Shown one piece after another: positions 1 to 64,000 of a stretch of DNA of 64,000 bases. The notes below the pieces were generated by a model that worked only from the letters and a program-made list of their open reading frames with translations, did no database searches and was not told where the DNA came from. The DNA is from Candidatus Mycoplasma mahonii (GTDB taxonomy: Bacteria; Bacillota_I; Bacilli_A; Mycoplasmatales; Metamycoplasmataceae). Within the stretch, counting starts at the first letter, position 1; each line of letters opens with the position of its first letter. A program made the translations under genes and the position numbers. The stretch covers positions 732,769 through 796,768 of the forward strand of contig NZ_CP114583.1 in assembly GCF_030550815.1 (NCBI RefSeq), in the 5' to 3' direction.

Positions 1-1
1 T

Positions 2-979
2 AGATTAATGAAAGCAAATGACCTTATTAAAAAAGAATTAAAACAATTTTGCACAACATTAAAGAATTTAGCTAAAAAACACAAATATACTTACCAAATT
101 GGACGGACACATGGAGTGCATGCTGAAGTCACAACCTTTGGTTATAAAGTTGCCCTTTGATATGATGAATTCACAAGACATATAAAAAGATTTGATGAAG
201 CTTGTCAAGAAATTCAAATTGCTAAAATTTCAGGTGCTGTTGGTAACTATGCCAACATACCTTTGGATGTTCAAGATTATGTCGCTAAAAAATTGTATTT
301 AGCTTCATCTAAAATTTCCAGCCAAACGCTGCAACGTGATCGCCATGCACAATATATTTTTTCCCTAGCATCAATTGCAACATCGATGGATAAAATTGCT
401 ACTGAAATTAGACACTTGCAAAGGACCGAAGTTCGGGAAGTTCAAGAAGGTTTTGCCAAAAATCAAAAGGGATCATCAGCAATGCCTCATAAAAAAAATC
501 CGATTGTCTCAGAAAATATTTCAGGCTTATCAAGAGTAATGAGGTCGCATGTTCAAGTTGCATTAGAAAATGTGGCGCTGTGGCATGAAAGAGATATATC
601 ACATTCCTCAACTGAAAGAGTTATTATTCCTGACTCAACAACTATGTTGCATTACATGTTAAAAAGGTTTGATAAGGTATTGCAAAATTTAGTTGTTTCT
701 CCGGAAAATATGATGAAAAATATTGAATTAACTAATGGTGTTATTTTTTCCCAAAGAGTAATGCTGAAAGTAATTGATGTGAACAACTGATCAAGAGAAA
801 AATCATATGATGTAATCCAGCCAATAGCAATGAAGGCATTTAATGAAGGAATATCATTTAAACAATTATTAATTGAAAATAATATTATGTCAGAGCAAAA
901 TATTGGATCATGTTTTAGTCTTGATTATTATTCCCGAAACATTGATGCCGTATTTAAAAGACTTAAGATTGGGATTTAA
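2..979 (+). CDS. purB: Adenylosuccinate lyase, 5-prime truncated by window edge
   Basis: PurB splits adenylosuccinate to AMP plus fumarate (and SAICAR to AICAR in the de novo pathway); in a mycoplasma the salvage step IMP to AMP is the likely role. The fragment has about 325 codons. It shows the fumarase/aspartase-superfamily signature GSSAMPHKKNP near nt 469-501, and upstream the conserved blocks QIGRTHGVHA and GAVGNYAN, which carry catalytic-site residues in the family. TGA codons at 158-160 and 788-790 fall at tryptophan positions, giving the first evidence for code 4. The frame ends in TAA at 977-979. The N-terminus lies outside the window. Identification is secure. Confidence 0.96.
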
Positions 980-1147
980 TTGTACTATCTTTTATGATAA
1001 TTGTTCATTAGCTTGATTAATTGTAGCATCATAATTATCACATGCTTTTGTAACTAAATCGGTTTGATCTTTTATGGCAACTATCAACTAATCTTGATCT
1101 CCTACTCTTAAAATTTTGTCAGATGCATTATTGACTGCATTTTTATA

Positions 1148-2113
1148 TTAATTTTTTTTAGTTGTATCAATTGCATCTTGTGATGTATGAGTTGCAGTTT
1201 TTGCTCCTACGGTAATTAATTGTGGGAAAAATATGCGTGTCCCCTCATTAAATTCTAAAGAAATTCAATAAGCATTCTCCCCTACTTTGTCCTTATTCAT
1301 AATATTTATAAATAAATGGGATACCGCTGAACCTTTGACCATCACGACAAAATCAAGGCCTGCTTTTATCATTTGTTTGGTGGATTTGAATTCGTGGATT
1401 CCATCATATAGTCCGTCAAGTTGGACGGAAGATGATGTTGCATATTTTGCAAAAGCAAAAGCTGAATCAGTTCTAACTGCAAGATTTGAATGAGCATTAA
1501 GAGCCTTATGAACTGATGGGGTTGTGGCAATTGCAATATCTGCATTATCAATGCCTCCTTGAATGACTCCATCTGCACATTTCATAATTCTCATTACAGC
1601 ATCATCAATGAGTTTTTTAATTTTTGCTCCTTGTTCTGCAAGTGTCCCAATATGAGCAGCAGTTGTATCCACACTTTCAATACTTTTTATTGTTCATACG
1701 ACCTTACTTTGGGCAATTATTGCTTGAAAATAATTTTGATCCTTTATGACCGTCGCACTAACTCTAAATACTTCTTGGAATCTTGCCAATAATTCGTTGT
1801 CGTCTTCTAAAACTTGCCCACTTATTGGTCATCAAGTTAGATTATGGGTTCTTAGTTTGTTTTTTAATTCTATTTCGCCTCACCAGATTGATTCTGCTTC
1901 CTCTAGCACTAATGATTCCTTTTGCACTAATGGAATGAAAATTGGAATGAAAAATCTTACTTGTTGTGTCTCTCTAATTTCTTTCTCAGTTGATAAAATC
2001 TTTACCTCACTTGATAGTCAAGTAGATATTGATTTTGCTGAAACCTTTTTTTCTATACCAACTAGTTTCTGTCTTATCGTTGGATTTGAATTTAATGATT
2101 CTTCTTTGGCCAT
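1148..2113 (-). CDS. Unrecognised 321-aa protein, possibly C-terminally eroded (weak TelA-like resemblance)
   Basis: The start at 2113 is supported by a strong AAAGGAGG Shine-Dalgarno sequence. Reading TGA as Trp gives 321 residues, ending at a TAA at 1148-1150. The same frame then continues with plausible protein-like sequence through a TAG at 1088-1090 to a TAA at 992-994. This suggests that an originally ~373-residue protein has acquired two nonsense codons. The N-terminal 100 residues are charged and helical, and the middle is rich in Ala/Ser/Thr. No enzyme motif is visible. The distal part, with DTTKKN followed by long amphipathic helices, faintly recalls the C-terminal helices of toxic-anion-resistance (TelA) proteins. 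I give this no more than tentative weight. It is convergent with purB. Confidence 0.5.
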
Positions 2114-2310
2114 AATAGCCTCCTTTGTTTTTTTTTGCTTAATTTACTATTTTAAAAGTAATGAGCCTTATTTATATAAGAATGGCCATATGAATTTAAT
2201 TTAGTTCATGTGAAGAAATATCATAAATAATACCCTAGAGTCTTAAAATAACGACTTTTTCCTCATTCCTACTAAATAATTCTACAAGCATTAAATATCA
2301 TGGGACTATT

Positions 2311-3276
2311 CTAATATCCTTCAACGGATTTAAGTAATACATAACTAACATACTTCAAAGAATCGATGTGTTTACCGCCCGAATAAGATATAGCTGATTG
2401 AATGTCTTGTTCAATATATTTTAATGTATCCCATATTGATCCTTTAAGTTCAACAAGCTCTTTCTTACCTTCAACATTTTTCATATTACCTTTATTAAAT
2501 TGTGAAGCAGAACCGAAATATTCTTTATACTGAACCTTGTTTTTTTCAATGATTTTGCCAGGAGACTCAACATGAGCTGATAGGATTGACCCGGCCATCA
2601 CCATGGTTGCACCAAATCTAACTGATTTAATAATATCTCCGGGATACATAATCCCTCCATCAGCAATAATGGGTTTCGATGCTGCTTTGGCACACAGTTT
2701 AATAGCTGATAATTGTCATCCTGCTGTGCCAAAACCAGTTTTTAATCTTGTAATACAAACTTTTCCAAGTCCAACACCAATTTTTGTGGCATCTACACCT
2801 CATCTTTCTAAATCGGTCACAGCTTCAGGAGTGGCAATGTTTCCTGCAATTAAAAAAGTTTTATTTCCCATATGTTTTCTAATATGATCAATCATATTTT
2901 TTGTGACATTTGAATGGCCATGGGCAATATCGATGGTGATATAGTCAGGAATAAGTTTTTCTTTAACTAAATCTTCAATAATAGTATATCACTCTTGCTT
3001 AACGCCAATAGATATTGATGATATCACTTTTTCTTGAAGGCAACGTTTGATGAAATCCTTTGTATTAATATCAAATCTATGCATAATATAAAAGTAACCA
3101 TTCATACCTAACTCAATTGCTAGATCAATATCAATAATTGTCTTCATGTTTGCTGGTACTAGTGGTATCTTGAATTTGTGTTTTCCAAATTTAACTGTTG
3201 CATCACATTCTAACCTGGAAGCCACAACACCCTTTTTTGGTAATAACTGCACATGTTCATAATCAAATACTTTCAT
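2311..3276 (-). CDS. guaC: GMP reductase
   Basis: NADPH-dependent reductive deamination of GMP to IMP, linking guanine and adenine salvage. The 321-residue length matches the short GuaC class (about 325 aa) rather than IMP dehydrogenase, because there is no CBS pair. Visible IMPDH/GMPR landmarks are the N-terminal [11 protein letters not shown], the substrate loop with catalytic Cys in [23 protein letters not shown] for phosphate binding, and [14 protein letters not shown]. The start at 3276 has a good SD (AAGGAG, nine bases upstream), with a TATAAT box roughly 70 nt upstream and a short leader that can form a weak hairpin. One TGA (Trp) follows GVKQE. With purB it allows interconversion of guanine and adenine nucleotides from salvaged bases. 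Confidence 0.93.
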
Positions 3277-3383
3277 TTATCTCCTTGTTTCTCTTTAAGG
3301 GATTAAATATTAAAATTCATAAAAAATGAATATCCTTTTTAATTATAACATTTGATTAAGGAAATATTTATAGTAATTATTAT

Positions 3384-3749
3384 TTAATGCAATACATCAG
3401 TATCAATTTCAAATACTCAGTTGTAACCATATTTATCAATAAATTCAAAAAATGTTGTACCTCATCCAGCACTATATTGATCATATCTTATTTTTACTAA
3501 ATTATTTGCTTTAACCTTATGAATAGCTAATCTGTATTTATCCACTTCATTATGATCAAACTTAATAATGTGATAACCAGGCTTATCTCTCTGTGGTTGT
3601 CTTGGTAAAAGAAGTAATGTTATGCCACCAAACAATGTTACATTTCCATGTGATCAAGTATTTTTAATTATTTTTAAATCAAATATTTGTTGATAATATT
3701 CAATAGCTTTTCCAACATCATCAAATTCTCCATAATACTTTAGTTCCAT
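3384..3749 (-). CDS. VOC (glyoxalase/bleomycin-resistance fold) family protein
   Basis: A 121-residue protein, read with three TGA-Trp codons. It starts at 3749 behind AAAGGTGG. The sequence has the beta-alpha-beta-beta-beta pattern of the vicinal-oxygen-chelate fold: YYGEFDDVGKAIEYYQQIFDLK, a strand-rich centre, and the C-terminal GTTFFEFIDKYGYNW typical of PhnB/glyoxalase-like proteins. The function is unknown; members include metal-dependent lyases and antibiotic-binding proteins. A second VOC/PhnB-like gene lies at 51203-51613. It sits between guaC and metK on the same strand but has its own SD and no obvious metabolic link to either. Confidence 0.7.
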
Positions 3750-3893
3750 TAATAACCACCTTTGTCTACTAGTAACTTTTATCTTTTAAATGGAGCAAAT
3801 AAAAAGAACAATATGTGATTTACACTTAGGTTACAATTAGGACATTATCCATTATATATTGATTTACCACTCGAAAATATTATACATAATTTC

Positions 3894-5021
3894 CTATTTA
3901 ACAGCTTGCAATAATTGCTTAACTCTGTTGGTTTTTTCTCATGTAAACGCCTCATCTGTACGACCAAAATGACCAAAAACAGATGTCTTATGGTAAATAG
4001 GACGTTTTAAATCAAGTTCTTTAATGATAGCCTTTGGTGAGAGGTCAAATACTTTAGCAACTGCTTCCTCAATTTTTAGATGATCAACTTTTTCAGTCCC
4101 AAAAGTTTCGATTGCAATTGAAATTGGTTGGGATATCCCAATGGCATATGATAATTGTATTTCTGCTTCATCTGCTAATTTAGCTGCAACAATATTTTTA
4201 GCTATTCATCTGGCTGCATATGCTCCTGAACGGTCCACTTTTGTATAATCTTTCCCGGAAAAAGCTCCGCCACCATGATGACTTTTGCCACCATAAGTAT
4301 CGATAATAATTTTTCTGCCAGTTAAACCAGTATCACCAATTGGTCCACCGATAATAAATTGACCGATCGGGTTGATATATACTTTAAAATCCCTATTTAA
4401 ATGATATTGATTAGCTACATAATCCATAATATCGTTTTTGATATATGCATAAAATTGCTTTTGATCATAATCAACATCATGTTGCACTGACATCAAAATG
4501 GAATTAATAGTCGGCACTTTACCTGAATAATCAATTGTGACTTGTGTTTTAAGATCTGCATGAGCATATTTAAAAGTACCATTTTTCCTTAATGTTTCTG
4601 CTCTCTTAGCAAGAGCATGAGCTAAAGTAATCGGCAAAGGCATTAGTTCTGGTGTTTCATTCACTGCATAACCAAACATAATTCCCTGATCGCCAGCTCC
4701 AATTTCTCCATCAGCTTGATCAACTCCTTGATTGATGTCCGATGATTGTGAATTAACATTAGAAATGATAGTGAAATCATTTTCATGATAACCAACAGAT
4801 TCAAGTACTTCTCAAGCGGCAGCCACAACATCGACATACCCGGTTGTTGTTAATTCTCCACCAACAATAATTAGTCGATTAGAAGCCATCACCTCAATTG
4901 CTACTCTAGCATTTTTATCCTGAGTTAAAACACGATCTAAGATAGTATCTGAAATTTGATCACAAATTTTGTCAGGATGTCCAGCCCCAACTGATTCGGA
5001 TGTAAATAATTTTGCATACAT
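3894..5021 (-). CDS. metK: S-adenosylmethionine synthetase
   Basis: Forms SAM from ATP and methionine, supplying the methyltransferases RsmA and RsmG encoded elsewhere in this window. It has 375 residues, the usual MetK length. Landmarks are the N-terminal [15 protein letters not shown], the central [10 protein letters not shown] block, and the signature [16 protein letters not shown] near the methionine/ATP site. TGA encodes Trp in the C-terminal segment. The ATG at 5021 follows AAGGAG (5028-5033), which is complementary to part of the structured leader (see the separate entry), so translation is probably regulated. TAG stop at 3894-3896. Confidence 0.97.
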
Positions 5022-5024
5022 AAA

Positions 5025-5159
5025 AAACTCCTTTTCTTTGTCATAAAGTGGTCATGGAGTTTAGACATTACATGCTGTACAAATTGTACCTTGCTCTCCA
5101 CCTTCCTCTGATGAGGGGTTGGCTCACTTCAACACCGCTAGGCTCCATGACTCTTTATG
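5025..5159 (-). promoter_or_regulatory. Structured metK leader RNA, candidate translational riboswitch
   Basis: Directly visible: 5051-5059 pairs perfectly with 5143-5151 (9 bp) and 5042-5048 with 5153-5159 (7 bp), separated by a 2x1 internal loop. This makes a long closing stem around an 83-nt core. The core holds a CCTC/GAGG hairpin with a four-base loop (5105-5116) inside a longer CCAACC/GGTGG stem, and a GTACA/TGTAC hairpin (5077-5089). In the metK RNA, AAACTCC (5056-5062) can pair either inside the closing stem or with GGAGTTT (5025-5031), which contains the SD. These folds exclude each other. It matches no SAM-I, SAM-II or SMK consensus I know. The regulatory role is inferred. Confidence 0.55.
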
Positions 5160-5354
5160 TATATTTTTATATTGTAGCAATTATACCATTTAATTTATTC
5201 TGTAAATACATAAAAATCATATGTTCTATTGATATCTAAGTGAACCTATATTAAAAATAAAGTCAATCATGTTATTAATAAACATTTTTCTGAAAAAGAA
5301 AAGAAATTATTTTCTGAACAAATCGGTAAAATTGCCACTGTTCTTGATTAGTGA

Positions 5355-5927
5355 TTATGTTCTTGAAAGAGTTCCTCTTCTATGACATTCTCGACATCTT
5401 GCTTCGTATTCTTCATTTCCGACTTGAACTTGTGGTCCTCCCGGTTGTTTTTTATATGTCTGTGTAGCCTCGCGACGACACACAACACAAATAGCAGACT
5501 CTTTAGAAACCATTTCAGCCATAGCTAGAATTTCTGGAACATGTCCAAATGGTTTGCCAGTGTAATCCAAATCTAAAGCAGAAATAATAACTCTAACACC
5601 ATTGTTTGCAAGAGTTGTGATAACTTCAAGAATACCTTTATCAAAAAACTGAGCTTCATCAATGGCAACAACTTTAAATGTTGGATCTCAAAACTTTAAA
5701 ATGTCTTTTGCTTTTTTAATTTTTTTGGTTTTAACTGATCCACCGGCCCGTGAAATAATTTTTTCGCCATCTCATCTATCATCAATGATTGGAGTAAAAA
5801 CCAACGATTTCATTTTTGCATAACCAACTTGTTTAATTCGTTTAATCAGTTCTTCTGACTTACCAGAAAACATCGGTCCTACAATCACTTCTATTAATCC
5901 CTCTGAATATTTTTTATAAAAAGTCAT
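5355..5927 (-). CDS. tdk: Thymidine kinase
   Basis: ATP-dependent phosphorylation of thymidine to dTMP (salvage). It has 190 residues, as in type II thymidine kinases. The P-loop [12 protein letters not shown] lies near residues 17-28. IDEAQFF is the Walker-B/catalytic segment, with Glu as the probable general base. The lasso region is zinc-binding: CVVC and later CREC provide the four cysteines. Three TGA-Trp codons occur in the first two thirds. The start is fixed by a leaderless promoter: TATAAT at 5934-5939 on this strand, then exactly six bases, then ATG at 5927, with no Shine-Dalgarno sequence. Confidence 0.95.
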
Positions 5928-6394
5928 ATGTAAATTATATTACACTCTTTCATAGAATTAGTAAATAAGGTGTTATTTAACTATGTTAACATTGATAAAT
6001 GTTTTTCGTTAAAAAAATGCTATTTAACCATGTTTGTGGTTAAATTAAACTTTATAAAGCGACTGGATTTTCCCATTTTCCCAAAATTGGAAAATAGTGT
6101 TATTTTCTTATTCAAAATATGCATAAATTCCTCAATTTCACGCATTCATAAATCATTTACATCTTCTTTAAATTTATTGATAATTTTTAAAATACTACTT
6201 GTGAATAACTTTACTATATATATCAGTTTTGTATCAAATTTTTTTCTTGATGTTTGAATTTAGTTATTATTTTCCTGATATTTACCATCATAACGTATAA
6301 TATAAAAGTGCTACTTTCTGAGTCTCTATTTACCACGAAACAGATGTATAGTTATATTAAAGTAAGGCCATGACAAATTTTAATACCAAAAATG
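5928..6394. other. Intergenic region with a dispersed repeat relic
   Basis: About 470 nt between the divergent tdk and BtuR-like genes. Besides their two promoters it contains only degenerate AT-rich sequence and the repeat copy at 6093-6160. Read on the minus strand it gives a protein-like stretch (INKFKEDVNDLWMREIEEF) that soon hits stops, so it is probably the tail of a decayed mobile-element or lipoprotein gene. No intact gene is supported. Confidence 0.5.
6093..6160. repeat. Dispersed 68-bp repeat, copy A
   Basis: Aligns without gaps, at roughly 80 percent identity by eye, to 40765-40832. Both copies begin with the same 20 bases up to one C/T difference, and both end in AAATCATTT followed by two bases. 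The second copy lies immediately upstream of an IS30 transposase relic, so the pair probably derives from the same decayed element or gene family. Confidence 0.65.
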
Positions 6395-6406
6395 TATAAT
6401 TTTTAT

Positions 6407-6877
6407 ATGAAACACATATACCGAGGCTTGGGAAAAGGAAAAACTTCATGCTTGAATGAATCAACCATTAGAGCGAAAGAGGCAGATTTAAATGTTGCTA
6501 CTTTTCGTTTTTGAAAAGAGAGAGCAACATCAGAGAATGCTAAACTTGAAAAATTAGATATTCTAATCTTTATGTGTCAAAAATCAAAAAAATTCGTTTT
6601 ACAGATGGAACCACTGGTGAGATTAAAAGAGTTGGATAACACAATGATGTTTCTTAAATTTATCAAAATGAATGTTGATAAGTATGATGTTATTATGTTG
6701 GATGAAATAATAGACCTATATGCTCATAATGTTAATTTTATGACAGAAAATCCACTTGGCAACAAAGAGATTTTGATGCCTGGTCATACAAAACTAGATA
6801 AACTATTTAAAAATGTTGATTTAATTACTGAATTTAAGCCAACAAAGCATTATTTTGAAAAAGAAGTTGGATTATAG
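6407..6877 (+). CDS. Cobalamin adenosyltransferase-like (CobA/BtuR family) P-loop protein
   Basis: 156 residues. The start HIYRGLGKGKTS matches the CobA/CobO/BtuR P-loop, in which the nucleotide loop is GKGKT near residues 9-13. VATFRFWK corresponds to the family's VQFLK block and YDVIMLDEI to its Walker-B-like segment. The family adenosylates corrinoids, yet no B12 pathway gene is visible here, so the true substrate is uncertain. A leaderless promoter fixes the start: TATAAT 6395-6400, six bases, ATG 6407. The last base of its TAG stop is the first base of the GTG of tilS, implying translational coupling. The protein is somewhat shorter than typical BtuR (about 190 aa). Confidence 0.7.
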
Positions 6878-7725
6878 TGTTGTTGTTAGCTGTTAGTGGT
6901 GGTCCAGATTCAATGTTTCTTTTGAATGAATATAAAAAGAAGGGTATTATAGTTGCCCATATTAATTATAATTTGAGAACCACCTCTATGAGGGATGAAA
7001 ATATTGTTAGGAATTTTTGTAAACAACATAATATACATTTCAAATTATTATCTGTCAAATTAAAACCTACTAGAAATACAGAGGCATGGGCAAGAAAAAT
7101 AAGATACGATTTTTTTAACAAAATTTATACTGAATTCAATTGTAATAAATTACTAACTGGACACCATAGGGATGATTTTCTTGAAACGGGATTAATGCAA
7201 CAACGCTCCAATAGGACTCCAAGATACTACGGGATCAAGAAAGTTAGAATGATAGATGGCATGAAGGTTTATAGACCGTTCATTGATTTATATTGAAAAA
7301 ACGAAATTAGCATTGAACTTAAAAAGAAAAAAATCAATTATGGTCTAGATGAAACAAATAATGATTTAAAAATTTTAAGAAATAAGATCAGAAAAGAGAT
7401 TAAAGACTGAACACCAAGAAAGAAAAAAAGTGTTGTTTCATGATTTAAAATATGCAACAAAATACTTAAGAAAAAATTTAAAAAAATTGATAATTGTTAT
7501 GCAAAATGAAAAGAATCAAATTTTTCTATTAAGTTCTTTAACCTCTTAAAAAAATATAAAGAGGAACTAGTTTTTGAGTTAATTCATGATAAATTCAACA
7601 ACGTTCAATTAACAGGAACTAAAATTAATTCTATCATTTCTTTTATTGATGGAATAGAGGGAAACAAAAAGTATAAATTAAAAGATGGGATATATTTGAT
7701 AAAAAGAAATGGTTTTATCTCATAA
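6877..7725 (+). CDS. tilS: tRNA(Ile)-lysidine synthase
   Basis: Converts C34 of the CAU-anticodon tRNA-Ile to lysidine, so that AUA is read as Ile. This is essential in an AT-rich genome heavy in AUA. It has 282 residues, the compact mycoplasma size. The PP-loop SGGPDS (residues 7-12) is intact, followed by AHINYNLR and LTGHHRDDFLET, which carries the HxxDD catalytic segment. TGA-Trp codons occur through the C-terminal half. It starts with GTG at 6877, overlapping by one base the stop of the BtuR-like gene and without its own SD, so it is probably translated by re-initiation. TAA at 7723-7725. Confidence 0.93.
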
Positions 7726-8072
7726 AAAATAACCTTTTAGCAATAAAGTGTAATTATCAAATAGTTCAAACTTGTAGTTATTTAGAATAAAGTGGAATTA
7801 TGATTAATGAATGGCCCTGCAATATATTACTATATTTTTGCATAAAATTGATTATTAAAAAATGATATGGACATAAAACCTATAACAAAAGACTTTTAAT
7901 GATTAATTTGCTAGGTAGACAATCATGAGATCTTTAAATAAATTAATAAACTTTTATAAGTTTATGTATTTCCAATAAAAGATCAAAAAATCAAAAACAT
8001 CACAAAGTCGCAAATAATTTATGTTCTGTACACCAAAAGAAATGGTTTATTTCATAAGATTATTTTTTTCTT
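7726..8072. other. Intergenic AT-rich region
   Basis: About 350 nt between tilS and argS. It contains two diverged copies of a short motif AATAAAGTG(T/G)AATTAT near 7742 and 7787, a run of poly-A/T, and the argS promoter at its right end (TATAAT 8073-8078). No open frame with family resemblance, RNA gene or clear terminator hairpin is visible. Confidence 0.5.
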
Positions 8073-8084
8073 TATAATTTAGGT

Positions 8085-9665
8085 ATGAAAAATAAAATAA
8101 TAGATACTATTCAAAAAGCCGTTAAATCAATTGGTGGAACACAAATTGTTAAATTAACTCCATCAAGAGGACATGGTGATTTTTCAACAAATATTGCAAT
8201 GAAACTTGCAAAAGAATTACATGAAAACCCGATGGAAATCGCAAAAAAAATAGTTGATAACATTGATAAAAATTCTATAAAAAAAGTGGAGATAGCTATT
8301 CCTGGATTTATTAATGTTTTTATAAATTCAAACAGTTTATCAAATGTAGTTGAAGACATAATAAAATCCGGTTCAACATTCGGGAAAGGTAATCAATCAA
8401 AGTTTATAAATATTGAATACGTTTCAGCGAATCCAACGGGGCACTTGCATATTGGTCACGCAAGGGGCGCAGCTGTCGGTGCAACACTTTCTAATATTTT
8501 GATATTTGCCGGGAATACTGTTGATCAAGAATATTATATAAATGATGCCGGTAATCAGATTGAAACACTTGGTATGGCTGTTTATGTTAGATATCAACAA
8601 GAACTTGGTGTTAAAATGGATATGCCAGAAGATACATACAAGGGTTCTGATATCATTGATGTCGCTAAAATATTCATAAAAGACTTTGGTGATAAATTTA
8701 TAAATGTACCTTATGAAGATGTTGGTGATGTTTTTAAAGACAAAGCTAAATCAATATTATTAAGAATGATAAAAGAGCATCTTGGATTAATGGGTGTTAA
8801 ATTTGATATTTATTCATCTGAACAAAGCATGTATAATAATGATTTAATCAACCCTGCATTGGAAAAAATTAAACAACATCTTTATGAACTTGATGGTGCA
8901 ACATGATTAAATACTACTGCCATGGGAGATGACAAAGATAGAGTCCTTATTAAAAGTGATGGTTCATATACTTATTTCACACCAGATATTGCCTATCACA
9001 AAACTAAAATGGATAGGGGATACGATGAGTTAATTGATATTTTAGGTGCTGACCATATTGGATACATAAAACGTATGGAAATCGTAATCGGATATTTAGG
9101 ACTTAAAACTGAAAAATTGGATATATTGACAGTTCAGCTAGTGAGGTTGGTTAGAGATGGTCAAGAATTGAAAATGTCAAAAAGAGCTGGGACATCATTT
9201 ACCATAAAAAAATTAATTAAATTAGTTGGTGTTGATGCTGCAAGATTTCACTTAATTAACAGATCTAATACTTCTACATTTGATTTTGATATTAACCAAG
9301 TAACTAAAAAGTCTAGTGATAACCCAGTGTTCACAATTCAATATACCCACGCCAGAGCAAACCAGGTTTTATCTAAATCAAATAAGAAACCTAAACCTGG
9401 AGAATATCTTGATAAGGAAATAGATTTAATAAACTCCTTAAATAGATTCCCAGAATTAATTATCGATATAGCAAACAATCACAAGGTTCATTTACTTCCA
9501 AAGTATTTAATTGATATTGCAAAGCAATATAATTCTTTATATGCAAGTACAAAGATAATTGATTCGGAAAGAGAAACATCTTTATTAGCTTTAACTATGG
9601 CTCTTCAAATTGTTTTAGCAAATGGATTGAAATTAATTGGGGTTTCTGCTCCAAATAAAATGTAA
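8085..9665 (+). CDS. argS: Arginyl-tRNA synthetase
   Basis: Charges tRNA-Arg; a matching tRNA-Arg(ACG) gene lies 2.4 kb downstream. 526 residues, class I. SANPTGHLHIGH contains the HIGH motif (residues 122-125), preceded by the N-terminal Add-1 domain with HGDFSTNIAMKLAKE. The KMSKS-equivalent is MSKRAGT from residue 364, then the alpha-helical anticodon-binding domain ends in LANGLKLIGVSAPNKM. One TGA-Trp sits before LNTTAMGDDKDRV. The start is fixed by a leaderless promoter: TATAAT 8073-8078, six bases, ATG 8085. Confidence 0.97.
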
Positions 9666-9701
9666 TTAATGACTATTGTCATTTTTTTATATAATACAAC
9701 T

Positions 9702-10523
9702 ATGACAAATTTAAATAAAGATATAAAAGTATTCTTCATAGATCTTGATGGGACATTATTAGATAGTCAAGACAATAATGGTAACTTGACAATTTCAAGG
9801 GAAAACATAAAGGAAATAAAAAAAATACAAGAAGCAAAAAAACATGTTGTTATTTCAACGGGAAGATACGGAGATCAAGTTCAAAAATTTATGAAACTGA
9901 CGAATGTTAAATATTCCGTAACTGCAAATGGCGCTTATGTCATTGACAATAACCGAAAATTATATAAGGATGACAAATTATCCATTAGGCAAATTATATT
10001 ATTGGTAGATTTTGCAAGAAAACATGAACTCAGCTTCAAAGTTAATGAATCATGAATAGCATATGGCGTTAGAAAACCTCTTCAAAAATTTATTGTTAAT
10101 AAGTGAGGTTTCACCGCAATTGGTCATTACAATTGTGACCTACAACGTGAATACCCAAAAATTATCTTTTTTGGTAAAACAAAATGGAAAATTCAAAAAC
10201 TAGTTGCGCTACTTACATCTGAAATTGATGGACTTTCAGTTGTAACATCTGCTAAGGGCTACACAATTGAAGTTACTAATGAAAAATCTACTAAGGGAAT
10301 TGGCAATATATATGTTGCTAAAATGCTAGGCATTACTAAGAAAAACAACATGATGCATATAGGTGATACTATGAATGATTCTACAGTTGCTAGACATATG
10401 AGACTTGTTGCTATGAAAAACTCCGAAAAAAAATTAAAGAAAATAACAAAATTTATTGGCCCCTCCTATAAAAATGGTGGTGTTGCAAAAGTTCTAAGGG
10501 GAGAATATAAAAAAATTACTTAG
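9702..10523 (+). CDS. Cof-type HAD-IIB hydrolase
   Basis: Predicted metal-dependent phosphatase of sugar phosphates, nucleotides or flavins; the substrate cannot be told. 273 residues, typical of Cof/YidA proteins. HAD motif I is FFIDLDGTLLDS (nucleophile Asp), motif II is STGRYGD, and motif IV is GDTMNDS. The cap lies between motifs II and III. TGA-Trp codons lie near nt 10053 and 10104. I place the start at 9702 rather than the in-frame ATG at 9669, because TATAAT (9690-9695) lies between them, exactly six bases before 9702. The 3-prime end overlaps by four bases the convergent membrane-protein gene. Confidence 0.9.
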
Positions 10524-11959
10524 TGACGTATATGGTAAGTTATTTTTTTTGCAATTTTAATAATTAAAAGAGGAGCCAAAGCAAAGATTGGCATAAATAC
10601 AGAAGTTTTCATCAATGAAAATTCTTCTTGATAATTTAATTCTTCAAACAATATATTAGTTATAGGGTTATAAACAATAATTGTTATTATGAGCACAAAT
10701 AAAATTAACAAAATATAGTTTGAAAGTTTCTTTTTCTTTATATATGAATGAATTAAAAATCCTATTAATACAACAATTGATGAATAGTAAATCGTTAATT
10801 GAAACATATATTCGATAAATGAATTGGTGAATCGAGTGTAAACAAATGATTCGTAAATTGTAAAAATACTTGAATCATATGCATTTACAAAGAAAACACT
10901 TATGGCTGCTGAAAAAATTGTTAGAAAGATAATTATTGGTGTGTATATTCTTGTCATTTCAAGAAAAGTATTTATTCTATTCATTAACTTTGCTCTACCA
11001 ATCGAAACCATGAAGACATAAGCAGATATCGTTAGGACAAATATTGTTATAGACAATATTTTCGAATAACCATACAAGGTTAAAGATTCTACGATTAAAA
11101 TCGGAGCAAATAACTGAACTAAAAATAGTGAATTTTTTGGTTTCTTAAGGAATGTATAAGTAATCATTGTTGACAATGCAATCATAAATAACACTGCAAT
11201 TAAACTAGATTGAATAGAGAATATGCCAATAATAGAAAGTCCAAATACCACACCATATCTGCGTCTTGATAAGTTTATTAATCTTACGGCTGATGCGATT
11301 ACAAATAAAATTAAGAAAATACCAAGCATTTCAGATAAGTTTAAGCCAATAGAAAAGAATAAAGTAACAAGCAATGTAGAAACAAATGATGAAATAATTA
11401 TTAAGTAATTTTTCATCCTATAAAATTCACTAATGAAACTAGCCACCGATGCATAACCAATTGATGAAACTAAAATAGGGAAAAATCAATTCGATGAATA
11501 ATCTGTACCTAAAACCAAAAATCTAGTCATTACCATTTTGAATTTATGCCATGTTTCAAAATATTTTGGCGTGATCTCGTTGTGTGTTCCTATTGCCTTC
11601 ACAACTCCGTAGTTATAGATAATCGTTATCAACACTCCGACAAATACAACCATAATAAGCTTCTTGGCTTGTGCGGTTGTCAGTGTTCCTTTTTCTCATT
11701 TAAGACCAAGAATTAAATAGAGAAATGCTTCCTTTATGAAAAAGATAATAATATAATACAACTCGTTATTTATAGTTCATAAAAACGGAATAAAAATAGC
11801 AAATGTAATAATAAAATAAATTATAGAGCCAAGTACAAAAGATGCAAAATCGTTGCCCTTAAAGATATCTTGTGATTTTGAAACATATGACCCAATCAAA
11901 AACATACTAGTAATGATGATTGGTATTATAATAATTGTTAGTAAAGTATTTAAAAGCAC
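10520..11959 (-). CDS. Polytopic membrane protein of unknown function
   Basis: 479 residues read with several TGA-Trp codons; under the standard code it would look like two unrelated ORFs. The sequence is almost entirely hydrophobic segments joined by short basic loops, about 12 to 14 predicted membrane spans, with a basic C-terminus (KIAKKITYHIRH). There is no signal peptide, ATP-binding or obvious transporter signature; the architecture resembles polymerase-like or flippase-like glycan membrane proteins but I cannot assign it. It uses a GTG start at 11959, fixed by TATAAT at 11966-11971 on this strand with six bases between. It converges with the HAD gene and diverges from the tRNA pair. 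Confidence 0.75.
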
Positions 11960-11996
11960 ATATATATTATATATAATAATATGGATGATATATCAT

Positions 11997-12071
11997 GGCG
12001 CCATGGCCAAATGGCTAAGGCATAGGTCTGCAACACCTTGATTGCCGGTTCGAATCCGGTTGGCGCCTCCA
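11997..12071 (+). tRNA. tRNA-Cys (anticodon GCA)
   Basis: Acceptor arms GGCGCCA (11997-12003) and TGGCGCC (12061-12067) pair perfectly. The T-arm is GCCGG TTCGAAT CCGGT, and the seven-base anticodon loop CTGCAAC gives GCA. The discriminator is T, as expected for tRNA-Cys, and CCA is encoded (12069-12071). Confidence 0.95.
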
Positions 12072-12082
12072 TTTTTTTTAAT

Positions 12083-12159
12083 GCGCCCGTAGCTCAATTG
12101 GATAGAGTGCTTGGTTACGGCCCAAGAGGTTAGGGGTTCGACTCCTCTCGGGCGCACCA
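12083..12159 (+). tRNA. tRNA-Arg (anticodon ACG)
   Basis: Acceptor arms GCGCCCG (12083-12089) and CGGGCGC pair. The anticodon stem CTTGG/CCAAG encloses loop TTACGGC, anticodon ACG (read as ICG after deamination). The T-loop is TTCGACT, the discriminator A, and CCA is encoded. It lies 11 bases after tRNA-Cys and is probably co-transcribed. Confidence 0.95.
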
Positions 12160-12180
12160 AATGTTTGAGAAAAAGCCAAC

Positions 12181-12217
12181 AAAACACACATAGCAACATA
12201 TGCTTGGTGTGTTTTTA
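12181..12217 (+). terminator. Rho-independent terminator of the tRNA pair
   Basis: AAAACACAC (12181-12189) pairs with GTGTGTTTT (12207-12215) around a 17-nt loop, and the stem runs into a T tract. It follows tRNA-Arg by about 20 bases. Confidence 0.7.
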
Positions 12218-12538
12218 TTGAAATATATTGTTTTGCTATTCTTGGTCTTTTATCATTTGCAATACTTCTTTTGTTGGATGTCTGTTTTTTTCTACCAACG
12301 AATAAGTATGTACATGAATAGCTAGCAACTTTTAAACTTTTTTCAATACCAAAATTTTCTTTTAGCAACTTTTTATTAAAGCTCAACATAAATGCACATT
12401 TCTAAATACATATAACATACTTTAGCGACTTGTTGTAAACCATTTTGTTGTGTAGCAAATAATTATTTTGTTATAAATATTTAGAGAAATTAAGTTGTAT
12501 TTAATGCATCAATAAGGAGGTAAGTCTCTCTTTTAATG
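12218..12538. other. Intergenic region between tRNAs and serS
   Basis: About 320 nt. A minus-strand frame beginning at 12389 is open but runs on through both tRNA genes, so it is unlikely to be a live gene; its first ~65 codons could be a fossil fragment. An AAGGAGG-like motif near 12512 has no suitably spaced start codon in a real frame. The serS promoter occupies the right edge. Confidence 0.45.
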
Positions 12539-12550
12539 TAAAATGAGATT

Positions 12551-13816
12551 ATGCTAAACATAAAAGATATAACAAATGATTCAAATAAAATTAAAAGGAA
12601 ATTAAAAACTAGAGGGATCGATACAAAAATCATTGATGATATTATGGTTTTATTAGCTAAAAGATCCAAGCTGATGCCTTTGCTACAAGATTTGGAAAAT
12701 AAAAGAAATATTTTATCTAAGCAAATTGGCTTCAATAAAAGTAAAAATGAACCTGTGGAAAATATTTTGAAAGATGTTGCATTAATTAAACATAGCATCG
12801 AAAGCATTAAGCATGATGAAATTAAGATTAATGAAGATGTTCATGAACTACTGCTTCTAATTCCTAATACACCATCACTTAAAACGCCAATTGGTAATTC
12901 TGAAGAAGATAATGTTTTAATTAAGGAGTATGCAAATTTAGGAAGAGGTAAAGTTATTGATGTTTTACCTCATTATGATATTGCAACAAAACTCGGAATC
13001 ATAGATTTTGAAAGATCCGTAAAAATATCTGGAAAAAGATTTTGGTCATATATGGGTGATGGAGCAAGATTAGCAAGAGCATTGCAAACATTCTTTTTAG
13101 ATGCCCATTCTAATAATGGGTATGTAGAAATAGTTCCTCCGGTAATTGTTTTATCAAAAACATTGGAAGGCACTGGACAGCTTCCTAAATTTAAAGACGA
13201 TTTATTTAAAATAGAAGGAAAGGATAAGTGGTTAATACCTACTGCAGAGGTTCCACTTACTAATTTTTATGCAAATGAAATTTTAGATTTATTATCACCA
13301 ATTAAATTAACAGCTTACACTCCCTGCTTTAGAAATGAGTCTTCATCTGGAAGCAAAGACATAAAGGGGATCATAAGAGGGTTCCAATTTAACAAGGTTG
13401 AGATTGTTAAAATACTTAAAAGTGAACAATTAGAAGAAGAATTTAAAAAAACTCTGAATGATATCAAGAGTTTATTTTCCCAATTAGAACTACCATACCA
13501 AGAGATAGAGTTATGTACTGGAGACCTAGGATTTTCTGCAGAGAGGACAACTGATCTAGAAGTTTGAATTCCGTCAGAAAATAATTATCGTGAAACTTCC
13601 TCGGTTTCGTCATTTGGAGATTTCCAAGGAAGAAGAGCGTCTCTAAAATATATTGATGATAAAGACAAAAAACAAATAGCTTCAACTATTAATGGTTCAG
13701 GATTAGCAATTGACAGAATCATAGCTGCAATTTTAGAAAATTATCAAAATAAAGATGGAACAATCACTATTCCTAATGTGTTGGTTAAATATATGGGTAA
13801 AAATATTATAAAATAA
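12551..13816 (+). CDS. serS: Seryl-tRNA synthetase
   Basis: Charges tRNA-Ser. 421 residues, the usual length. The N-terminal ~110 residues form the antiparallel coiled-coil arm that grips the long variable arm of tRNA-Ser. Class II motif 2 is visible as [21 protein letters not shown], shortened here to its key residues FRNE and RGFQF, and motif 3 as [13 protein letters not shown]. The active-site block [15 protein letters not shown] precedes motif 2. TGA at 13565-13567 is Trp in the motif 2/3 linker. TAAAAT (12539-12544) ends six bases before the ATG, the same leaderless geometry as its neighbours. Confidence 0.96.
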
Positions 13817-13926
13817 AATTAATGATTAGATTATCCCTTAATAAGGTTTTTAATAAAAAAACTAACCAAAGTAAGTGTGTACTAAATTCTAAAGTATAGA
13901 AATGTTTTTCAATGTTTATTTAAGTG

Positions 13927-15378
13927 CTATTTAATGAATCCAATACCAGCATCTTTTAATAGATCTTTAATATATTTATCATGGACCTCTACTTTGATAG
14001 GATCAGTTTTTCTATTACTAAAATACATAATCGCATCCGAGTAGATATTTGGAGATTTAATAGAAAACATTGTTGAAAGATTATTTAGATTATACTTTAG
14101 CACTCTGCTATTGCCATCTTTTGTTGTTGGATTTAATTCTAGTTTACTTTCTTTATTCGGTCTAGGAATTATTCCTATAACAGCATTTAATTTAATTGGT
14201 TCTTGATTTGGTTTATTAGAATCAAGATTTCTAAGTGTAATATCTTCATCAATAATATCACCTTTTTGCAGAAATCCTCAGTCTTTAGATATTTTGTCTT
14301 TATCTGCCTCTATGACTTGCTTGTCATTTGCAGTAAGTGAACTGATGCTAAAATCCAATCTACCAGTTCCAGACGGTAAGGGAACTAACCCTTTATAACC
14401 AATTAACTCCTGAAACTTGGATGCATTAGTGAGATCACTTATTGTTTGAAACCCAATGTGAAATGAACTATTTTTTTCAGAATAAGTTGCATAATTAGAA
14501 ATTTTTTCATCTGGTGGTTGATCATTAATCTTTAATTGTTTAAATGCATTAATGCTTGATAATTTCCCCATTTTTATAAATGCGAAAGTATCATCTTCTT
14601 TTGTTAACTTTATATTTCATGAGTAAGCAAATTTATTTTTAAGCGCATATCTTGTTAATGGAAAATCTTTTGAATCATCAATTTTTTGTTCAATGGGAGA
14701 AAGAGTGATTGTATGTGTTATATCATCCGGGTTGTTTTCATCAGCATTATCAGCTGAAAAAACATCTTCTCAGCTAGTTTTATTAATTGATAAATAAGCT
14801 TTTGAGATTAATAACTTTTTAATTAATGCTGCAAAACCAATTTTTTCAAATTTCTTGTTATCATCGCCGATAGAATTTAGGATTTCAAATAATGTATCAT
14901 CATAATGTGCTGATGTATTTTCCCATTTATCGTTAGAAGAAACATAATCCTTATTGAATCCTCATGTATTTAATTTGTCTTTCATACTAACACTATTATC
15001 AACAGTCTTTATTTTATTGCCAAGTGTAATTAAGTAACTAGAATTTTTTCTAGTTTGTTCAATTAAAAAGTTTTTAGTTAAATTCTTTAGTAATGCCTTT
15101 TTGAACATTGCTTCATCATGACCTACTTCTGGCACACCAAGTAAAGAGAATTTCTTACCTTTACTTGTTATAGCATCTTTTATGATTGAATTAACCACTT
15201 TTTGTGTCCACATTCCTTCGAGCAGTGCTCTTCCTCTATTTGATTGAACAAAAGAAATGAACTTAGATTCTTTGTTCCCCATTCTTGTTCCTGGAGAACA
15301 AGCAATAGCTGCAAAAACTGGTGCAGCGGCGGTTAAAGATGTTCCGAGCGTTATTATGATTTTTTTAATACTTGTCAT
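13927..15378 (-). CDS. Lipoprotein, P60-like partner of the upstream lipoprotein (tentative)
   Basis: 483 residues. The N-terminus MTSIKKIIITLGTSLTAA ends in the lipobox AAIAC, with the lipidated cysteine near residue 27, so the protein is exported and membrane-anchored. The mature part is hydrophilic and Lys/Asp/Asn-rich, with no enzyme motif I can name. The ATG at 15378 overlaps the TAA of the upstream lipoprotein gene (TAATG) and has its own GGAGGAG SD, so the two are coupled. The order and sizes (778 then 483 aa) resemble the HinT-interacting P80/P60 membrane complex of mycoplasmas; this is inferred from size and arrangement, not from motifs. Several TGA-Trp codons. TAG stop at 13927. Confidence 0.75.
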
Positions 15379-17714
15379 TATATTTCTCCTCCAACAATAT
15401 CGAATGCATCTTGGTATATTTCATCAGGATTAATTGAAGAAGATTCAATCATCCCGGTATCGTATTGACCAACCAACCATTTTGTGTTATTTTCAGCATA
15501 AACATTTGCAATTGTTCCAGCTTTTGAAGCAATTACTCTTTCTAACTGGTTTATTAATCCTTCTATATATTCCTCTGGTGTTTCATCATTCAAATCATCT
15601 TTTTTATTCAATGTAGTTAAATATTTACTAAATTCTTTTTTGAATTCTGTATCAATGTTACTTTCTCCTTTGAGAAGATCATAATAGAATCCGTTTTCCG
15701 TTAACATATTAGTGAAATATTTATCAAGGCCATATTGAGCTGCAGAATTAGATTTTTTCTGAGCCATCTTTTTAACCTCGGATTTAACAATTGTCCCTAT
15801 ATTTTGCTGACCAGTTTGGTCAAAATCATATGATGCAACAAAGTGAATACCATTTTTAGAAGTTACTAAGTACCTTTGTTTTCCATTAATTTTATTGCCA
15901 TTTGTATAAACCAACTTACGCCCATCTCCAGCTCCAAGCGCTTCACTAATAAATCTACCAAATGTTTTAATCATATTAGCCTTAAGAGATGGATTTCCTA
16001 AAATCTTTTTATATTTTTGAGTAAATTCTCTGATACTAACAATTTCGTCATTAATTGAGCTATTTATCGTTATAAGGTTTAAATCAACATCAGATATGTC
16101 TGGTTCAACCATTGTTTTTATATAAGCTTTTTTAATTGCTATTTGAATTTTTTTATAAATATCATCATCTTGATTAACTAGATTACTGTCCCTTCCTGTT
16201 GTAGTACTGGTTGTACTATCTGCTGCTAACATTCCCAATGAGAATCCGTTATTCATATTATTAGAAATAGCACCATTATGCAAAATGCCTAATGAACCCA
16301 TGTTTGACCTTGTTCCACCATTATCTGAATAACCTTCTATAAAGTCTTTGGTATAATTTACATCATTTTTGTTAGCTGTTTCCCCGTCTATTTCAATGTT
16401 TTCAAAAAGATGTTGAATATCTTCAAATGCATGTTCCTGAATGTTTGCACCTGGCATGACTGGTTTAAATGAGAACATATTTTTAATCACATTTTCATCC
16501 ACCACCCACGGCAATGTTTCACCATTATCATCTGGTTTTGCGATTATTAATGCGTGTCTAATTAATTTAAATTTTTGACCAATAACACTTGAAGTATTTC
16601 AAGTGTTAAAATTGTCCTTAAGAACTTTCTTATGATTAATATTAGAATGAGTTCCATAATATCAAATTTTATCAGTCATTTTTTTCTTTGTATTATCAAT
16701 TAGATCTGTTGTTGTATTTTTTTGATTGTTTTCTATTGCACCGAATTCTCCGATCTCCTTAAGAAAAGAAAATCCTTCGTCTGTGTTTGATCATAAAAGT
16801 TGCTCTCTTGTATAACTTTTAATAACTGAAATATTTCTTGATAGCAATGCCTTGCTTTTTATTTGTTGCAAAACAAGGTATTCTATAGCTTCATCATCAG
16901 AAGTTGCACCACCATATTTACCAAGTCTATCTTTTACTCATTTTTCTTCACCTTCAGCTTTTGTTGAACCTGCCGAAACTACTCCGTTTTTTGTGTCTTG
17001 AAATATTTTTGTTTGTCTTTTTTTAATATTTGTAACAGGTTGTAATAGTCTTGAAAATCTTGAAGAAAAATCACTTACATCATATGGTACTGTATCATCA
17101 TTAAGCAACGCTAAATTATCATCTATTTTTTTGAGGTTATCATAATTATTTTTAAAAGATTTATCATTGTTGTCATGTTCTTTAGCAAGATCTAATATTT
17201 TATCTTTGTTCTCATTTTTTATAACATAATCATTAATTTTTTTTGATCATTCTTTGTAAGCGTCCTCTAGTGGTTTTTCTGAGTTAGTTCTTAATGCTTC
17301 TTGAAAATCAAAATCCCTTGGTAATTCATTTCCTAAACCAACAATATTTTTAGATGAATCTCCATCTCTAAAATATGTAACAGTATTTAAATCTTTGATA
17401 ACATCTTTGTATATTTCATGTTTTGACCAATTGAATTCATCTCTCTGAACATCTTTGGATGCTATTTGCTCTTTATTATACATAAAACGGGCAATCCTCT
17501 TTTGCAAGATTGTCATGCTTACATCATCTTTTTCTCCATAATTATTAATATCATTTGAAAACTCTTTACCAGTCTTACTATCAAAAATTGCTTTTTTAGA
17601 ATCGTAGTTTCAATTATCTCCACCATTAGAACATGCAATGACTAACCCAATAGGTGCCACCATAACAATACTTGCTCCTAATCCTATAACTGACTTTTTC
17701 TTATTTATTTTCAT
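15378..17714 (-). CDS. Large surface lipoprotein, P80-like (tentative)
   Basis: 778 residues. A basic start (MKINKKKS), hydrophobic core and lipobox VIAC place a lipidated Cys near residue 28. The mature region is polar and mostly helical, with predicted coiled-coil stretches (KILDLAKEHDNNDKSFKNN region). A Gly/Thr/Ser-rich low-complexity loop (MLAADSTTSTTTGRDS) lies near the middle. The C-terminal half includes NGIHFVASYDFDQTGQ and a repeated basic/acidic helix pattern. No catalytic motif is seen. TATAAT lies about 25 bases upstream with a GGGG-containing leader. The gene is coupled to the following lipoprotein gene. Candidate functions are an adhesin, a PrsA-like chaperone or a P80-type complex subunit; I cannot decide between these. 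Confidence 0.75.
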
Positions 17715-17786
17715 ACTTCCCCATTTCGTATTGAATTATATCAAAATACTTGTATTAGTATATTCTAAAAATTGTATAATTTAATT

Positions 17787-18452
17787 ATGGAAATGAACAA
17801 AACAAAAATATTAAACTTAATAAAAGAATTTATAGAAATATGTGGAAAAGAAAAAGTTTGATTTTCAGCCGGAAAATCATCAATCTTAGGAATGGTAAGG
17901 CATGGTGGTTTCATTCCTTGAAATAATAAGTTTGAAGTAATAATAAAACCAGATGGTTATAAAAAGTTAATGAGACTATACCCGGATAATATTGTTGACT
18001 CTTCGACTAATAGAAAATATAAAAAACTACAATCAGCATGAGTTAGAAATAATAAAAATATTGATGAGAAACAGCCGTTTATTGAAATTGTCTTGTTGGT
18101 TCCAACAACTTTAAAGAAGATAAAACATTATCGTTCAATAAATTCAATGATATACAACTTCCTAACATTTAGAAGGGACAATATCAAACATGCCATTGAT
18201 GATTTGCACGTCAGGAAACACGAGGGTTTCTTTATTATTAATTCCAGAAGATCAAGTGTTGTAAAATATTGAATACACAATATCACTTTTGAAACAGTTA
18301 ATTTGAAGCTATTAGAAATCCTTATTCCTGTTTTTAAAGAATATAAAACTTTATTAGTAAATTGATATGGTGATGATTACCTACAAACAACCATACCATC
18401 AAAGTATATTGAATATATTTCGCCAACTCGACATGAAAAAGTGATTTTATAA
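17787..18452 (+). CDS. LicD-like nucleotidyltransferase-fold protein with altered metal site
   Basis: 221 residues. The segment KVWFSAGKSSILGMVRHGG followed by FIPWNNKFEV aligns with the LicD signature (GTLLGxxRxxGFIPWDDDxD), where the aspartates bind the catalytic metal. Here they are replaced by NNKFE, so phosphocholine/CDP-choline transfer chemistry is doubtful. The protein may be a pseudoenzyme or use other residues. Four or more TGA-Trp codons. Leaderless promoter: TATAAT 17775-17780, six bases, ATG 17787. Its TAA overlaps the ATG of the S1-domain gene, which in turn overlaps pgi, forming a three-gene coupled unit. The family call is moderately sure; the function is not. Confidence 0.65.
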
Positions 18453-18772
18453 TGTCTATTGGTGATGTTGTTAATGGTGAAATTGTAAAAATTGATAAAA
18501 CTCATTTAATTGTAAAGTTCAATAACAATGAATCTGCTATTTTGCATATTTCTGAAATATCAGATTATTTTGTGAAGTCTATGGAATCAATGTTTGAAGT
18601 TGGTGAAACATATAATTTTTTGGTTATTAACACTAAGCACGGCAATAAATTATCATGAAAACAACTAGTTGCAAGATATATTAAGAACCCCTTTAAATTC
18701 GAAATCAAAGAAGTGGGTAGTGGATTTAAAAAATTATTAGCAAATACATTGAAGGAGATGGAAAATGATTAA
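18452..18772 (+). CDS. Small S1 RNA-binding domain protein
   Basis: 106 residues. The N-terminal ~68 residues form one S1/OB domain: MSIGDVVNGEIVKI, then LIVKFNNNESAILHISEISD, ending with the FLVINTKHGNKLSW strand. A short basic tail follows. It resembles the stand-alone S1 proteins (CvfD/YugI-like general stress or translation regulators) of Firmicutes. YugI-type genes in Bacillus also sit next to pgi, which supports the assignment. The start overlaps the upstream stop (TAATG), and the stop overlaps the start of pgi by eight bases. Confidence 0.8.
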
Positions 18773-20045
18773 AGTAGATTTATCCCATGCAGTAACTGAG
18801 GAGTCAATAAAAAAATATCAAAAGAAAGTTAAAGCATTAGCTTCCAAAATGGAAAATTTAAAATCGGATGGATACCAATATTTAGGGTGAAAAGATCTTC
18901 CTGTTAATTATGACAAGTTAGAGATTAATAGAATTAAAAAAGAAGTTAAAAGATTGATAAAAGAAAGAGTAAACATTCTTGTTGTTATAGGTATTGGTGG
19001 TTCATATGCTGGTGCTAAAGCTGGAATTGAAATGATTAATGGCGAGTATCCAATCGACCAACAAACAGAGGTTATTTATGTTGGAGAATCTCTTTCATCA
19101 ACTAATCTTGCTCAAAAATTAGCTTATGTGGAAAATAAGAACTTTGCAATTAATGTAATTTCTAAGTCAGGGACGACAACTGAACCAGCAATCGCATTTA
19201 GATTATTTAAAAAGTTACTTGAAGAAAAAGTAGGGCTTAATAATGCTAATAGATTTATTATTGCCACAACTGATGCTAACCACGGATCACTTTTAACAAA
19301 TGCCAAAGAAAATGAATTAACAACTTTTATTATTCCCAGTAATGTTGGAGGAAGATTTTCTGTTCTAACTCCGGTCGGTTTATTTCCACTTGCTTTTGCT
19401 GGAATTAATATTGATAAAGTTATGAATGGAGCTCTTGCTGCTCATAAAAAATATTCTCCAGATACCGTTCTTAAAAATGATGCTTATAGATATGCTGTAG
19501 CCAGACAAATTCTAAGTTCTAAATTTTCAATTGAATTATTAGTTCAATATGAACCTCAAATGAAGGCATTTAATGAATGGTGAAAACAATTAGCTGGTGA
19601 ATCAGAAGGAAAAAATCAAAAAGGCATCTTTCCTGCTTCGGCTGTGTTTTCAACAGACCTGCATTCTCTAGGACAATTTATTCAAGATGGATCTAAAATT
19701 TTATTTGAAACAATTATCACATGTGAAATACCAAACATTGATGTTCAAATTATTGAGGAGAAGAAAAATCTTGATAATCTAAATTATTTAATTGATAAGA
19801 CTGTTCACAATATTAATGAGGTTACATTTAAAGCTACAACTGAAGCTCATGTAATGGTTGGTAAAGTCCCTAATATTCATATCCAAATTGGAAAACTTGA
19901 TGCTAAACATTTTGGTGAATTAGTTATCTTCTTTGAGAGAGCAGTTGCAATGACAGCATACTTGCAAGGTGTTAATCCATTTAATCAACCCGGTGTTGAA
20001 GTATATAAACAAAACATGTTTAGAATGCTCGGAAAGACTAAATAA
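18765..20045 (+). CDS. pgi: Glucose-6-phosphate isomerase
   Basis: Interconverts glucose-6-phosphate and fructose-6-phosphate in glycolysis. 426 residues, the short Gram-positive type. [14 protein letters not shown] binds substrate, [10 protein letters not shown] is the phosphate-binding loop, the [17 protein letters not shown] block follows, and [12 protein letters not shown] carries a catalytic-site signature. The C-terminal [15 protein letters not shown] is typical. It is in the same coupled unit as the S1 protein, with the SD GGAG inside that gene. Its presence shows sugar fermentation, consistent with the PDH cluster at the right end. TGA-Trp at several sites. Confidence 0.97.
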
Positions 20046-20215
20046 AAAAATAATTTTATACATAGAAATTTAATGTTTTTTATTTGTAATCAATTATGTG
20101 AAAAAAGATCAAAAAATAAAAATAACAATTCTAAAATAGAAGCATCAGAAATTGTAAATCTTGCTAATACATTTTAAAATGCCATTGGATTAGAATTCAT
20201 GAAAGAGGGAACTGA

Positions 20216-20452
20216 ATGGGTTTGCGTTGGTGCTTTTATGGTATGTTTGATGGCATTCCTGAATATTCCGGAGGAACAACCATTGCTATTTTAGGATTTT
20301 TCAGAAGGTTAGTTTTAATTACAAAATCCCTTTTTAGTCTCGATACTAACATATGAAGGAACATAGCAAACTGAAAACATATTATCAGCGTTATTTTAGC
20401 GGTAGGATTGGCGATCTCTGCGACATATATTATTAGGTATGAAAGTACGTAA
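20216..20452 (+). pseudogene. DUF368 (PopT-type polyprenyl-phosphate transporter) N-terminal relic
   Basis: A 78-codon frame with two TGA-Trp codons. FYGMFDGIPEYSGGTTIAILGFF aligns with the DUF368 start (GxxMGxADxxPGVSGGTIAxILG), here with key residues DGIPEYSGGT. DUF368 proteins are multi-span proteins of ~270 residues that recycle undecaprenyl phosphate. Only the first quarter survives, ending in TAA, and the flanks show no rest of the protein. There is no SD or promoter-start geometry. Loss fits an organism without peptidoglycan. Confidence 0.6.
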
Positions 20453-20513
20453 AAAAGTCTCAAATGTAAAAGTTAAAAAATTACAATAGTAATTTTTTAT
20501 TTATAATAAAAAT

Positions 20514-21824
20514 ATGTTTGACACTATTGTAGCAATATCATCTGGCTTAATCAACCAACCTATATCAATTATTAGACTTTCTGGTCCTGAAGCTTTTACC
20601 ATGGTCAAGAAAATTTTTAAAGGAAAAATAGGAAAAGACAAAACCATAACATATGGTCATATTGTTGATCATAATGTAGAAGTTGATGAGGTATTGGTAT
20701 CGTGGTTTAAAGCACCAAACACATTCACCGGTGAAGATATTGTAGAAATTAATGCTCATGGTGGGGTTGTTAATTCTAATAATATCCTAAAACTTCTTTT
20801 GATAAATGGTGCCAGAATGGCAGAAAGAGGAGAATTTTCAAGAAGAGCATTCCTTAATGGAAAGATGGATATTATAAAGGCAGAAGCGATTCATGATTTG
20901 ATCTTTGCCAAAACAGATGAGCAAGCAAAGATCTCTGCTTACAAGTTTAAGGGTGAGACATCAGACCTAATCAAAAACTTAAAATTCAAATTATTAACTA
21001 TCATAGCTACATGCGAAACAAATATTGATTATCCTGAATATGATGATGTCGCCATCCTGACCACCAAAGAGTTAATTCCAGCACTAACTGATGTACAAAA
21101 TGATATAGAAAACATACTTGATGTTTCCAAATCATCAAGATATATCTTTGATGGTGTAATGGTGGCCATTGTTGGTAAACCAAATGCGGGTAAATCATCC
21201 TTGTTAAATGCCCTTTTAAATGAAGATAAGGCTATAGTGAGTAATATTCCAGGAACAACCAGAGATGTTGTAGAGGGTTCTATTCAAATCGGTCAAATAT
21301 TATTAAACTTTAAAGACACTGCAGGAATTCACACTACAAATGATTCAGTAGAACAAATGGGGATCAAAAAATCATTAAACCAGATTAAGGACGCAGATTT
21401 AGTTATTCATGTTATTGATCCGATGGTTAATGAAGATCAAGATGACTTAAAAATAAAAAAAGCTTCTAGTATAAAAACATATATTAGAGTACTTAATAAA
21501 TCAGATCTTAAAAAAGAAATGGGCATTTCTATATCGGCAAAGAATGGTAATATTAAGGAATTAATTAATGAAATAAAAAAAGTATTTAAGAAAATCGATA
21601 TTTATGACACAAAGATTATCAATAACACTAGGCAATTATCTTTGATTGAGTCTGCAAATAAGGCGATTAAAAATGCTATTAGTGAATTACAATCAGGTGA
21701 AACACCCGATGTTGTAATCATAGATATACAAAGAGCTTGAGAGGATTTATCAAACATTTTAGGCCGAGCAGAACAAGCAGATTTACTTGATAATATGTTT
21801 TCTCATTTTTGTTTAGGTAAGTAA
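20514..21824 (+). CDS. mnmE: tRNA modification GTPase MnmE
   Basis: With MnmG it makes the cmnm5 modification at U34 of tRNAs decoding purine-ending codons. 436 residues. The N-terminal folate-binding domain starts MFDTIVAISSG and contains NGKMDIIKAEAIHDL. The embedded G domain has G1 GKPNAGKSS, G2 GTTRD, G3 DTAG and G4 NKSD. The C-terminal helical domain ends in the family's FCxGK motif (FCLGK), whose Cys is required for catalysis. TGA-Trp at 21738-21740. Leaderless promoter: TATAAT 20502-20507, six bases, ATG 20514. Confidence 0.97.
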
Positions 21825-21901
21825 ATTTTCCTCTCTTAATATCTTTGCTAATTAATTTATTTAAAAAAAATGAATTTTTGTAATTTTTAATTTTATCTCT
21901 A

Positions 21902-21926
21902 TATAATATATTTATAAATAAAGGAG
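21902..21926 (+). promoter_or_regulatory. Promoter and SD of the cold-shock gene
   Basis: TATAAT at 21902-21907 and an AAAGGAG ribosome-binding site ending eight bases before the ATG at 21934. In contrast to most neighbours this gene has a leader, a little under 30 nt. Confidence 0.7.
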
Positions 21927-21933
21927 AGAACAC

Positions 21934-22137
21934 ATGACAGGAACAGTTAAATTTTTCAATGAATCTAAAGGTTTTGGATTTATCGGTGTCGAAGGTAGAG
22001 AAGAAGATGTATTCGTACATTTCTCAGCTATCTCAGGCGATGGATTCAGAACACTTAATCAAAATGATCAAGTAGAATTTGAAGTTGAAACAGTTGATGG
22101 TAAAGAGAGAGCAACAGACGTTAAAGTTATTGCTTAA
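21934..22137 (+). CDS. Cold-shock domain protein
   Basis: 67 residues, a single OB-fold nucleic-acid chaperone of the CspA/CspB family. RNP1 is KGFGFIGV and RNP2 VFVHFSAI; the start [16 protein letters not shown] is canonical although the usual aromatic Trp after KWF is replaced by Phe. It binds single-stranded RNA/DNA and melts structure. It is monocistronic, with a strong SD upstream and a terminator 15 bases downstream. No TGA codons. Confidence 0.95.
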
Positions 22138-22152
22138 TCAAATATCAATCAT

Positions 22153-22177
22153 AAAACCCATTTGAGGGTTTTTATTT
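22153..22177 (+). terminator. Rho-independent terminator of the cold-shock gene
   Basis: AAAACCC (22153-22159) and GGGTTTT (22166-22172) form a 7-bp stem with a six-base loop, followed by TATTT. Confidence 0.85.
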
Positions 22178-22251
22178 AATAATTTTACAAAAAATAATTT
22201 ATGCATTCTAATTTTATGCAGATAAATCGACCTTTTCTTTATAATTTATTT

Positions 22252-22773
22252 ATGAAATTACTTATTGATACCTCATTAAAAACATTATTCATGTCTATTA
22301 TTGATGGTGGTGAAACATTAACCTTCATAAAAGAGATGGTTAAAAAGAAAGCTGACCGGCTACCGGGCGCATTTAGTGAGTTGCTCTTAAAGGCTCGTAT
22401 TAAGACTAAAGACATAAAGGAAATATATGTTACAAATGGGCCGGGGTCTTTCATGGGTGTGCGAACAGCTTTAACATTTGTAAGAACAATCGCCCAAATT
22501 AATGGCACAAAAATTTTTGTTGCTGACACTCTTTCTTTCATAAGTGGTGGGACAAAAGGCACTTATTACATTGATGCAAGATCCGATAAGTCTTATAAAG
22601 GTGTGCTTGATAGCAAAATGTCTATAACATTAATCAGTTTTCGTGATGATTCAGTAGTGGATTACAATGAAATTATCAACAAACCAAACAAGTATCTAGA
22701 TGTTTTTAAGGAAAGAAATGTTCTAGAAGTAAAACCTAATTACATCAAATCACCAAGAATCGGAAGGGAATAA
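22252..22773 (+). CDS. tsaB: tRNA t6A biosynthesis protein TsaB
   Basis: Non-catalytic partner of TsaD in transfer of the threonylcarbamoyl group to A37 of ANN-reading tRNAs. 173 residues, shorter than the E. coli form. MKLLIDTSLKTLFMSII starts the actin-like ATPase fold, and VTNGPGSFMGVRTALTF is the hallmark TsaB segment. The in-frame ATG at 22201 is rejected because TATAAT (22240-22245) lies six bases before 22252. The final TAA overlaps the ATG of tsaD, so the two partner subunits are translated together. Confidence 0.93.
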   Translation: MKLLIDTSLKTLFMSIIDGGETLTFIKEMVKKKADRLPGAFSELLLKARIKTKDIKEIYVTNGPGSFMGVRTALTFVRTIAQINGTKIFVADTLSFISGGTKGTYYIDARSDKSYKGVLDSKMSITLISFRDDSVVDYNEIINKPNKYLDVFKERNVLEVKPNYIKSPRIGRE

Positions 22774-23693
22774 TGAAAATACTTGCAATTGAAAGTTCAC
22801 ATGATGATACTTCCGTTGTTTTATTTGAGGATAAAAAAATTATATTTGATGTTTCCTTTGCCCAAACAGACTTCCACAAGTCATATGGAGGAACTGTTCC
22901 TGAGTATGCTGCTAGAAAGCATTGTGACATATTGCCTATTATTCTGGATAGGTTCATCAAAGAGCAAAATTTAAGCGATATTGATCATATTGCCTATACA
23001 AATGAACCAGGCTTAATTGGGTCGCTACAAATGGGTCGCTTATTTGCTTATGGTCTTGGATTTTCTTTAAATATACCCGTTAAGCCTATTAATCATATAT
23101 TTGCCCATATTTATGCAGTGGAGTTTGATCATGAAATTAAATATCCTGCTCTTGCGTTAATAGTTAGCGGAGGGCATACACAACTATGAAATGTTAAGGG
23201 TATTAATGACATTAAACTTTTAGGAGAAACAAGAGATGATGCAGCCGGAGAAGCCTTTGATAAAATTTCTCGTAAATTAGGAGCCGGTTTTCCTGGTGGA
23301 CCAGCTATTTCAAAACTTGCAGAAAAAGGCCTAAATAACATTAATTTTAAAATCCAAATGACATCAGGAAACGATTTTTCTTTTTCTGGTCTAAAAACAA
23401 AAGTGATTAATTATATTCATAATCTAGAACAGAAAAATGAACTGATAAATAACGAAAATATTGCATGTTCATTTCAAGATGCTATTGTATCAAATTTAAT
23501 TGACAAAACAAAGCAAGCCTTCATGAAAGGTGATTACAAATCAATAATTATTGGCGGGGGAGTGTCGGCAAATAATTTATTACGAAGAAGAATCTTGGAT
23601 GAATTTGCCTCTTTAGCCTTAATTCCATCAAAGAAATTCACAACAGATAATGCGGCTATGATTGCAATCAGAAGTTTCATAAAAGAACAATAA
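22773..23693 (+). CDS. tsaD: tRNA N6-adenosine threonylcarbamoyltransferase TsaD
   Basis: Catalytic subunit of t6A37 synthesis. 306 residues, ASKHA fold. The N-terminal motif reads ESSHDDT where most bacteria have ESSCDET. The metal-binding histidines are in NHIFAHIYA, and SGGHTQLW precedes the DDAAGEAFDKISR loop. FSFSGLKT and GGGVSANNLLR complete the Kae1/TsaD signature set. A TGA at 23187-23189 encodes the Trp after HTQL. The end is slightly short of the usual ~320 residues. It overlaps tsaB by one base (TAATG). Confidence 0.95.
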
Positions 23694-23788
23694 CATTATA
23701 ATAATGCATTGAAAATATTTATAAATTAATTTGAACTTCCAACTAATTTGATGTACAATATTATAATTGATTAAAAAAAGAGATGTAT

Positions 23789-23905
23789 ATGGCAATGAAA
23801 AAAATAACTATTTTTGGTAGTATTGGTTTAGTTTCTGTTGCAGTTGGAGCCGAATGAGATATTTATAATTTTTTAAACAATTATTGTTGATTCAAAAGAA
23901 AGTAA
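23789..23905 (+). other. Possible lipoprotein signal-peptide relic or small peptide
   Basis: A 38-codon frame beginning MAMKKITIFGSIGLVSVAVGA, which looks like the start of a mycoplasma lipoprotein signal peptide, preceded by AAAGAG. It ends quickly after two TGA-Trp codons, with no lipobox Cys. TATAAT-like sequence lies 20 to 30 bases upstream. Probably the head of a lost gene. Confidence 0.3.
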
Positions 23906-23927
23906 GCGGAAATATCATCATTATAAA

Positions 23928-25319
23928 TTAAATAGCCTTATCTAACCATTTATATTTCTTATAAAAAATATATGTTGGTGGTATTTTAACTAATTTTATT
24001 AGTCTGGATATTCAATACAATTGTCAAAATGAAATACCAATATGAGCAACATATGCGTCAATAAGATAAAGCGTTAAAGGAATCCCAAATTCAAATATAA
24101 CTGAAAAAACTCCATTTGACATGACCGCTTCCTTACCCATACCAGCTGCTTTAAAAGTCAATAACATACTTTTAGAAATTGCTGCAAAAGGATATGTACA
24201 CGCCACTGCAAGCAATACAAGAGTAGCATGCAATTGTATATCATGTGAAATATTTCCTCACATTAAGGGAATGGGTAAAGCAACTGCAGCTAGAATAGTT
24301 CCTTCAACAAGTGCTGTTATGAATGTATACATATTAAGTTTCTTATCATTAATGTACGCTTGCTCTCTATCGCCTTTTCCAATATAGTATCCAACAAAAA
24401 TCCCTTTTGTTCTCCCAACACCATTGAAAGCCAAATAGAACATCATTAGAATTGGTTGCACAATTGCTAAGACATTCGATGCACCATCGCCATATCATCG
24501 TGAATAAATAATCATTACGCCAATTGATGCAAGTGAAAATGTTATATTTTGAATAAATAATCCACTCCTTTTTAATCCAAGCAACAATATTGTTTTATCA
24601 ATTTGAAATATCTTGAGAGGATTAAAGAACATAACCGGATCAATTTTACTAAATCAAATATAACCCCCAATAGCTATCACTAAGAAACATTCAACTGTGA
24701 CCGTCGATCATGCAACTCCTACAAGTCCCAGACTAAATACTCGATAAAACAAGTAATTACCAAAAGCATTAATAACAACAATCATTAAAGATAGAGGTAT
24801 GATAATTTTTTGTTTTTTATTAGCGGTAAGCCACTGCATATAGCTTGAGGAAAGCATGAGTGGAATAATCTTTCAAATAATAACTTTTGTATAGTCTTGA
24901 GCTTCCCCTGATGCAGTTGAAGTATTTGCCATGTTAGTTCCTTGAAAGAAACGCATAATCTCATCTGTGGCAAAATATGCACATAGGATAAAAATAGCAC
25001 TAAAAGCAAATATACCAATAGTTATTATTTTATAAACTGATTTGATTTTTTTATGATTATTAGCACCTTTGTATTGCATTACTAGGAAAGAAAACATGGC
25101 AATAAAAGCGCCAATGACAATAACGGCAATACCAGAATATTTATTGCCAAGAGAAACCGCGGCCATTTCAGATGAACCTGGTGTTTGGAAATTTCCCACC
25201 ATAATTCCATCAATGAGTGACATTAATGAGTCAATAATTGCTAAAACAATAAAAGGTGCTGCAACCTTAAGTATTTTCAGAATAAATTTTTTATCTCAAT
25301 ACTTTACTTTTAAATTCAT
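23928..25319 (-). CDS. MATE-family multidrug efflux protein
   Basis: Cation-coupled exporter of the MATE/NorM family, or a related flippase-fold protein. 463 residues with about 12 membrane spans. The first span carries PFIVLAIIDSLMSLIDGIMVG (key DGIMVG), the classic MATE helix. The second half repeats the pattern with SIGVMIIYSRWYGDGASN. The loop FNGVGRTKGIFVGYYIGKGDRE corresponds to the family's GNxxGAxxxxRA region. Several TGA-Trp codons split it under the standard code. Leaderless: TATAAT at 25326-25331 on this strand, six bases, ATG 25319. Confidence 0.9.
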
Positions 25320-25355
25320 TAATTAATTATAAGTAAAAAAAACTCAGATTTAAGT

Positions 25356-25565
25356 TTATTCATTAATAACTTGATAAAGGTCACCATTTATTCAAAGCGT
25401 TGATCCGACACTTACTTTTGATCCTCTACCTTCTGGAACTTTCCCATTTATTTTTACACTATTATTTTCTAGAAAATATTTAGCTTCCCCACCTGTCGAA
25501 ATGACATTTATCTTTTTTAATAGTTGATTGATCTTAATACTTTTATCTCTAATGACTATTTTCAT
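25356..25565 (-). CDS. Small S4-domain RNA-binding protein
   Basis: 69 residues comprising a lone S4 domain: IKINQLLKKINVISTGGEAKYFLEN, then VKINGKVPEGRGSKVSVGSTL. It is similar in size to Bacillus YaaA (the S4-like protein near recF) and YbcJ. It presumably binds rRNA or tRNA; the partner is unknown. Its ATG at 25565 overlaps the TAA of prs (TAATG), so it is translationally coupled to the PRPP synthetase gene. One TGA-Trp near the C-terminus. Confidence 0.8.
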
Positions 25566-26524
25566 TAGATTGTCTCTTTTATTTTCTTATAAAGATCTGA
25601 TATTGATGTTCCTTCTCCAGTTGCTAGTATTGTAGATGCTATAAATTTATCAAGAGATGCAATAAGCAATTTTTTCGATTTTATTTCATAAACTTTTTCA
25701 ATCGAATCAGTAATAATGACTTGATCGATATGTTTTGCTTCATCAAAGTGATCAAAACCCTTAGAGAATATACCATGTGTGGCTGCAACAATAATTTTTT
25801 TAGCACCTTTTTCTTTAAGTGATTTAGCAGCCTTAATAATCGTGTTACCTGTATCAATCATATCATCAATAATTACAATGTTCCTGTCTTTTACATCACC
25901 CAAAATCCCAATAACTTCAGACTGATTAGCGGCTGTTCTTCTTTTATCAATAATTGCGATTTGAATATCGGGTGAAATAAGTTCTGCTAGTACCCTTGCT
26001 CGCACTGTTCCACCATGGTCAGGTGAAACAACTGTAAATTTTCCAGTTTTTTTAATTTCTTTTGCAATTATATATTGTCCTTTTAAATCATCCAGGGGAA
26101 TATTAAAGAATCCTTGAATCGAAGGATTATGTAAATCAACAGTAATTATTTTGGTTGCTCCAGCAGTTTGAAGTAAATCTGCAATTAACCTTGCACTAAT
26201 GGGTTGTCTTCCTTTTGCCTTTCTATCTTGACGGGAATATCCATAATATGTCAGAACAACAGTAATGGTTTTGGCAGATGCTCTTTTAAGCGAATCAATG
26301 AATATCAATAATTCCATGATGTTACTATTTGTTGGAGTAGATGTTGAAGCAACTATGTATGTATGCATATTTCTTACATAGTCATCTGATTGTACAAGAA
26401 TTTCACCATCAGCAAATACTGTTCTATTTATTTTAGATAAAGATATACCTAAAATTTTAGAAATTTTGTTACCCAGTTTTTGAGCATTATGTAAAGCAAA
26501 TAATCTGGTGTTTTTCTGATCCAT
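25565..26524 (-). CDS. prs: Ribose-phosphate pyrophosphokinase (PRPP synthetase)
   Basis: Makes PRPP from ribose-5-phosphate and ATP for nucleotide salvage, supporting purB/guaC/tdk in this window. 319 residues, full length. The flexible loop with catalytic residues appears as YYGYSRQDRKAKGRQPISA, the Mg/ribose-5-P histidine site as VDLHNPSIQGFF, the pyrophosphate loop as SPDHGGTVRA (usual form SPDxGGxxRA), and the PRPP loop as IVIIDDMIDTGNTI. TAAAAT at 26531-26536 lies six bases upstream of ATG 26524, the leaderless geometry. It is coupled to the S4 protein downstream. Confidence 0.97.
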   Translation of the reverse strand: MDQKNTRLFALHNAQKLGNKISKILGISLSKINRTVFADGEILVQSDDYVRNMHTYIVASTSTPTNSNIMELLIFIDSLKRASAKTITVVLTYYGYSRQDRKAKGRQPISARLIADLLQTAGATKIITVDLHNPSIQGFFNIPLDDLKGQYIIAKEIKKTGKFTVVSPDHGGTVRARVLAELISPDIQIAIIDKRRTAANQSEVIGILGDVKDRNIVIIDDMIDTGNTIIKAAKSLKEKGAKKIIVAATHGIFSKGFDHFDEAKHIDQVIITDSIEKVYEIKSKKLLIASLDKFIASTILATGEGTSISDLYKKIKETI

Positions 26525-26545
26525 ATCTATATTTTATCATAATGT

Positions 26546-27379
26546 TTATTTAAGAATAATTTTAATATTTTTATTTTTAATATTTTTAAATAAAATTTTA
26601 AATGTTGATCCATCTAATTCTTGTGGTCTAGCATTTATTTTAATATTTGATTCTAAAATAATGCTCTTCAGCAGTTCTGTGTCATCTGATAATATTTTCA
26701 TATTATTTAATAAAGTTTTTCTTCTTTGACTAAACATTAACCTGAAAAACAAAGCGATTTCCTTGTGGTTTTCTATTATATCGTCTCTTGTCTCAAAAGA
26801 CATAACTACTGAATTAATTTTTGGGAAAGGAACAAATGATTTAGGATTAACAATTAATTCTCTTTTAATGTTTTTAACATACAAGTTTGCAGTTAAAGTT
26901 AGCTTTCCATATTGTTTAGATCCAACTTTAGCGACTAAACGAGATCCAACTTCATCTTGCATCATAATGATGCATTTGTTAAATTTGTGTGCATTATCAA
27001 AAACTTTGAATAAAATATGTGATGTAATGTAATAGGGTATATTGGCAACAAGAGTTTTTTGTCCAGATCAATTTAAATTATCTTTCAAGAAATCTCCTTC
27101 TATTAAATTAAAATTACTTTTCCTAATTTCGCCTTGAAGAACTCTTATCATATCTCTATCTATTTCATAACAAGTAACAGTATTGGCGTCTTGTAAAAGC
27201 ATCGTGGTTAACGATCCTAAACCCGGACCAATTTCAACCACATCTTTATTTTTGATTTTACTTAATTTAAGAATTTCATCCAAAACGTTTTGATCAATTA
27301 AAAAATTTTGTCCAAATCTCTTTGAAGCACTTACATCATATTTTTTATATAAATTCTTAATTGCGGATAAGTTATTCAT
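26546..27379 (-). CDS. rsmA: 16S rRNA dimethyladenosine transferase
   Basis: KsgA/RsmA dimethylates A1518 and A1519 of 16S rRNA during 30S maturation. 277 residues. FGQNFLIDQNVLDEIL is the family N-terminus, VEIGPGLGSLT the SAM motif I, and YEIDRD motif II; the catalytic NIPY is read as ANIPYYIT with TGA-Trp just before it. The C-terminal domain includes SQRRKTLLNN. Leaderless: TATAAT 27386-27391 on this strand, six bases, ATG 27379. The box overlaps the stop region of tatD, so this gene probably has its own promoter inside the tatD end. Confidence 0.95.
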
Positions 27380-27386
27380 AATGAAA

Positions 27387-28151
27387 TTATATATTGAATA
27401 CCTTTATTGCGTTTTCATAAATATTTTTAACCACTTCATCATCTTTTTCGTTTCTAATGGCTGCGATAAAATCTACAACATATTTAACATTTTTAGGTTC
27501 ATTGGGCATTTTTCCACGATATGGGGTTGGTGTTAAAAAGGGAGAATCTGTTTCTGACAAAATTTTATTCAACGGAATATTTTTAACAACTTCTTGAACA
27601 TCCTTTGCGTTTTTGAATGTAACAATCCCGGAAAAAGAGATGTAAGCACCCAGTTTGATAAACTTTTGTGCTCATTCCAAATTTCCTGTGTAAGAGTGCA
27701 TGATGAATGTTATCCCTTTAAATTCATCACTTGCAATAATGTTATACACTTGCTGAAATGAATCCCGTGCATGAATTTCGATAGGAAGATTGTGATCTTT
27801 AGCTTTAATAAGATGTTTTCTAAATGAAGTTACTTGGTTCTCTAATGACGGATTATTATCATGATAAAGATCAATACCTGTTTCACCAATGAATTTAATG
27901 TCATTGTAATCAATTTCATCTAGGATGGATGTATCATTTTTATCCACTTCACATGGGTGAATGCCAACACCTGCAAAAACATTTGGATGTTTTTTAGCTA
28001 CTTCAATCGCGTTAAGTGAATCTTTTTTAGTTGTTCCAGGAACAAAAATATAGGAAATATAATTCATGGTGGCGTTGTCTACCAATTTATTAGTTTCATT
28101 TTCTTTAAAAAATTCACTACCGATATGAGCATGAGTGTCGATATATTTCAT
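27387..28151 (-). CDS. tatD: TatD-family metal-dependent hydrolase
   Basis: Amidohydrolase-fold nuclease. 254 residues, full length. The metal ligands appear in order: IDTHAHIGSEFF (HxH), IKFIGETGIDLYHDN (Glu), LPIEIHARDSF (His), FIMHSYTG (His) and ILSETDSPFLTPTPYRG (Asp). The usual role is 3-prime exonuclease or DNA fragmentation/repair activity; tatD is commonly next to rsmA/ksgA in Firmicutes and mycoplasmas, as here. Leaderless: TATAAT 28158-28163 on this strand, six bases, ATG 28151. Confidence 0.94.
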
Positions 28152-28175
28152 AAATAAATTATATAAAAAAAGATA

Positions 28176-28853
28176 CTACTTAACAATATCTTTTCATGGT
28201 CTTGGATATCCTTGTAGGTGTAGTGATTTTTTAGTATACGTAATCAAATTAACTTCTTTGTCTTTAATGGTTTTAACTGGAACTATCTTTGGTGAAACAT
28301 TTAGGATTTTAATTATCTTTTTGGCTGCTTTTATTTCTTCTTTAGCCATTGGGCCTTTGATAAATGCATATTCAGAAAATTTCTTCCCGATATGAATCGA
28401 TGCTTCACAAAGATATCGAAATTCTGCAACTGCCCTTGCTGTAATATAGTCAAAGTAGTTAAACATTTTAGCATCTTCTACTCTTGTCATTTGGACTCTA
28501 GCATTTAGTTTTAGTTTGACGCATGTTTCCATTAGAAAAATCATTCTTTTCTCTTGCGGTTCAAACATTATTAGTTCCAATTCAGGGTGACTTATGACAA
28601 ATGGAATCGAAGGAAATCCAACACCAGCTCCAATATCCAATAGTTTTTTTTCTATAAAATCTTCTGTGTGAGGAAACGCTGCTTCAAGTGTTAAGATAGA
28701 TTCAAGAATTCCTTCTTTTCATAAAACATCACCTTTGAAACCCGTTAAGTTCATAACCTTATTTTGTGATTCAATAATTTCAACATATTCTTCTAATTTT
28801 GCAAAAATTAACTCATCATTAATATGTTCTCTTGTTAACTCTTTGTAGTTCAT
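28176..28853 (-). CDS. rsmG: 16S rRNA (guanine-N7) methyltransferase RsmG (GidB)
   Basis: SAM-dependent methylation of G527 in the 530 loop; loss gives low-level streptomycin resistance in other bacteria. 225 residues. LLDIGAGVGFPSIPF is motif I, IMFEPQEKRMIFL motif II, and ITARAVAEF the RsmG-specific ARA motif. The family's KG block is FIKGPMAKEEI. The C-terminus GYPRPWKDIVK uses a TGA-Trp. Leaderless: TATAAT 28860-28865 on this strand, six bases, ATG 28853. Confidence 0.95.
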
Positions 28854-28921
28854 AATGAAATTATACCTTTATTATTAAAAAAAGATATTTTTACCTTTTT
28901 CTAAACGTTATTTTCAGTTTG

Positions 28922-30934
28922 TTATTTTTTGCTATGTTTTTTAACATCATTAATTATTTCACTTAATGAGGCATCTTTTTCGCTTTTTTTAACGATTTTT
29001 TTTGCAGGAAGTCTTTTAAGATTTTCATGAATATAATCTATTTCTTCTTTAACAATTGTTTCTTTTTCTAATAACTCATCAGCAATTAATTTTAACAATT
29101 TTTTATTTTCTTTTATGACAGAAAGAGCTTTTGTTTCAGCACCAACCACTAATTCTCTAATGGCATCATCAATTTTTTCAGCAAGTGCATCTGAATAATC
29201 TTTACTTGTCTGGTTTGGCCCTAAGAATCCATTTGGATTTATTTTCTCATAAGCAATTGGACCAAGGATTGACATACCAAATTGTGTGACCATTGAACGA
29301 GCAATGTTTGTTGCTCTTTCAATATCGTTATGAGCGCCTGTTGACACTTCGCCTTTACCGTAAATTATTTGCTCGGCAGCTCTACCACCCATGTAAGAAA
29401 TAATTTTAGCTTCAAGTTCTGATTTTTTATAGTTATATGTTTCTTTTCTTGGGGTCATTAATGTATATCCACCTGCATCGCCACGTGGAATGATGGTAAT
29501 TTTTTGAACTATTTCTGCATCTGATATTTTTAGTCCAATAATAGCATGACCAGCTTCATGGTAAGCAACCATCATCATTTCTTCAGGCGTAATTGTTCTA
29601 TGTTTTTTAGCTGGACCAGCTACAACTCTATCGATTGCTTCGTCAATTTGCTGAATTGTGATTAAATTAGTTTTTTCTCTAACTGATAATAAAGCAGCTT
29701 CATTAACAACATTTTCTAATTGTGCACCTGAGTAACCAGGAGTTCTCTTAGCCACATTTTTAAAATCAACCTCACTATGAATTCTTTTACCTTTGGCATG
29801 TAACTCAAGAATCATTTCCCTCTCCAAAATATCAGGATTATTAACTGTAATAACACGGTCAAAGCGACCAGGTCTTAATAGCGCTGGATCTAGAACATCT
29901 GTTCTATTTGTAGCGGCAATAATTAGAAGGCCTGAGTTTTCATCCATTCCATCCATTTCCACAAGAATCTGATTAAGCGTTTGCTCTCTTTCATCATTTC
30001 CCGAAAGTGAAGATCCACGTTTTCTACCAACGGCATCTAACTCATCAATAAATAGGATAGCTGGAGCAACCTTACGAGCTTCCTTAAACATTTCACGTAC
30101 CCGTTTAGCCCCCATACCAGCAAACATCTCAACAAAGTTAGAGGCAGATATAAAGTAAAACGGAACATTAGCTTCGCCGGCTGTTGCCTTAGCAAGTAAT
30201 GTTTTACCTGTGCCTGGAGGACCACCTAACATGATTCCTTTTGGTATTCTTGCTCCTGCAGCTTCATACTTTTTAGGATTTCTTAAAAAGTCAACAACTT
30301 CTTCAATTTCTTCCTTAACTTCTTTTTGTCCAGCAACATCTGAAAATCTTTTGTTAGAAATAATTTTCTTGGCAGGGTTTTTACCTGCACCAAAGATGCC
30401 TCCACTTCCTCCGCCTTGATTTGCTCTTTTAATAAAGAACATAATACCAAAGATCATTAATAATGTTATTCCAAATGTGCTAATAAAACTTCAAATGGCA
30501 GAATTATTTTTTGGGGTTCCTATTGCAGTTAATTTACCTTCATTTGGTTGTCCACCATTTAAAGCCATATTAACAATTTCGTGAATACCACCTTGATTGC
30601 TATTTTCATATATTTGACTAATAAAAGTTGGGCTGGCATAAACAACATAACTTTCACTTTCCCCAGAAGAAGGGACTTCTTCAACATAAATTGCTTGTGC
30701 TATACTATCAGTTGTGATAGATTTGAAATAATGATCATCTTCCACATTTGTTGAGGAGCCGGTTAATCGTGTTTTAAATTCATTAATGTTTTTAGTTTCT
30801 TTTGATTTTTTAAAGACGTCAAAAACTCATAGAGCAAGTATGATAATTACTGCAAAAAATACCACAGTCATTATTAATCTAGTTCAATTAAATCCTTTTT
30901 TTGGTTCGTGTGTACCTTGTGCTGGTTGTGACAT
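28922..30934 (-). CDS. ftsH: ATP-dependent zinc metalloprotease FtsH
   Basis: Membrane-anchored AAA+ protease that degrades misfolded membrane and regulatory proteins. 670 residues. There are two transmembrane segments (about residues 15-35 and 150-168) flanking an extracytoplasmic domain. The AAA+ module follows with Walker [10 protein letters not shown] at residues 237-245, Walker [15 protein letters not shown] block [18 protein letters not shown], and the zinc site HEAGH with downstream [11 protein letters not shown] Gly-rich hinge ([16 protein letters not shown]) precedes the AAA domain. The start at 30934 has an AAAGGAG SD and a leader. It begins a strand-switch with the divergent DEAD-box gene. 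Confidence 0.97.
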
Positions 30935-31493
30935 CTAAGCTCCTTTAATATTACAAGTCTTATTATATTATAAAGATGTTAAAAAAACACCTTTTTTAAA
31001 CAATAATTCTTTTTTTATGAAATTGCTACAAAACTTGTAAATTCTTGATATAAAGGTTTGAACTATTATGAGTAACTATAATACTTTATTTATTATGTTT
31101 GGTCTCTTTAAAATTAATAGTGCTTAGATGAATATTTGTTATGAATAAAGACTTATTCATTGTTTATGAAAATGATTTTTGCATTTGACAATTAGTTAAA
31201 CCAAAGAAATATTCTTTTTGGATATATTTGTTATCTAGTTGGTCCTATAATTACTGTACTTTTTGCTTGCCAACATAATAATGATTTTTGTGCACCAAAG
31301 CATTATATGGCAATGTAACTTCATGGGTTCCTTTTGTTTCTAATTAGTCCGTAACCCAATTGTAAGGCAAGGGGTCTTTCATAATGAAATTTTTAAGTAC
31401 ACTTAGATATACATTGAATAATTGTGTAATATATTTGGAAATTTCATTAATACCTATATAATGAGGGAAGTTGTCTTACCCGGGCGACCGGAA
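30935..31493. other. Divergent intergenic region between ftsH and the DEAD-box gene
   Basis: About 560 nt. It holds the ftsH leader and promoter (TATAAT on the minus strand near 30965) and, at the right end, TATAAT at 31456-31461 for the helicase. A short frame from 31141 (45 codons, Trp/Tyr/Cys-rich) has no family resemblance and no SD. I see no RNA gene or mobile element. Confidence 0.45.
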
Positions 31494-33005
31494 ATGAGAA
31501 AAATGAAATTTAAAGAATTAAATTTATCCAAAGAACTGCTCGATACACTCGAACTAATTGGATATAGAGAAGCATCACCAATTCAAGAAAAGGCGATCCC
31601 TGTTGCTATGTCTGGTAATGATATTATTGGTCAAGCACAAACAGGAACAGGAAAAACTGCGGCATTTGGTATTCCCTTAATTGAAAATACAATTAAAAAT
31701 AGGAATTTGCAACATATTATTCTTGCACCTTCAAGAGAATTAGCAACTCAAATATATAATGAGTTGCACAAGCTATCAGCTAATAAAGATATTAAGGTGA
31801 TCGACATTATTGGTGGTATTTCCTACACCATTCAAAAAAGATCATTAAGTAGTGGACCTAATATTATTGTTGCAACACCAGGAAGATTCATCGATAACCT
31901 TGATAAAGGCTTAATTGATCTTTCACATGTAACTACATTTACACTTGATGAAGCAGATGAAATGTTGAATTTTGGTTTCTATAAAGAAATCACCAGAATT
32001 AAAAAATCATTGCCTGATAAAATTCAAACACTATTTTTTACTGCAACATTTAATCCAAAAATTAAAAAATTGGCGACTGAAATTTTAAATAACCCAGTAT
32101 CCATTATTATTTCAGAAGGACTATCCTCAACTCAAACAGTTTTGCAAAAACATATTATAGTGACTGAAAGGCAAAAAATTTCAACATTAGTGGCATTATT
32201 GCAAATGTTAAAACCTAAGTCCGCGATTATTTTTGGGAGAACAAAAAGAAGGGTTGAAGAATTAACAGCAGCACTTAAAAAAATGAATTTTGATGTAGTA
32301 GGAATCCAAGGTGATATGAGACAAAGAGAAAGATCCTTTGCTATGGATGGTTTCAGAAGAGGTAAAGTAAGCATAATCGTCGGAACTGACGTAATTGCTA
32401 GGGGAATTGATGTTGATGGGATTGATTATGTCTTCAACTTTGATTTACCAGATGAACTTGAATACTTTACTCATAGAATTGGGAGAACAGGAAGAGCCGG
32501 AAGCAAAGGAACATCAATTTCCTTTATCAAGGAAACTGAAAGATCATACTTTAAGCAGATTATGAACACAACTGGTTCAACATCAGAACAATGACCAATA
32601 CCGTCTGGGAAAGATTTGGCAGAGGTTAAAGAGAAACAACTTGAGGATTCTATGAAAGTTCTTTTGGAGATGGGCAAAAATAAATTCACTGAAACTGGAA
32701 AAATGATTTCTGAGTCATTTACCAAAGAGGAACTTGGGATTATTCTTAGTGAAGCCCTTATTGGTTCAAAGGATGTTTCTCAAAGTATAACATTAACACA
32801 AGAAGTGAGTAATGCACAAAGAAGAGGGGTAAAAGGCGGAAGGTCTTCCGGAGGAAGAAATAGAGGCGGTGGAAAACGTTCATCATATGGTTCTCAAGGT
32901 GGAAACAGAAGAGGTTATGGCGGTGGAAAGAACAATTCATATTCTTCAAATAGATCAAGCACAAGCAGGGCCAATTTAAGTAGACCAAGAAGTCCAAAAA
33001 AATAG
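31494..33005 (+). CDS. DEAD-box ATP-dependent RNA helicase with RG-rich tail
   Basis: CshA/DeaD-type helicase for ribosome assembly and mRNA turnover. About 503 residues from ATG 31494. ATG 31503 (MKFKELNLS) and 31461 are alternatives; I prefer 31494 because of the GGAA upstream and because 31461 sits in the -10 box. Motifs: Q motif around FKELNLS...SPIQ, motif I AQTGTGKT, Ia PSRELA, II DEAD, III TATF, IV SAIIFGRTK, V GTDVIARGID, VI HRIGRTGRAG. After the core, ~75 residues end in a basic Gly/Arg/Ser tail (GGRSSGGRNRGGG, GGNRRGYGGG) likely to bind RNA. TGA-Trp at 32592. Confidence 0.95.
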
Positions 33006-33019
33006 TTATGAACATAAAT

Positions 33020-33049
33020 ATAGCGATTTAATATCTTCGCTATTTTTTA
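33020..33049 (+). terminator. Rho-independent terminator after the helicase gene
   Basis: ATAGCGA (33020-33026) pairs with TCGCTAT (33037-33043), then TTTTTAT follows. It lies 15 bases after the stop codon. Confidence 0.8.
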
Positions 33050-33114
33050 TTAGAATTATAAAATTAATGTATATAAAACTATCCATTAAAGCTTTGTAAT
33101 GATATGGTTTGAAC

Positions 33115-35805
33115 TTACTTTAAACTTTTTAGCGAAATTTCCTGAGTTTTTCTGATTGCTTCCTCAACTTTTTCTTCAATATCAAATGTATCAATAACTG
33201 ATATAGATTTAATTGCATTACCATCAGATAATTTAATCATTTTGACACCCTTGGCCCCACGCCCTGAATTGGCGACTTGTGTCAATGTTGTTCTAATTGT
33301 GATACCTTGCTTTGTAATAATAAGAATATCTTCATTACCTTTAACAACTTCCACAAATTTAAGATATCCTGCTTTTTTAGTATCAATAGATTTAACGCCT
33401 TTTGCTCCTCGTTTTGTTTGTCTATAATTAGAGAAATGTGTTTTTTTACCAAATCCATCTTCTCCAACGGATAAGATGTAGTCGCCAGCTAATGAATGAG
33501 ATGCTCCAACAACTTTTGATTTCAGGTTATCTGACAAATTAATACCTTTAACTCCAGAAGCAGTCCTTCCCATTGGTCTAGCTTCAGTAACATCAAATCT
33601 CACAACCTTACCTGTTGATGAACCAATAATAACTTGTTCATCATTAGTTACAATCATCGCCTTAACGAGCATGTCTTCTTCTTTAAGTCCAAGAGCTCTT
33701 TTACCGTTTTTATTAATCCTTTCATATTCTAAAATATGTGTTTTTTTAATAATCCCTTTTTTGGTGATAGTTACCAAGAAACTACCATCATCATATGAAT
33801 CGGTAGTTAGGAGTGAAATAACTTTCTCTCCCTTCTCAATTCCAATTAAGTTTAAAAATGGAATCCCTTTTGACTGTTTAGACATTTCAGGGACCTTATG
33901 CGCCCTAATTCGATAAACCTTCCCATAAGATGTAAAGATTAATAAGTCTGTATGTGTTGTTGTAGTAAGAATCTTTTCAACATTATCATCTTCATAAGTT
34001 GTCATTGATCTAGAACCAATACCACCTCTGTTTTGCGAAGAATACTCTTCAAGCGGAATCCGCTTCACATATCCATTAGAAGACATTGTGATGGCAATAT
34101 CTTTTTGGGGAATCAAGTCTTCATCTTGAATAGATCCTATTCCTTCAACAATTTCTGTTTTTCTAGTATCGCCGAATTTTTCTTTAATTTCTTCTAACTC
34201 ATCAATGATCAGGTCTCTCATTACTTCTCTATTATTTAGAATATATTGCAGTTCCGTGATTGTCTTGTTAAGTTCTTCATGCTCAAGATTCATTTTTTCG
34301 ATCGCAAGACCTGTCAATCTACCTAACCTCATATCAGTTATTGCTTTAGATTGCACTTGAGATAAACTATATGTATTCATTAACTTTTCTTGAGCCTCTA
34401 AATCATTTGAAGCAGATCTAATTGTTTTAATAACAGCATCAATATTCTCAATAGCGATTTTAAGTCCTTCAATGATGTGAGATCTAGCTTCTATTTTTTG
34501 GAGATCAAATTCACTTCTTCTTTGGACAATTTCAAATTGATGTTTTAAATAAACTTCTAATGATTGTTTAAGGTTAAGCAATTGTGGCTGACCACTAACT
34601 AATGAAAGAGAATTTACAGAAAAATTTGTTTGTAACTGAGTTTTTTTAAATAATTTATTTAAAAGAACTTCAGGCACAACATCTCTTCTAAGCTCAATTA
34701 CAATCCTAATTCCTTTTCTTGATGTTTCATCTCTTAAATCCGTAATACCTTCAATAACTTTGTCTTTAACTAAGTAGGCAATTTTTTCAATCATATTTGC
34801 TTTGTTAACCATGTATGGTATTTCAGTCACAATAATTTTTGATTTACCATTTTTAAGTTCTTCAATTCTGGTTCTTGATCTTGTTTTAACTGATCCTTTG
34901 CCAGTCATGTAAGCTGCCTTAATACCATTTGAGCCAAGAATAATCCCTCCAGTAGGAAAATCGGGCCCAGTGACATATTCCATCAACTCTTCAATGGTTA
35001 TCTCTGGATTTCTTGAAAGTGCAATAGCCCCATTGATTACTTCTGTTAGATTGTGCGGTGGGATATTTGTGGCCATACCAACGGCAATACCAGTTCCACC
35101 AGTAACAAGGAGATTGGGAATTCTTGAGGGTAAAACTTCCGGTTCAACTTCTGAACCATCATAATTAGGGATAAAATTAACAGTATTCTTTCTAATTCCT
35201 TGAACCATTAGTGAAGCGATTTTAGACATACGAGCTTCGGTGTATCTCATTGCCGCTGCTCCATCGCCATCAATAGAACCAAAATTACCATGTCCATCAA
35301 CCATTGGATATCTCATTGAGAAATCTTGAGCCATACGAACCATAGCTTCATAAACTGATGAATCGCCATGTGGGTGATACTTGCCAAGTACATCACCAAC
35401 AATACGAGCTGATTTCTTGTGAGACACAGATGAAGTTAATCCGAGTTCATGCATTCCAAAAAGAATTCTCCGATGAACTGGCTTAAGTCCATCCCTTGCA
35501 TCTGGGAGTGCACGAGCCACAATGACAGACATTGCATATTCTAAGAAAGATGATCTCATTTCTTTTGATACAGAAATTGGTGAAAGACCTTTTGTAGCAT
35601 CATCTATTATTTGTGACTTAACTTGATAAGTATCGGCATTTTGAGGAGCTTCTTTTATTTCTTCTTCTTTATCTTTTTCATCTTGTGTTTTTTCTTTGAC
35701 AAAAACTCTTTCCATTTTCTCTTCTTCAACTAAATACTTATCATTATCATCGGAAGCATTATCGTAAACTAATTTATCCGGATCTTTTTCATTATCATCA
35801 AACAT
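33115..35805 (-). CDS. gyrA: DNA gyrase subunit A with acidic N-terminal extension
   Basis: DNA-cleaving subunit of gyrase. 896 residues. The core begins [28 protein letters not shown] only after ~80 residues; the extension is strongly acidic and Lys/Glu/Asp-rich and is unusual for GyrA. The catalytic Tyr lies in [11 protein letters not shown]. The quinolone-determining region reads [13 protein letters not shown]. The C-terminal beta-pinwheel repeats include a GyrA-box variant QNRGGIG, which favours GyrA over ParC. No TGA codon is needed. The start overlaps the stop of a small membrane-protein gene (TAATG), with GGTGG as SD. It is third in the gyrB unit. Confidence 0.93.
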
Positions 35806-35993
35806 TATTTACCACCTTTCATATTTACTAGATATTCTCTGTATTCCACTTGTTCATCGAGCGACAATTGGTTTGGTCAAGTGTTTGTAAAATAATAAAA
35901 AAGTGCTACTGGTCAAAAGAATATTATTAGACAAAATAAAATCCATTTTTTCACCATTTTAAATCCATCAAATTTATTTTTTCCATTTATCAT
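35805..35993 (-). CDS. Small single-span membrane protein wedged between gyrB and gyrA
   Basis: 62 residues: a basic N-terminus ([17 protein letters not shown]), one hydrophobic span ([18 protein letters not shown]), then a polar C-terminal tail rich in Glu. Two TGA-Trp codons hide it under the standard code. Its ATG (35993) starts one base after the gyrB stop and its TAA overlaps the gyrA ATG, so it is tightly embedded in the gyrase unit. I recognise no family. It could be a real accessory protein or simply a coupling ORF. Confidence 0.65.
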
Positions 35994-35994
35994 T

Positions 35995-37923
<1,929 letters not shown>

Positions 37924-38048
37924 TTATATTGTAATGAATTATACTCCATTTTTATGCTTTTTAAGCAAATATACACTTTTTAGACGATTTAAGCTCAATA
38001 ACTTAAACATTTTATTTAATAACTACTTCTTAAAATAATGGTTATTAA

Positions 38049-38073
38049 GAAAAATATGCCTTTTAGGGGCATA
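38049..38073 (-). terminator. Terminator downstream of the TldD/PmbA relic
   Basis: On the minus strand TATGCC (38068-38073) pairs with GGCATA (38055-38060) around a short loop, then TTTTTC follows. Its survival suggests the relic was a terminal gene. Confidence 0.6.
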
Positions 38074-38120
38074 AACTTAATTTGTTGAAAATGAAAGTTA
38101 AATGATCATCATGACATTAA

Positions 38121-38819
38121 TTAAGCTAATGGAAGCTTTTTAGACAATTTAATCATCGGAGAAGTATATAAGTGTTGTCTTAATAATCTATCAGAGACTT
38201 GATTAATATTAAATGCAACATCTTTAAAGAAATTTCCATATATAACAGCTGCTTTTATGTGTTTTCCAATTTTACCTTTGATAACAAGATTTCTTAATAT
38301 TTCAAGTGAAACATCACCCGATATTGGATTCAATTCAAAATGAACCCCTTTAATACTTTTAATAATAAACCCTTTTAAGGTTGATTGAATAATATCATTT
38401 TTTGATTTTGTACCTGGGCTATCATAGCATTATGAAAAGAAGCGCCATTCACAACATTATTACCTGCGGACTCAATTATTTAGTTTAGATGCAAGTTTTT
38501 CATCCACTAAATAATGTTTTAAAATGCCTTTATCAATGAATTCAGCTTCATGAGCCAAAAGACAATCAGCATCATATGTCTTATACATTCCAATTTCTTG
38601 ATTAATCGGTTTATTGATGAGCGTTATTTTATTTGACAATATTGCTTTTCCAATTTTATTAGCTCATACTGTTTTTGCTTTACTAAATTTAAATTTTTGT
38701 ATTGTTTTGCACAACTTTTTTTCAACAAATAACTTAGCGTAATCTGCACCATTAGATAACAATATAGAAATTATTTTCTTTGCTTTTTCCTTATTGAACA
38801 TGCGTCTCCTTATGTTCAT
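38121..38819 (-). pseudogene. TldD/PmbA-family metallopeptidase, decayed
   Basis: Two pieces in different frames. The N-terminal piece (38819 to TAA at 38460, 119 codons) has NGADYAKLFVEKK, matching the TldD N-terminal ADYAEvFvE block. The C-terminal piece (ORF ending 38121) has GVHFELNPISGDVSLEI and later RQHLYTSPMIKL, matching the TldD/PmbA end where the last domain closes the active site. The central region with the HExxxH zinc motif is missing. A leaderless promoter is still intact: TATAAT at 38826-38831, six bases, ATG at 38819; an internal ATG at 38801 has an AAGGAG SD. An internal deletion of ~250 codons is inferred. Confidence 0.7.
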
Positions 38820-38898
38820 ATATGCATTATATATATCATTGGTTGAACAAATGTTAAGAATAATAAATACCGGATTTTAAAAGGTTTATAATCAAATT

Positions 38899-39474
38899 AT
38901 GAAATATAAAATAATTATAAGCCCATCCAAAAATATTAATAGAAATGCATCTGCAATTACCAAAGATGGATCAAAACCATTATTTTTAATAAAAGCAAAA
39001 GAAGTTTTTCGTCCTATCAGGAAACTTGATCTTGCTCAAACCAAAAAACTGTATGGTTTATCTGACAAGAAAAGCTTAGAAGTTTATGATATGCATCAAA
39101 AGCATGGTGAGAATAATTATTACGCAATAGAATACTATGGCGGTCTATTTTATCAACGACTTGATCTTACAGATAAAAGTAGAGAGTGATTACAAGAACA
39201 TGTTGTCATTGTGGACGCCTTATATGGTCTTTTAAGACCATATGATCGTGTAAGTGAATATAGATTAGATTTTACTATTAAATTCCCGTTTAACTTGAGA
39301 GCATTTTGAAAAGAAGATATAAATAAATACTTTGAATGTTATGAAGTTTATAACTTAGCATCTAAAGAATTTTCTTCAATGATTAATAAAAAACTAATTG
39401 AAGTGCCTTTATCAGGAGAAGGCAATATTAAAATTCAAAGAGCAGAAGCATTTAATAAATTCAAAAAAGATTAA
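38899..39474 (+). CDS. yaaA: YaaA-family (UPF0246) protein, C-terminally short
   Basis: Peroxide-stress/DNA-binding family protein that lowers free iron in E. coli. 191 residues versus about 255 usually. The N-terminal MKYKIIISPSKNINRN, ALYGLLRPYDRVSEYRLDF and YNLASKEFSS blocks are clear. The normal ending with the KKARGxMA motif is absent: the frame stops after EGNIKIQRAEAFNKF. This is either a naturally short mycoplasma form or a truncation. TGA-Trp at 39187 and 39307. Leaderless: TATAAT 38887-38892, six bases, ATG 38899. Confidence 0.8.
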
Positions 39475-39787
39475 ATATTTACATCCATTTTATGAAATAA
39501 AAAGTAGGCTCCATTAATTAAAGCCAACTGATTATTAAATTAACATATGAAGTATGTTGTGTAATTGATGGGTTTGTTGCGTCTTTTTAAGACACACTAT
39601 TTATTATAGGCATTAACTAAATTTTGAGTATTCTTTACTATAAAATTATAGTTTCAATAAATTTTCATATAGTAGGTGTTGCTTATAATTATTTTAGCAT
39701 TTAGAGTACTATAGACTTTAGTAATATTTATTGAAATACCAATAGTATTTAATATTTCTATTTTAGCTAATTATATAAACAATAGTT
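39475..39787. other. Intergenic AT-rich region
   Basis: About 310 nt after yaaA with no gene I can support. A short imperfect hairpin around 39575-39597 (GTGTCTT/AAGACAC type) might end yaaA transcription. Confidence 0.35.
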
Positions 39788-39832
39788 ATAAATTAAATAT
39801 ATTGTATATATAAATTAAATATATTGTATAAT
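39788..39832 (+). repeat. Two tandem 22-bp units forming a promoter
   Basis: The unit ATAAATTAAATATATTG plus five bases occurs at 39788 and again at 39810 (period 22). The second copy ends in TATAAT (39827-39832), upstream of the small membrane-protein gene; the first ends in TATATA. A slipped duplication of the -10 region is likely, and copy number could alter expression. Confidence 0.7.
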
Positions 39833-39857
39833 TTTCATATTAAAATGAAAGGTCAAA

Positions 39858-40163
39858 ATGACAATAACCAGAGGACAAAGATTTATAGGATTTTTAATAA
39901 ACCTAATCACATTTAATGGTCTTGGAATAGGTAACTTAATATTACTGCTTACATCAGGAAGAACAATTGGTGGGATAGTAGCAGGATATAAATATGAGCA
40001 TGGAGGAATTGAAATTGTTTTGACGTGGTTGGTACGTATATTAATTAGTTTCTTGATTTTATTCACACTTGGTATATTCTGAATTGTAGATATCGCTACA
40101 ATGGAAAAAAGAGATGGCAGATTTTATGAAGCATGATCTAATAATAGAAAGATTGCTCTATAA
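39858..40163 (+). CDS. Small two-span membrane protein, RDD-like
   Basis: 101 residues with two hydrophobic segments: FIGFLINLITFNGLGIGNLILLL and VLTWLVRILISFLILF; between them SGRTIGGIVAGYKYE resembles the loop of RDD-family proteins. A basic C-terminal tail follows after two TGA-Trp codons. The SD is AAAGGT eight bases before the ATG. Transcribed alone, between the tandem-repeat promoter and a terminator. Function unknown. Confidence 0.65.
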
Positions 40164-40169
40164 ATTAAT

Positions 40170-40190
40170 AAAACCTAAGGGTTTTTTATT
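40170..40190 (+). terminator. Rho-independent terminator
   Basis: AAAACC (40170-40175) pairs with GGTTTT (40180-40185) and is followed by TTATTTT. It lies directly after the small membrane-protein gene and before the pth promoter. Confidence 0.75.
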
Positions 40191-40211
40191 TTGAATTGTT
40201 ATAATTTAAAC

Positions 40212-40766
40212 ATGAAATTAATTGTAGGACTTGGTAATCCGGGTGAAAAATATGAAAAAACAAGGCATAACATCGGGTTTAGCGTCATTGATGCCTTTGC
40301 TCATCAAAGCAATTTGAAACTTAAAAAACATAAATTTAATGGTATTTTCTATAAATCTGATGATTTTATATTGGCCAAACCAGAAACATATATCAATCTT
40401 TCTGGCGACTTTGTTTCTGCAATAGTAAAATTTTATAAGATTCAGATTGAAGACATTTTAATAATTTATGATGATATGGATCATAAAGTAGGAACAGCGG
40501 TCATGAAGGGTTCTGGATCTGCTGGAGGACAAAATGGGATGAAGGATATTATTAATAAACTAGGAACCAACCATATCAATAGATTAAAAATAGGAATTGG
40601 TCGAAATGACTCTTCAATCAATCATGTTCTTGGTAAATTTTCCGATGTGCAATGGCAAAAAATTAATACTATTGCTCACCAAATTAGTCAAGCTATAAAT
40701 GATTTTATTGAGTTAGGACCCAGTAAGGCTATGACAAACTTTAACACTTTTTTCAACATCGGATAA
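40212..40766 (+). CDS. pth: Peptidyl-tRNA hydrolase
   Basis: Releases tRNA from prematurely terminated peptidyl-tRNA. 184 residues, full length. MKLIVGLGNPGEKYEKTRHNIGF carries the catalytic His (RHNIG), then LAKPETYINLSG, IYDDMDHKVG (Asp) and GGQNGMKDI. The in-frame ATG at 40191 is rejected: TATAAT at 40200-40205 precedes ATG 40212 by six bases. Confidence 0.95.
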   Translation: MKLIVGLGNPGEKYEKTRHNIGFSVIDAFAHQSNLKLKKHKFNGIFYKSDDFILAKPETYINLSGDFVSAIVKFYKIQIEDILIIYDDMDHKVGTAVMKGSGSAGGQNGMKDIINKLGTNHINRLKIGIGRNDSSINHVLGKFSDVQWQKINTIAHQISQAINDFIELGPSKAMTNFNTFFNIG

Positions 40767-40832
40767 TAGTGTTATTTTCTTATTTAAAATATGTATAAAC
40801 TTCTTCATTTTACGTCTAGATAAATCATTTGC
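40765..40832. repeat. Dispersed 68-bp repeat, copy B
   Basis: Ungapped match at about 80 percent by eye to 6093-6160. Here the copy starts two bases before the pth stop codon ends and continues toward an IS30 relic. Confidence 0.6.
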
Positions 40833-40856
40833 TTATTCATAAAATGCAATTGTCAT

Positions 40857-41018
40857 CCATATTGTTCAGGAGAAAAAGGAACACTAGAAAATAAACATAG
40901 AATTATAAGAAGATTAATCTCTAAGGGGAAAAAATTAAATAAATATACAAATAAAGATTTATTAATCCTAAATAAATTTGTCAATAACTACTATTCAAGA
41001 ACATTTAATAGAATATAA
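40857..41018 (+). pseudogene. IS30-family transposase C-terminal relic
   Basis: A 53-codon stretch reading PYCSGEKGTLENKHRIIRR and then ISKGKKLNKYTNKDLLILNK fits the C-terminal DDE region of IS30 transposases, where the final Glu is in the (D/H)PY.S.xxGxxEN motif and is followed by IRRxIPKG. It ends at TAA 41016-41018, beyond which ~15 more codons still look related. The rest of the element is gone and no inverted repeats are clear. Confidence 0.75.
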
Positions 41019-41197
41019 TGAAGCAGAACCAATAACGGCATTGAAAGACTTTTTTTTCATTACTGAAAATTAGGTCCACTTATCCTTGGACAAAATACTT
41101 CATATTCTTCTGCATACTGTTTTTAGCATCTCTATAGTTTAATAATGAAAGTTTACATAAACATGCATCATGTAGAAACACAAAAACATTAATATCG
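41019..41197. other. Decayed sequence between the IS30 relic and uvrC
   Basis: About 180 nt with no supported gene, ending in the uvrC promoter (TATAAT 41198-41203). Confidence 0.4.
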
Positions 41198-41209
41198 TAT
41201 AATTTGTTT

Positions 41210-42865
41210 GTGAAAATTGATGATTTAAAACAAGTTCCAAAAAATCCTGGTGTTTATATTTGAAAGGATAAATTTGATAATGTCCTTTATGTCGGTAAAG
41301 CAAAAAGATTAGATATAAGAATGAAGCAATATTTTAAAGGAATGCTTAATTCTTATAAAACTGCTAAGCTTGTTGATAATATTGCTTCATTTAAATATTT
41401 CATAACAAAAAACGAAAAAGAAGCGTTGATTTTAGAAAGAAACTTAATTAGTAAGTATTCACCTGAATATAATATTAAATTGTCTGATGATAAAAGATAT
41501 CCTTATATAGTCGCTTCTTTAGCATCTAAACTTTCAATAAAATTAGCTTATCGTTTGCCAAAAAGCAAGAGTAAAAATACTATTATTTATGGCCCTTTTC
41601 CAACTGGATTCAGAGCACGAAGGATGGTTAATCTTCTTACACGTTTGACAACATATGAAAATGGGATTCCAAAAGAAAGCAATGATCCCATTTACTGGAA
41701 AAAACAATTTGAATACACTAAAAAATTATTATCATCTGGATCTAAATCTCTATTAAAAACACTTGAAGGCAAAATGACTGAGGCTGCAAACAAGGAACAA
41801 TACGAAGTTGCTCATGATATTCAAGAATCTATTAAAGCACTTGATTTTTACAAGGACACGCAAAATGTTCAATTAACATCTCTTGTTGATACTGATGTCA
41901 TTGGATTTCTTGAAAAAGATGGATATCTATCAATTTCCATGCTTTTTTATCGTCAAGGATTGCTTCTTTCTAAGAAGGAAAGAATTATTGAAATCACTTC
42001 GTCACTAAATGAAAGCACAAGACAATTTGCTTCCCAATATTATGCATACAACTATATGCCTAAGCAAATAATTTCAAATTTTGATTTTGAATCCGAAATT
42101 AATGTTCTCATTCCAATGAAAGGAAGCAAGAAAGAGATTTTAGATCTTGCACTCATTAATGCCAGCAATAATATTGATATAAAACTAAAAGAATTTATTC
42201 GCCATGAAGAATTAACAATGGGTGCAGTTGATAAATTAAAAAAATTACTTAATTTAATAAACCTTCATCATATTATTATGATTGACAATTCAAATACTAA
42301 TAATACTAATCCAGTATCAGCAATTGTCTCCTACAGAAATGGGATTAAACAGAAAAATGAATATAAGAAATACAACTTAGAAATAGGCACACGTCTGGCT
42401 GATGTTGATTATATGAAACAGGGAATAACAAGATACTTTAGTAATGAAAAAAATGCCATTCCCGATCTATTAATTGTAGATGGAGGTAAAGCACAAGTTA
42501 ATGAAATAAAAAAGATATTCACTAATGTTCCTATTATTGGATTGGTTAAAAACAGCCAACATTTAACAGACCATATGATTAACTTAGAAGGTCAAGACAT
42601 TTCTATTGAAGATCAAAATTTATTCAACTTCTTGAAGGGAATACAAATTGAAGTTGATCGGTTTGCCAAATATCACCATAATTTCCGAAGAAGAAAAAGC
42701 ATGGAAGGGATTTTAAAGACCATCCCCGGCATTGGCGATGTTACTGAAAGAAAATTGCTTGAACATTTTAAAACATATTCAGCAATTTACAATTCATCAT
42801 TTGAAGATTTATGCAAAGTGGTTTCAAAAAAAATAGCAAAACTCTTAATTAATAACAAAAATTAG
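41210..42865 (+). CDS. uvrC: UvrABC system protein C
   Basis: Makes both incisions in nucleotide excision repair. 551 residues. The N-terminal GIY-YIG nuclease shows NPGVYIWKDKFDNVLYVGKAK; a UVR helix (MTEAANKEQYEVAHDIQESI) that binds UvrB lies near residue 190. The RNase H-like nuclease carries the LIVDGGKAQVNE metal site, and the C-terminal helix-hairpin-helix is KTIPGIGDVTERKLLEHF. The start is GTG at 41210: TATAAT 41198-41203 is six bases upstream, and the first ATG (41321) would remove the catalytic GIY-YIG segment. Confidence 0.96.
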
Positions 42866-42906
42866 GAAGACTAGAAACATGTATAAGAAAGTAGAAAGTT
42901 TTGTGT

Positions 42907-42945
42907 AACTCCTATGTTGTAAAGTTACAATAAGGAGTTTTTATT
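42907..42945 (+). terminator. Long-stem terminator of uvrC
   Basis: AACTCCT (42907-42913) pairs with AGGAGTT (42933-42939), with an inner TTGTAA/TTACAA pairing, then TTTATT. It lies about 40 bases after the uvrC stop; it may alternatively be the left end of the following IS256 relic. Confidence 0.7.
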
Positions 42946-43148
42946 ATGAAAAAAGAAAAAGAAAAAGAAAAAACTTTCCAAAAAACTTTCCAAAAAAAAT
43001 AGCAAAACTTTTGGAAGAACATGGTGGTGAAGAATTTAAGGGTAAAACATTTGATGAAATTTTGCTAGAAACTGCAAAGCCAATGCTTGAGAAAATGCTT
43101 AATTCAGAAATGGATGAACATTTAGTATATCTTAAAAACAAAATTTAG
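42946..43148 (+). pseudogene. IS256-family transposase N-terminal relic
   Basis: From 42946 a frame starts MKKEKEKEKE behind AAGGAG but stops at TAG 43000. One frame over, IAKLLEEHGGEEFKGKTFDE continues with LLETAKPMLEKMLNSEMDEHLVY, which matches the N-terminus of IS256/mutator transposases (LxxPMLExMLxAEMDxHL). It ends at TAG 43146. A frameshift and loss of the catalytic part make it inactive. Confidence 0.75.
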
Positions 43149-43486
43149 AACAATATCTACTTTTGTTGGAAAATATATCTTTTCAATAATGGCCACTTAT
43201 TAATGTTAAATTTGAAAGATTAGATATTTCCTTATTAAAATTAAAAAAATATTCTGTCTCGATTTGCATATCCTTTACCACATATAGCATACTCAAATAT
43301 ACAACTTGTCTCTTAGTTGGATAATTCTAAAAATGATTTTATTATTGTCTTCAATATTGCAACTTTAAATTCTTGATCTGATAATTAAACACTTATCGGT
43401 TTCTTTATGATCATCTTAAATAATATGGTTTTGAAATATATGAAAAGGTTGCTTTATGTGTTTTTTTATCAAATGTAATCATGTAC
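43149..43486. other. Intergenic region, probably decayed mobile-element sequence
   Basis: About 340 nt between the IS256 relic and the convergent end of uvrA. No open frame with resemblance to a family, no RNA gene, and no clear right end of an insertion sequence. Confidence 0.4.
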
Positions 43487-46321
43487 TTAGTGCCCAAAAA
43501 TATCTTTTAGATACATGCCAGTAAATGAATCTTTATTCTTAGCAACTTGTTGAGGTGTTCCGGCCGCAACCACTCTCCCACCATTAATTCCCCCACCAGG
43601 TCCTAAGTCGATAATATAATCAGATGTTTTAATGACATCAAGATTATGTTCAATAACTAAAACAGTGTCACCACCATCAACGATTCGATTAAGAACCACT
43701 AGTAATTTTTGAACATCAAATTGATGCAACCCAGTTGTGGGTTCATCTAGAATGTACATCGTTTTACCTGTTGGTTTTTTAAGTAAGAAAGTGGCTAATT
43801 TTACTCTTTGAGCTTCTCCACCAGATAAGGTTGTAGCACTTTGACCAAGTGTGATATAGTTAAGACCAACATCATCCAAAGCTTGAAGTTTAAATTTAAT
43901 TTTTGGTCTATTTTCAAAAAACTTAAGCGCTGTGTGAACTCTCATATTCAAAACATCAGCAATTGATTTATTTTTATATTTAGCCTCAAGTGTTTCTCGG
44001 TTATACCTTTTGCCATCACAATGATCACACATAACATAAACATTAGGTAAAAAGTGCATTTCGATTTTAATAGAACCTCCGCCGCGGCATTTATCACATC
44101 TACCACCATCAACATTAAATGAGAAGCGCCCTCTTTGATATCCTCTTGCTCTTGATAACTGCGTTTGAGTAAAGAGATCTCTAATATCATCAAAGACGCT
44201 TGTATATGTTGCTGGATTAGATCTTGGGGTTCTCCCGATTGGTGATTGCGAAATTTGGATTACCTTATCTATATTTTGCATACCAGTAATATTTTTGTGA
44301 GCACCTGTTTTTAAAAATGGATTAGTGAGTTGCTTTTGTAAAGACTTTCCCAGAATTTCATTTACTAATGAAGATTTTCCTGATCCAGAAACCCCAGTCA
44401 CTGCAATTAATTTTCCTAAAGGAAATTTAACACTAATGTTTTGCAAATTATTTTCTGATGCACCTTTAATTTCAATAACCTTTCCATTACCTGATCTATA
44501 ATTTTTAGGTGTGGAAATAGTATTTCTGCCCGATAGAAAATCACCAGTAATAGAATATTTGTTATCGCTGATTTCTTTCACAGTGCCAGCTGCAACAACT
44601 TCACCACCAGCATCACCAGCTTTGGGACCAATATCAATGATGAAATCAGCTGATCTAATAGTCTCTTCATCGTGCTCAACAATAATCAGTGTATTTCCAA
44701 TTTCTACCATTTTCTTTAATGTTTCAATTAATTTTTTATTGTCTTTTTGATGAAGGCCAATTGATGGTTCGTCCAAAACATACAAAACACCTGTCAGGTT
44801 TGATCCTATTTGAGTAGCAAGTCTTATTCTTTGCGACTCTCCCCCTGAAAGAGTTTCGGCTTTACGATCTAGTGTAAGATATTCAAGCCCAACATTAACC
44901 AAAAATGATAAACGATCAACCACCTCATTAATAATTAATGTTGAAATTTCAACTTCTTCTTTTGAGAGTTTCAGTTTAATAATAAATTCTAAGGCATCTG
45001 TAACAGATAACTGAGTAAATTCATGAATATCAATTTTATTTACTTTGACAGCAAGGGCATGTTCATTTAGACGTTTACCACGGCATACTTTACAAGTAAC
45101 ATCAGACATAAATGTGTCTCTAATTCATTTTCTAATTCTTTCAGAGTTAGAATTTAAATGTCTTCTTTCAATTTTTGTAGCAATACCCTCAATTTTCTCA
45201 GTTTTCTTATACATGTTTCCAGATGAAGTAATCAATTTATAGGTTATATCCTCGGTTGCACCTTCCATAATAATCTTGATTTCTTTTTTTGATAGATATT
45301 CAATCTTTTTATCAAGATTAATATTGTAGTGATCCATCAATATTTTAAATTGTTGTCAGTCAATGTTCTCAGAACCAACTAAATTTTTAAAGAAGACAAT
45401 CCCGCCTTCATTAATAGATAATTCTTCATTAGGCATTAATTTTTCAACATCAACATTTAATTTAACACCTAACCCTTTACAAGCCGTACACATTCCAGCT
45501 GGTGCATTGAAAGAAAATAATCTTGGCTCAATAAGTGGCATATCAAAATCACCATGAGGACATGAGTGATATTTTGAGTAAGAAGATTCTCCAACTCCAA
45601 CTACATTAACAATTATTAATCCTTTTCCATATTCAAGGGCCAACTCAATTGCTTCACTAATTCTTGATCTTTCTTCTTCTTTTAAGATAATTCTATCGAC
45701 AACAATTTCAACATTATGTTTCTTATTTTTGTCCAATTTAATTTCATCTTCTAAAGTCATTAGAGTTCCATTAACTCTGATTCTTAAAAATCCATCACGT
45801 TTTAGTTTTTCAAAAAGATTACTGTGAATTCCTTTTTCGGCTCTAACTATGGGAGCAAGAATAATCAACCTTGCACTTTCCTTATTTTTATAAATAGAAT
45901 TAATAATGTCCTTTGATCTTTGGGCTGATATCTTGATATTATGAACAGGACAAAAAGGGGTACCTATCCTGGCATATAGAAGTCTAATGTAGTCATAAAT
46001 TTCAGTTACGGTCCCCACAGTTGATCTAGGATTATTATGAGTTGTTTTTTGTTCAATGGAAATGGCTGGTGAAAGACCTTCAATAGAATCCACTAGTGGT
46101 TTTTGTGTTCCTCCAAGAAACTGACGAGCATAAGAAGATAAAGAGTCAACGTATCTTCTTCTGCCTTCTTCATAAATGGTGTCAAAAGCAAGTGAAGATT
46201 TACCAGATCCCGAGACACCAGTAAAAACAACCATTTTGTCTTTGGGTATTTTAACATCAATGTTCTTCAGGTTGTTTTCTTTAGCACCTTTAACGATTAT
46301 ATATTTAGTAGTTTCTTTCAT
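43487..46321 (-). CDS. uvrA: UvrABC system protein A
   Basis: Damage-sensing ATPase of nucleotide excision repair. 944 residues. Two ABC modules: Walker [14 protein letters not shown] in the N-terminal half and [14 protein letters not shown] in the C-terminal half, with signatures [16 protein letters not shown] and [15 protein letters not shown]. The central zinc finger is intact ([24 protein letters not shown]). The first zinc module begins CPHGDFDMP where most UvrA have CPxCG, so one ligand is changed. The start is 46321 rather than the upstream in-frame codon at 46345: TATAAT 46328-46333 on this strand is six bases before ATG 46321. Confidence 0.96.
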
Positions 46322-46379
46322 TATGGAATTATAGTATAAATACAAAAATTAATGTAATTAGCAACTCAACATATATGTG

Positions 46380-46916
46380 TTATTTTTTAATTCCAAAAAC
46401 TGACCAAAATGTTTTTGTATCACCATTAGTATCATCCTTTGGCTCTAGTTTTTCTTTTAGTCTTTGGTTTTCATCTTCTAATTCGGAAACTTTAATTCTT
46501 AGATCATCAATAGTTAAGTCTTTCACAACTAGTTCACGTTGCTTTAAAGACATGAAAACCCAAATAAATGTTTTAACAATAAAGAGAACTACAACCGAAA
46601 TAATCATAAGAACAATATTTTTAACTCATTCCCATTTAATATTTAGATTTAAAAATTTACTAATCATAAAGGAGATAAAAATAGTTACCATAAATGACGA
46701 AAGAATAAAAACATAGTGCATCATTCTATATTTGATTTTATTAGTATATAAAATATATATTTCACATGCAAAAGCGATAATGATTAAGACAATTCATGAT
46801 AATAATTTTTCGTCAATATCTAGTCATCCAGGTATAAAGGAAAAAGAAATCGTGAAAAGGGGTGTTATCACAAATCCAAACCATCATTTTCGTAAAATAT
46901 TATCGTTTTTATTCAT
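46380..46916 (-). CDS. Four-span membrane protein with C-terminal coiled coil
   Basis: 178 residues. About four hydrophobic segments occupy residues 10-125 (FGFVITPLFTISFSFIPGW, then WIVLIIIAFACEIYILY, FILSSFMVTIFISFM, IVLMIISVVVLFIV). The last ~45 residues form a charged heptad helix (LTIDDLRIKVSELEDENQRLKEKLE) followed by TFWSVFGIKK. No known family. It sits between uvrA and uvrB on the same strand but has its own leaderless promoter: TATAAT 46923-46928, six bases, ATG 46916. Several TGA-Trp codons. Confidence 0.7.
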
Positions 46917-46996
46917 ATATGTATTATAAGTAGTTTGAGATTATTTTATGTTATTAATTAAGCATGATAAATTTTAAACTTAATAATTTAAAAAAA

Positions 46997-48970
46997 TTAT
47001 AAAATATCACTTTCCAGTTCTAAAATTAAATCCCTTAAATGAGCAGCTCTTTCATAATCCATATCTTTGGATGCTTTTAACATTTGGGTCCTTAAATCAT
47101 CAATAAAGGCCTTTTTGGATTCCTTGTTCAATTTCTCACCATTCATAAATTCCTTCAGACTTCCACGTTTACTGTCAGCATCAATTGATTTTGGAATTGG
47201 CTTGACAATTGTTTGAGGAATAATGGTATGTTTGATATTACTTTTCTCCTGAATATCTCTTCTTCTTTGTGTTTCATCCATTGCCCCCTTCATTGATTTT
47301 GTAATAACATCACCATAGAAGATAACATGACCATCTTTATTTCTAGCAGCCCGACCAATCATTTGAATTAATGATGTTTTTCCCCTCATAAATGATTCTT
47401 TATCAGCATCAAGAATCAAAATTAATGAAACTTCAGGAATATCAATTCCTTCTCTTAATAAATTAATTCCAATAACTGTATCATAAATACCTTTTCTTAA
47501 TTTTCTTAAAATCTCTTCTCTTTCAAATGTTTTATGTTCTGAGTGCATGTACATGACTTTTTCATTTTTTTCTTGCAAAAAACGGGTTAATTCTTCAGCT
47601 GTACGTTTAGTTGTAGTCATAATGAAAGTTCTCTGCTTTTTTTTCTTTTGTTTCTGTAAACGATCATAAATATCTTCTACTTGTCCTTTAATCGGAACCA
47701 CTTCAATAGTGGGATCAAGTAATCCAGTTGGTCGGATGATTTGTGAAACCACGACACCATCAGCTTTATCAACCTCATATGCAGAAGGAGTAGCAGAAAT
47801 ATAGATTTTTTGAAAGCTAAAATCACTTTCAAATTCTTCAAATTTAAGCGGTCTATTATCAAGTGCTGATGGCAATCTAAAGCCGTAATTAACTAGATTT
47901 GATTTCCGAGAAAAATCTCCTTTATACATCGCATGCAACTGAGGAATCATCATGTGTGATTCATCTAAAATCATTAAAGCATCATTTGGCATATAGTCAA
48001 GAATGGTATATGGTCTTTCACCAACTTTTCTACCATCTAAATGTCTAGAATAATTTTCTATTCCGGAAGTAACCCCAAATTCTTTTAGAGATTCAAGATC
48101 GGAATTGGTTCTTTCTTCAAGCCTCTGTGCTTCTAAAAGCTTTCCATTTTCTTTGAAATAAGCTAACCTTGGGATTAACTCTTTTTCGATGTCCACCACA
48201 ACACGATCAATAGTTTCCTTTTTAGTGGTGTAAGCATTAGCTGGAAAAATAGTCATATCTTGATGTTTCCTTAAAACTTCGCCTGTCAAAACATCAACTC
48301 GCATAATTTGTTCAATAACATCACCAAACATATCGATTTTAATGTAATACTCACTTGTTCAACCAGGTGCAAGTTCAATAACATCACCTCTAGCTCTAAA
48401 ATTACCAGGTTCAAGAGTCACATTATTTCTTGAATAATTTCTTTTCACTAATTCAGCAAAGAAATCCTTTCGATCAATTTTCATTCCTACTTCAATGGGG
48501 TAAAATGAAGCTCGATATTCATCTGGAGATAAAGCTCCATAAATGGCCGCTACAGAAGCAACCACAATAGTATCCCTTCTTGTTGAAAGGGCATTAAGTG
48601 ATGACATGCGCATTGATTCTAGATCTCAATTAGATTTTGATGTTTTATCAATAAATGTATCTGATGAAGGCATATAGGCTTCTGGGCGATAATAATCAAA
48701 ATTAGAAATAAAATATTCAACTCTATTTTCCGGAAAGAAACTTTTTAGCTCTGAATAGAGTTGTGCTGCTAATGTTTTATTATGAGAAAGTACAATCACG
48801 GGACGATTCTGATTTTGAATTACATTTGCAATGGTAAATGTTTTACCAGTGGCCGTTGCACCTAAAAGCACCTGGTGAGTGTCCTTGTTATTGATGCCTT
48901 TTATCAACTCTTCTATAGCCTTAGGTTGATCACCTTTTGGGCTAAAACCACTATTTAATTTGAAATTCAT
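46997..48970 (-). CDS. uvrB: UvrABC system protein B
   Basis: Helicase-like DNA-damage verifier. 657 residues. Walker A is [16 protein letters not shown], followed by the beta-hairpin [17 protein letters not shown]; the DEAD-like motif is LMILDESH; motif VI region is [13 protein letters not shown]. The C-terminal UVR domain ([25 protein letters not shown]) interacts with UvrC. Several TGA-Trp codons break the frame under the standard code. Leaderless: TATAAT 48977-48982 on this strand, six bases, ATG 48970; the frame upstream of that ATG is open but unneeded. Confidence 0.96.
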
Positions 48971-49319
48971 AATTAAATTATAGGTTATAAATAAAAATAT
49001 ATCCAGACAATAATTTATACATGGTATTTCTATTAGCATAAATATTTTTGCTAACAAAAGGAATGTAATATTTTAGATAGTTTTAAATGCGTGAGTCACA
49101 CTGGATGGGGTTAAAATCTTGTATGATTCACATGCTATTCTGTTTTTTTAATAATGATTTTTAAGAATTGAATATGCAACATTGTAAAATTATAAGGAAT
49201 ATTACAGATAAACATTTATGGAAAATCTTCAAACAAAAACAACATTTACACTTAAACATGGAAATGAAGAAACATATTATGAATATAAATCATCTATCTT
49301 TTTAATTTGTAATACTGAG
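48971..49319. other. Intergenic region between uvrB and the permease gene
   Basis: About 350 nt. It carries the uvrB promoter. A plus-strand frame at 49219 (MENLQTKTTFTLKHGNEE) is short and ends within the permease 3-prime end; it has no SD or recognisable family. Nothing else is seen. Confidence 0.4.
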
Positions 49320-50879
49320 TTAATATGCATATAGTGGCATTGTAGCAAAGTAAACAACAGCCAAAGCAAACATAGCAATCATTATTGGGTTTTTTATGCG
49401 ATCTCAAAATTCTTTTTGGCTTGAATTATGAAGCACACTTGGCAACCCTCTTTTCATTTTAATTGTTGTAATTAATAAACCTGAAAGATCTATCAAATAA
49501 AACATGACTACTCCCGCTGCAATTCCTGTTGAAATTGAATATGATAACATCCCAAAAGCAATTGTTACAAACAATATTGGTATTTCCAATGTTTTATTTC
49601 AATCGAAAGATTTAAGTTGCCCAATCATAATTGAACCTACAAGGATTAATATTGGGCCAGTGACTGGCATAATCGTTCCTGATTGAGATGCAACTCCCTC
49701 TTGTATATGGTTTATCGGAAGAATTGGTGTCATAATGGGTCATAATGCAATTGCCAAAATAAATCCTAGAGAACTTATCACTGATGCAAATCCCGTTCTT
49801 GCTCCTTGTGAAATTCCTGCAGTGGATTCTATATAAGAAGTAGTTGTGGAGGTCAACATCAATGATCCCACAATAGTTGATCCTGCATCAACAATGTTTG
49901 CTTTTTTTAGCCATTTACCATCTTTCTCAAGACCTGCTTGCTGTTCAACAGCAAATAAAGTTCCAGTAGTATCAAAAAAGTCAATATACAAAAACACAAA
50001 TATTGCAATATAGATTTTCCCATTGCTAAATGAACTACCAAATGAATTCCACATTCCACGAGATAACTGACCAAACTTACTAAATGAATTGTAATTATTT
50101 AATTTAAAAGCCAATGATGCATCTGTAACACCGGATACTTTTAAAATAGCAAGAAGTACAATTCCTGTCATCATCGCAATAATAGCAGCACCTTTGATTT
50201 TGGCAAAATGAAGGACAAATACAAGAGCCATAACAACTAGTGCAACAATAACAAAAGGATCTTTTAGATTACCAAGCTTTGTGGCTGTAGATATGCCAAG
50301 TGCCCCAGATTCCATCGCTCTAGAACCATCAAAAGCTCCTTCACCAAAGTTAAAGGCATTTCCAAATGGAGAAGCACCTGAAACGATTATTCCTGAATCA
50401 ACTAAACCAATGTATGCCAAAAACATTCCAATCATTGCTCCAATTCCCAATTTCATGTTTCTTGGTAATATTTTAGCAATGTATTTTCGAGCAGGGGTGA
50501 TTGCTATAATTGCATACAAGATACCAGAGACTAATGTTGCAATAAGCGCCCCCTCTATTTGCATACCAAGAATGTTTCCAGCAACTGTATAGGCTAAAAA
50601 AGCATTAACTCCCATTCCAGGAGCTAAGGCAATAGGAACATTAGCAAATAGCCCCATTGCTAGCGTTCCAATAAATGCTGAAAGGACTGTTCCTAAAAAG
50701 AAAACACCAGTATAATCACGTGCTCCGTTAGCATTTGATAATATAGCAGGATTCACAGCTAAAATATACGACATAGCGAGAAATGTTGTTATCCCCCCGA
50801 CAATTTCTTTTTTAAATGTTGCAGACCGATCTTTAAACTTGAAAAATTTTGAAATATTATCCGTTATTGAACTCAACAT
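49320..50879 (-). CDS. NCS2/AzgA-type purine permease
   Basis: Predicted hypoxanthine/guanine/adenine uptake protein. 519 residues, about 13 spans. The N-terminus KFKDRSATFKKEIVGGITTFLAMSYIL with NPAIL is characteristic of AzgA/PbuG-type members, as is ALAPGMGVNAFLAYTV in span 3 and DFFDTTGTLFAV in the central substrate helix (Asp/Glu site). ESTAGISQGARTGFAS follows. TGA-Trp codons occur in the last third. The start at 50879 has an AAAGGAG SD. It supplies bases for prs/purB/guaC-dependent salvage. No purine riboswitch is seen upstream. Confidence 0.9.
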
Positions 50880-51026
50880 AATTTTTTCTCCTTTTCTTAA
50901 AAATAAATTATAAATAAACTCATCATTGAATCAATACAATACTTAACTTAAAAAATGCTACAATAAAATAAAATTCCCAGTATTTAATCTTAACTTCCAC
51001 TTCTCTTTAATCATATCAATATTATT

Positions 51027-51072
51027 ATTTTTAAAATGTTATATTTTGGTATTTTTAAAATGTTATATTTTG
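51027..51072. repeat. Tandem duplication of a 22-bp AT-rich unit
   Basis: ATTTTTAAAATGTTATATTTTG occurs at 51027-51048 (first half ATTTTTAAAATG) and identically at 51051-51072, period 24. It lies 150-200 nt upstream of the permease start, in a gap of about 320 nt without genes. Confidence 0.8.
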
Positions 51073-51202
51073 CGATAAAGTTCAAAATAAAATACTATTA
51101 TGTATTTTTGGTGTCTTATCAAAGTAATGCTTTAAAATTTAACTTATTGTCAATTTACAAGTTAATATTTTAATTGCTTTTTATACACGACATAAACTAA
51201 TC

Positions 51203-51613
51203 TTATGCATGCGTTTCTAATATTCATCCATTGCCTCATTGGTCATAAAATTTAGTTAAATATATCCCTTCAGCATATTCATATTTTGTTTTAGGATAAT
51301 CTTCTTTAAAATATTTAGAGTTTTCTAAATTTCTTTGAATTTCATCAAACTGAGTTTCGTTTTCTAACCTCAATATAAAGTCACCGGAATAACCGGTTGC
51401 AGGGTAAGTGTCATTGTGTCTTGCAATCATAATATTTATATCATTCATTAGTTCAAGATATGAATAAGTTCATGTTTTTTCATTTCCATCAACCTCTAAT
51501 TCAGGCTTTAGGAATAATTTTTTTAAAAGCTTTCCTTTAAAAGCTTCGATGTAGGCATTCGATTGTTCTTCAATATTTCCACGTGTTCTTAAATATAATT
51601 TTAATTTTGTCAT
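51203..51613 (-). CDS. PhnB/VOC-like protein
   Basis: 136 residues. The start KLYLRTRGNIEEQSNAYIEAFKG matches the PhnB-like VOC domain (yLxFxGnaeeAlxfYxevFgg), followed by MNDINIMIARHNDTYP for the second strand and ending WGNGWILETHA, which corresponds to the usual DxfGxxWxl block. Function unknown; PhnB-type proteins lack a defined reaction in most bacteria. Leaderless: TATAAT 51620-51625 on this strand, six bases, ATG 51613. The box lies in the 3-prime end of pstB. Confidence 0.75.
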
Positions 51614-51631
51614 ATGATCATTATATTGTAA

Positions 51632-52534
51632 TTACCCCATTTTACCTGAAATGTAATCGTGTGTAATTTTTTCGGCAGGGCTGTTGAATATTTTTTTAGT
51701 TTCGCCGCTTTCAATTAGTTCCCCCATATAAAAGAATGCCGTTCTATCAGAAATCCTTAAAGCTTGTTGCATAGAGTGGGTCACAATTACAATTGAAAAT
51801 TTCTCTTTAAGTTTTGTGATTAACTTTTCGATTTTAGCCGTCGCAATTGGATCTAAACTAGCTGTTGGTTCATCCATTAACAATATCTCAGGATTCATGG
51901 CAATTGCTCTTGCAATACATAGCCTTTGTTTTTGACCACCAGATAAACTAAAGGCAGGATCATTCAATCTGTCTTTGGTTTGTTTTCACAAAGCAGCATC
52001 TTGCAGTGATTGTTGAACAATTTCGTCTAGTTTTGCTTTATTACTAATTCCTGCTAAACGAGGTCCAAAAGCAACATTTTCATAGATAGACATATCAAAG
52101 GGATTTGCAGTTTGAAATATAAGACCAACTCTAGTTCTAAGAACTGTATCCTTAATCGAATGTCTTTTCTTTTTTTTTGGCTTAACTATTTTTGAATGAT
52201 GATTTGTTTTAATGGTGGTACTTTGCTTTTTCTTCTTGGCTTGTTTCTTTTTAAAATCCTTATAGAATTTTTTATAAAATGGCAAAGGTTCCTTTAAAAG
52301 TTGATATCTATTATCAAGCATAATTGATCCGGTCATCTTTGTTCCTTCAACCAAATTATTCATTCTATTAAGACATCTAATGAAAGTTGATTTACCACAA
52401 CCAGATGGTCCGATCAAAGACATAATCTCATTCTCTTTAATGACTAAATTGATATTTTTTAGAGCATGAGTATTCCCATTAGAATATCAAAAATTTAAAT
52501 CTTTAACTTTGAAAATATTTCTTCTTTTTTTCAT
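51632..52534 (-). CDS. pstB: Phosphate ABC transporter ATP-binding protein with Lys-rich insert
   Basis: ATPase of the Pst importer. 300 residues. Walker A is [19 protein letters not shown]; the PstB-typical LNRMND-like segment follows. The Q-loop is [23 protein letters not shown], the signature [16 protein letters not shown], Walker [13 protein letters not shown]. Between Walker A and the Q-loop there is an insert of ~40 residues dominated by Lys ([20 protein letters not shown]) that standard PstB lacks. The ATG at 52534 lies inside the 3-prime end of the permease gene, overlapping by 40 bases. No phoU follows. Confidence 0.95.
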
Positions 52535-54516
52535 TTTCAACGCCCCTTTCTTATTTTCTTTGTTTTATTTAGTGTTTCTGAAATCATAGTTATGATACCA
52601 ACTAGGATAATTGCAACTGATGCTAACTTATATGAATTATTCAGTAACTCATCAGCATTACCAGAAGCATATACTTGATAGAATAAAATATCAGTAGTAA
52701 GTGTATGCCCGGCATTTAAGAACCCAACATCAATTCCGTTAAACATTCCCAATGTTAAGTAGAGTGGTGCCGTTTCTGCGATAACTCTTCCTGAGGATAA
52801 CACAATCCCGGTGGAGATGCCTCTAATGGAACCAGGCAAGACCACTTTTCAAATGGTCTCTCACTTTGTCGCACCTAAAGCGTAAGAGGCCTCTCGTAAC
52901 GAATTACCAACCTTTGAAAATACCTGTTCAATGGCATTTGTGAAAGTTGGTAATATAACCAACATCATTGTCAGTGATCCAGCAATTAAGGAGGTGCCGC
53001 CAGGGATGCTACTTAAGCCAAGGGCTTTAAGGAAGAACAATGATCCAAAAATACCAAAGAGGATGGATGGAGTACCTCCTAAAGTTGCCAAGAAGAATCT
53101 AACAATATTAGCATAGCGTTTATTACCGGCATATTCTGATAAGAATATTGCAGTTCCTAACGCAAATGGGAAGGTGATAATGATGGAGATAGCAGTCAAG
53201 AGAATTGTCCAGACAAGGGGGTTCATAATACTTCCACCAACAACTTGGCCTTGTACATTTTGATATTGAAATTTCCAATCGTCACTTTTCCATTCTGGTA
53301 ATCCATAGACCAATGTTGATAGAACAATTCATCCAATACTACCAACTACAAAAAATAGTGCTATTGATTCTCAAAATAATTTAATCATGTCTGGAATTTG
53401 TGAACGCTTTAATTTTTTATTTTGCAAAAAATATTTGTGATATTCCATGTTATTACGCCTCCCATACAAAATTCTTGATGGTTGTAAATAAACTCTAAAT
53501 TTTTGGAATATGTAATTATAAGAGTAAAGTAAACACCTTAAGGGTAGAAACAATAATTTTATGATTGCTTTTATTCATGCTAACTTTGTGTTGCAATTTG
53601 TGGGAAATATATTTTCTATATAAAAGGGACTTTTAATTACTACCTTTTTCTTCGAAAATATTTTAGTAATGACGGAAATCAAGATAATGATAACTAGCAA
53701 CATGATCAATCCCGCTGCAAATAATGCACTACGAGTTAATTCAGTTGCACCATCAAGAAACATCATTCTTGATATTTCAACTCCAAGTGTAGCAAATGGC
53801 ATATTAAGAAATTGAGGAAAAACATCATTAAAACCATTCAAAGATGAAGGAGCAGTTAAAATTATGGAAAGTGCCATCGTTTCACCAATAGCTCGTCCTA
53901 ACGCAACTATAATAACAATCGCACTTTGTTGTCCAAGACCTTTTTTAACAACTTTATAAATAGATGTTGTCTTTGAATTACCTAATGCAATGGCACCATC
54001 TAATTCATCTTTATTAATTAAAAGTAATTGATTATAAAGAAGGGAAATCATTGTGGGAAACAACATAATTGATAGCATTAAAATGGCATTAAGCAATGTT
54101 CTAGCTCCATCTGCCCCTAACAAATCTGTAACTCCACTTAATGACTTCAATGCAAAAATACCAAAGATAACTGATGGGATACCAGCTGATATATTAATCA
54201 TCATTCGCAACCACTTGTTATTTTTCATTCTAAATCTCATGAATATAGCAACCCTAATTGATAATGGGTATGCAATGATGACAGCTAAAACTGATGAAAT
54301 CAAGGTAATGAGCAATCCACTTCAAATTCCAAATCCACCTTCAGGTGTAAAATCTGATGTAAAGTACATATGGAAAAATCCATATTCTTTGTAAGCCGGT
54401 ATTGATTGCACAAAGATGAATAGCACCATCGTCACTAAAGCAACAACCGAAAACAGTGCTGTGATAAAAATCAATAATCTTCCAAGAAAATTTTTAGTTA
54501 ATTTTTTGTTTTGCAT
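52495..54516 (-). CDS. pstA: Fused PstC-PstA phosphate permease
   Basis: Both transmembrane subunits of the Pst transporter in one 673-residue chain. With TGA as Trp there is no stop between the PstC-like half (from 54516, with GGFGIWSGLLITL and the EAA-like IALGNSKTTSIYKVV) and the PstA-like half (TLVYGLPEW, then EQVFSKVGNSLREASYALGATK). Each half has about six spans; the linker near residues 305-365 is basic. Such a fusion is known from Mycoplasma genitalium MG411 (about 654 aa). An ATG at 53448 with a GGGAGGCG SD might allow internal initiation of PstA alone. Its TAA lies 40 bases inside pstB; its ATG overlaps the pstS stop. Confidence 0.85.
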
Positions 54517-55598
54517 TATATTTCCAATCCATGTTTAAAATCACCTTTAGTTGCAAGATGAAGTACATCTTCTTTTTTTAACTCTTCATCTGTTTTGGAT
54601 AAATTTGCTTGTCACAAAATCTGGTTACTTGTTAAAGGTACAAAATTTAAATTTTTAATGATTTCTTGAACTTCAAGGGAAAATAGGAATCATGCAAACT
54701 TTATTGAATCTTTATTTTTGATTGAAAATGACATATTGAATGGCCTGATCCATTTGTATGAACCATTTTTAACATTGTCCATTGTAGGTACTCAATTTGT
54801 TCCATCTTTAGTGTTAGTTATAGTCGCCACTTGTGTACCTGAAGATTTTTCATTTTCAAGGGCATATCCTAATGATATATATGTTAAGCCTGATGATTTA
54901 CCTACAACAACATTCAAGGCCACAGAATTGGCTTCAGGAGTTTGTTGAACTTTTGGTAAGTATTTATGATCCTTATCAGCCTGAGTTCCTGGTGCTATGT
55001 TTTTACCAAGTTGGTGTCAAAATCCATCTGCTGTTCCAGAAGCAGATTTACCACCTTGACGACCAAAAGCCAGAGGTACTGCATCAAGTCCAGTTGAAGT
55101 CTTTGTTTCGTTTGTCAATAATTTCCCTCATGTGGTATTGGCAGCACTATCAACATCATAAAGTTTTGATAACTCCTGAATATCGATGATAGGGCGCTCA
55201 TTATTTATAATCTTGATGCTAGAAGGTAATTTAACGCTAATTCCGATTGCGTCTATTGCTCATGTAATTGTTCTGACCTTGTGTTTTTTCCAATTGGCAA
55301 TCTTATTATCATCTCCTGGTGTTTTAAGCGAAGACATCATACCAAAATAAGAAAGAATCTTCTTTTCAGACTGAGATTCAAGTCCTGCACCAGAACCATT
55401 TGCTGTATATTGAATATTATAAATAGTTTTTTTACTAATTTCATTTATCAGTGGTTGGACTGATGATGATCCAACACCAGTTATTTCAATTCCTGATTTT
55501 TCTTTAGACAAAGACTTAGAAACAATAATCGCAATAATAGGGGTACTTAATAGGCCAAGGGTTACAACTCCAATTCCAATTTTTTTAAATTTATTCAT
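54516..55598 (-). CDS. pstS: Phosphate-binding protein of the Pst transporter, without lipobox
   Basis: Extracytoplasmic phosphate-binding component. 360 residues. GVGSSSVQPLINE matches the PstS start G(S/A)(S)xVxPL, NIQYTANGSGAGL the YxxxGSGxG block, and GLDAVPLAFGRQGGKSASGTADGF the distal phosphate-binding segment. The N-terminus MNKFKKIGIGVVTLGLL is a basic-hydrophobic anchor but has no lipobox cysteine, so it may stay anchored by an uncleaved helix. The start at 55598 has a GGAGAGGTG SD. It is first gene of the pst operon and its TAA overlaps the next ATG. TGA-Trp occurs at several sites. Confidence 0.9.
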
Positions 55599-55956
55599 GT
55601 TCACCTCTCCATGGTTATGATACAAAATTGTTTAAATGTAAATTATTATTGTTTGTTAATTAAAATTAATAAAAATTAACGGAAATAAGAAACAAAATAG
55701 TTGATGGTAGAATATAAGCCCCAAACAATTTTATAATTCATCTTGTCTTTAAATTATCCTAAAAATATAATTCATCATCTCTTGAAAGTTCAAAGGTTTA
55801 TAATACTTACAAATAGCAAGATTTCTTTTGAAGATAATTCATCACTCTTTAATAATGGTTCTTCAAGTGCAAAATTTAAATATTGCGTTAAGAGTTGATC
55901 ATGAATTTATAATTACTTAATAATTATTTTCCTATTCTTAATGAATTCAAATATAT
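55599..55956. other. Intergenic region upstream of pstS
   Basis: About 360 nt of AT-rich sequence carrying the pst leader and promoter. No Pho box or other operator can be recognised by eye, and no gene is supported. Confidence 0.4.
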
Positions 55957-56402
55957 CTAAAACGATTTCTTTTGTTTTTTTTGATTTCAAAATGTCATTT
56001 CATGTATCTCATCCAACGTAAACCATTTTATTTCTAGTGCTTCTTCATCGTCAATTATAAATTTGTCATTTTCATTTAATTCACATACAAATGTAATAGT
56101 AAATGCATTTACAAGATAGTTTGTTTGTATATTTAATTTGGAAATTTGAATAAATGCTTGCAAATTCAAGGTTATCTGCTTTCAAACTAGATTCTTCAAA
56201 TAACTCTTTTTTTTGCAATATCAATTATATCTTCACCAATGTTCATACCGCCACCAAATGTGCCTCATGTGTTTGTGTCTGATCTTAAGTTGAAGCATTT
56301 ATTATCCATATATGGAATAATTGTTGCAGAAGGCACCATAATTAAATCATGGGATTTAATTTTATCTCTCATGTACATGACATAATCTTGATTGTTTTTC
56401 AT
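55957..56402 (-). pseudogene. Nudix hydrolase, frameshifted
   Basis: The N-terminal frame from 56402 reads to FGGGMNIGEDIIDIAKK, the first half of the Nudix box, then breaks in a run of eight As near 56206-56213. One frame over, ELFEESSLKADNL completes GX5EX7(R/K)EUXEE. A further shift is needed before LVNAFTITFVCELNEND and ALEIKWFTLDEI, the canonical Nudix end. TATAAT 56409-56414 with six-base spacing to ATG 56402 is still intact. At least two frameshifts suggest a pseudogene rather than a sequencing slip, though the A-run alone could be phase-variable. Confidence 0.75.
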
Positions 56403-56624
56403 AAATTAATTATAAGTTAATTGCTTTAATTATTAGTTCAATTAATGCCAAGGTATACTAATAATAAAATATAGAAGAACTCTAAAAATTGCTAGCGAGA
56501 CTAAAAAGGAAGATATTTGATTTTAATTATCGGTATTTGTTATGTTATGTCTGCAAATTAAGAGTAAAATGAATTTTATTCAAAAGTTTAATATATTCAT
56601 ATATATTTTAAGTATAATCATTAT

Positions 56625-56942
56625 ATGAATAATGTTGAAGATTTAAATCTATCATTCCAGTTTGAAGTCGTTGATTTTAAACGAAGAATCCTAGACATTA
56701 AAGTGCTATCTGTTAAAAAAGATATTATGAAAAATAACATCAATAAAATCTTTGAATGATTCATGGAAGATTTGATATTTTTTATAGAAAAATCTGGTTT
56801 TCAGAAGAGGTGAGATTTTGGAACTATTTTGCTTGGTGGAATAAATAATTTAGAGTTTGAAGAAGAAAAACGGGAAAATTTCACAAATATGTTCAAGTTA
56901 ATTACAAATTGGGATATGGTGGTTAAAAATGAAAATAATTAG
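56625..56942 (+). CDS. Hypothetical 105-aa protein coupled to lplA
   Basis: 105 residues, mixed charged and aromatic, no signal peptide or membrane span; two TGA-Trp codons (in IFEWFMED and KRWDFG). No family recognised. It has a leaderless promoter (TATAAT 56613-56618, six bases, ATG 56625), and its last 14 bases overlap the start of lplA in another frame, so it opens the lplA-hydrolase unit. Confidence 0.65.
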
Positions 56943-57918
56943 ATCAAATTATAAAACACCATATTTAAATTTTGCACTTGAAGAATTATTATTAAAGAGT
57001 GACGAATTATCTTCAGAAGACATCTTACTTATATATCAAAATGAAAACGCTATCATAGTAGGAAGAAATCAAAATACTCATGAGGAAATTAATGATGTCT
57101 TTGTTAAAGATAATAAAATAAGCATTGCTAGAAGGTTATCTGGAGGCGGTGCAGTTTATCAGGATGAAGGAAATGTTAATTTTTGTTTCATAACACATGA
57201 TAAAGAATCATCATATACAAAGTTTTTAGAACCGATTATCGGGTTTCTAAATTCACTGGGTCTTCATGCTGTATTTACCGGAAAAAATGATGTAACAATT
57301 GACGATATCAAAATATCTGGGAATGCCCAATATAAATACAAACATAGAATGTTTCACCATGGAACGCTGTTATTTAATTCTGATTTATTTGTTTTAGGTT
57401 CAGCACTTAAACCAAACAAATTAAAGTTACAATCCAAATCAATTAAGTCAGCCAGACAAAGAGTATCTAATATTCGAGATTTAATGAATCCAAAAATTAA
57501 CACAGAAAATTTCATCCAAAAGTTGATAAGTTATTTTCAGGCTAAAAACTATGAACTAATTAATCAAGATATTATTACTGAAGAAGATATTAATCAATTG
57601 GCGGAACTTAAATCTTCTCCTAATTGAAATTTTAGCAAAAATCCTGATTTTGAATTTAAAAATACCAAGAGATTTTCCGGTGGGACAATTACATTAAAAA
57701 TTTCGACAAACAATAACAAAATATCACATATTAAAATTGAGGGTGATTTCTTATCAACTAATGATTTTGAAGATATATATAAATTTTTCATAGGAAAAAC
57801 ATTTGATTTGAAAACTATCAAAAAAATCTTTACGGATATCAATAATTTTTCTGATTATTTTGGGAAAATAACTGCAAATGAACTTTTAACATTATTTAAT
57901 AAAGGTCAAGATGTATAG
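56929..57918 (+). CDS. lplA: Lipoate-protein ligase A
   Basis: Attaches scavenged lipoate, via lipoyl-AMP, to lipoyl domains such as those of PdhC and PdhD encoded 4-6 kb downstream. 329 residues. Motifs: VGRNQNTHEEIN, RRLSGGGAVYQDEGNVNFCF (substrate loop RRxSGGGAVYxD), DDIKISGNAQYKYKHRMFHHGTLLF with the catalytic Lys in KISGNAQ, and LxSKSIKSARQRVSNI (key SKSIKSARQRVSN). The C-terminal accessory domain is present after a TGA-Trp at 57625. It overlaps the hypothetical gene upstream and the hydrolase gene downstream (8 bases). Confidence 0.96.
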
Positions 57919-58651
57919 TTTTAAAAGAGAACATGAAGAAGGGAAAAGAGACTTACTTTTTATTCATGGGTATGGTGCAACAGGAACATCATTTAATAAA
58001 TTAAAAAAATATAAAAGAACCTTTAACATCATCACGATAAATTTGCCGTTTAATAAAATGATAAATAATAAAGAATTATCTATTGAAACATATATTGATT
58101 ATGTTAATAAATTTGTTGATGAAAAGGGTTTAATTGATTTTGATGTTGTTGGTCATTCATTAGGAGGACCAATTGCATTAGGTATAACAAAGGCCAAGAA
58201 GAGATTATTAATCGCTCCTTTGAATCCATTTGTTAACAATAAAGAAAAATGATTATTAGCTAGGAACATGGACGATGCAACTAATGCTATGAAAAATATT
58301 GTTTATAAATATGAAGATCACTGAAGTGATGATGAAATTAATTCAATGGCCAACACACACATGTTATTTGTTGACAAAAATAACAAATTTATTTCGCAGT
58401 TGGTTAAAAAACAACTAATGGATAAAGATTATTATCAAACAGGATTGAGCAAGTTGTTTGCCGAGAAAGATTTTTACGTTATTGGCGGTGAAAATGACCA
58501 ATACGTTTCAATGGATAGCATGATTGAGACGACAAAGCAATTTAATAAAAAGTTGTTTAAGATAAAAGAATGTGGCCACTCGCCCATTTTTGAAAAACCA
58601 GAGAAAATCAGAGATATAATTGAAAGTGTTTTAAAAGTTGAAGTAGATTAA
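57911..58651 (+). CDS. Alpha/beta-fold hydrolase
   Basis: 246 residues. FIHGYGATGTSFNKL forms the oxyanion-hole strand, VVGHSLGGPIALG carries the nucleophile elbow GHSLGG with Ser, the acid lies in VIGGENDQYVS, and the catalytic His in ECGHSPIFEKPEKI. So the triad is complete. Substrate unknown; the family includes esterases and lipases, and such hydrolases frequently accompany lplA and pdh genes in mycoplasmas, where a role in lipoate or lipid release is conceivable but unproven. It overlaps lplA by eight bases. TGA-Trp at 58250 and 58322. Confidence 0.85.
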
Positions 58652-58674
58652 TGAGTTGAAATACATGACAATAA

Positions 58675-59522
58675 ATTCAAAAAACATATGGATCTAACAC
58701 AAGTAAAACGTCATGCATTAGATACTTTACCAACAAATATGCTTGGAATTTTATGGGTCGAAAATGATCTTTGGAACATTTTGAGAGGTTAGGTAATTTT
58801 ACACAGATGATCCAAAATCTATTGGCGGACACACGGGAATTGATGTTATGCTTCCCATTCATCAAAAAATTCTTGCCCCAGTTAATGGAAAAAATTTAGC
58901 AAGTTATTGACTAAATTAGAAAAGCAAAAAATTTGCAGAAAGAATTGGTGGAGTTGTAGTTATGGAAGCGAACATAAAAGACTTAGATATCCTTGAGGAA
59001 TATAAAAAGTATGTATATTTATCAAATAGAAAAAAAATTTATAAGGTGTCGAAAATGACAATAATGATAGATCACAAAATTAGGTCTAAATTTGATAATA
59101 ATATCGCAACAAAATCAGAATACAATGCATATATCTGCCTCAGTGGCTTCCAAAAAAAGGTTGCTCTCATTTATGCATTTATTCCAAGATTCACCAAATA
59201 TTTTGGAGAAAAAAATGTTAAAAGTGTTAAATACTCTACAAAATATAATGATTATAAATTGATAATAAATCCAAGTGTCTCTTATGACAATCCGAAAAAG
59301 GTTCATAAGAGGGATTTGATTGGATACAACGGGTCAATTCTTGATAATGGTGGCAGAGTTTCTCATACACATGTAAATATATATTCATCAATAAGCAACT
59401 TATTTAGAAGAAGCAAAAGGTATAATCCAAATATTACACAAGTGGATGGTGAGTCTTCTACACACTTTAAAGCAAGAGAAATCAAGAAATTAAAATTTCT
59501 TAAGCAACTTTATTTCCAATAA
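58675..59522 (+). pseudogene. M23-like peptidase, frameshifted; last 186 codons still open
   Basis: Three frames must be joined. KTYGSNTSKT and following residues come first, then DDPKSIGGHTGIDVMLPIHQ with APVNGK, which is the M23/lysostaphin-type GxHxGxD metal motif (nt ~58812-58890). Downstream, KKFAERIGGVVVMEAN runs into the open frame from 58962, ending with LIGYNGSILDNGGRVSHTHVN, equal to the family's IGxxGxTG...HxH zinc segment. The 58962-59522 frame could be translated but would lack the first metal ligands. In a wall-less organism the substrate would not be its own peptidoglycan. Confidence 0.65.
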
Positions 59523-59614
59523 GGAATAGAGATGGTAAAAACTCATTAGAAGTGAAGAAACAAAAAAGTTTGATTATGGGTGAATATATTGACCCAAATA
59601 ATATCTATTAGTTA

Positions 59615-59620
59615 TATAAT
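59615..59620 (+). promoter_or_regulatory. -10 box of the pdh operon
   Basis: TATAAT at 59615-59620 gives a leader of about 40 nt before pdhA ATG 59670, in contrast to the leaderless genes around it. SD weak (GGAAAAG). Confidence 0.6.
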
Positions 59621-59669
59621 GATAAAATAGAAAAAGTAATAATAAGATAATTTTCTGGAAAAGAACAAA

Positions 59670-60770
59670 ATGAATTATAAACACATCGATTTAAATAATT
59701 TCCATCAAGACAAATCTAAAATGTATAAAGTTTTAGATAATGATGGTAATCTATTAGATAAAAATTACAAAACAACAGCAACGCAGGAGCTGCTATTAGA
59801 AGCATATGGTTTTATGGTTTTATCTAGACAACAAGATACATATGTATCACAACTTCAAAGACAAGGTAGATCACTTACATTTGCCCCTAACTTTGGAGAA
59901 GAGGGATTGCAAGTTGCCGTTTCAATGGCTATGGAAAAAGACGATTGATTTATACCTGCTTTTAGAGCAAATGCGACAATGTTACACTTAGGTGTTCCAC
60001 TGGAAAATCAAATGTATTATTGAAATGGAAATGAAAAAGGTTCAAAAATGCCCGAAGGGGTTAATGTCTTGCCAATTAATATTCCCATAGGAACTCAATG
60101 TTCACACGCTGCTGGAATTGCTTATGGATTGAAATTAGCTAAAAAGAAAAATGCATCAGTGTCATTTATCGGTAATGGAGGAACAGCCGAAGGAGAATTT
60201 TATGAAGCAATGAATACATCATCAATTCATAAATGGCCAACAGTTTTTTGTGTCAATAATAACCAATGAGCTATTTCAACACCTAATCACCTAGAATCAG
60301 GGTCAACAACAATTGCTGCTAAAGCAGTTGCAGTTGGAATTCCGGCTATCAGAGTTGATGGTAATGATGTTTTAGCTTCTTATGAAGTTATGGTGGAAGC
60401 ACTTGATTATGCCAAAAGCGGTAAGGGGCCAATTTTGGTTGAGTTTATCACTTGAAGACAAGGGCCACATACAAGTTCTGATAATCCAAGAATATACAGA
60501 ACTGCTGAAATTGAAAAAGAAAATGAAAAAAATGAACCATTTCACAGAATTGAAAAATATTTAATGGACAACAATTTCATTACTAAAGAAGAAAAAGAAA
60601 AACTTGAAAAAGAAAAACTTGAGCAAGTTAAACAAGCCTTTAAAACTACAAGTCAAAACCTTGAAGAAACAATTGATGAAATCTTTGATTATACTTATGA
60701 AGTTATGCCGCAAGAACTTTTAGAGCAAAAAGAAGAACTACAACAATGACTTATGAAAGCGGGCAAATAA
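59670..60770 (+). CDS. pdhA: Pyruvate dehydrogenase E1 alpha subunit
   Basis: With PdhB forms the ThDP-dependent E1 that decarboxylates pyruvate. 366 residues. SRQQDTYVSQLQRQGR and FAPNFGEEGLQVAVSMAM are typical of the PDH-E1 alpha type. The ThDP fold motif reads IGNGGTAEGEFYEAMNTSS followed by FCVNNNQWAIS; the first Asp of GDG, a magnesium ligand in the family, is Asn here. The phosphorylation-loop equivalent is WRQGPHTSSDNP. Five or so TGA-Trp codons. Stop overlaps the pdhB ATG (TAATG). C-terminal segment is Lys/Glu-rich coiled coil. Confidence 0.95.
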
Positions 60771-61771
60771 TGACTGATAAAATGATGAAAGTAAATAACA
60801 TTGAAGCACTCAATAATGCTATTAAAGTTATGATGAAAAAAGATGAAAAAGTTGTTTTATGAGGTCAAGATGCAGGATTTGAAGGTGGAGTTTTTAGAGC
60901 TACGGCTGGACTACAAGAAGAATTTGGTGAAGATAGAGTTTGAGATGCTCCCATTGCTGAAGCTGCTATGGCAGGAATTGGAGTTGGAGCAGCGGTTTAT
61001 GGTCTTAGGCCAATAGTGGAAATGCAATTTCAAGGATTTTCCTTACCATCAATTCAACAATTATTTGCTCATGCAGCTCGTTTAAGAAACAGAAGTAGAG
61101 GTCGTTTTAGTGTACCTATGGTTGTAAGAATGCCGATGGGCGGAGATATAAGAGCTTTAGAACATCATTCTGAAGCTCTGGAAGCAATGTATGCCCATAT
61201 TCCTGGACTCAAAGTTATTATGCCTTCAACACCATATGATACTAAAGGCCTTATGATAGCAGCTATCAAAGATAATGATCCAGTTATCTTCCTAGAACCA
61301 AAAAAACAATATCGTTCATTTAAGCAAGAAATACCTGAAGGTGAATATGAAGTTGAAATTGGGAAAGCAAGTGTTATTAAAGAAGGAGACTCAATTACAA
61401 TTGTTACTTATGGTACTCAAGTGCATGATTCTATTGAAGCAATTAAAACATTGCAACAAACAAACTCGGAAATAGATATAGAATTAATTGATTTAAGAAC
61501 AATAAAACCAATTGATACAGAGACAATTACAAAATCTGTTAAGAAAACTGGGAGATTACTAGTTGTCCATGAAGCTGTTAAATCATTTTCAGTCTCGGCT
61601 GAAATTATTGCGAGGGTAAACGAAAGAGCTTTCACAAGTTTAATGGCACCTCCAACAAGATTAACAGGAGCTGATATTACCATTCCTTTAGCAAGAGGAG
61701 AAAAGATGTTTGTTGTAACACCAGAAAAAATAATTGCAAAAATAAAGGAACTGGTTTCTTTCCAGTATTAG
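60770..61771 (+). CDS. pdhB: Pyruvate dehydrogenase E1 beta subunit
   Basis: Partner of PdhA. 333 residues. LWGQDAGFEGGVFRATAGL is the N-terminal E1-beta motif with the ThDP-activating Glu, APIAEAAMAGIGVGAA and PIVEMQFQGF follow, RMPMGGDIRALEHHSEA lies over the active site, and GLKVIMPSTPYDTKGL precedes the C-terminal transketolase domain ending EKMFVVTPEKIIAKI. It is coupled to pdhA through TAATG. Confidence 0.96.
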
Positions 61772-61779
61772 GTATATAT

Positions 61780-64000
<2,221 letters not shown>

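Follow-up and report, generated by a model that had tools for sequence, protein, structure and literature searches.

A fixed six-base spacing between a TATAAT box and the start codon points to leaderless mRNAs in Candidatus Mycoplasma mahonii

Introduction

That mycoplasmas have leaderless genes is not new. In the five Mycoplasma genomes considered by Zheng et al. in 2011, TA-led (leaderless) genes represent 18.3% on average, with information-processing genes over-represented among them, while inheritance of the signal was reported for Actinobacteria and a dipyrimidine before starts was described in other phyla (PMC3160421). For M. pneumoniae, 16% of the transcripts have a 5' UTR of at most 8 nt and are translated as well as leadered ones (PMC10568206). 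As mapped by 5'-end sequencing, a 6-nt promoter spacer is the commonest in M. gallisepticum, Acholeplasma laidlawii and Spiroplasma melliferum (PMC4245973, PMC5138195); in M. gallisepticum only nine leaderless transcripts were seen, most 5' UTRs being longer, with a peak around 15 nt (PMC4245973). In Mesoplasma florum, where the spacer is 6 or 7, some transcription start sites coincide with the first base of a start codon, and nine genes are expressed solely in this way (PMC7745072). What is added here is the strictness of the spacing, a rule on the base preceding the start codon (-1) and conservation among orthologues.

Results

Boxes and spacing in the window

The window is the whole 64,000-nt stretch analysed (contig NZ_CP114583.1, positions 732,769 to 796,768), and k denotes the number of bases between box and start codon. 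The box, six bases and start codon that the initial annotation had placed at 24 coordinates were confirmed at all 24: an exact box (TATAAT in 22 cases, TAAAAT in two) lies six bases 5' of an ATG or GTG, as TATAAT-N6-ATG at 20 starts, TAAAAT-N6-ATG at two (12551 and 26524) and TATAAT-N6-GTG at two (11959 and 41210).

On the plus strand, TATAAT-N6-ATG precedes genes for a CobA/CobO/BtuR-family protein (6407-6877; box unit 6395..6409), argS (8085-9665; 8073..8087), a Cof-type HAD hydrolase (9702-10523; 9690..9704), a LicD-like protein (17787-18452; 17775..17789), mnmE (20514-21824; 20502..20516), tsaB (22252-22773; 22240..22254), a YaaA-family protein (38899-39474; 38887..38901), pth (40212-40766; 40200..40214) and an unnamed 105-codon frame (56625-56942; 56613..56627), the latter just preceding the lipoate-protein ligase gene (56929-57918). 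On the minus strand, it precedes genes for thymidine kinase (5355-5927; 5925..5939), a MATE-type transporter (23928-25319; 25317..25331), ksgA (26546-27379; 27377..27391), tatD (27387-28151; 28149..28163), rsmG (28176-28853; 28851..28865), a short TldD/PmbA C-terminal protein (38460-38819; 38817..38831), uvrA (43487-46321; 46319..46333), an unnamed 178-aa protein (46380-46916; 46914..46928), uvrB (46997-48970; 48968..48982), an unnamed 136-aa protein (51203-51613; 51611..51625) and a 71-codon frame (56187-56402; 56400..56414). TAAAAT-N6-ATG opens serS (12551-13816; 12539..12553, plus) and prs (25565-26524; 26522..26536, minus), and TATAAT-N6-GTG opens the gene of an unnamed 479-aa protein (10520-11959; 11957..11971, minus) and uvrC (41210-42865; 41198..41212, plus). 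These had been counted as two dozen genes; 22 of the starts belong to called genes, whereas the frames at 56402 and 56625 are uncalled.

Three of these loci call for comment. The box of the Cof-type hydrolase falls within a longer frame (9669-10523), and its best matches in two relatives start near own residue 15 and are near-leaderless too. The stop codon of tatD, TAA, is part of the ksgA box. The start at 38819 has two possible readings: with AAGGAG and a second ATG in the same frame (38801) lying 18 nt downstream, it can equally be taken as an 18-nt leader with a Shine-Dalgarno (SD) site.

The window has 21 exact TATAAT-N6-ATG matches, vs. a mean of 3.0 and a largest value of 8 in 100 shuffles keeping dinucleotides; the sole occurrence absent from the 24, at 49182, opens merely 15 codons. 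Relaxing the pattern by one mismatch brings it down to chance level (77 vs. 69.7, 26 of 100 shuffles being as high), so that the signal resides in the exact box. Between exact box and ATG, the count of 21 at k = 6 compares with a mean of 2.3 for the 39 other spacings (0-39), and frames of at least 80 codons follow 19 of these 21 starts but at most one at any other spacing from 0 to 23. As for the called genes, 22 of 48 (46%) have a box at k = 6, and at most two at any other spacer from 0 to 40.

Among the 54 genes with a k = 6 box (22 in the window and 32 sampled elsewhere in the genome), 49 start with ATG and five with GTG, in a count that admitted these two codons alone; a TTG at k = 6 is followed by a frame of 80 codons in 1/3 and 2/15 cases, not above other spacers. 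The sequence logo of the k = 6 starts has no clear -35 element. An extended -10 (TG before the box) was rejected as a feature of these boxes, being found at 6/54 starts vs. about three expected.

TATAAT at six could be a translational or compositional feature of an AT-rich, unstructured start region and no promoter at all, since the starts do sit in AT-rich DNA (30.7% G+C) and AT-rich upstreams have been described as helping SD-less starts (PMC5397173). We consider this very improbable: the excess over dinucleotide-keeping shuffles speaks against it, as do the lack of a comparable k = 6 peak for other AT-rich hexamers, the divergent gene arrangement at 15 of the 53 k = 6 boxes having a neighbour, and the purine preference at leadered boxes described below.

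The window and the rest of the genome

In a 300-kb sample taken elsewhere in the same genome, the k = 6 box is present in 32 of 210 genes (15%), significantly fewer than in the window (p = 1.5e-5). The window is thus a hotspot of such boxes and what the earlier reader had at hand was uncommonly rich in them: the fixed spacing ascribed to most promoters applies to nearly half of the called genes there but not to the sample, and a uniform rule for the genome does not hold. The preference for six itself does extend beyond the window, where any other spacer is found in at most eight of the 210 genes; at the gene level in the whole data set for this genome, k = 7 accounts for five genes and k = 8 for one, vs. 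54 at k = 6. Genome-wide, 140 TATAAT-N6-ATG matches were found vs. 13 with the reversed pattern. As the latter underestimates the background for ATG-bearing patterns (155 matches at k = 7-11 vs. 81 reversed), neighbouring spacings were used as control, and the genome-wide spacing count that had been suggested peaks at six, with 140 matches vs. 31 per spacing at k = 7-11 (155/5).

That the pattern is due to chance, or to a hotspot mistaken for a rule, draws on the denser window and on the chance level of the one-mismatch pattern. Against it, the peak recurs outside the window and in the relatives G075 (20/188 genes), G068 (17/112) and G067 (8/52). For the exact box, chance is thereby refuted, and only the claim on density reflects the hotspot; we give this explanation next to no credence.

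Initiator bases and the predicted transcription start

A pyrimidine occupies -1 at 47 of the 54 k = 6 starts (G at none) vs. 98/198 other starts of the genome, at 75/87 vs. 506/1070 in the relatives, and at 123 of the 140 whole-genome matches; base -2 shows no bias (27/54 pyrimidines). At k = 7 starts of the relatives, the -1 preference is mild (29/43). Concerning leadered boxes, the seventh base after the box is a purine in 26/36 cases in this genome and 129/172 in the relatives, while base 6 is a pyrimidine in just 21/36 and 94/172, respectively. The -1 pyrimidine is far stronger at the k = 6 starts than in front of leadered transcripts, which would fit a need for the 5' end to match the codon exactly. 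It is read here as stopping the polymerase from starting one base early, but could instead be a translational preference, in line with the dipyrimidine described in other phyla (PMC3160421), although -2 is unbiased here.

The initial annotation had proposed that the RNA begins at the start codon. The sequence supports this prediction through the spacing, the -1 pyrimidine, the +1 purine, the base-7 purine at leadered boxes and the published 6-nt spacers of other mollicutes, from which we infer leaderless transcription. It is likely, in our view, that a sigma-70-type -10 box six bases before the codon makes the message start on that codon, yielding a leaderless mRNA. The box would be the promoter in use, RNA polymerase would take the A (or G) of the codon as its first base, and the ribosome would accept the leaderless mRNA by its 5'-terminal AUG in place of an SD site.

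Relatives and orthologues

The orthologues in nine relatives are leaderless by the same pattern in 29 of 74 pairs when the gene of this genome is, vs. 14 of 196 when it is not (p = 1.8e-9; 0/20000 in a gene-label permutation). When both genes are promoter-proximal, the values are 17/36 vs. 9/69 (p = 2.4e-4); the control spacers 10-12 lean likewise (6/74 vs. 8/196). The predicted leaderless state is thus gene-specific across relatives.

The strictness of the spacing varies by lineage: in G070, G137 and G019, spacers 6, 7, 8, 9 and 10 are all frequent. Another relative, G101, with 139 matches, first appeared strongly enriched, which was rejected at the gene level (10/196 genes with a box); its matches in the sample come mostly from repeated genes, with sets of 10, 7 and 5 identical starts, and it was left out of the lineage argument. 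For lepA, the box is at k = 6-8 in six of 30 relatives, and among the 22 classed as other, 14 have by eye a box 9-12 nt from the ATG, implying leaders of about 3-6 nt.

These relaxed spacers, the lepA boxes and the SD site inside the frame at 38819 would suit a second reading, in which the promoters are real, yet the RNA begins one to several bases upstream or downstream of the codon, or other promoters dominate, so that leaders are mostly short and six is merely the commonest spacing. In this genome, however, spacings k = 7-11 are at background and the -1 base is nearly always a pyrimidine; this reading is considered unlikely, and a start on the codon itself is preferred.

Shine-Dalgarno sites and gene function

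No SD match of at least four bases was found between -20 and -4 at 22 of the 24 starts, and at 38899 and 28853 AAAGG lies upstream of the box, too distant from the start; the assertion that none has an SD at normal spacing is thus true in substance. Random ATGs have a four-base SD match in 395/2766 cases. Genes with a match of at least four bases and no box number 18/48 in the window and 100/209 in the sample, and the anti-SD is intact, the 3' end of the 16S rRNA being the complement of AAAGGAGGTGATCC. A full-length ribosomal protein S1 was not found with the rpsA model, which gave three partial matches (best 44.2 bits vs. a cut-off of 577) in this assembly, 95% complete.

The leadered class put forward earlier stands for metK, guaC, gyrB, ftsH, the csp-like gene and the permease, all with SDs, but not for pdhA, which has none by the measure used. 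As for its supposed split by function, a tendency exists: six of 20 randomly drawn SD genes encode products of abundant kinds (EF-G, S4, RpoA, GAPDH, ArcA and the P68 lipoprotein), vs. none recognised among 30 leaderless genes scanned outside the window. However, SD genes also include pheT, thiI, ruvA and dnaI, and the class of a given gene, leaderless or SD-led, may change from species to species. Expression level was rejected as the divider, codon adaptation (nine reference genes) not differing between leaderless and SD genes (p = 0.20), and so was a lesser 5' structure of leaderless mRNAs (mean folding energy -1.47 vs. -1.76 kcal/mol, p = 0.16).

Discussion

Leaderless genes are often regarded as leftovers; those predicted here are conserved gene by gene across genera. 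A possible, though doubtful, extension is that this clade fuses the choice of transcription and translation start, the exact six-base spacing and the -1 pyrimidine fixing the 5' end at the AUG, with conserved maintenance genes (DNA repair and replication, tRNA/rRNA modification, some tRNA synthetases) leaderless across genera and abundant proteins SD-led. If true, these genes would form a regulon with no regulator, and its output could shift as a block via the state of the ribosome (70S, initiation-factor balance), and some lineages would need the 5' end on an exact base where their sisters tolerate leaders of 0-6 nt. Since conservation is gene by gene while box placement differs among lineages, one order would offer a natural series (strict, relaxed, absent) in which to ask which change in ribosome or polymerase creates the need for an exact 5'-AUG. 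A practical consequence is that such starts will be wrongly placed by gene finders that look for SD sites. The 12-base upstream unit is also about the shortest expression signal possible for a gene.

Comparison with known systems

The weak -35 is common to the predicted leaderless starts of this genome and to M. gallisepticum, and the TAWAAT box and purine start are also those of the A. laidlawii and S. melliferum promoters (PMC4245973, PMC5138195); the few leaderless transcripts of M. gallisepticum contrast with the share predicted here (PMC4245973), as does the handful reported for Mesoplasma florum with our 15-46% (PMC7745072). A predicted leaderless class and the lack of ribosomal protein S1, here of a full-length one, are shared with M. 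pneumoniae, in which transcripts were measured and SDs occur in just 8.1% of genes (PMC10568206), whereas SDs are common here. Another likeness is to the TA-led genes (PMC3160421), in which a -10-like box likewise sits about 12 bp ahead of the codon and SDs are missing. Unlike in that account, the box is here exactly TAWAAT at exactly six in this and sister lineages, related genera being looser, the -1 pyrimidine is quantified and one stretch reaches almost half of its genes; the leaderless set here includes tRNA/rRNA modification enzymes and aminoacyl-tRNA synthetases.

Spacing of the box and the start codon

The genome consists of a single contig of 796,768 bases (G+C content of 30.7%), of which the window is the final 64 kb (732769-796768); TGA was read as tryptophan. 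All 24 starts placed by the initial annotation exactly six bases after a -10-type box were confirmed, with TATAAT-N6-ATG at 20 of them, TAAAAT-N6-ATG at two and TATAAT-N6-GTG at the other two. The window contains 21 exact TATAAT-N6-ATG matches vs. a mean of 3.0 and a maximum of 8 in 100 dinucleotide shuffles, and vs. a mean of 2.3 at the remaining spacings between 0 and 39; the window count with one mismatch permitted is no higher than chance. Nineteen of these 21 matches open at least 80 codons, as compared to at most one at any other spacing from 0 to 23. In the whole genome, there are 140 exact matches at six vs. 155 summed over spacings 7-11 (31 per spacing).

At the gene level, genes were called by a simple codon-score caller, and TATAAT or TAAAAT boxes were counted before every in-frame ATG or GTG lying between the upstream stop and a point 60 bases beyond the called start, all spacers being treated alike. 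A box at six (genes hereafter termed leaderless) was found for 22 of the 48 window genes, with at most two at each other spacer from 0 to 40. In twenty 15-kb stretches sampled elsewhere in the genome, the count was 32 out of 210 genes, with at most eight at each other spacer, and the rule therefore extends beyond the window. The window is nonetheless about three times denser in leaderless genes (Fisher p = 1.5e-5), an excess kept among genes with orthologues (15/27 vs. 21/103). The claim that most promoters follow the six-base rule thus holds for this window, but not for the sampled rest of the genome.

Base preceding the start codon

Among 54 leaderless starts of this genome (22 from the window and 32 from the sample), base -1 is T in 37 cases, C in 10, A in 7 and never G. 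Pyrimidines therefore amount to 47/54, vs. 98/198 for the other called starts, and to 75/87 vs. 506/1070 in nine relatives. They also precede 123 of the 140 exact matches of the whole genome and 1740 of 1971 in 16 hand-picked enriched genomes, vs. 1073 of 2175 in the 60 genomes of family f7.

Where a box lies at least 16 bases ahead of a leadered gene, the base at position 7 downstream of it is mostly a purine (26/36 in this genome, 129/172 in the relatives), and transcription in these genomes would therefore generally begin after a spacer of six bases. This fits published start mapping in mollicutes: the commonest box-to-start spacer is given as six in M. gallisepticum, A. laidlawii and S. 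melliferum (PMC4245973, PMC5138195), and as six or seven in M. florum (PMC7745072). At these leadered boxes, the sixth base is a pyrimidine in only 21/36 and 94/172 cases, respectively, so the pyrimidine is held far more strictly where the start is the codon itself. The sequence logo of the leaderless starts of this genome displays T-rich DNA at -20 to -16 and no clear -35 element.

Conservation among orthologues

Reciprocal best matches between 257 genes of this genome and 1213 genes of the nine relatives provided 270 pairs. The relative's gene has a box at 6-8 in 29 of the 74 pairs with a leaderless gene here vs. 14 of the 196 others (odds ratio 8.4, p = 1.8e-9), and at exactly six in 19 vs. 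10; control spacers of 10-12 gave 6 and 8. Since orthologue pairs are not independent, labels were shuffled over genes, and none of 20000 shuffles reached 29. When both genes are promoter-proximal, the figures are 17/36 vs. 9/69.

Single genes were also surveyed across a selection of 30 genomes from the order, with control spacers of 12-14. A box at 6-8 precedes uvrB in 13 of the 29 found (control 0), mnmE in 12/30 (control 1), lepA in 6/30 (control 2), metK in 0/26 (control 0) and gyrB in 3/27 (control 1; two of 29 were dropped, the contig end being too near). The mode switches between species, uvrB of G067 and mnmE of G075 (two relatives) being led by a Shine-Dalgarno (SD) sequence. The SD column of this survey overstates SDs, as it takes the best one before any in-frame start.

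Inspected by eye, lepA has a box 9-12 bases from the ATG in 14 of the 22 loci classed as "other". Most of the 30 genomes (loci L283-L312) thus carry a -10-type box 6-12 bases before the lepA ATG, even without a genome-wide peak at six, from which lepA leaders of 0-6 nt would be predicted in most of the surveyed family.

Distribution within the order

A count over the order (320 genomes) shows strong enrichment of the exact pattern in the genus of the window, in the neighbouring genera g2, g3 and g9 and in several genomes of the distant g42 (family f8), with levels near background in f7. The strictness ratio (count at six over the mean count at spacings 7-11) is 4.5 and 8.6 in the two genomes of the window's genus and 2.6-4.5 in g2, g3 and g9. 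Three genomes of g42 reach 2.6-3.5, and g5, g6, g7, g8, g10 and g14 have values of 0.6-1.2. Gene-level spacer histograms agree with these ratios, being strict in this genome, G075, G068 and G067, and broad over 6-10 in G070, G137 and G019. A ratio cut of 2.5 implies at least six changes on a tree built from four proteins in 31 genomes, or at least five if genome G101 is omitted.

Within 280 kb of G101 (loci L162-L181), the leaderless box precedes repeated genes whose starts are identical (10, 7 and 5 copies); this seems to be a multicopy family, perhaps mobile, bringing its own 12-base promoter. Among genomes G213-G222 and G305-G309, TATAAT-N6-ATG is nearly absent in g37 and g38 even relative to the reversed control, and in g47 the forward count is exceeded 5- to 20-fold by that control.

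Two proposed initiation modes

The 16S rRNA retains its anti-SD, and an SD-led class is present beside the leaderless one; no full-length copy of ribosomal protein S1 was found in the genome. Thirty-eight leaderless genes have an upstream neighbour on the same strand; one overlaps it, eight lie within 30 bases, 11 at 31-100 and 18 farther, vs. 33 overlapping and 13 within 30 bases for 79 SD genes. The consecutive rsmG, tatD, ksgA and prs, on one strand with gaps of 24, 7 and 21 bases, each have their own box. The TATAAT box of ksgA (27386-27391, minus strand) includes the TAA stop of tatD, and one hexamer would thus end tatD and start the ksgA message.

Recognised leaderless genes of the window include uvrA, uvrB, uvrC, argS, serS, mnmE, tsaB, ksgA, rsmG, tatD, prs, tdk and pth. 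Outside the window, 30 of the 32 leaderless genes were scanned and 21 had a family match (threshold 1e-25), among them dnaE, dnaX, holB, mnmA, truB, rlmD, rnhC, lepA, ysxC, whiA, dam, galU and plsY. In a random draw of 20 out of the 68 longer SD genes, six are of abundant kinds (EF-G, S4, RpoA, GAPDH, ArcA and P68 lipoprotein), but pheT, thiI, ruvA and dnaI are not, and codon adaptation of leaderless vs. SD genes does not reflect a functional split (p = 0.20). The proposed division of initiation modes by gene function is therefore retained as a tendency.

At 38801-38831 (minus strand), the leaderless-type ATG at 38819 is followed 18 nt on, in frame, by AAGGAG and a second ATG (38801), which would give the message two starts or, alternatively, a leader of 18 nt; the encoded protein amounts to no more than a C-terminal part of TldD/PmbA. 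At 12515-12553 (plus strand), the order of elements is a perfect AAGGAGG (some 33 bases ahead of serS), ATG TAA, the -10 box and the serS ATG, an arrangement probably due to chance.

Comparison with known leaderless genes

In the accessible portions of the mollicute literature, our search found no report of a lineage pattern strict at six, of the -1 rule or of orthologue conservation. The proposed mechanism is already known from bacterial leaderless genes. In M. pneumoniae, 16% of transcripts are described as leaderless-like (PMC10568206), and Zheng et al. (2011) gave 18.3% leaderless genes on average for five Mycoplasma genomes, with information-processing genes over-represented among leaderless genes and inheritance in Actinobacteria (PMC3160421).
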